A stretch of 29,594 bases of DNA from a virus, in the IMG/VR virus record IMGVR_UViG_3300035184_001953, positions 1-29,594 of that record; one strand, 5' to 3'. The first letter of the stretch is position 1. Every line of letters starts with the position of its first letter. Positions 1 to 29,594 of this stretch are shown piece by piece. The notes beneath the pieces are model-generated. The model saw nothing but the letters and a program-made list of their open reading frames with translations, ran no database searches and was not told where the DNA came from. Position numbers and translations under genes: made by a program.

Positions 1-1895
1 AATTCTTCAATAGAAACACCACTATCTGCATTTAACTTAACAATTTTCTCATTTAATTTGATTATTTCTTTGTTAAGTTTTTCTTCTTCTGTCTTAGCAG
101 AATCTTGTTGAATATCTAAAAGTTTGTATTCTGATTTCTTTTCTTTTAATTCAACTACAATATCTGCCAATTTCTGAGTGAAATCATCTTGTTTGAATTT
201 TCTAATTAATGAAGCATTATCTCTATTTTCATCACTTGCTTGTTGATATAGTTTATCAAAAATATCTACACCAATAAATTGTGATAGAACTTCTTTTCGT
301 TCACTTTGAGATTTATCAATAAATAATGCATTGTTTCCTTGTAAAGAAAGTGTAGTTAAAACAAAATCTTCAAACTTACCTAAATACTGTTCTATCTCTT
401 TATTTGTATCTTTCCGTTGTTCTCCGTTTAATGATTGAATAACTCCACCATCTTCTTTCCAAAAGTTTACATCCACCTTAACAGATGTTCCTTTCCTAAC
501 ATATTTGGCAATACGTTCAATATAATAATCAACTCCATCTATCTCGAAGTTAAACTTACAGTAAAACTTATCCTTACGGTTGTTTAAGATGTTCTTAGAA
601 ACGTTTGTACGAGAAGTCTTATCGTATATACAAAACGATAATGCATCGAACAGAGAGGATTTACCAGAGGCATTGGGAGCGAAGATACCAACGATACCAC
701 GAGCTCTATCAAATCTGATTAAATTATCTTCTCCATATGAAAACATATTAGAAAATTGAAAATCTTTCGGTGTCCATAGAATATTCTCTGCTATCTTAGA
801 ATCATCTATTAAACCATTCATTTGTTTGTTTATATCTGTTATCTGATTTAATTCATCATCCTCTAACAAATATCTTCTTTCTAAATAATCTCGTATTAAT
901 TGGTTCTGAAATGTTTCTTCTTTAACATTACCAACTATGTTTTTATTTAGTTTACTATCCTGTTTAAGTTGACCCATTGTATCAGTTCGTGTAACTGTTA
1001 CTTCTGCAACTTTAAATATTTTCTTTAATTCTGTAATACGAAGTTTCATTTCTGCTCCTCCTGTATTTGTAAATCGTAATCTTAATCGTGGATTCTTTGG
1101 AAGTTTAGTATTAACCTCATCATATACCCATTGTGGTATTTTTCCATCAACCACATCAACCGTTATAAAACCATAGTCATTATGAATATGATGTTCGGTA
1201 AATGTTCTTGTAGGAATATCCCATAATAGATATCCATGATTCTCTAACATCTCACCATGATTCTGTTGAACCATAGAACCTGCATAGGCAATGTGTTCGT
1301 AACCAGGACCAAAGGTTTGTCTCTTGTGAATATCACCCAACATAGCCATATCAAATCCATCGAACATATCCACTTGGAATGAGTTAGAGGAAACTGTATA
1401 TCCAATATCTGTTTGAGCTTTATTTACAGGCCCATGAAAAAGACAGATTGTATTTTCACCAACAACAGTATTTCCCTTAGGCCAATTTTCTTTGTCATCT
1501 AATATAGAATAGACACAGAAAGTAAGGTTATAGATATTATAAACACCAGTATCACGAAGATAATGAATTCTATCATTATTAAGATTGTCTATAATAGGTG
1601 TGAGTACATCAAGTCTGTGTGAGTTATTTAAGTTACAATCATGATTTCCTGTGATTACCACAGTTTCTCTTAACTTCGCACACTCGGTAAGAAACCAAGA
1701 TATTTCATGAATTAACTCAGGACTCATCTCTGTTTTAGCATGAGCAATATCACCAGCAAGGTATATTATAGAATCTTCTATATTATCTTCCTTTACTTGT
1801 TTTAAAAACTTTTTGAATACCAATCTGTATTCTTTGTGCCTTTGTAGATTTCTAATGTGCAAATCCGCAAGGTGGTAAACCTTATTTATTATCAT
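1..1895 (-). CDS. Fused SbcD-SbcC (gp47-gp46-like) recombination nuclease, 3' end beyond window
   Basis: One uninterrupted frame starts at ATG 1895 and is still open at base 1, about 631 codons. Residues 1-340 are a calcineurin-like Mre11/SbcD nuclease: D11-L-H13, G48-D49, GNHD at 83-86, HG at 154-155 and GDIH at 187-190 are the metal-ligand motifs. From about residue 378 it becomes a Rad50/SbcC ATPase: P-loop APNASGKS at about 406-413, then a Q-loop-like LSLQGN and the start of the coiled coil near the window edge. In T4 these are two genes, 47 and 46, whose products form a complex that resects DNA ends for recombination-dependent replication. Here I find no stop between them. An internal ATG at 1049 follows AGGAGG, but it falls inside the SbcD capping domain, so it is an unlikely SbcC start. 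The start overlaps the primase stop (ATGA), so the two are probably translationally coupled. Domain assignment is strong; the fusion needs read-level confirmation. Confidence 0.9.
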   Translation of the reverse strand, partial: MIINKVYHLADLHIRNLQRHKEYRLVFKKFLKQVKEDNIEDSIIYLAGDIAHAKTEMSPELIHEISWFLTECAKLRETVVITGNHDCNLNNSHRLDVLTPIIDNLNNDRIHYLRDTGVYNIYNLTFCVYSILDDKENWPKGNTVVGENTICLFHGPVNKAQTDIGYTVSSNSFQVDMFDGFDMAMLGDIHKRQTFGPGYEHIAYAGSMVQQNHGEMLENHGYLLWDIPTRTFTEHHIHNDYGFITVDVVDGKIPQWVYDEVNTKLPKNPRLRLRFTNTGGAEMKLRITELKKIFKVAEVTVTRTDTMGQLKQDSKLNKNIVGNVKEETFQNQLIRDYLERRYLLEDDELNQITDINKQMNGLIDDSKIAENILWTPKDFQFSNMFSYGEDNLIRFDRARGIVGIFAPNASGKSSLFDALSFCIYDKTSRTNVSKNILNNRKDKFYCKFNFEIDGVDYYIERIAKYVRKGTSVKVDVNFWKEDGGVIQSLNGEQRKDTNKEIEQYLGKFEDFVLTTLSLQGNNALFIDKSQSERKEVLSQFIGVDIFDKLYQQASDENRDNASLIRKFKQDDFTQKLADIVVELKEKKSEYKLLDIQQDSAKTEEEKLNKEIIKLNEKIVKLNADSGVSIEE

Positions 1896-2836
1896 AAACC
1901 TTTTAATTTTTGTGATATAATATCACCGAATCCTGTCTGTTTGGATTCTTTTAATTTATTATTTACTTCTATGAATCCCATATCAGATGCATCTTTATCT
2001 GTGGGTTTAATATTTTTTGTAGTAATTCCTTGATTGCTGAATTGCATAGTGTAACGCAATGCTTGTTGTTGTGCATCTTCATCTAAGAATATGTTTATAT
2101 CTTTTACTCCGTTTTTATATATTGCCTCATTCAATTTAGTAGGAATGAATTTACCCAAAATTGGAATGGAATTTCTTTTAACCGCCATTGCATCAAATAC
2201 ACCTTCTACTAATGTTATTGGTTCATTCCAATTTATTTGATTCTCAAACATGATAACATTCTTAGAAACTGGTGGATTTTTGTATTTAAACTTTTCCTCA
2301 GGATGTACAGACCTTGCGATGAAGTAATTGAGTCTATTGTCCAAATCATAGGAAGGGATAATAATACGATTAGAATACATACCACCATCACAATAACCGA
2401 TATTGTACTTTGTAATATCTTCTTTAGTAATGCCTCTATCTTCAACATACTTGAGAGCCTTTCTGTACACAGGATTTACTTTACTATCCGGTACTTTTAA
2501 GAGTGATTTAAATTCACTCGGCAATCGTAACTCTACCTTTTCTTCTTCAGTATCTTTTGAGTAAACTATATAATCATCGCCATAGATTTCAAATAACTTT
2601 TTCAATCTACGAGCATCTACATGAAGTCTTTTTAATAACCTCTGTATCTTTCTTCCTTTTGCATCACATACCCAACAATGCCAATATTGAGTTTTTAAGT
2701 TAACCTGTAACTTTTTCTTATGGTGGTGACAGAATGGACAATGATGAGCTTGTTCATCATTTTTCATTGGTGTACCAACACCCAATACATCATTTAATAT
2801 GTTTATAACTTCTTGTCTTTCGTGGTGTGAAAGCAT
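1892..2836 (-). CDS. DNA primase, DnaG/gp61-type
   Basis: 314 aa. The N-terminus has a zinc ribbon of CHC2 style: C33-P-F-C36, then H53-C54-W-V-C57. The central and C-terminal part has a TOPRIM domain: LVEGVFDAM with the acidic E211, then FLDED at 250-254 carrying the DxD. This is the expected catalytic arrangement for a bacterial or T4 gp61-like primase that makes RNA primers for lagging-strand synthesis. No helicase domain is fused to it, unlike T7 gp4. An early-class promoter lies 20 bp upstream (2856-2885) and a second copy lies about 130 bp upstream. The stop overlaps the start of the recombination nuclease gene, so the two form a replication/recombination unit. No Shine-Dalgarno motif is obvious before the ATG. 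Confidence 0.9.
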   Translation of the reverse strand: MLSHHERQEVINILNDVLGVGTPMKNDEQAHHCPFCHHHKKKLQVNLKTQYWHCWVCDAKGRKIQRLLKRLHVDARRLKKLFEIYGDDYIVYSKDTEEEKVELRLPSEFKSLLKVPDSKVNPVYRKALKYVEDRGITKEDITKYNIGYCDGGMYSNRIIIPSYDLDNRLNYFIARSVHPEEKFKYKNPPVSKNVIMFENQINWNEPITLVEGVFDAMAVKRNSIPILGKFIPTKLNEAIYKNGVKDINIFLDEDAQQQALRYTMQFSNQGITTKNIKPTDKDASDMGFIEVNNKLKESKQTGFGDIISQKLKGL

Positions 2837-2855
2837 ATTTACACTTTTTATTGAT

Positions 2856-2885
2856 ACAAATATACGAAATTAAATCCATATATCC
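2856..2885 (-). promoter_or_regulatory. Early-class phage promoter, copy A (primase)
   Basis: Read on the minus strand it begins GGATATATGG and ends TTTCGTATATTTGT. The 3' part contains TATATTTG, matching the Bacteroidota -7 consensus TAnnTTTG; TTGG just before GGATAT lies near the -33 position. The block shares 30-bp length and both ends with the copies at 2967, 27658 and 29519. The expected start site is about 15 nt from the primase ATG. Promoter function is inferred from the repeat and its position. Confidence 0.75.
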
Positions 2886-2942
2886 AAGTCTTTTCTTGAT
2901 TATTTTTATATCCAAAGAAAAGTTCATTTATTTTTAAATTAA

Positions 2943-2957
2943 CAAACTATTAGTTTG
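2943..2957. repeat. 15-bp perfect palindrome between tandem promoters
   Basis: CAAACTA-T-TAGTTTG is a perfect inverted repeat with one central base. It lies between promoter copies A and B, downstream of B. It could be an operator or a small hairpin in the leader from promoter B. No U-tract follows, so it is not a normal terminator. Confidence 0.4.
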
Positions 2958-2966
2958 GGTTTATAA

Positions 2967-2996
2967 ACAAATATACGAAATTATTATGTAATATCC
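2967..2996 (-). promoter_or_regulatory. Early-class phage promoter, copy B, overlapping the end of the GIY-YIG gene
   Basis: The minus strand has GGATATTACATAA followed by TAATTTCGTATATTTGT, the same 30-bp frame as copy A. It also shares AGAAAAGACTT upstream with copy A, so the two are a duplication 111 bp apart. The upstream half encodes the last residues and stop of the GIY-YIG gene. It probably adds transcription of the primase and nuclease genes. Confidence 0.7.
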
Positions 2997-3466
2997 AAGT
3001 CTTTTCTAAAAAACTTTCCTAATAGGTTATCATTTAGTGATAATTCATCAGCTAATACATTATGTGAAAACTGTTCTTGTAACTCATAATAAGTTAAAGA
3101 TTTCTTATTTGAACAAAATTTAAGTATTTTTAATTCAATTCTATCATTAGCCGTTAGATACGGTCTTCCATCCTTATCAAACCAACCACTAACGATTTTG
3201 TTTGAGGAACGATAATCTACCCAATTAGATTCTTTGGTAACCATTTCATATCGCTTCATTCTCTTATCAGTTAATGCAGCAGTTTCCTTTTTACCAAACT
3301 TTCTCTTACGAGTAGATTGTACTTGTTTTTTACCGATGTAATATTCACCAGTTAATCCATTTGTTATTTTGTATATAAACCCATGTGTGCCTTCTGGCAT
3401 ATCTGATAGTTCTGTTATACATCTTCCGTTATATGTCCATCCCATAGTTAAAAATCTTGAAATCAT
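2984..3466 (-). CDS. GIY-YIG family endonuclease
   Basis: 160 aa. The GIY-YIG core is visible as GFIYKITN at 29-36 and EYYIGKK at 41-47, followed by a basic segment, W82-x2-YRSSNK and a helix with YYELQEQF at 126-133. This arrangement matches single-domain GIY-YIG nucleases of T4-like phages, including the Seg-like group of homing enzymes. It may act in homing or in attack on competing phage DNA; the target is unknown. I chose ATG 3466 because AGAGAGG lies 8 nt upstream; a second ATG at 3445 has no ribosome site. The first 38 nt overlap the 3' end of the sulfotransferase gene, so it is read from the same late transcript. The last codons lie inside an early-class promoter, which suggests insertion or shuffling at this site. 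Confidence 0.75.
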   Translation of the reverse strand: MISRFLTMGWTYNGRCITELSDMPEGTHGFIYKITNGLTGEYYIGKKQVQSTRKRKFGKKETAALTDKRMKRYEMVTKESNWVDYRSSNKIVSGWFDKDGRPYLTANDRIELKILKFCSNKKSLTYYELQEQFSHNVLADELSLNDNLLGKFFRKDLDIT

Positions 3467-4001
3467 TGTAATACCTCTCTCGTACCCAATCTTTCATCCA
3501 CTCTTCAGAATATAAATGTTTATAAAATTTCTGTTGATTTAAGTTTGGATGTTTATCGTACATTGGATTACGATTCATGTGAGGAATATTTTCATCTATA
3601 TCTAATTTGTTAAAAAGATAAGAAACATCTTCATTATAGTTTTCATATCTACCTACATAGCTCATCTCTTTATCCGATGAACCACATTCATGTGTATAGT
3701 AAGATTGATTTAAAAACCATAAGTCATATTCATTAGCATTTTGTAAAAAATGTTCAAAACTCATATGTTCTGTTTTTCTAATTTCATGAAAGTACGCTGA
3801 TGCTATTCTTGTAAAAGGATTTCTTACAAGACTAAATTTAAAATATTCCGATAAGTTATACTCTAATATTCTTAGAGAATCATGACCAGCAGGATTGGTA
3901 GTATTCTTCTGTGTTTTTAACACATGAGATATACTTGTACCACCTGTTTTTGGAATATGAACAAACGCCCATTTATCCTTCGAGTTAATATATAAACCCA
4001 A
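3429..4001 (-). CDS. Sulfotransferase family protein
   Basis: 190 aa. The N-terminal phosphosulfate-binding loop is HIPKTGGTS (15-23, with catalytic-type K18). The 3'-phosphate-binding motif is SLVRNPFTRIASAY (57-70, with R60 and S68), followed by VGRYENYNED at 116-125, typical of the Sulfotransfer_2 family. These enzymes move sulfate from PAPS to a hydroxyl or amine, usually on a glycan. The acceptor cannot be read from the sequence; a cell-surface polysaccharide, a virion glycan or a small molecule are all possible. The frame has no early ATG: the only plausible start is TTG at 4001 (or ATT just before it), with a stop directly upstream. It begins about 12 nt after the stop of the 59-aa gene, so reinitiation or coupling is likely. 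It belongs to the late unit from the promoter at 4216. Confidence 0.85.
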   Translation of the reverse strand: MGLYINSKDKWAFVHIPKTGGTSISHVLKTQKNTTNPAGHDSLRILEYNLSEYFKFSLVRNPFTRIASAYFHEIRKTEHMSFEHFLQNANEYDLWFLNQSYYTHECGSSDKEMSYVGRYENYNEDVSYLFNKLDIDENIPHMNRNPMYDKHPNLNQQKFYKHLYSEEWMKDWVRERYYNDFKIFNYGMDI

Positions 4002-4012
4002 AATCTAAGCTT

Positions 4013-4192
4013 TTATCTTGTAACAGAATCTGAGTATTTTTTCTCGTTGAGTTTTCCGCCCCTAGCTTTAGCCAAGTTTTCTTCGTTTGATAAATCTTTA
4101 CCACCATCTAAGTCGATTGGTGTTTTATCATTTTTAGATTTGCCTACTTTAGCGAAATCCGATTTGCTGTATAATTCTTCTATTGATGCCAT
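4013..4192 (-). CDS. 59-aa hypothetical late protein
   Basis: This frame starts at ATG 4192 with a strong ribosome site (AAAGGAG, 9-nt spacer) and a late-class promoter 24 bp upstream. It reads MASIEELYSKSDFAKVGKSK and then a charged, Gly/Asp/Lys-rich tail ending SVTR. The product is hydrophilic, has no cysteine and no membrane segment, and looks partly disordered. I do not recognise it. It is the first gene of the unit that also holds the sulfotransferase and the GIY-YIG nuclease. Its own promoter and good start signals make it likely to be real and well expressed late in infection; it could be a small virion or scaffold-like protein. Confidence 0.7.
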   Translation of the reverse strand: MASIEELYSKSDFAKVGKSKNDKTPIDLDGGKDLSNEENLAKARGGKLNEKKYSDSVTR

Positions 4193-4215
4193 AATTAGTA
4201 TCTCCTTTGTGTTAG

Positions 4216-4225
4216 TATAAATATA
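4216..4225 (-). promoter_or_regulatory. Late-class promoter element
   Basis: TATATTTATA on the minus strand, 24 bp before the ATG of the 59-aa gene. It is one of six copies, all found shortly upstream of late-unit first genes. Confidence 0.7.
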
Positions 4226-4227
4226 GA

Positions 4228-5361
4228 TTAAGTATCGAAACGAACAATAAAGTTCATGTCCATATCTGGTAAATTCTTAATTGGTGTTGGTAATTTTGCT
4301 ACTGCAACTACATCCCCATCATCATCATATAATGCAATAGTTGTAATATATGGTGCTAGATATGAACCTGTTGGGTCTGTTTGTCGGTATGTATCATAAT
4401 CATCCCAACTACCAGTCGAAGTTCCTACTGTACCATAGAACTCAGTTTTTCTATGAATATCAAGTACGTTTTTAATTTTTACTTTACGTGCTCTTGAATG
4501 AATACCTGTTCTAGTAAGCTCATGTTCTGTTGCTCCTTCAAATAATTCAACTTCTACTGCTGATGGGTTTTGTGAGTAATTAAACTCTCCTGCTTTAACA
4601 CTAACAAGTACTTCTGTTTCATGTATTGTTTTTGTACTTCGATAAGTCATCGTGTAATCATCAATAGGATTATCCCATAAAACAATAGTTCCATCTGCAT
4701 AAAATACATTACCATATCTAGCTTCATCAATTTCTAACCCATCGAAATTCATTTTAACTGCAGTTGTAAGTGTACTTCTTGTAAAATCAAGTGTTGCAAC
4801 AACTTGTTGGTCTGTATCACCATTAAATGTTAATGTAGATACTCCTGTATTTAAATCAAGAGATGCAATACTTCCACTAAATAGTTCATTATCTGCATCT
4901 TTTATTAAAATATCACCTGTATGGAAATCAATTGATTCCAATACATACAATGGTACTGATGATACAATATTTCCGTCACCATCATCTGCAAAATCTACAC
5001 TATTAGTAGAGTCTTTTAATATTACCGAACCTTCTTTAATTCCCTCACCATATTTTGATTGGTCTAATGAGAGAATATATGCGGCTGAACCAGTTTGTCT
5101 GTAATCGGTGATTCTACCAATATCAGTAACCCTTCCAAATAAATTAAATGGATTTGTATCAGGATGATAATATTTATTGGTAATTGATTTTATTAAAGGA
5201 TGTGTGAATATATTTCCTTGTTTATTAAAAGAACCAGTATCAAAAGAACCAGTTTCTAATGAACCCGAAATTACTTCGTAATCCGACTTGGTTACGGTAA
5301 ATTTCTTATAGACAGGAAAACTCTTTTTCCATACCGCTGATTTGGCTATATTCTTTATCAT
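4228..5361 (-). CDS. Tail-associated structural protein, paralogue of the 5464-6693 product
   Basis: 377 aa, rich in Ser, Thr, Asp and Gly with beta-strand patterns and no signal peptide. The C-terminal 130 residues share a scheme with the 409-aa neighbour: EFNYSQNPS, then PYITTIALYDDDGDVVAVAK, then a closing strand ending in VRFDT. The neighbour has REFNFSNNPT, FISTVGLYNDSNEILAVAK and VKLDF. I infer a shared virion-protein fold, seen in other marine myoviruses near baseplate genes. The exact T4 equivalent is unclear. A GAGGAG ribosome site lies 11 nt before the ATG and a late-class promoter lies 19 bp upstream. It forms its own transcription unit, separated from the preceding gene by a terminator. 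Confidence 0.7.
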   Translation of the reverse strand: MIKNIAKSAVWKKSFPVYKKFTVTKSDYEVISGSLETGSFDTGSFNKQGNIFTHPLIKSITNKYYHPDTNPFNLFGRVTDIGRITDYRQTGSAAYILSLDQSKYGEGIKEGSVILKDSTNSVDFADDGDGNIVSSVPLYVLESIDFHTGDILIKDADNELFSGSIASLDLNTGVSTLTFNGDTDQQVVATLDFTRSTLTTAVKMNFDGLEIDEARYGNVFYADGTIVLWDNPIDDYTMTYRSTKTIHETEVLVSVKAGEFNYSQNPSAVEVELFEGATEHELTRTGIHSRARKVKIKNVLDIHRKTEFYGTVGTSTGSWDDYDTYRQTDPTGSYLAPYITTIALYDDDGDVVAVAKLPTPIKNLPDMDMNFIVRFDT

Positions 5362-5379
5362 AGTATTATTACTCCTCTA

Positions 5380-5389
5380 TATAAATATA
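5380..5389 (-). promoter_or_regulatory. Late-class promoter element
   Basis: TATATTTATA on the minus strand, 19 bp before the ATG at 5361 and 8 bp beyond the U-tract of the preceding terminator. Termination and re-initiation are packed into about 40 bp. Confidence 0.75.
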
Positions 5390-5396
5390 TGGAAAC

Positions 5397-5419
5397 AAAA
5401 AACCCCACTTTTGGTGGGG
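5397..5419 (-). terminator. Rho-independent terminator after the 220-aa/409-aa unit
   Basis: The minus-strand RNA has CCCCAC, a 5-nt CAAAA loop, GTGGGG and then six U. The stem is perfect. It closes the transcript of the genes at 7383-6721 and 6693-5464. Confidence 0.9.
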
Positions 5420-5432
5420 AGTATTTGTGAAA

Positions 5433-5451
5433 GTTATGTTTGAAACATAAC
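5433..5451. repeat. 19-bp perfect palindrome in the 3' untranslated region
   Basis: GTTATGTTT-G-AAACATAAC is perfectly self-complementary around one central base. It lies between the stop of the 409-aa gene (5464) and the terminator (5397-5419). As RNA it would form a 7-9 bp hairpin that might protect the transcript end; as DNA it could be a protein-binding site. Confidence 0.6.
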
Positions 5452-5463
5452 AATTCTGTCTAT

Positions 5464-6693
5464 TTAAAAGTCAAGTTTTACTTTGATTAATATTTCTTTA
5501 TCAAATGATTTAGGAACAGGTTGAGATGTTTTCGCTACTGCTAATATTTCATTTGAATCATTATACAATCCTACTGTTGAAATAAATGTTCTAGGGTCTG
5601 TTTCAAAACTAGATTCAGCAAATGAACCATCAGAACCAGTTACAAATGTTGGATTGTTTGAGAAGTTAAATTCTCTATTTGTTGCTCTTATAAAGTAATG
5701 TGATGTAGAAACATTTTCTGTTCTTCTTGCTTCAAAATCATTTCCACCTCTAATTGCTTCATGTAGTAAGAAATGATTCTTACCTTCATATGTTTGCAAT
5801 GATGTAATACTAGCTCCTTTATTAGAACCACTATCGATTGATGTTCCAATTATACTATGTACTGCTGATGGATTAAGTATTACTAATCCTTGGTCAGGAT
5901 AAAATAAACCTAAACCTTGACCAGTTGAAGCAGTAAGTGTATTTACAGTTGCTTCATTTTCTGTTCCTAAGTTAAGTGAACCACTACATACATTAAATAC
6001 TCTACCGGATTTTCCAACTGTATCTGAGAATTTCTTTCCACTATCATCAATAAATGTTGAGATACCATTAGAACCACTTAATTTCAATGACCAGTTTCCT
6101 GCATCCATTTTCTCTTTGTAACGAGCACGAGCTACATTGATTACATAGATATCATCTGAATCATGGATTCCTGCTGCTGATGAAGAAAAGAAAGTAAATT
6201 TAGTATCATCGTTATCTAATAAGATTGAACGATATTGTGCATAAGTTGCTTTAGTTGCTAAAGTTGATGTATCTGAGTTTGCTAATGATATAGAACCAGA
6301 ACCTAATCGTTCTCCATATGCAACTGCATATTGTACAGCTGCTGAAGTATCCGATGATGGGTTCTTGTCATATACATTTATATAGTAGTTTGAAGCCGCT
6401 TGTCCAACTTCAGTTGATGAAGTAAAGAAAGATGTTAAACTTCCTGTATCTCCACTCCAAAGTCCGGTAGTAACAACTTCTACTTTACCCGTAATTTGGT
6501 CAAATTCACCAAATCTTTTATAGATACCTTGTGCGATTGAACCACCGCTTGCTCCCAACTTATCGCCACCAGTTAAATACTGGTTAACAATAGATGCTAA
6601 TTGTTCAGAAGTAAGTGTACCTTGGTTATCCGATAGATATGTAGATAACTCAGTTGTTAAATTTACTCCAGCTTGTCCTGATATTTGTGCCAT
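5464..6693 (-). CDS. Tail-associated structural protein, 409 aa
   Basis: 409 aa, Ser/Thr/Gly-rich with no signal peptide or membrane segment. The middle has a conserved-looking stretch (FGEFDQITGKVEVVTTGLWS near 62-81, then YAVAYGERLGSGS near 125-137) and a YVINVARARYKEKMDAGNWS-type segment. The C-terminus repeats the EFN(Y/F)S-NP, TVGLYND, ILAVAK, LDF scheme of the 377-aa downstream product, so the two are paralogues. This pattern is recurrent in virion proteins of marine T4-like phages; its role (baseplate periphery or fibre attachment) is inferred from location. It follows the 220-aa gene by 27 bp, with AAAAGGAAAA as ribosome site and no promoter of its own, so the two are co-transcribed. 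Confidence 0.7.
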   Translation of the reverse strand: MAQISGQAGVNLTTELSTYLSDNQGTLTSEQLASIVNQYLTGGDKLGASGGSIAQGIYKRFGEFDQITGKVEVVTTGLWSGDTGSLTSFFTSSTEVGQAASNYYINVYDKNPSSDTSAAVQYAVAYGERLGSGSISLANSDTSTLATKATYAQYRSILLDNDDTKFTFFSSSAAGIHDSDDIYVINVARARYKEKMDAGNWSLKLSGSNGISTFIDDSGKKFSDTVGKSGRVFNVCSGSLNLGTENEATVNTLTASTGQGLGLFYPDQGLVILNPSAVHSIIGTSIDSGSNKGASITSLQTYEGKNHFLLHEAIRGGNDFEARRTENVSTSHYFIRATNREFNFSNNPTFVTGSDGSFAESSFETDPRTFISTVGLYNDSNEILAVAKTSQPVPKSFDKEILIKVKLDF

Positions 6694-6720
6694 TTTTTAT
6701 TTTCCTTTTTTATTTTTTAA

Positions 6721-7383
6721 CTACGAACTCCTAAAAGCTGTTCTCTCTCTGAGGTCAAGGGTTCTTGGAGTACGAACTGTAACAGTAATAGTTTGTGAAC
6801 CACCTGTTTCGTTTCCATATACGGTTAATGTTGTTTTAATACCTCTTCTTAAACTTGGGTTTGGTATAAATTGGAATGTTAATCCAGTTTCTATTGCTGC
6901 AGTTGCAGTTATCTCATCTCCTAAGAACGATGGTGTTGTTGCTGCTCCTGCCGCTAAACCACTACCAACAATTGAACCTGCATTTTTATCTGCTAGGATT
7001 ATTGTATATCCACTTTGTGTATTACCACTTGGTGAAGTAGTTGGAGAAAGTGTTACTTGACCTGAATCAGCAGAAACTATAATTGAAGGGATACCAAATT
7101 CTACTTTTGGAATTTTTGTAGTACCTTTTGGTAAGGTAACTAACTTATGCCTTAATACTTGTGTTTCGTCTGGTGATGCTTCAGTAATCGGTATTGCTTT
7201 AATTGCTGAATCGTAATATGCACTTCCTTTAGGATGTGCTGGTTCATAAAGGGTGTAATCTATTTCATCATCACCCAATGCAAACTTGGTGATATTTAAA
7301 CCATCCCCAGCTGCTAATTTTTCTCTACCCTTCTTAGTTAGAATAGCATCGACTGTGATTTCTGTATTATTTAAATAAGCCAT
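6721..7383 (-). CDS. Tail/fibre-associated structural protein, 220 aa
   Basis: 220 aa. The N-terminus (AILTKKGREKLAAGDGLNIT at 13-32, then KFALGDDEIDYTLYEP) is a signature I associate with a virion protein that recurs near tail genes of marine myoviruses. The rest has Thr/Ser-rich beta strands (for example SQTITVTVRTP near the C-terminus) and resembles an Ig-like sandwich. No enzymatic motif is visible. It is the first gene of a two-gene late unit: promoter at 7416-7425, AAGGA ribosome site, ATG at 7383. A structural role is inferred from composition and context; the precise position in the virion is unknown. Confidence 0.65.
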   Translation of the reverse strand: MAYLNNTEITVDAILTKKGREKLAAGDGLNITKFALGDDEIDYTLYEPAHPKGSAYYDSAIKAIPITEASPDETQVLRHKLVTLPKGTTKIPKVEFGIPSIIVSADSGQVTLSPTTSPSGNTQSGYTIILADKNAGSIVGSGLAAGAATTPSFLGDEITATAAIETGLTFQFIPNPSLRRGIKTTLTVYGNETGGSQTITVTVRTPRTLDLRERTAFRSS

Positions 7384-7415
7384 AATTTAATATTCCTTGT
7401 TATTGTTGTTCAATA

Positions 7416-7425
7416 TATAAATATA
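7416..7425 (-). promoter_or_regulatory. Late-class promoter element
   Basis: TATATTTATA on the minus strand, 33 bp before the ATG of the 220-aa gene. It is the longest spacing of the six copies. Confidence 0.7.
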
Positions 7426-7454
7426 ACTATTTTAAAAATTAGATAATATTTCTA

Positions 7455-10400
7455 TTAATCTACTTCTAAAATTGGTTCTCCACTTCCTCTACCACTATCA
7501 GATACTTTTAAAGTATTTGGATTAGTAGTAAATGTAACAATAGGTGAACCACCATCTAAGGTAGTTGCTGAAGTTTGTTTTGAACCATTAAAGAATGAAT
7601 TTTCCATTCCACTAGTTAAATCTCCTACGTTTCTGTAATGTGTTGGGAAATATCCATTTAATGGAGTAACACCAACTATATCCCCACTCACAGTTGGGTC
7701 TACTGATTCATTTCCATCTGAACCGGTAAATGGTAAAATATTTACAACTTGTTTAAATTTAGTTGTAGTTATAAATTGTGTACCTTGTGATGAATCTTGA
7801 GTTATGTTCTCAGGAATATCAACTGTATATGATTTTTTAAGTAAAAATACTTTTACTCTTTCTTTTCTAAGTGTGTTAGTAGAATCTATTTTAGTTCTAA
7901 TTGCATGAGAACCACTTCCAAATAATCCAAATCCTGCAACTGTAAGAGAATCTTGACCTGTTCCTATCTGTGTAAACATATCTGTTTCAAATTCTCCACT
8001 AAGTGATTCTCCTAACTCTCTATTATTAATTGTTAAATTTAATCCTTTAGATTCACCAGATAACGTTACGGTATCTTGTGTTGTTATGTTACTTTCATAT
8101 CCACCATTATCCGCAACTAATGTTTTAGATGTATCTAATAATATTGTACCATCAAAATCTTTAGATTCTCCACTAAGTATTGTAGAATCTTTGGCGTTTA
8201 CAGTTGTTAAATAATTCTTAGATTCACCAGTTGGAGTTACATCATTTATATTAATAGAAGTTTTGTAATCTTTTTTAAATGCAGTTGATGGTTTCCATTC
8301 TGTTTTACTTCTTTCAAGAATATGAGGTTCAATTAATAAACCTTGACTTACTTGAGCTCTAACAGGTATTAAAGATAAGATAATATTAAACAACGATTGG
8401 TCAATATATCTAACTAATTGTATGTATTCATAAATATTTAAAGTGTACCTATCAAAGTAGTAACCTCTTAATTGATTAAGTCTACTATATGTTGGTTTAT
8501 AGTCATCTGATGGGTCTCCAATATAATCATCTATATTAAACTCACCAAGTGAACGGATTATATCCATGTTTATCTCTTTTGTTGGAGAAAAGAATAATCC
8601 TAATCTATTTGAATCTACTGGTGAAGTGTCGAATGATTTTTTAGTAGCTCTACTTCTATAATTTAAATCAGATATTAATGTTTGAGTTTCAAACCTAACT
8701 TTATTTCCAAGAGTATTACCAGTTGATGGTACAATCGCAGTTACTTCTCTATCATACGATTTATATTGGAATGGATATGTTGCAACATCTGTAAAATTAG
8801 AAGCAATTGATTCTGTAACATATGTTTGTATTATAGATACATTTTTAATTGAAGTACTTGAAAATCTGTTTTTAGGATATTCATAATCATTTCTAAATAA
8901 TAAATCGGTTGATGAAGCAGATATATGATTTCCATCAACTGCATCTGGTAATAATGTGTGGTTATCAATTCTTGATTGAGATAGTGGAGTTCTCCATAAT
9001 CTATATTCATCTACCGAAGCAGTTAAATTATTACCACCAAGTGTTAATACACTTCCACTTTTCCATGAGTTAGTACCTGTACGAACTGATAAACTTGAAC
9101 TAAGTTTAGTTCTAATTCTTCCTTGGAATCCTTCTTGTGCATATACTTCAAATTTATCAAATGAACCAGATATTGTTTTCTGTACTACGATTTGTGTATA
9201 TTCATCGTTAAACAAAGAACCCGTTTCAGTTGAAGAGGAAAGTATAGTATTACTTCCAGTAACTCTAAACTCCACCTTAGCAAGTGAACCAGTATTTGCA
9301 ACAAGATGTAATGACCAACCATCTGTATTAATAATATCTTGGTCTATTCTTTCTTCAGTATTTACTCGTATCTCAACTGCATTAGGATAATCATCACTAA
9401 ATGTTGATGTATGTTTTTTCCAAGGTAGTGTAATCGCTGCTGAACCTTTAAATACTATTGAAGATGTTCTATCATCATATGTAAATTTCTGAGGAGTATC
9501 TCCATCAGGGTCACTAGGTCCTCCGAACTCCATTATAGTTAGTAAAGATGCAGGAACACCATAACAACTCAATGCTGCAGATATTGCTCTTTTTGTACCT
9601 TTATGTTTATACAGATATGGTAGATTATTTAATAATCTTCTCCATATTTGACTTTGTCTATCCTTACCACTCATGGAGGTAGTTACATTACCATCCTTAT
9701 CTTTACCAAAAGCATATTCCCAAAGAGCTTGACCAGATACACCCATATCTGCGTTCCAACCAAGTGATTCTAACATATGATATAACATAGTATCATCTAT
9801 ACCATATTCATGTGTATTTTCTACTCTATTACTTTTGGATATTGCTTTAATATGTGTGTAAATAACATCAAAATGCTGCCCAATCATATCAGAGAACAAA
9901 ATAAAATCAGAATTGTTTTCGTTATCTTTAATATGTTTTGGTAAATTAAATGATAATCGAGATGTATTCTCATTATCAAATGTTTGAGCTGAATCTAATA
10001 TTCCAGAATACCAACTTATAGTTGATGAATCATCTGAAGAGGAAATGGTATTTAAACCAGCTCCAGGATAAGTTAATGAACCAGATTCACTATATAGATA
10101 TTTTTCAAATGAATCAAATCCTCTTTTTACTTCTCCTATTTTAAATTGTATGCTTTTAGCTTCATGTCTTGTTGCTATTGATGATGTTAAAGAGTTTACA
10201 ATATTATACTTAGATTCATAGGTTTCTAACAATTTTACTTTGAAGTAAAAATTTTGAACTCTTTCATCTGCAGAAGAATATTTAATAAACTCTTTCCAAT
10301 TATAATCTTCTTCACCAGTTTGTTCTAATAATAAACCAGTACCAACTTCAGTTATTACGGAAGATTGACTTACAAATTCTATATTTAAATTATCTAATGA

Positions 10401-13124
10401 AAAATCACTAGATGATACAAATTGATTTACCACATCAGTAGATGAAGTAGAACCACTTGATATTAAATCATCAAGAATTTGATATCCAATCGTATCAGTA
10501 ACCTCTAATTCAAAATTAGGAGTTAATGGTGTACAATTATTAACAATATCATCTGTAATTGTTATTCTATCAATTAAAGGAATTGATTGTATCTTTGATA
10601 TCCAAACCTTATCATTAGCATTAGTACTTCTAGGTAATGGCTCATATAGTTTTAAGACTATTGACTTATCAGCCTCACCAAATATTTCTTTTTTATTGGT
10701 ATTTGGATTTATTCTAAATTCTGAGAAAGTTGTTTCATCAATTCCCCATGTACCTATAAGTTTATTATCACCATCTCCAAGGTGCAAGTAATGTGTTAAG
10801 AATGGTGATGTAAATTCCTCAAGTCCTTTATTATCAAATGCATTAACAAACGCATTTCTTAAATCACCAACAACTCTACCTCTACGAAGTGTTAAATCTC
10901 CCTTATCAAAGGTAATATTTATTGATTCAACTTTACCTAGTGTTTTAGAATCTCCTTCTAAGTTATGTGGAACTAATAATAATTTAAATTGTAATAAATC
11001 TCTTCTATTTCTTATACTTCTAAATCTACTACCTTTTTTAAGGATATCTCTCATGTTAAATTGAGCAACACCTTGTGGTTCAAATTGACCTAAAAATGCT
11101 TCTTTTCTTGGAGTATCGAGATATATACGAACAAAGTTTGTATTAATAGATTGCCATGATACATTAAAATCAATATCGTATCCTTTAAAATCAGGTCCTT
11201 TAATAACTTGAGGATAATTGATATGAGTAATATCAGGTCCCGGTAGGTACGATTTGTTTTCTGCAGTAATTATTACTTTTTCAATATCCCCACTTCCTCC
11301 TCGTTGGGATGCTGGTTGAACATATAATGTATAAGTTCCTGCTCCATTAGGAAAATCAGCATTTGATAGGGTTATAGTACCTCTGGTTGGGATTTGTTTT
11401 TTTACCTTTCCAAGAGTATATATTACACTATCAGCATCAGCTGTTTCATAACTAATTCTAACCGCACTTCTATCGGCTAGATTTAATTTAATACTACTTC
11501 TATTTAACCTAAGTGCTGGCCTAGTAGGTACACTTACAATAGGGTTTTTAAATACTTGAATTTGTATATCATTTTGTCCACCTTCAAGTTGAATAGTATG
11601 TTCTAATGCTTTTATTATTTTAGTCTTTTTTCTATTAGATGAGTATTGATATTCTCCTCTATGTGAAAAGTCTGTTATTCCATTTGCATAAAATGAAATA
11701 GTTGGTATTGGGTCTCCTGTTTGTCTTTCAACAGTAAATTGTACGATATCATCATCATCCAACACAGCCCCAACTTGTCCATAATTAGTTTTCCAAAGAA
11801 TGGTATCATCTGTTGGCACATCTCCTATTATACTTACTGAAAAAGTTTCTTCAATAATAGGTGGGTCTATAATCTCAACAGATTCTTTTCTTAAACTAAA
11901 ACCTACTCTTAATGAATGAGATTTAGCTCTTAAAGTTCCATCTAATGTTTTTGCAGCTTTATTTGTAGCACTTGGTTGTTGTACCCATTTACCATCAATC
12001 TTTCTTTCTAATTCAATTTCATAGTAATTGAATGGAACTGAACCTACCGATACTTTTGGTGGTATTATATTTTTTTGTGGTTTTGGTTTGTTAAACCCAA
12101 GTTCAATTGGCGCAATTGGTCTATATTTAGGTCTTACATTTAAAAATTCATTTCTAGGTTTTGGAGCTCTTGAATATGGATTACCTCTAGTAACTCCATC
12201 CAAAACAATACCCATTCCATTATCACTTCTTCCCGCTCTTGTTTCAAAGGAATTGTTTCCTCTGAAATTGATACCACTTCCACCAAATTGTTCAGATGGT
12301 GGTTGTATGTAATCATCCATGTAATCTCTAAACTGACCACTACCATCATTTGTGGCAGTGATTGTAGGAGCGTTATCTCTTACAGTACCTCTACCTCTAG
12401 TTGGATTTGGGTTAGTACGAATTGGTCCTGTGGCAAAGTCTGGTGGTAAATCAGGTCGTATAAAATCTCGAACTGGTTTTATATCTTTATATAAGGTTTT
12501 TTGTTTAGCAGATACTCTCCACTCATCCCTTGATGTAAATCCTGATTTTTCTATTGATATAGTTTTTCTACTCAGTAATTCTTTTTCTGTGAATTTTAAA
12601 ACTAGAGAATGAAAATCTCCGCTACCATTTGTTGTTCCTACTGATTTACCATCAACATTAACAGTTGAAGGTCCTCTATCAGTAGCTACTGTTACACTAA
12701 CTGGAGCATTGTAATCCTTAACAGCAGGTTTAATCTCCGGCTTTGGATACTTACAATTTCCATTATCATATGTTGCTCTTCTATCAAAGTTTGTTGCCTT
12801 ATTATCCATACAACCACCTTTTACAAATACAACTGGTCGTGGTTTGATAGGTATTATTGGCTCAGGTGGTAACTCTGGTTTTGGTGGCGGTGGTGGAGTT
12901 ATTATTGGCTTTGTAAATCTAGGTCTAGATATCTCTGGTATTGGATTTTTAATAACAACAGGTGGGTTTCTTCTTGGAGTTCCACCTCTCCCTCCTCCTC
13001 CGGAGTTACCCACAGGACGAAATACATCTGGTTCATATCCGAAAGGATTTTCGCCATTAGTTCTTCCAAAGTTATCCTCATAACTTCTAAAGTCATCGTA
13101 ATTAAATTGTCTTCTATTTCTCAT
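7455..13124 (-). CDS. Giant modular tail/baseplate protein (PEGA-like, Cys-repeat, LamG-like domains)
   Basis: 1889 aa, the largest gene here. Order of parts: Gly/Arg-rich N-terminus; Pro-rich hinge (about 53-100); one Cys motif GCMDNKATNF...GNCKY (C105 and C124); a PEGA-like surface domain (about 141-205); several beta-sandwich-like segments (about 360-900); a segment with KHKGTKRAISAALSCYGVP (about 1168-1186) like those in phage baseplate proteins; a concanavalin/LamG-like jelly roll (about 1215-1385) ending VDEYRLWRTPLS; and Thr/Ser-rich tandem pieces with SGESK (about 1621-1712). I infer a baseplate-periphery or fibre protein that reaches the host surface, with glycan binding by the LamG-like part. 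It has its own late-class promoter (13147) and an AGGTGG ribosome site. No chaperone or protease domain is visible. The virion role is well supported by context, the receptor role is inference. Confidence 0.8.
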   Translation of the reverse strand: MRNRRQFNYDDFRSYEDNFGRTNGENPFGYEPDVFRPVGNSGGGGRGGTPRRNPPVVIKNPIPEISRPRFTKPIITPPPPPKPELPPEPIIPIKPRPVVFVKGGCMDNKATNFDRRATYDNGNCKYPKPEIKPAVKDYNAPVSVTVATDRGPSTVNVDGKSVGTTNGSGDFHSLVLKFTEKELLSRKTISIEKSGFTSRDEWRVSAKQKTLYKDIKPVRDFIRPDLPPDFATGPIRTNPNPTRGRGTVRDNAPTITATNDGSGQFRDYMDDYIQPPSEQFGGSGINFRGNNSFETRAGRSDNGMGIVLDGVTRGNPYSRAPKPRNEFLNVRPKYRPIAPIELGFNKPKPQKNIIPPKVSVGSVPFNYYEIELERKIDGKWVQQPSATNKAAKTLDGTLRAKSHSLRVGFSLRKESVEIIDPPIIEETFSVSIIGDVPTDDTILWKTNYGQVGAVLDDDDIVQFTVERQTGDPIPTISFYANGITDFSHRGEYQYSSNRKKTKIIKALEHTIQLEGGQNDIQIQVFKNPIVSVPTRPALRLNRSSIKLNLADRSAVRISYETADADSVIYTLGKVKKQIPTRGTITLSNADFPNGAGTYTLYVQPASQRGGSGDIEKVIITAENKSYLPGPDITHINYPQVIKGPDFKGYDIDFNVSWQSINTNFVRIYLDTPRKEAFLGQFEPQGVAQFNMRDILKKGSRFRSIRNRRDLLQFKLLLVPHNLEGDSKTLGKVESINITFDKGDLTLRRGRVVGDLRNAFVNAFDNKGLEEFTSPFLTHYLHLGDGDNKLIGTWGIDETTFSEFRINPNTNKKEIFGEADKSIVLKLYEPLPRSTNANDKVWISKIQSIPLIDRITITDDIVNNCTPLTPNFELEVTDTIGYQILDDLISSGSTSSTDVVNQFVSSSDFSLDNLNIEFVSQSSVITEVGTGLLLEQTGEEDYNWKEFIKYSSADERVQNFYFKVKLLETYESKYNIVNSLTSSIATRHEAKSIQFKIGEVKRGFDSFEKYLYSESGSLTYPGAGLNTISSSDDSSTISWYSGILDSAQTFDNENTSRLSFNLPKHIKDNENNSDFILFSDMIGQHFDVIYTHIKAISKSNRVENTHEYGIDDTMLYHMLESLGWNADMGVSGQALWEYAFGKDKDGNVTTSMSGKDRQSQIWRRLLNNLPYLYKHKGTKRAISAALSCYGVPASLLTIMEFGGPSDPDGDTPQKFTYDDRTSSIVFKGSAAITLPWKKHTSTFSDDYPNAVEIRVNTEERIDQDIINTDGWSLHLVANTGSLAKVEFRVTGSNTILSSSTETGSLFNDEYTQIVVQKTISGSFDKFEVYAQEGFQGRIRTKLSSSLSVRTGTNSWKSGSVLTLGGNNLTASVDEYRLWRTPLSQSRIDNHTLLPDAVDGNHISASSTDLLFRNDYEYPKNRFSSTSIKNVSIIQTYVTESIASNFTDVATYPFQYKSYDREVTAIVPSTGNTLGNKVRFETQTLISDLNYRSRATKKSFDTSPVDSNRLGLFFSPTKEINMDIIRSLGEFNIDDYIGDPSDDYKPTYSRLNQLRGYYFDRYTLNIYEYIQLVRYIDQSLFNIILSLIPVRAQVSQGLLIEPHILERSKTEWKPSTAFKKDYKTSININDVTPTGESKNYLTTVNAKDSTILSGESKDFDGTILLDTSKTLVADNGGYESNITTQDTVTLSGESKGLNLTINNRELGESLSGEFETDMFTQIGTGQDSLTVAGFGLFGSGSHAIRTKIDSTNTLRKERVKVFLLKKSYTVDIPENITQDSSQGTQFITTTKFKQVVNILPFTGSDGNESVDPTVSGDIVGVTPLNGYFPTHYRNVGDLTSGMENSFFNGSKQTSATTLDGGSPIVTFTTNPNTLKVSDSGRGSGEPILEVD

Positions 13125-13146
13125 TAATATCCACCTATATTCATAC

Positions 13147-13156
13147 TATAAATATG
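13147..13156 (-). promoter_or_regulatory. Late-class promoter element
   Basis: CATATTTATA on the minus strand, 23 bp before the ATG of the giant tail gene; it differs from the consensus only in the first base. Confidence 0.65.
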
Positions 13157-13174
13157 TTTTTAAAAAATATACTA

Positions 13175-15436
13175 TTAGTATTCTCTACTTCTTCTAAGAA
13201 CGTCTCGTCCGCCTGCTCTTCCGCCATTTCCACCACCGATGTTATATCCTTCTCGGTTATTATTGTAATTATCCATTTGGTCTAAAATTTCTTCAACTAC
13301 TCCACTTCCACCGTAACTTCCGCCACCCGTTCCTCCTTGAGATATGGTTGGGAATGTAATAATAGGTTGTACATCAACTGGAGGAATGTTAACTGGATAT
13401 ATACATTGTCCTTCTTGGTTAAAATTTATTGCAGCTATATCTCTACATCTTCTTTCAGCAGGTGGATGTACTATTGGTGGGTCTGGTTTTGGTGGTGGAG
13501 GCAAATCTGGTTCAACAGGTTCTGGTAATACAGGTCTGTATTTACATACACCAATTGCTCCGAAATTAATAGCTCGTGTGTTATTACATTTTTTTTGTGG
13601 TGTTGGTACTGTAATTACCTGTGGATATGTTCCACCACAAACTCCCACTCGTGTTACTTTAAGTCCTGGTACACTTGATATTGAATTTTCTAGTGCACAT
13701 ACTACTAATGTATCATTAGGTTCTATTGTAGAACTTGTTTTTGATTGAGATAGTTTATTTTTATACTGAAAAGTTAGAGCCGAACCAACAAATATTTCTT
13801 CAAACTCTTCTATTATTTCAGGAAAACTAAAATTAAAATTGCTAAATCCCATAAACCCATTTTGATAGAAATTTTGGTTTAGATTTTTTCTCTGATTATA
13901 CTGTGGTCTTTGTTTAGTTACTTTACTAATATTTTTAACTCTATACTCAACTACGAGTGGTGGAGTTACTTTTATCTTAGGAACTTCTCTTACATCATTA
14001 GTAAATACAGGAGGCCCATCATCTCTGAAAGTTATTTTTAATGCATCATACTCAATACCCGCAGATACTACCGATGCTCCATTTCTATCAACATAACTGA
14101 TTGAACCTGTGTCTGACCAAATGTAGTATATCTTTGTTGTGTATTTATATACTCTTGGAGGTGGTGGAGGTGGAGGTGGTGGATTTTTTACGTCCTTTAC
14201 TTCTTCTAAATCAGTTTCAATTCCTCCTCCTAAATCAGAATACTCCTCAATTACTTCTTGGTATTTACAACTACCATCATCTTTACTTGCATACTTGTTA
14301 TAGTTTACAGCATTTGTATCAGTACAACCCTCTACGATGGTTGCAGCTACTTCTGTTTCTTTATACCTACAACTACCATCGTTTTCTTTTGCTCGTGCAT
14401 TATAGTTAAGCGCATTAGGGTCTGTACACCCTCGTGTTACTCCACCTATTTCTGATGGTACAGTACTTTCAAATCTTTGATTTGCTTTTATAGTTTTTAA
14501 TATTCTCTTAACCTTATCAAAAGTAACTTGCTCATCTGCAGTTAGTTCAACACTATTTTGAATTGTACGTTTTGGTAAATAGTATTCAACAGAATTTCGT
14601 ATAGCAGTTTCTGCAGTTCTTCTTATTTTTGCAATTGTTAATTCTAACATATCTGGTCTATCTTTAGACTTACCATATGTATTTGATGTAATATCCCAAT
14701 CTTTACCAATTATAAAGTAATCCATCGATTCAAGATATCTTGCTTTGATATCAATTAGTAAACTATCAAATGAACCTACTTTAAATTCTTGTTGAATTAA
14801 TTTTTGATATCTTCTTCCATCACGAATTTTACCTTTACTTCTTATAAAATTATCTACAACCTGTATGATATCAATACTATCAATGAAATTTCTAACATAA
14901 TAAATTGTATCATCTCTAAAGTTTCCTTCATCAGTAAACAAACCATATCTTCTTAATAAATCTTCGTTTGGTTTAGCTGCGTTATTTAATGGAACTACTC
15001 TTATTTCAGTTCTTGATGGAGATATTTCATGTATCCATAACTTATCTGTTTCTCCTTCTTCAGAACCTACTCGTCTATTTAATAATGTTATTTGTGTTTT
15101 GAATATACCATTTGAGTATCCCGCTTCTCTAATTAATTTTTCTAAATCAACTATAAATTCAGATGCATCATTTGTTTTTTTATTGTCAACATTCTTAGTT
15201 ATTAAAAAGTAATCATTGATATTCGTATCATTAATATGAATATATCTAACAAGTTTTGCTTCCTCACCTTGGGGTAACTGATTATCGTTTGAATCATATA
15301 GAATAAATTCAATCATATCAGACATACCAAGTCCAAAGTTAGATTTCTTAATTTCCTTTTCGAAAATTTTTCTATCTTCTCTTTCTACAAGATAACCTTT
15401 TCTTTCTACTATTTCTTTAAACGTATCTATTGCCAT
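13175..15436 (-). CDS. Baseplate/tail protein with four Cys-repeat modules, 753 aa
   Basis: 753 aa. Residues 1-325 form a globular, mixed alpha/beta part without a family I can name. Then come two full copies of a 23-residue Cys motif: GCTDPNALNYN...DGSCRY (C337, C356) and GCTDTNAVNYN...DGSCKY (C371, C390). A run of nine prolines (419-427) follows, then a beta-rich domain, then two shortened Cys motifs (C617-C631 and C664-C678, each with AINF), Pro-rich spacers, and a Gly/Asn/Arg-rich tail. Full copies have the two Cys 19 apart and short ones 14 apart. This motif is common in secreted Bacteroidota proteins, so its use in a phage tail suggests host-derived surface modules. The gene sits 6 bp after the 433-aa gene in the long tail operon. 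No clear ribosome site is seen at the ATG. Confidence 0.75.
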   Translation of the reverse strand: MAIDTFKEIVERKGYLVEREDRKIFEKEIKKSNFGLGMSDMIEFILYDSNDNQLPQGEEAKLVRYIHINDTNINDYFLITKNVDNKKTNDASEFIVDLEKLIREAGYSNGIFKTQITLLNRRVGSEEGETDKLWIHEISPSRTEIRVVPLNNAAKPNEDLLRRYGLFTDEGNFRDDTIYYVRNFIDSIDIIQVVDNFIRSKGKIRDGRRYQKLIQQEFKVGSFDSLLIDIKARYLESMDYFIIGKDWDITSNTYGKSKDRPDMLELTIAKIRRTAETAIRNSVEYYLPKRTIQNSVELTADEQVTFDKVKRILKTIKANQRFESTVPSEIGGVTRGCTDPNALNYNARAKENDGSCRYKETEVAATIVEGCTDTNAVNYNKYASKDDGSCKYQEVIEEYSDLGGGIETDLEEVKDVKNPPPPPPPPPRVYKYTTKIYYIWSDTGSISYVDRNGASVVSAGIEYDALKITFRDDGPPVFTNDVREVPKIKVTPPLVVEYRVKNISKVTKQRPQYNQRKNLNQNFYQNGFMGFSNFNFSFPEIIEEFEEIFVGSALTFQYKNKLSQSKTSSTIEPNDTLVVCALENSISSVPGLKVTRVGVCGGTYPQVITVPTPQKKCNNTRAINFGAIGVCKYRPVLPEPVEPDLPPPPKPDPPIVHPPAERRCRDIAAINFNQEGQCIYPVNIPPVDVQPIITFPTISQGGTGGGSYGGSGVVEEILDQMDNYNNNREGYNIGGGNGGRAGGRDVLRRSREY

Positions 15437-15442
15437 AATATA

Positions 15443-16744
15443 TTAGGTTGACCTTCTCCTTCTAGCTTGCCAGTAATGTGTTTTCATTACGAACTCTTCT
15501 TGTGTAGTTGCATTTTTAAATTTTATATTCGTTTCCCATGTTCCCCTACCAGCACTACCTCGTGAGAAACTTATTGCCTTTTTACCAGGAGTTGAACCAC
15601 CATCTGGACTTTTTGGTATAGTTACTGAAGAAGGTACACCATTTAACCATTTGCCTTTTTTCTTAACCTCTTCAGTTACATTTAATGTTACTGATTCTTC
15701 TCCCATATTAAACCACTCAAACGCCATTCCACTAAGAACACCTCTGTTACCCTTTTTTCTATCATCATAGTAAACTGGAAAATCAGGTTTTTTGTTTTTA
15801 TTCGAAGCCTTTGCTGCCCATGCTACTGTTCCTTTTACTTGGAACTGTGGTCTTTGGTCAACTAATGATAATAAACTTGTTTGTTTAGCTGCCTCAACTT
15901 CGTTTTCTTTTGCAGCAACTACTTGGTCTGCAACTTGTTGTTGTACAACTGCGGCTTGTTGTAATGATTTTACAATATCTTGTTGTGAACTCAATTGTTG
16001 TACTAACGTTTCTTTCTGTGCTTGGAATCCAGTAACTTGTGCTGATAATGATGCTCGTTCAATACCTTCTTTAGTACCTTTTATTAATGCAGTTTGGAAA
16101 TCTTTTAGTAAATCAGTATATCTATCAGTAGCTTTTTCGGTTTCTATAATTTGTGCATCAAGTTGAGCTCGTAAGTCATTAGCTTCTGCTTGTAATCCAG
16201 CTATTTGTGATTCAAGTGAAGCTATACTAGATAATGCATTATCTCTTTCCGTTGTTATTACTTTAATCTGAGTTTGAGCTTGTTTGTAAAGGTTCTCAAG
16301 TTTAACATATCTTGGTTTAGGAATAAAATCACCTCGTTTTGGCTTTACGGGTTTAATTAATTCATCAACTTTTACGTCAAGAGCTCTTTTAAGTTGGTTC
16401 TCATCATAATTTGGTTTTTCAATAAAACCTGATGTTTCTCCTCCAAATGATTTTTGAGCTTCTAAGTCTGCAAGACTTTTTAATGGAGGCAGGGTATCTA
16501 CAAAATCTGATTTAAATCGTTTTAACTCAGGAGGAATGCCTGGATGTTTAATTGGTTGTTGACCATATGGTATAAAAGGAGATGGTTGTGGAGCGAATCT
16601 CCCATTATTATCTTTAGAGTATCCCGTTGGAATAGCCTTACCATCTTTTTTACGCACTCGCAACTCACCTCGTTTATCACGAGGGATAGCTTTAGAACCC
16701 TTTTTAACAAGCTCATCTATTCTGAATCTGTCTTTTAAACCCAT
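15443..16744 (-). CDS. Coiled-coil tail-associated protein, 433 aa
   Basis: 433 aa. The first 140 residues are basic and Pro-rich. Residues about 145-295 are a long coiled coil rich in Gln, Ala, Glu and Leu (for example ASLESQIAGLQAEANDLRAQ), which suggests a trimeric or dimeric rod. The last 130 residues form a probable beta-sandwich (FQVKGTVAWAAK ... ETNIKFKNATT ... HYWQARRRR). No catalytic motif is visible. It lies between the DNRLRE-like gene and the 753-aa gene with 1-6 bp gaps, so it is co-transcribed with baseplate genes. A fibre or tail-connector role is inferred. The ribosome site GAGAAG overlaps the end of the upstream gene. Confidence 0.6.
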   Translation of the reverse strand: MGLKDRFRIDELVKKGSKAIPRDKRGELRVRKKDGKAIPTGYSKDNNGRFAPQPSPFIPYGQQPIKHPGIPPELKRFKSDFVDTLPPLKSLADLEAQKSFGGETSGFIEKPNYDENQLKRALDVKVDELIKPVKPKRGDFIPKPRYVKLENLYKQAQTQIKVITTERDNALSSIASLESQIAGLQAEANDLRAQLDAQIIETEKATDRYTDLLKDFQTALIKGTKEGIERASLSAQVTGFQAQKETLVQQLSSQQDIVKSLQQAAVVQQQVADQVVAAKENEVEAAKQTSLLSLVDQRPQFQVKGTVAWAAKASNKNKKPDFPVYYDDRKKGNRGVLSGMAFEWFNMGEESVTLNVTEEVKKKGKWLNGVPSSVTIPKSPDGGSTPGKKAISFSRGSAGRGTWETNIKFKNATTQEEFVMKTHYWQARRRRST

Positions 16745-16745
16745 G

Positions 16746-17813
16746 TTACTTCTCTACTGTAAATGTTAACTCTTTATCACTAAAATATTCTACTACACCA
16801 CTTCGTACTGTTTTGATTTCAATAAAGTAATCTCTATTGTATTCGAAGTTACTTAAATCTAATTTAAAATAGTTACCAGTAGTATCACAACTAACTTTAG
16901 TATAATTATCATTAAATGGTATAATTACTTCACCAGTTACTATATCCTTGATTTGATAATATGTTGTTGATGGTAAAAACTTCACATCAGTATATGCATA
17001 GGTGTTTGTATAAGATTTAAGAGGATATTTTTCTCTACCAAAAACTCTAATCATTGGCTTACTTCCTCGTTTGTATCTTACTTTTAATTTTTTAAATGTT
17101 ATATGAATATCTTCTGCAGTTAGAGATGTTAACGAACCCGTAGAAAATAATGAATCATCCCAACCAATTCTTAACTTAGGTTGATATATAGTAGCAGTTT
17201 CTTTACTAAAGAATTTTAATTCTCCATAATCGATAGTGTCCGATTCAACTGAATCTGAATGTTTTATTATAAATCCTTCATTTGGTAATGTACCACCAAC
17301 CCAACTATTCATTGAATCTAATACATTCATTTCAATATCACCAGTTTGGTATGAAAATGCTTGTGAACCAACTGAACCTGTGTACCAGGTTCCACCCTTT
17401 CCATTAAACGAACCACTTGTACCATTTAAATAAGAACCATCCCCTAACCAAGTGCTAGATACATTTCCTCTATTTTCCCAACTAACTCCATCAGTTGAAA
17501 TATTATCAAAACGAGTTCCGATTCCCATATCCCATGATTGTGAAATTGGATATGCATAAATTGTATAATCAATTGGAATTTCATTTGCATCTGATTCTTT
17601 TAATAATAAATGAGCAGAACTCATTGTAATATCTCCACTAGCAATTGATTGTGATAATGGAGTAGTATCAAACTTTAATAATGTTCTTGCATTATCTTTA
17701 AGATTTCCATAGAAGGTTTTAGACACTTCAAGTATCTCATCCAATCCAGTGTTTTGATTTGGTTGTTGTAAGTAAATTGTTGAATCTTTAGATGATGTTA
17801 CGAAATGATACAT
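16746..17813 (-). CDS. DNRLRE-like domain protein in the tail operon
   Basis: 355 aa. Residues about 1-225 match the DNRLRE/CBM96-type beta-sandwich pattern: SSKDSTIYLQ at the start, ARTLLKFDTTPLSQ, SSAHLLLKESDA, YAYPISQSWDMG, VSWENRG, GTWYTG, then IEMNVLDSMNSWV and the closing YGELKFFSKETATIYQPKLR. This domain usually sits on secreted or surface-exposed bacterial proteins and some members bind carbohydrate. The C-terminal 110 residues form another beta-rich piece. In this operon, just after gp6, it most likely decorates the baseplate or starts a fibre. The ATG at 17813 overlaps the last base of the gp6 frame, with GGGAG upstream, so the two are coupled. Confidence 0.7.
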   Translation of the reverse strand: MYHFVTSSKDSTIYLQQPNQNTGLDEILEVSKTFYGNLKDNARTLLKFDTTPLSQSIASGDITMSSAHLLLKESDANEIPIDYTIYAYPISQSWDMGIGTRFDNISTDGVSWENRGNVSSTWLGDGSYLNGTSGSFNGKGGTWYTGSVGSQAFSYQTGDIEMNVLDSMNSWVGGTLPNEGFIIKHSDSVESDTIDYGELKFFSKETATIYQPKLRIGWDDSLFSTGSLTSLTAEDIHITFKKLKVRYKRGSKPMIRVFGREKYPLKSYTNTYAYTDVKFLPSTTYYQIKDIVTGEVIIPFNDNYTKVSCDTTGNYFKLDLSNFEYNRDYFIEIKTVRSGVVEYFSDKELTFTVEK

Positions 17814-19825
17814 TATAATACTCTCCCTTTTAAATCTTTATTTGGAAACTTAACTTCAAATACACATGGGTCTACTGATGGGTAAACCATTTTGCCTTTA
17901 GTTGCTTCTGATATGTTATACGAATGTGTTGAGTAACTTCCTAAACACTTATTAACAACTTCACACTTAGGTACAGATTGTACACCTTCTATACCTGCTA
18001 ATAAAATCTCAATAGCTGAGATGTTTATTGGCATATTAAATGTCCAATTATCTATTTTAAAATAGTCCTTTAGTTCTGTAATACATTTTGCGAGAACTTC
18101 TCTCTTATTGTATCCACTATACGCTCTAACTTCAAAATCAAGTCCAATATTTATAACATATCCATCGATAATGTTAATTCCATCAGTTAACATTCTATAT
18201 TCTCCGATATATGTTTTTAAGTTTTCCTTAACTGCTCTGTTTAAAACTGATAAATTATTATTTGCATTATACCCAAGGATATATAAATTAATTGCAAATG
18301 GATTGTTCTTTTCACCAGGACTACCCATTTTACCTTTTAATAATTTCTGAACTTCTTCTCTTGTTTCTTGGTCTGATAAATTTTTATCCTTAACCGTATT
18401 GACTAAACCAACCAACTCTTCAATCGAATCGGTATCTTTTAATAATGAACCAGGAGAATTGTTATCTAATTGTCCATCTGGTGAACAATATGCTTTAGCA
18501 ATACCACCATACTTAGCAGGTAATGCCAATGCTCTAACTTGATAATCTTTTCTAGTTACCGCTCTACCTTGTGAACCAAAGTTAGCTAGTGCATTTTCTC
18601 TAATTTCATCAATAGTTTCTTCACCTCTACCACCAGTTGCAGGTGTTTGATTATCAACTGCTACTGAAGATTTCATTTTATTATACAAAACTGTTTCGTT
18701 TTGTGCAAATGTTTTTACATCATCATCAAATTCGATTCTCTTAATATTTGTTAACTCACCTTTAGCAACATTTGAAGATACTCCCCCACCCACTAAATAA
18801 GAAATTGTTAGTTTTGTGTTTGATGGAGATTGTCCATATGATGATGTTCTTAGAAAGTTAGCGGGGTCAAACGCTGAACTCATTTTATCTATGGAAGAAT
18901 TTAATCCCAATCCTACATTTTTTGTATTTGGTATCAACACTTCATCATTTGATGAATTACCACCACCAAAAACTATTGTAGTTGTATTATCTTGATTAAT
19001 CTTAGTTACAAATCTTTTTGAAGTTTTTAATACCTTTAATATATTTGAAACAGAATCTTTAAATTGAGCCAAATCTTTATCAGTTTGTTCATCAACAGGA
19101 TAATCAACATATACCATCTCTTGTGCTAAATAAGGAACTTCATACCACTTACCACCATTAGAATCTCTTATATCAAATATATCTATTACATTCTTATCTG
19201 CAATATTTATTTTTGAAAATTGTTTAGGTGAAGTAAATGTTTGAGTTACTGTCTTTAATACAGCTGATATTGCGTTAACATACTTTTTAATAAGATACTG
19301 AGTAGCTTCTCCGTTTGCATCTGTATAAACAGTAATTTCTCTATCAGTTGAATCATTAAAATCAACAAGTTCTGTTGTTCTAAACTGAACATTCGATTTA
19401 GCAGCTTCAACCACCATACCTTCTTTGATTCTTAAAAAATAATCAGAGTCTGGTCTGTTATCTTCACCAGCACCAATTGCAGGTGCTAATTGATATACTG
19501 CGATTTGAACAATTGCAGGTGAAGTAACTTTCGGTTTATATCCTAAGTAATTAGCTAAAGCAATTACATTTTGTTTATCTTCCGCATATAACATCAATGA
19601 TTCTTTCAATGAATCATCTGTATAGTACGATAATATATCTCCAAGATATGATGCCATCTCGATGAACATCATTCCAGGTGAAGCTTCGTTAAAATCAGAA
19701 TATGTCTTAGGAAAGTATGTTTTAGAATACTCAATAAGATTCTTTCTGAAAGATGCGAAATCTTTACTAAGATACTTAATATCTCTTCCGTTATTACTTT
19801 TAAAATTAGCTGAGTTTAATGCCAT
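17813..19825 (-). CDS. 6: Baseplate wedge protein, gp6-like
   Basis: 670 aa, close to T4 gp6 (660). The N-terminal signature of the family is visible: DIKYLSKDFASFRKNLIEY, then FNEASPGMMFIEMASYLGDI, then a helix with KESLMLYAEDKQNVIALANYLGYKP. The middle has VQFRT, INIADKNVIDIFDI and the GRGEETIDEIRENALANFGS segment followed by RAVTRKDYQVRALALP, which match the gp6/gpJ baseplate core. gp6 joins with gp7, gp8, gp10, gp25 and gp53 to form the wedges of the contractile-tail baseplate. It follows the gp25 gene by four bases, the same order as in T4-like phages. AGGA precedes the ATG. Confidence 0.93.
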   Translation of the reverse strand: MALNSANFKSNNGRDIKYLSKDFASFRKNLIEYSKTYFPKTYSDFNEASPGMMFIEMASYLGDILSYYTDDSLKESLMLYAEDKQNVIALANYLGYKPKVTSPAIVQIAVYQLAPAIGAGEDNRPDSDYFLRIKEGMVVEAAKSNVQFRTTELVDFNDSTDREITVYTDANGEATQYLIKKYVNAISAVLKTVTQTFTSPKQFSKINIADKNVIDIFDIRDSNGGKWYEVPYLAQEMVYVDYPVDEQTDKDLAQFKDSVSNILKVLKTSKRFVTKINQDNTTTIVFGGGNSSNDEVLIPNTKNVGLGLNSSIDKMSSAFDPANFLRTSSYGQSPSNTKLTISYLVGGGVSSNVAKGELTNIKRIEFDDDVKTFAQNETVLYNKMKSSVAVDNQTPATGGRGEETIDEIRENALANFGSQGRAVTRKDYQVRALALPAKYGGIAKAYCSPDGQLDNNSPGSLLKDTDSIEELVGLVNTVKDKNLSDQETREEVQKLLKGKMGSPGEKNNPFAINLYILGYNANNNLSVLNRAVKENLKTYIGEYRMLTDGINIIDGYVINIGLDFEVRAYSGYNKREVLAKCITELKDYFKIDNWTFNMPINISAIEILLAGIEGVQSVPKCEVVNKCLGSYSTHSYNISEATKGKMVYPSVDPCVFEVKFPNKDLKGRVL

Positions 19826-19829
19826 AATA

Positions 19830-20264
19830 TTATTCCTGTACTACCAATGTTATTTCTTGTAAACTAATATCATTTCCAACGGTAAATTGTAAACTTAAAT
19901 TTACTTGATTTTTATCTCTTAATTCATTTTCCATATTAACATCAATTGCTTCTACTCTAATGTATGGTAACCAATACTCCACACTTTTTAAAATAGTCTT
20001 TTGGATGTTTTTTTTAAATTCACTATCATCCATTTGTTCGAATAATAATGACCTAAGACCTGAACCAAATTCTGGTTGCATTATTCGTTCACCCTTTGCA
20101 GTTAATAACAAATTTTCAAGATTAGCTTTTGCTTGGTCAAGTGATGTAAATGCCTGTGAGAAAAATCCTGTATTACCATTTTGTATAGGTAATGTGATTC
20201 CATACGCATATGAATCGAATTCTTCAGAATCTTTTAGTGTTTTTCTACCAAGTATAAATGCCAT
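19830..20264 (-). CDS. 25: Baseplate wedge protein, gp25-like
   Basis: 144 aa, near the 132 aa of T4 gp25. The family core is visible as ANLENLLLTAKGERIMQPEF (50-69), followed by GSGLRSLLFEQ, and the end strands (VNLSLQFTV ... ITLVVQE). gp25 is the gpW/lysozyme-like wedge component that contacts gp6 and the sheath and starts sheath polymerisation. Its role here is secure from the sequence and from its position directly before gp6. GGGAG lies 7 nt before the ATG at 20264. It is co-transcribed with the 197-aa gene upstream. Confidence 0.92.
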   Translation of the reverse strand: MAFILGRKTLKDSEEFDSYAYGITLPIQNGNTGFFSQAFTSLDQAKANLENLLLTAKGERIMQPEFGSGLRSLLFEQMDDSEFKKNIQKTILKSVEYWLPYIRVEAIDVNMENELRDKNQVNLSLQFTVGNDISLQEITLVVQE

Positions 20265-20275
20265 GACTCACTCCC

Positions 20276-20869
20276 TTATCTCGTTTTAAACTTTTTTACA
20301 AGTGATGAATTATCTCTATTTAAAATTTTATCCAATCCAGCTAATCCTGTTTTAACTCCAAGACCTTGTTTACTTGTTCCTTGTGATACATCACCATATC
20401 CCATTTTAGCTGCCATCTGAGTTCTCATTCCACCAATTCCAGCTCCTGCTCCTTGAGAATCAAACGTTAAGGTTTTATCCATACTCTCTTGAATCGGTTG
20501 TTCTTGTGGAGGTAAACTATCTAATACAGATGCTCCACCTCCTGGTGTTGCTCCACTTGCTCTTTGAGCCTTTGTAAATGGTTTTGTCATATTTAAAACC
20601 TCATTCAAAGTTTTGTTTTTAGTGAATTGTTTTTTTGGTGTTGCTCGTTCCTGTTCTAACGCAAGTTCTACTTGTTGGAAAGGGTCTATCTCTTCACTAA
20701 CGACTTGCGTTGAGGGAACGGGTACACCCCCCTTCACCTCTGCTAATCTTCTACTTACTTCCTCATCCAATATTCTTGGAAAAGTTTTCGATAAAAAACG
20801 TTCTTGTTGTTTGGCAGTTTCTACCTCAACAAGAGTCTTTATTACTTTTATTAATTGTTTGTTGTTCAT
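20276..20869 (-). CDS. Hypothetical protein at head of the gp25-gp6 operon, 197 aa
   Basis: 197 aa, not recognised. The N-terminal 65 residues are helical and charged (IKVIKTLVEVETAKQQERFL, then FPRILDEEVSRRLAEVKGG). The rest is low-complexity and Gly/Ala/Gln-rich (GAGAGIGGMRTQMAAKMGYG near 141-160) with a basic end (SSLVKKFKTR). It looks partly disordered, as adaptor or scaffold-like virion proteins often are. It is the first gene of the longest late unit, 22 bp after a late-class promoter (20891), and is directly followed by gp25. There is no ribosome site of note. A baseplate-assembly role is a guess from position only. Confidence 0.6.
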   Translation of the reverse strand: MNNKQLIKVIKTLVEVETAKQQERFLSKTFPRILDEEVSRRLAEVKGGVPVPSTQVVSEEIDPFQQVELALEQERATPKKQFTKNKTLNEVLNMTKPFTKAQRASGATPGGGASVLDSLPPQEQPIQESMDKTLTFDSQGAGAGIGGMRTQMAAKMGYGDVSQGTSKQGLGVKTGLAGLDKILNRDNSSLVKKFKTR

Positions 20870-20890
20870 TTTTGATTATGTTTATCTTAA

Positions 20891-20900
20891 TATAAATATA
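20891..20900 (-). promoter_or_regulatory. Late-class promoter element
   Basis: TATATTTATA on the minus strand, 22 bp before the ATG at 20869. It would drive the 197-aa gene, gp25, gp6, the DNRLRE-like gene, the coiled-coil gene and the 753-aa gene. Confidence 0.75.
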
Positions 20901-20921
20901 TTACTATTGATTTTATGGTTA

Positions 20922-21485
20922 TTAACCTGGAACTAGAAAGCCAGGATGTATTAAAACACCGGGTGCTACTGGTGGAGGAGCTCCAGGATATATAGATATG
21001 GTTGAATACATATGTACTGTTGTTGGTAGATGTCCTTGCATTGCAGCGATTAACAAACCTAAAAATGCTTCATTAGAATTTTGATTAGATAAAGGTCCTA
21101 CTGGAGGCCAAGTACCTGGATTCATACAAACAGCTGCGGTAGTTGTTATATTTGAAATTGCACCACTTGCAGGAATAACAGGTGGAATACCCACAGTAAG
21201 TGTAAGTCCTGTCCAATATGCAACAACTCCTTTTCCAATATCATCTGCAAAAGTATGCATTCCATCGGTTTTAGATAGTGCAACCTGACATGCAATTGCA
21301 ACCAGTGCTTCCATTCCCGCAGTATTACCAGCTGATATTGGAATTGGATTTACATCCTGTACACCTGCTTTAACACACATATCATATTCTGTTGTTATCT
21401 TTTTTGCAAAATCAGTAAATGCCCCAATCCCACCTTGGTTGGTCATATATGAATTCATGGCGGATTTAAATTTACTAAATGACAT
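20922..21485 (-). CDS. Hypothetical baseplate-region protein, 187 aa
   Basis: 187 aa, not recognised as a named family. The first 110 residues are mostly helical (FKSAMNSYMTNQGGIGAFTD ... TAGMEALVAIACQVALSKTD), then a Pro/Gly-rich stretch with VGIPPVIPASGAISN, CMNPGTWPPVGP and a final PGVLIHPGFLVPG. Compact size, three Cys and a Pro/Gly-rich second half are the visible traits. It follows the gp5-like hub gene by four bases and is the last gene before the next late promoter. It could be a hub-associated or tip protein, but it lacks the repeated G-x-P motifs of PAAR tips. CGGA precedes the ATG weakly. Confidence 0.6.
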   Translation of the reverse strand: MSFSKFKSAMNSYMTNQGGIGAFTDFAKKITTEYDMCVKAGVQDVNPIPISAGNTAGMEALVAIACQVALSKTDGMHTFADDIGKGVVAYWTGLTLTVGIPPVIPASGAISNITTTAAVCMNPGTWPPVGPLSNQNSNEAFLGLLIAAMQGHLPTTVHMYSTISIYPGAPPPVAPGVLIHPGFLVPG

Positions 21486-21489
21486 ATTG

Positions 21490-22725
21490 TTATTCCGTAT
21501 AGTTTAACGTAGATAAAAATGTATTCAATTTAGATTTAATCTGGTTAAAGGTTGGTTTGTTTGTTGGTCCTGGTGCAGTTGGTCCACATGGAGTTTGAAA
21601 TATTTGTACATTAATAGCATCAATTAACTCCTCTAGTAACCCAAGTAGAGTTTCACCCCTTACCAATGGTTCGGTTGTTTCTTCAGTATTTAAATATATT
21701 TCTCCACTACCCCCCAAAAAATACATATTATTATCGTTAGTAGTTGTTCTATATTCTCCGTTTAAATCAATCTCTGCTCCAGCCAATCCATTATCGATAC
21801 TTAACTTACCATCTGATATAAATGAATAATCTCCTTTAGAGAAAAACATCATTTCGGAATCTTTAGAAGATATAATAATTCTACCACTATTTAAAAGAAT
21901 TTGGTCTGTACCTTTTAATTCATCTGGTGGAACATGATAAATGGGTTCTGTTTCAAGTGGAATATCTGCAGTACCAGGTGTGAACGCTAATTCATAATCT
22001 CCACTCGTTATTGCAATAGTAGAACCATCCTCAACAATATCTTCTTCTGTTATTTCAAATTCTTTTAATTCATCGATTGATAAATCGTTTTGTCTGTTTC
22101 TAAGTATTATAGTAGGAGCGAATACATTCTCTTCATTATTATATCCACTAAAACGAAGTGATTGACCAAATCTTGATTGGATTATCTTATCTCCTTCAAA
22201 ATATTTAAGAGGATTAATTTGGGTTGATTCAAAATATTCACCAAGTTTATTACTTCTATCACCATCACCACCTGAGTTAGGTGTTCCTGTTTCTGAGGTT
22301 TCTGAATACCCACTTGAATTAGTATCTGTATTTTCTACTGGCAATCCTCTAAGTTGAGCATCTTCAACTGCATTACCTGCATTGATATCTATATTATGAA
22401 TTCTTTTATAATGTGAATTACCACCCACTTTAATTAATTCAACTACCTCACCAAGTAATGGAAGGCCTTCATCAATATTAAATGGTGGATAATCATTTAA
22501 ATCATCATAATCATATGAAGTATCTCCCCTTTCAACTATTTTGGCAAATCCAAGTGTTGAATCCAAATCAGATACATCAGAAGATATATCTGATGGAATG
22601 GTTATCGATTCAAATTCAGTATCATCAATATGTACAAATACTACTGTACCTGTTATTAACTTATTTGAATTATCTGCCTTATTGGTTAGGAATCCTGAAT
22701 TTGATTTTTGTATTCTTTGTGCCAT
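21490..22725 (-). CDS. Baseplate hub/spike protein, gp5-like without lysozyme domain
   Basis: 411 aa. An N-terminal OB-fold-like part (VVFVHIDDTEFESITIP ... ERGDTSYDYDDLNDYPP ... LPLLGEVVELIKVGG) is followed by EGDKIIQSRFGQSLRFSGY near 180-198, the pattern seen in central-hub proteins of T4-like phages. After residue 265 the sequence turns to short strands (ILLNSGRIIISSKDSEMMFF, then SFISDGKLSID) that fit the start of a trimeric beta-helix spike. T4 gp5 carries a lysozyme domain between these parts; none is visible here, as in many marine relatives. The gene starts with TAATG overlap on the 136-aa gene and is in the first late unit. Confidence 0.8.
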   Translation of the reverse strand: MAQRIQKSNSGFLTNKADNSNKLITGTVVFVHIDDTEFESITIPSDISSDVSDLDSTLGFAKIVERGDTSYDYDDLNDYPPFNIDEGLPLLGEVVELIKVGGNSHYKRIHNIDINAGNAVEDAQLRGLPVENTDTNSSGYSETSETGTPNSGGDGDRSNKLGEYFESTQINPLKYFEGDKIIQSRFGQSLRFSGYNNEENVFAPTIILRNRQNDLSIDELKEFEITEEDIVEDGSTIAITSGDYELAFTPGTADIPLETEPIYHVPPDELKGTDQILLNSGRIIISSKDSEMMFFSKGDYSFISDGKLSIDNGLAGAEIDLNGEYRTTTNDNNMYFLGGSGEIYLNTEETTEPLVRGETLLGLLEELIDAINVQIFQTPCGPTAPGPTNKPTFNQIKSKLNTFLSTLNYTE

Positions 22726-23135
22726 TACTTACCAACCTTTTGTTTAAGTTCTTCTATTTCGTTAGTAAGTTCATCAACCTTTACATCTTGTTCATCTGCT
22801 ACTTGTAAAATAGTTTCATCTAATTGCTTTAGTAGTTGTTCTTTTTCAATATCGGAAAGAAAACCAGTATCTCCTTCTGATTTTTGTGCTGCACCTATAA
22901 TTCTTTGTGCAATTGCACTCATCTTAATTAATGATTCATCGTTTCTGATTGATGAATCAATTAAGTCTTTTAAGATTGGTCCTATTACCGCCATATCCCC
23001 AGCATGTCTGATTACATTTCTCATTTCTGAAATCAGTTCTGAGATTCTTTGTTTCTTGTTTTGTTGATTATCATAGATATCTTTAAACAACCCACTAAGG
23101 TTTTTGCCAGGAAATAATTCAAATTCTATACTCAT
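22725..23135 (-). CDS. Helical conserved phage protein, 136 aa
   Basis: 136 aa, not a family I can name. It is almost all alpha-helix and charged: NLSGLFKDIYDNQQNKKQRI near 12-31, RNVIRHAGDMAVIGPILKDL near 39-58, and a coiled-coil end (DVKVDELTNEIEELKQKVGK). No membrane segment, signal peptide or Cys is present. It is the first gene of the hub unit, 22 bp after a late-class promoter (23157), and overlaps the gp5-like gene (TAATG). A baseplate-assembly or tail-chaperone role fits the position but is not shown by sequence. Confidence 0.65.
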   Translation of the reverse strand: MSIEFELFPGKNLSGLFKDIYDNQQNKKQRISELISEMRNVIRHAGDMAVIGPILKDLIDSSIRNDESLIKMSAIAQRIIGAAQKSEGDTGFLSDIEKEQLLKQLDETILQVADEQDVKVDELTNEIEELKQKVGK

Positions 23136-23156
23136 GATTATACCATATTAGTTGTA

Positions 23157-23166
23157 TATAAATATA
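23157..23166 (-). promoter_or_regulatory. Late-class promoter element
   Basis: TATATTTATA on the minus strand, 22 bp before the ATG at 23135 and 8 bp downstream of the terminator U-tract at 23174-23201. Confidence 0.75.
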
Positions 23167-23173
23167 GTAAACG

Positions 23174-23201
23174 AAAAAACCCCACTTTTTAGGGTGAGGT
23201 T
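23174..23201 (-). terminator. Rho-independent terminator after the 76-aa membrane protein gene
   Basis: The minus-strand RNA has AACCTCAC, an 8-nt loop and GTGGGGTT leading into a U-run. The one G-U pair works only in minus-strand RNA, which supports the direction. Confidence 0.85.
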
Positions 23202-23237
23202 TAATCTTTAACGCGTTGTTAGAATTACTCCTAACTC

Positions 23238-23468
23238 TTACTTTTTAATAATGTGATACAGTACAAAAGCCCCTACAAGTCCTAACAGACCCTCAGCACT
23301 TAAACTTCCTAGAATGCCCATAATGTTATCAACTACTGATACTTCTGGCCAAAAAGGGATGTTTGCACCTGAGAAGAGTACTTCAAGTACTACTCCAAAG
23401 GCGATGAAACTGATACCAATTTTTGTTAATTCTTCGGCCCATGAGCCTATTTTTTTCAAAAATTCCAT
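23238..23468 (-). CDS. Small membrane protein, 76 aa, holin candidate
   Basis: 76 aa. An N-terminal amphipathic start (MEFLKKIGSWAEELTKIG) leads into a hydrophobic segment at about 17-33 (ISFIAFGVVLEVLF), a short polar loop with PFWPEVSVVDN, and a second hydrophobic segment at about 58-73 (LLGLVGAFVLYHII) ending in KK. Two membrane spans with a charged tail fit a small holin, but other tiny membrane proteins look the same. It has an excellent ribosome site (AAAAGGAG, 8 nt). Upstream at 23516-23524 lies TAGTTTTGC, which fits the host -7 consensus, but no -33 match is seen. A strong terminator follows directly. Confidence 0.7.
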   Translation of the reverse strand: MEFLKKIGSWAEELTKIGISFIAFGVVLEVLFSGANIPFWPEVSVVDNIMGILGSLSAEGLLGLVGAFVLYHIIKK

Positions 23469-23643
23469 ATTGTTCTCCTTTTGTTTTAATTAAATGTAAA
23501 TAACTTTTCCATCTTGCAAAACTAAGGGATATCCACTTAATAACTATGGTATATATGATAAAAAAAATTATGATATATATTCAATACCTATTATAAGAAG
23601 TGTATGAGGGGTTTATATATTTATGTATAAAAAAAATGAGGTT

Positions 23644-24069
23644 TTAGAACTTATATTTCAAACGAAATCTAAAAGTGTTTGAAGTATCCCAACCAACTCT
23701 ATAAGTGAAGTCTTTATAGGGATAATCAATTGCAATAGCTCCGTTTTTATTTGAATTGTACCAAAATTCTTTTTGTATCCATAATTTGAATTTAGGAAAC
23801 TTATATATTAATCTTGGTTCTAATGTTGGTTCGTTCTTTTCTATCTTATAATGTAAAGGTACACTTAAATAAAGTTTAGAAGAATCTTTCCAAAAATTAT
23901 GTCTATAAGTAAATCGATTTTCTAAATCATCAGTTCTATGTCTGAGTTCAATTCCTTTATAAGTAATTGCTATATATGACTTATCATTTGTTCTCATTTC
24001 ATATCCTACCGATTGTGATAGTACAGATTGAGTAAATAACATTAATAGTACTATTAGTATATGTTTCAT
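23644..24069 (-). CDS. Small secreted, probably outer-membrane beta-barrel protein
   Basis: 141 aa. Residues 1-18 are a clear signal peptide (MKHILIVLLMLFTQSVLSQS, cleavage probably after S18). The mature 123 residues show alternating hydrophobic/polar strands with aromatic girdle residues: YIAITYKGIELRHR, RFTYRHNFW, KLYLSVPLHYKIE, LEPRLIYKF, KLWIQKEFWYN, AIAIDYPY, FTYRVGWD and FRFRLKYKF. The last residue is Phe, as in the C-terminal signal read by the Bam complex. About eight strands fit a small OmpA/OmpX-like barrel. No Cys and no catalytic motif. It stands alone between two terminators, with no SD. I do not recognise the family. Superinfection exclusion or outer-membrane disruption at lysis are plausible roles. 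Confidence 0.7.
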   Translation of the reverse strand: MKHILIVLLMLFTQSVLSQSVGYEMRTNDKSYIAITYKGIELRHRTDDLENRFTYRHNFWKDSSKLYLSVPLHYKIEKNEPTLEPRLIYKFPKFKLWIQKEFWYNSNKNGAIAIDYPYKDFTYRVGWDTSNTFRFRLKYKF

Positions 24070-24149
24070 AATTGTAAAATTTATTTATTACAATACATAC
24101 TATCCCATATTAGTTTTTATGTTACCTAATTGTTATCATTTAATTATAT

Positions 24150-24176
24150 AAAAAAACCCCACCAAAAAGGAAGGGT
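24150..24176 (-). terminator. Rho-independent terminator after the carbamoyltransferase gene
   Basis: The minus-strand RNA has ACCCUUCC, a U5 loop and GGUGGGGU, then seven U. One mismatch and one G-U pair; the wobble favours the minus direction. It lies about 100 bp after the stop at 24275. The rest of the 24177-24274 gap shows nothing I can name. Confidence 0.75.
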
Positions 24177-24274
24177 ATTTTGTACTAACCACTTTATTAT
24201 ACGATTAGAGATTTTCGAGGGAATTTATAACTTAGAATAGTGTCCTCTATCTTACAATAAGTATATTTTAGTAA

Positions 24275-25975
24275 TTAAATAATTGTTTTTTTAACAATAT
24301 AATTTCCAAGTACAAGAGTGTCCATTTCACAATTTAGGAATGTTTTTATTGCATCTTCTGGTGTAAGAGCCATTGTTTGGTCTTTTAGATTGAATGATGT
24401 ATTAATAACAATTGGGTATTCGTTATCTACTTTAAGTTGCTCAAGTAAAGAATAAATTCTTGGATTAGATTTAGAATCTAAACTTTGTATTCTTGCCGAA
24501 TTATCGATATGAGTTATAGCAGGAAGTTTATCTATAAACTCATCTTTAACTTTAACTACTTGATTCATATAAGGAACAACTCTTTGATATTTAAAATATT
24601 TTACCTGTTCTCCTTTTATAATCATTGGTGCAAATGGTCTAAATCCCTCTCTCTTTTTAATCATCATATTTAAACGAGATTTCATTTGAGGGTCTCTTGG
24701 GTTTGCTAAGATAGAACGATTGCCCAATGCTCTTGCACCAAATTCCATTCTCCCATCAAACCAACCAATGATATTACCTTCAGTAATTTCTTTTGAAATG
24801 GTTTTAATTAATTCCGTATCAAATACATACTCACTATAAACATATTTACTAAATGAATTTAGTGCAGATTTAATTTTATCTTTAGAATATTCTGGTCCTA
24901 GGTATGGATTAGTATTTATTTTTCTTATAGATACATTATTCTCATAGTAATTATTAAGAGCACATCCTATTGCAGAACCCGCATCTGATGGTGCTGGTGG
25001 AATCCATAAGTTATTGTAAGAAGTTTGTTTTAGTATCTTACCATTTGCAGTTCCATTATATGCACACCCCCCACTTAAACATAAATTTCGTGATGGTGAT
25101 AATTTATATGCTTTATCTAATAAGCTAAAGAAATATTTTTCGTATATAGATTGTACGGCTGCAGCTAAATCTTTGTGTTCCTGTGTAAGTGGTTCTTCTG
25201 GTAATCTATTTTCGATTCCAAGTTCCATTCCAAGTTTTTCATTAAACATATGTGTATCTGAATATTCATATGTAAAGAAATCCATGTTTAATTTAAAACT
25301 ACCGAGGTGATTAGTGATAATAGAATCAAACTTATCTATGTATTTAGATGAATCTCCATATGGTGCTAATCCCATCATCTTATACTCACCCTCATTTGGT
25401 TTAAATCCAAGAAATGCAGTCATGGTAGAATAAAACATTCCAAGTGAATGTGGAAATTTAATTGATTCTAATTTTGTAAGAGTGTTTCGTTTTCCTTCGT
25501 ATATTGTGGTTGTTTCCCACTCACCAACTCCATCAACCGAAACTATGATAGCATCGTTATATGGTGAAGTGTAATAAGAATATGCTGCATGAGATAGATG
25601 ATGTTCTGTAAATGAAACATTTGTTTCTTTACCAACATATAAGTTTATATCTTGAATTAAATCAATATAAGATTCTTTGTTTCTCTTAATAATGTTTCGT
25701 CTATTAAAGTAATTTAATAAACCACCCTTTTTTGTAGAGGTTTCTATTCTATCTATTTTTTCAAATGGTATTTCATAAAAACAAATATCATTCAAATCAT
25801 CTTTGGTTATACTATATTCTTGCAATAACCATTTGATTGTGTTATGTGGAAATGAAGAATCATGTTTTATGCCTGTAAATCTTTCTTCTTCACACGCACC
25901 CAATACTATACCGTCTTTTATTAGAGTTGCCGCTGAATCGTGGTAACCACAACTAATTCCTAATATGTAACCCAT
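24275..25975 (-). CDS. Carbamoyltransferase, NodU/CmcH family
   Basis: 566 aa, full length for the family. The N-terminal Kae1-like domain has ILGISCGYHDSAATLI (4-19) and EEERFTGIKHD (29-39), then TEHHLSHAAYSYY (123-135) with the metal-binding HxxxH, SVDGVGEWETT and SLGMFYSTMTAFLGF. SGGCAYNGTANGK lies at 301-313. The C-terminal YrdC-like domain has GWFDGRMEFGARALGNRSIL (404-423) and REGFRPFAP. Such enzymes make carbamoyl-AMP from carbamoyl phosphate and ATP and pass the carbamoyl group to a hydroxyl, usually of a sugar. The phage acceptor is unknown: a surface sugar, a hypermodified base or a small metabolite. Relatives occur in cyanophages. It ends the early-class unit that starts at 27625; no SD precedes the ATG. 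Confidence 0.92.
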   Translation of the reverse strand: MGYILGISCGYHDSAATLIKDGIVLGACEEERFTGIKHDSSFPHNTIKWLLQEYSITKDDLNDICFYEIPFEKIDRIETSTKKGGLLNYFNRRNIIKRNKESYIDLIQDINLYVGKETNVSFTEHHLSHAAYSYYTSPYNDAIIVSVDGVGEWETTTIYEGKRNTLTKLESIKFPHSLGMFYSTMTAFLGFKPNEGEYKMMGLAPYGDSSKYIDKFDSIITNHLGSFKLNMDFFTYEYSDTHMFNEKLGMELGIENRLPEEPLTQEHKDLAAAVQSIYEKYFFSLLDKAYKLSPSRNLCLSGGCAYNGTANGKILKQTSYNNLWIPPAPSDAGSAIGCALNNYYENNVSIRKINTNPYLGPEYSKDKIKSALNSFSKYVYSEYVFDTELIKTISKEITEGNIIGWFDGRMEFGARALGNRSILANPRDPQMKSRLNMMIKKREGFRPFAPMIIKGEQVKYFKYQRVVPYMNQVVKVKDEFIDKLPAITHIDNSARIQSLDSKSNPRIYSLLEQLKVDNEYPIVINTSFNLKDQTMALTPEDAIKTFLNCEMDTLVLGNYIVKKTII

Positions 25976-25989
25976 TGATAATTTATTTA

Positions 25990-26742
25990 CTATAAGTAAT
26001 CTGTATCTATAAAATCATTTTTTACTTCCACACCAAACTTTGCTTTCTGTGTTCTAAAATCACCATGTTCAAGGTAATCATTTAACATTTTCTTTTGATG
26101 TACTTTCATTACATTAACAACCTTAGTAATATAATGTGTTTTACAATCGGTCATTTCTCTAATTAAAAGATATAGATGTTTCTTATTAAAGTTTTCTATA
26201 TGTTCACTTCTCCTAAATAATTCCAATACAGCATCCGCTATTTGCAAATCTCGTTTCTTGGTGAATATAGTATTTAAATTACTATCCCAAAATTCTAACA
26301 TCAGACGTTTAAAATCTTTAAATTCATCATTTTCTTCAACTTCAGTAAAATCATTTTCAGGATTCCAAGTTTCAGGCATCTGTGAAAGTAAGTTATTTTG
26401 CTTCCATCTTTTATAGTTACCATTATTCTTTAAAATTAAATGGTTCTTTGCTATAATAGTAAAGTAAGAAAATGCCCTACCTTTACCAGGTTTAAACATA
26501 TGCATTTTTTCTACCATTGTAGAAACTACTTCTGTTTGAATATCTTTTTTTGGTACATCGAAATATGAAAACTTGAAAGTATTAAGAACATTTTCTGCAA
26601 GTTTTTCGAATGGGTATTTGATTCCTTCTTCATATATGATGGACCTTTCTTCAAAATCTTCACTAGCATTATATTTTATTATTGCATCCTGTGCAGGTGT
26701 ACCAAAATAAATTTTGGATTTTTTCCTTCTTTTTTTCGCCAT
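25990..26742 (-). CDS. 55: Late-transcription sigma factor, gp55-like
   Basis: 250 aa. The region-2-like core is visible as SYFDVPKKDIQTEVVSTMVE (59-78), then KMHMFKPGKGRAFSYFTIIAKN (79-100), where PGKG-AFSYF is the hallmark of T4 gp55 relatives. The N-terminus is Lys/Arg-rich. Residues 160-250 add helices not present in the 185-aa T4 protein. gp55 replaces the host sigma and, with a sliding clamp and gp33, directs RNA polymerase to late promoters. Here a plausible target is the six-copy TATATTTATA element. The gene starts with a TAATG overlap on the 91-aa gene and is driven by an early-class promoter, as expected for the switch protein. Confidence 0.85.
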   Translation of the reverse strand: MAKKRRKKSKIYFGTPAQDAIIKYNASEDFEERSIIYEEGIKYPFEKLAENVLNTFKFSYFDVPKKDIQTEVVSTMVEKMHMFKPGKGRAFSYFTIIAKNHLILKNNGNYKRWKQNNLLSQMPETWNPENDFTEVEENDEFKDFKRLMLEFWDSNLNTIFTKKRDLQIADAVLELFRRSEHIENFNKKHLYLLIREMTDCKTHYITKVVNVMKVHQKKMLNDYLEHGDFRTQKAKFGVEVKNDFIDTDYL

Positions 26743-27017
26743 TATAGTTCTTTGTTTAAGTCTTCTATTATTTTTTTAATCTCAGTAAAACTCACACCAA
26801 CTTCATCATCCATTTCGAATGCTTGTTTGTTATCGAGTCTTCTCATTCCATCAAGAGCGTTCTGTACGTTCTCTCTTGTTGAAAGTATAGTATTAATTAC
26901 CCTATCTTCAAGTTGTTCGTTTTGTTTTAATAGGTTTCGAACACCTATTAGTAGTACAATGTTTACGAGTACTGAAATTCCCATAACTATATTATGGGTA
27001 GTTAATAATTCTATCAT
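26742..27017 (-). CDS. Membrane-anchored coiled-coil protein, 91 aa
   Basis: 91 aa. A hydrophobic segment at about 9-27 (IVMGISVLVNIVLLIGVRNL) is followed by a charged coiled coil (KQNEQLEDRVINTILSTREN) and an acidic end (EMDDEVGVSFTEIKKIIEDL). The likely topology is N-terminal anchor with a cytoplasmic helical domain. I do not recognise a function; similar small proteins sit beside gp55 in other T4-like marine phages as far as I recall. Start and stop overlap both neighbours (ATGA with the transglycosylase, TAATG with the sigma gene), so translation is coupled. Confidence 0.65.
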   Translation of the reverse strand: MIELLTTHNIVMGISVLVNIVLLIGVRNLLKQNEQLEDRVINTILSTRENVQNALDGMRRLDNKQAFEMDDEVGVSFTEIKKIIEDLNKEL

Positions 27018-27625
27018 GATTGTATTTTTAATTTAATTTCATAACCACTAAACTTATTCATATAAGAAGTGATTTTTGTTCCATTGCCATCTCTAAAAAC
27101 TTTACCATTCTTAAAGTATCGTTTTACAGAACCTTGTCCTCCAAGATGTGCAGCTGCTAATATTCCACTTTCAGTAATTAACATACCATTAATAGTTTGA
27201 CCATCAAATACATCAATATACTTTTGTAATCTTTTTTTGTTGTGTAATAATAAAGCTAACATTGCTTCTTCTTGTAGTTGTGGGTTAGATAAGAATTCAG
27301 TTCTTGTTACTTTGAATCCTATTGTTTTCAGAGTACTTTTTCCAAATTGATACTTACCCATGTATCCCCATTTGTTTGTTATGTGATATCTATTACCACT
27401 TTCTCTGAATCCTATTGCATCTAAAAAGTTTTTTAACTCTTCTCTGTGATGTTGTTCTTTTCGAAGTTTTTCTTCTTCTATTTTACAAAGTGAATCTTGT
27501 CTTGCTTTTTCTATATTGCTTAACTCAAGTTTTTGAGTAGATTCCATGTCCTTTGTTACTGCAATATCAATCATTCCAAACGAACAAAGTGAAATGATTA
27601 CTGCGAATATTAGTTGCTTTTTCAT
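27014..27625 (-). CDS. Lytic transglycosylase-like peptidoglycan hydrolase
   Basis: 203 aa. The N-terminus is a signal peptide or anchor (MKKQLIFAVIISLCSFGMID). A charged helix (30-66) leads to the SLT-like fold: FLDAIGFRESGNRYHITN (67-84) with the catalytic-type E75, GYMGKYQFGKSTLKTIG (87-103), then ILAAAHLGGQGSVKRYF (155-171). This order of motifs, E, GxxGxYQF and AAHxGG, is that of lysozyme-like transglycosylases. It would cleave the glycan backbone of peptidoglycan in the periplasm and could be the endolysin. The built-in export signal means it may not need a holin. GGGAG lies 6 nt before the ATG. An early-class promoter lies 33 bp upstream, which is early for a lysis enzyme. Confidence 0.8.
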   Translation of the reverse strand: MKKQLIFAVIISLCSFGMIDIAVTKDMESTQKLELSNIEKARQDSLCKIEEEKLRKEQHHREELKNFLDAIGFRESGNRYHITNKWGYMGKYQFGKSTLKTIGFKVTRTEFLSNPQLQEEAMLALLLHNKKRLQKYIDVFDGQTINGMLITESGILAAAHLGGQGSVKRYFKNGKVFRDGNGTKITSYMNKFSGYEIKLKIQS

Positions 27626-27657
27626 AAGGTCTCCCTTTTATTTAAACATATTATTCT

Positions 27658-27687
27658 ACTAATATACGAAAATTAATTCATATATCC
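27658..27687 (-). promoter_or_regulatory. Early-class phage promoter, copy C (transglycosylase-gp55-carbamoyltransferase)
   Basis: The minus strand starts GGATATATGAATT and ends TTTTCGTATATTAGT. The -7 box is TATATTAG, one base off the other copies; TTAG precedes the GGATAT block. It occupies the gap between the 83-aa gene and the transglycosylase gene. Confidence 0.7.
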
Positions 27688-27707
27688 TAATAAAATGTTA
27701 TATATTT

Positions 27708-27959
27708 TTAGGCTTCTCCATGTGGTCCAAAGTACATGGAACTGGTAACTAAGTCTTCTTCATCGTTTTCTAAAGATACGTTATCAATAGATTTAATGAT
27801 ATCTTGAACATCATCAAGATTATTTTCAATTTTAAGTTCAAACTCTTCTTCTGTAACTATATCATTTTCAATCAGAATGCTTATAAGAGTTTGTATGACG
27901 ATATTTTGTGTTAACAATCTATCGTTTAGTTTTTTTATCTGTATTGATATTGAGTTCAT
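27708..27959 (-). CDS. Hypothetical acidic protein, 83 aa
   Basis: 83 aa, acidic and mainly helical, with no recognised domain. It starts with a coiled-coil-like helix (SIQIKKLNDRLLTQNIVIQT), has an acidic middle (EEEFELKIENNLDDVQDIIK) and ends MYFGPHGEA. No membrane segment or Cys. Its ATG lies 41 nt inside the 3' end of the 88-aa gene; no other start exists in the frame, so the overlap is real and implies coupling. It is the last gene of the unit begun at 29511. Confidence 0.6.
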   Translation of the reverse strand: MNSISIQIKKLNDRLLTQNIVIQTLISILIENDIVTEEEFELKIENNLDDVQDIIKSIDNVSLENDEEDLVTSSMYFGPHGEA

Positions 27960-28185
27960 CTAATAATTCCTTTATGGAATTTGGACTATCTTCTCCGTAG
28001 ATTAAATCTCCAAATGCCTTTGTTATTGATTTGTTAGTATAACCTATTGTAGATGCAAGTCTAACGCAAACTACTTTGAATTCGTGGATATCCATATCAT
28101 CTGGCATATCTAATTCAATTTTGCTTACTTCCCTATTGTGTTCAATGTAATCTTTATCTGTATATGTAAATATAAGTTTTGCCAT
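27919..28185 (-). CDS. Hypothetical protein, 88 aa
   Basis: 88 aa, not recognised. A short beta start (KLIFTYTDKDYIEHNREVSK) is followed by IELDMPDDMDIHEFKVVCVR and LASTIGYTNKSITKAFGDL, a compact alpha/beta pattern that looks like a single small domain. The single Cys is at about residue 40. It lies 12 bp after the deformylase stop and has no ribosome site, which suggests reinitiation. It could be a small regulatory protein of early infection; there is no sequence proof of this. Confidence 0.65.
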   Translation of the reverse strand: MAKLIFTYTDKDYIEHNREVSKIELDMPDDMDIHEFKVVCVRLASTIGYTNKSITKAFGDLIYGEDSPNSIKELLDELNINTDKKTKR

Positions 28186-28197
28186 GTTTTGTTTAAA

Positions 28198-28815
28198 TTA
28201 TAAGATTTCAGCTCCTACTGATAATAGAGGTTCTGCTTTTTTGTACTTCATGAATTCAGTAGAACCATCTGATAGTTTTACCATTACTCTTTCGTTTCTT
28301 CCATATTTCTTTGCTCGTACAAATGTTGTACTATATCTTCTTTCGGAATCTGTTATAAGAATCCCATTGAGATGGTCTATCTCGTGTTGAGCACAAACAC
28401 ATTCTAATAGCCCCTCATCAGAAAAGAACTCATTAGAATCTTTCCATTCAGAATCTACTTTATCGGCACTAAATTCTACTATGCCTAAATTATCTGTTTC
28501 AACCGAAAATGATTTATGTCTTACTGTTTTAACTGGCTTTTTCATTGTCTTATCTAATGATAAACACTGCTCTACATATGCAACTGTTTCTTTCGATACA
28601 TTAACAACTCTTGGATTTATTAATACAAGAGGTTCTTTAACATTGATTACACACGCACGAGTATTTAACCCGATTTGATTTGCAGATAAACCAACACCAC
28701 CATGTTTGGTAAGTTCTGTTAAAAGTGTAGTTGATATTGATTCAATTTCTTCTACACTAATTGGAGTTATCTCTAACGGTCGTTTTAATTGGTTTATATT
28801 TTTAACTAATTTCAT
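28198..28815 (-). CDS. def: Peptide deformylase
   Basis: 205 aa. All three deformylase motifs are present: HGGVGLSANQIG (38-49; consensus GxGLAAxQ), EQCLSL (82-87; consensus EGCLS, with Q in place of G and the metal ligand C84) and CAQHEIDHLNG (141-151; HExxH, H144, E145, H148). The enzyme removes the formyl group from new proteins; in cyanophages it is thought to support synthesis of host proteins during infection. The C-terminal 45 residues extend beyond the minimal phage form. It overlaps the preceding 75-aa gene by 14 nt. Whether the Gly-to-Gln change reduces activity is unknown. Confidence 0.93.
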   Translation of the reverse strand: MKLVKNINQLKRPLEITPISVEEIESISTTLLTELTKHGGVGLSANQIGLNTRACVINVKEPLVLINPRVVNVSKETVAYVEQCLSLDKTMKKPVKTVRHKSFSVETDNLGIVEFSADKVDSEWKDSNEFFSDEGLLECVCAQHEIDHLNGILITDSERRYSTTFVRAKKYGRNERVMVKLSDGSTEFMKYKKAEPLLSVGAEIL

Positions 28816-29029
28816 CGAATAAATTTAATTGATTTGTAACTTTTTTTCTTGTTGAAGAAGGTTGTCCCCATCCTCTAACATAAACCGTATTACCCTTATC
28901 TGGTGATTCAAATATTTTTATGTCTTTATGTTCTTCTAAAATTTTTTCTCTTCGTAAGTAAATATTTCTTACTGCGTTTCCCAATTCCATATCGTTTGGA
29001 AACTCTTTTACTAATTTCTCTATATCCAT
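28802..29029 (-). CDS. Hypothetical protein, 75 aa
   Basis: 75 aa, starting MDIEKLVKEFPNDMELGNAV at ATG 29029, which overlaps the stop of the cytidylyltransferase gene as TAATG. A longer frame from TTG 29065 would add 12 residues but overlaps the neighbour by 37 nt, so I prefer the ATG. The product is charged, helical at first (NIYLRREKILEEHKDIK) and then GNTVYVRGWGQPSSTRKK with an NQLNLFDEIS end. The closing QLNLFDE resembles the clamp-binding motif QxxLFD found at the C-terminus of proteins that bind DNA sliding clamps. This is suggestive only. Confidence 0.65.
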   Translation of the reverse strand: MDIEKLVKEFPNDMELGNAVRNIYLRREKILEEHKDIKIFESPDKGNTVYVRGWGQPSSTRKKVTNQLNLFDEIS

Positions 29030-29511
29030 TATTCTGCTATGTTTAAATATTTTTCTAATAACCAAGATGATGATTGAATCTTTTCACCCAATCCCCATAC
29101 TGAATCTATTCCATATGAGTTACATACATCGTTCTCTGGTGTAGTTGTTTCTGTTCTATCTCCACCATTACCAAATGCCATTTTACCGTTTATATCATCA
29201 CTATATGTAGCATGCCATTTGTGTTTTGCATGGTCAATAAAATCAATTGCGGTATCATCACCATGTATAAGTGGATTCATTACATAAACATAATCTACAT
29301 CTCTTAATGATTCCATGATAAACTTTCGTTCCCCTTCTTTCATAAAAGATTTACCTTTTTTTCTATATAACCACTTATCGTTATTTAATCCAATCCAAAC
29401 CTCATCAGCTACTTCTTTAGCTTTATTAATACACTCAATGTGTCCTTTATGCACAGGGTCAAATCCCCCACTTAATAGTATTACTTTATATTTTTTAGTC
29501 ATCTTAATCAT
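29029..29511 (-). CDS. Cytidylyltransferase-fold nucleotidyltransferase
   Basis: 160 aa. The nucleotide-binding motif GGFDPVHKGHIECI is at 15-28 (HxGH, H21 and H24), followed by WIGLNNDKWLYRKKGKSF and ERKFIMESLRDVDYVYV. The C-terminal GEKIQSSSWLLEKYL (142-156) stands in for the ISSS/ISST loop of this superfamily. Relatives activate glycerol-3-phosphate, ethanolamine phosphate or heptose phosphate with CTP or ATP; the substrate here cannot be told. It may feed a surface-sugar or lipid pathway. The early-class promoter (29519-29548) ends so close to ATG 29511 that translation may start at the second ATG, 29502 (MTKKYK). No SD is visible at either. Confidence 0.8.
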   Translation of the reverse strand: MIKMTKKYKVILLSGGFDPVHKGHIECINKAKEVADEVWIGLNNDKWLYRKKGKSFMKEGERKFIMESLRDVDYVYVMNPLIHGDDTAIDFIDHAKHKWHATYSDDINGKMAFGNGGDRTETTTPENDVCNSYGIDSVWGLGEKIQSSSWLLEKYLNIAE

Positions 29512-29518
29512 TTGTTAT

Positions 29519-29548
29519 ACAAATATACGAAAAATATTTCATATATCC
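29519..29548 (-). promoter_or_regulatory. Early-class phage promoter, copy D (cytidylyltransferase-deformylase unit)
   Basis: The minus strand starts GGATATATGAAAT and ends TTTTCGTATATTTGT. It has the perfect TATATTTG box and TTAG before GGATAT. The predicted start site is only a few bases before ATG 29511, so the mRNA would be nearly leaderless or use ATG 29502. Confidence 0.75.
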
Positions 29549-29552
29549 TAAT

Positions 29553-29594
29553 TTATTTCCAATTAAATCCTGCACCCATATGTCCAAAACCAGC
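29553..29594 (-). CDS. C-terminal fragment of an unidentified gene at the window edge
   Basis: The minus frame enters at base 29594 and reads AGFGHMGAGFNWK, then TAA at 29553-29555. Only 13-14 residues are visible. The Gly/aromatic alternation could be the last strands of a beta-rich protein. It ends 5 bp before promoter copy D, a layout like that of copies B and C, which supports it being a real gene end. Confidence 0.4.
   Translation of the reverse strand, partial: AGFGHMGAGFNWK

Follow-up and report, generated by a model that had tools for sequence, protein, structure and literature searches.

The window, itself a virus record of 29,594 bases, has all of its likely genes on the minus strand. 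They include baseplate wedge genes, a primase, an SbcC-like nuclease, a Nol-type carbamoyltransferase, a deformylase and many genes of no assigned function. The closest named relatives at the protein level are Flavobacterium phage immuto, Mel-JY01 and an uncultured 484-kb phage. With the identities of these relatives, the presence of host-type promoters indicates that the host of the window phage is very probably a member of the Bacteroidota. The putative late boxes and two members of the late units are located as follows:

4216-4225, minus strand: late box TATATTTATA, 23 bases 5' of the ATG of ORF 4013-4192 (59 aa)
5380-5389, minus strand: late box TATATTTATA, 18 bases 5' of the ATG of 4228-5361 and 7 bases past a terminator T-tract
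7416-7425, minus strand: late box TATATTTATA, 32 bases 5' of the ATG of 6721-7383
13147-13156, minus strand: late box CATATTTATA (one base off), 22 bases 5' of the ATG of 7455-13124 (1889 aa)
17813-19825, minus strand: baseplate wedge protein, late unit member (phrog_219, E 1.5e-21)
19830-20264, minus strand: gp25-like baseplate wedge protein, late unit member (phrog_261, E 4.1e-18)
20891-20900, minus strand: late box TATATTTATA, 21 bases 5' of the ATG of 20276-20869
23157-23166, minus strand: late box TATATTTATA, 21 bases 5' of the ATG of 22725-23135 and 7 bases past a terminator T-tract

The first-pass annotation had described six copies of the box. Five are exact copies of TATATTTATA, all intergenic and confined to the minus strand (the plus strand has no copy), and the copy at 13147 is the one-base variant CATATTTATA. 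The chance expectation from shuffling is 0.81 ± 0.75 copies of TATATTTATA in the window, and none of 100 shuffles reaches five. One-mismatch forms are weakly enriched (27 vs 19 ± 4, with 5 of 100 shuffles reaching 27), so the window by itself is modest evidence for the motif; the relatives make the case very strong. The box-to-ATG gap across the six boxes is 18–32 bases, which keeps the short spacing proposed earlier and corrects its count of 19–33 bp by one. The copies at 5380 and 23157 do follow terminator tracts, at a distance of 7 bases from the last T and not 8. This gap of ~7 bases is too short for another promoter to lie in between, and the terminator-then-box layout at the 23157 site is kept in relatives. 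Each box had also been placed ahead of a gene that opens a late unit. This stands by orthology or position for the genes starting at 6721, 7455, 20276 and 22725, with 20276-20869 being the opening gene of a baseplate unit that runs from 20276 down to 13175. For 4013-4192 and 4228-5361 we can only infer late-unit status, because their orthologs are absent from the relative loci collected.

The relative set consists of 160 loci with 2.1 Mb in total, 3.9% of it intergenic, with genes taken as simple ORF calls. These relatives share ancestry and are not independent samples; dereplicated sets agree. In the count by strand and distance to start codons that had been suggested as a check, TATATTTATA occurs 126 times in intergenic DNA in sense orientation, 5 times in intergenic antisense orientation and 15 times (13+2) in coding DNA. 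With only ~4% of the DNA being intergenic, an equal frequency of the motif in coding DNA is refuted. A start codon lies within 60 bp of 121 sense copies, nearly all of them at 15–30 bp. The box also holds fixed positions among orthologs. It is found 5' of 20276-20869 orthologs in 88 of 90 distinct upstreams, 5' of 22725-23135 orthologs in 75 of 76, and 5' of 7455-13124 orthologs in 3 of 3. Upstreams of 6721-7383 orthologs have TATTTATA in 15 of 22 cases and TATATTTATT in the remaining 7; exceptions at ortholog junctions have TATATTTATT or a near form. Not a single copy precedes the internal genes of box-led units in the distinct ortholog upstreams of relatives. Expectation maximization without a prior on 265 dereplicated upstreams returns ..tATATTTATA as the top motif, and in the window clade the position before the core is A in 98% and the one further upstream is T in 75% of these upstreams. 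A reversed-pattern control of the genome search overlaps the same sites (ATATTTATAT) and gives no information. The gene 24275-25975 (Nol-type carbamoyltransferase) has a TATTTATA box 5' in 27 of 53 relatives and none in the window, and it seems to switch promoter class between them.

A separate non-coding element of ~90 bp lies at 23469-23570, 5' of 23238-23468, and is near-invariant in relatives (CATAGTTATT..GTGGATATCCCTTAGTTTTGCAAGATGGAAAAGTTATT[CT]ACATTTAATTAAAACAAAAGGAGAA), with no Rfam match. Its words GTGGATA and TTATTCACA look like paired DnaA-box-like words, and the element may serve as an origin or a leader.

The box-bearing genomes have a second promoter class, TTTGG-N-TTTCG-TAT[AC]TTTGTA, which is expected to be of the host sigma-A type. 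The -7 box of the flavobacterial primary sigma-A is TAnnTTTG (PMC9723704). Sites of this class in the window, together with the primase gene, are:

2840-3000, minus strand: two tandem early/host-like promoters TTGGATAT...TTCGTATATTTG before the primase gene, with boxes starting at 2975 and 2864, ~110 bp apart
1892-2836, minus strand: DNA primase, early class (phrog_47, E 4.8e-52)
27640-27700, minus strand: early/host-like promoter TTAGGATATATG...TTCGTATATTAG before 27014-27625, in front of the cluster holding the sigma-like gene
29492-29527, minus strand: early/host-like promoter TTAGGATATATG...TTCGTATATTTG before 29029-29511

The primase has an early-type promoter in 5 relatives too. In these phages, the early promoters conform to the flavobacterial class, and the late box shares TAtaTTT with it; the late boxes differ in having A for G, no TTTGG element and no CG ahead, and do not match a host sigma-A (TAnnTTTG) promoter. 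A -33-like sequence is present at 2 of 70 late sites, compared with 21 of 24 and 12 of 12 early-type sites (random positions, 11%), which bears out the earlier distinction between late boxes and host-like TATATTTG promoters. Directly before the box, CG is found at none of the 70 late sites but at 19 of 24 and 12 of 12 early-type sites. The two classes also separate by gene content. In a relative of 287 kb, the genes behind late boxes are those for tail tube, baseplate hub, head-tail adaptor (connector) and tail fibre, together with two endonuclease/moron-family matches and several genes of no assigned function; early boxes stand ahead of the genes for DNA polymerase, exonuclease, RNA ligase and endonuclease and of one methyltransferase-like gene. 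Host-type promoters are seen as well in Microcystis phage Mel-JY01 (PP395634; L169:257, L169:38527), where genes follow the Bacteroidota-type promoters TTTTCGTATATTTGTA and AGTATATTTG. Its proteins group with those of Flavobacterium phages, and it may in fact infect a member of the Bacteroidota.

A candidate for reading the late boxes adjoins the late units:

25990-26742, minus strand: sigma-region-2/gp55-like protein of 250 aa, candidate late sigma factor (hhalign, Foldseek, Sigma70_r2)

Family members in the relatives have ~240–260 aa. Pfam and PHROG give nothing above cut-off for this protein itself and a PDB sequence search gives no identification, so profile comparison and fold search were needed. 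In a single chosen hhalign comparison, an alignment of seven T4-type gp55 proteins matches residues 7–114 with an E value of 8.8e-6 and a probability of 83. The AlphaFold2 model has a pLDDT of 75 and draws on 27 family members, all close relatives (without immuto, Mel-JY01 and LR756508). Foldseek matches of this model in the PDB and viral libraries are mostly sigma factors, with modest scores and PDB E values >0.1. Sigma70_r2 matches one homolog with an E value of 0.006, compared with 0.004 for T4 gp55. Each of these lines is weak alone, and the homology to sigma region 2 that they point to is remote; at this remote level, the gp55-like protein proposed by the first-pass annotation is present. 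The model has extra helices at 139-226, with no Pfam sigma-4 match. Many relatives end in a C-terminal tail [FY][IL]D-x-[DE][YF]L, which is missing in others and in immuto. The tail is hydrophobic and acidic and resembles the C-terminal clamp-binding tail of gp55 (PMC2988020), but no clamp was found: the gp45 profile (PF02916) does respond in the T4 control and finds nothing in the relatives. The gp33 profile (PF16805), run without a T4 control, finds nothing in the relatives either. None of 55 upstreams of sigma-like gene orthologs has the late box, and in the window an early-type promoter stands at the head of the cluster, in keeping with an early-to-late cascade. Judging from sequence and model, the 25990-26742 protein probably reads the late box. 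Rhodothermus phage RM378 was considered as support and rejected, with its annotated sigma factor falling outside the 25990-26742 family and its upstream motif being different (TTATTTAAA). In that genome (L179-L181) a TTATTTAAA(A) motif lies at most ~10 bases from many start codons on both strands, perhaps representing near-leaderless late promoters of another spelling.

T4 is the textbook example of late transcription, which has been studied in phages that infect Proteobacteria or cyanobacteria. In T4, a late promoter consists of a plain TATA box roughly one helical turn 5' of the start, with no conserved -35 element; gp55 recognises it, and gp33 together with the gp45 clamp activates it (PMC2988020). 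The T4 box is TATAAATA (PMC2984593), and the cyanophage form is NATAAATA (PMC2988020, PMC2984593). The system described here is similar in its single TATA-like box of 8–10 bp at the -10 position, the absence of a -35/-33 element, the location before virion units and a very diverged phage sigma-region-2 protein. It differs in the box, which is TATATTTATA with the core TATTTATA and has TT for AA at T4-box positions 4-5. Neither TATAAATA nor NATAAATA is the box spelling here, and sense TATAAATA is rare before genes in the 160 loci. The sigma-like protein is ~65 residues longer with extra C-terminal helices, and homologues of gp33 and gp45 were not detected among the relatives. Because the box spelling differs and the co-factors were not found, we file the system as a variant of T4 late transcription rather than a plain member.

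Flavobacterium phage vB_FspM_immuto (NC_055915) has homologous baseplate genes and a homologous sigma-like protein, gp118. The top motif of its virion half is [AC]TATTTATA, with late boxes at terminase, portal, sheath, tube and tape measure genes, while its early half has a different -7-like motif. Among the 63 early upstreams (1-78 kb; L165-L166), 27 have this early motif, TATaTTTAGgTAT, ~23 bases ahead of the start. The immuto late box differs from that of the window in having no leading TA: the position before the core is A in 53% and C in 45%, and the one before that is mixed. Given this A/C mix, the immuto late box does not include the TA that opens the host register, and it appears to fit T4 TATAAATA with AA changed to TT better than the host register. 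With both read in the same orientation, the core TATTTATA and TATAAATA share 6 of 8 positions. In the window clade, late and early boxes (TATATTTATA vs TATATTTGTA) differ at a single core position, just as the first-pass annotation described when it called the box host-like with the G replaced. Its further proposal of a host -7 origin agrees with this one-position difference but not with the absence of the leading TA in immuto or the 6/8 match to T4; derivation of the late box from the host -7 element is possible. The literature searched, on Flavobacterium, Rhodothermus and T4-like late promoters, holds nothing on the TATATTTATA box, no report of TATATTTATA or TATTTATA as a late promoter and no promoter study of immuto; most subscription papers and all preprints fell outside its scope.

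Taken as a whole, the six copies are very likely core late promoters of a T4-related contractile Bacteroidota phage, with a gp55-like protein probably directing RNA polymerase. Each promoter would consist of a single box T-ATATTTATA in the -10/-7 position, without a -33 element, ~18–32 bases 5' of the gene that opens a virion unit. The host sigma-A holoenzyme would serve the host-like promoters (TTTGG...TTCGTATnTTTG) at the early stage of infection, among them the one ahead of the cluster encoding the diverged gp55-like protein with its sigma-2 domain. This protein would then direct the host RNA polymerase to the late boxes, and transcription would start there late in infection. A more specific version, which we hold as tentative and somewhat unlikely, is a one-protein T4 variant. 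In it, a longer gp55-like sigma would have a C-terminal domain replacing gp33 and would act without a T4-type sliding clamp, and the box centre would follow the host -7 (TTT in Bacteroidota, AAA in T4/E. coli).

The host primary sigma could instead read -33-less TAnnTTT(A) boxes itself, with a phage activator or DNA replication making the late switch and the gp55-like protein being otherwise employed. TATATTTA matches the TAnnTTT part of the flavobacterial TAnnTTTG box (PMC9723704), and the host sigma seems tolerant of A for G, as TATATTTAC is used in some host-like promoters, 12 of 12 having the -33 element. However, the late boxes go without this element (2/70 have one) and without the CG extension (0/70), immuto does not keep the leading TA on which the host register depends, and the sigma-like gene adjoins late units; we regard this explanation as improbable. 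Much less probable still, the motif could act at the RNA level in the 5' leader, in processing or translation, and not as a promoter. Boxes lie 7 bases past intrinsic terminators, where transcripts started upstream would end, and internal genes of box-led units never have one, although the short and fairly constant distance to the start codon would suit such a signal. Least likely of all is that the opposite strand serves as a T4 late box of the classical form TATAAATA and yields an antisense RNA. The core is arithmetically the reverse complement of the T4 late box, as had been pointed out, and the reverse complement TATAAATATA of the whole box holds an exact TATAAATA. The spacing to the sense start codon is nevertheless tight, so no antisense reading is required; boxes also lie just past sense terminators, and sense TATAAATA occurs only 14 times within 60 bp before genes in the 160 loci, compared with 213 times for TATTTATA.

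For a large group of phages infecting a phylum with unusual promoters, the Bacteroidota, these sites and the gp55-like protein provide a clean late-promoter consensus, a matching early one and a candidate late sigma. Sequence alone may thereby suffice to tell early from late genes in many uncultured genomes. The system also offers a direct test of how the box preference of a phage sigma shifts along with its host.
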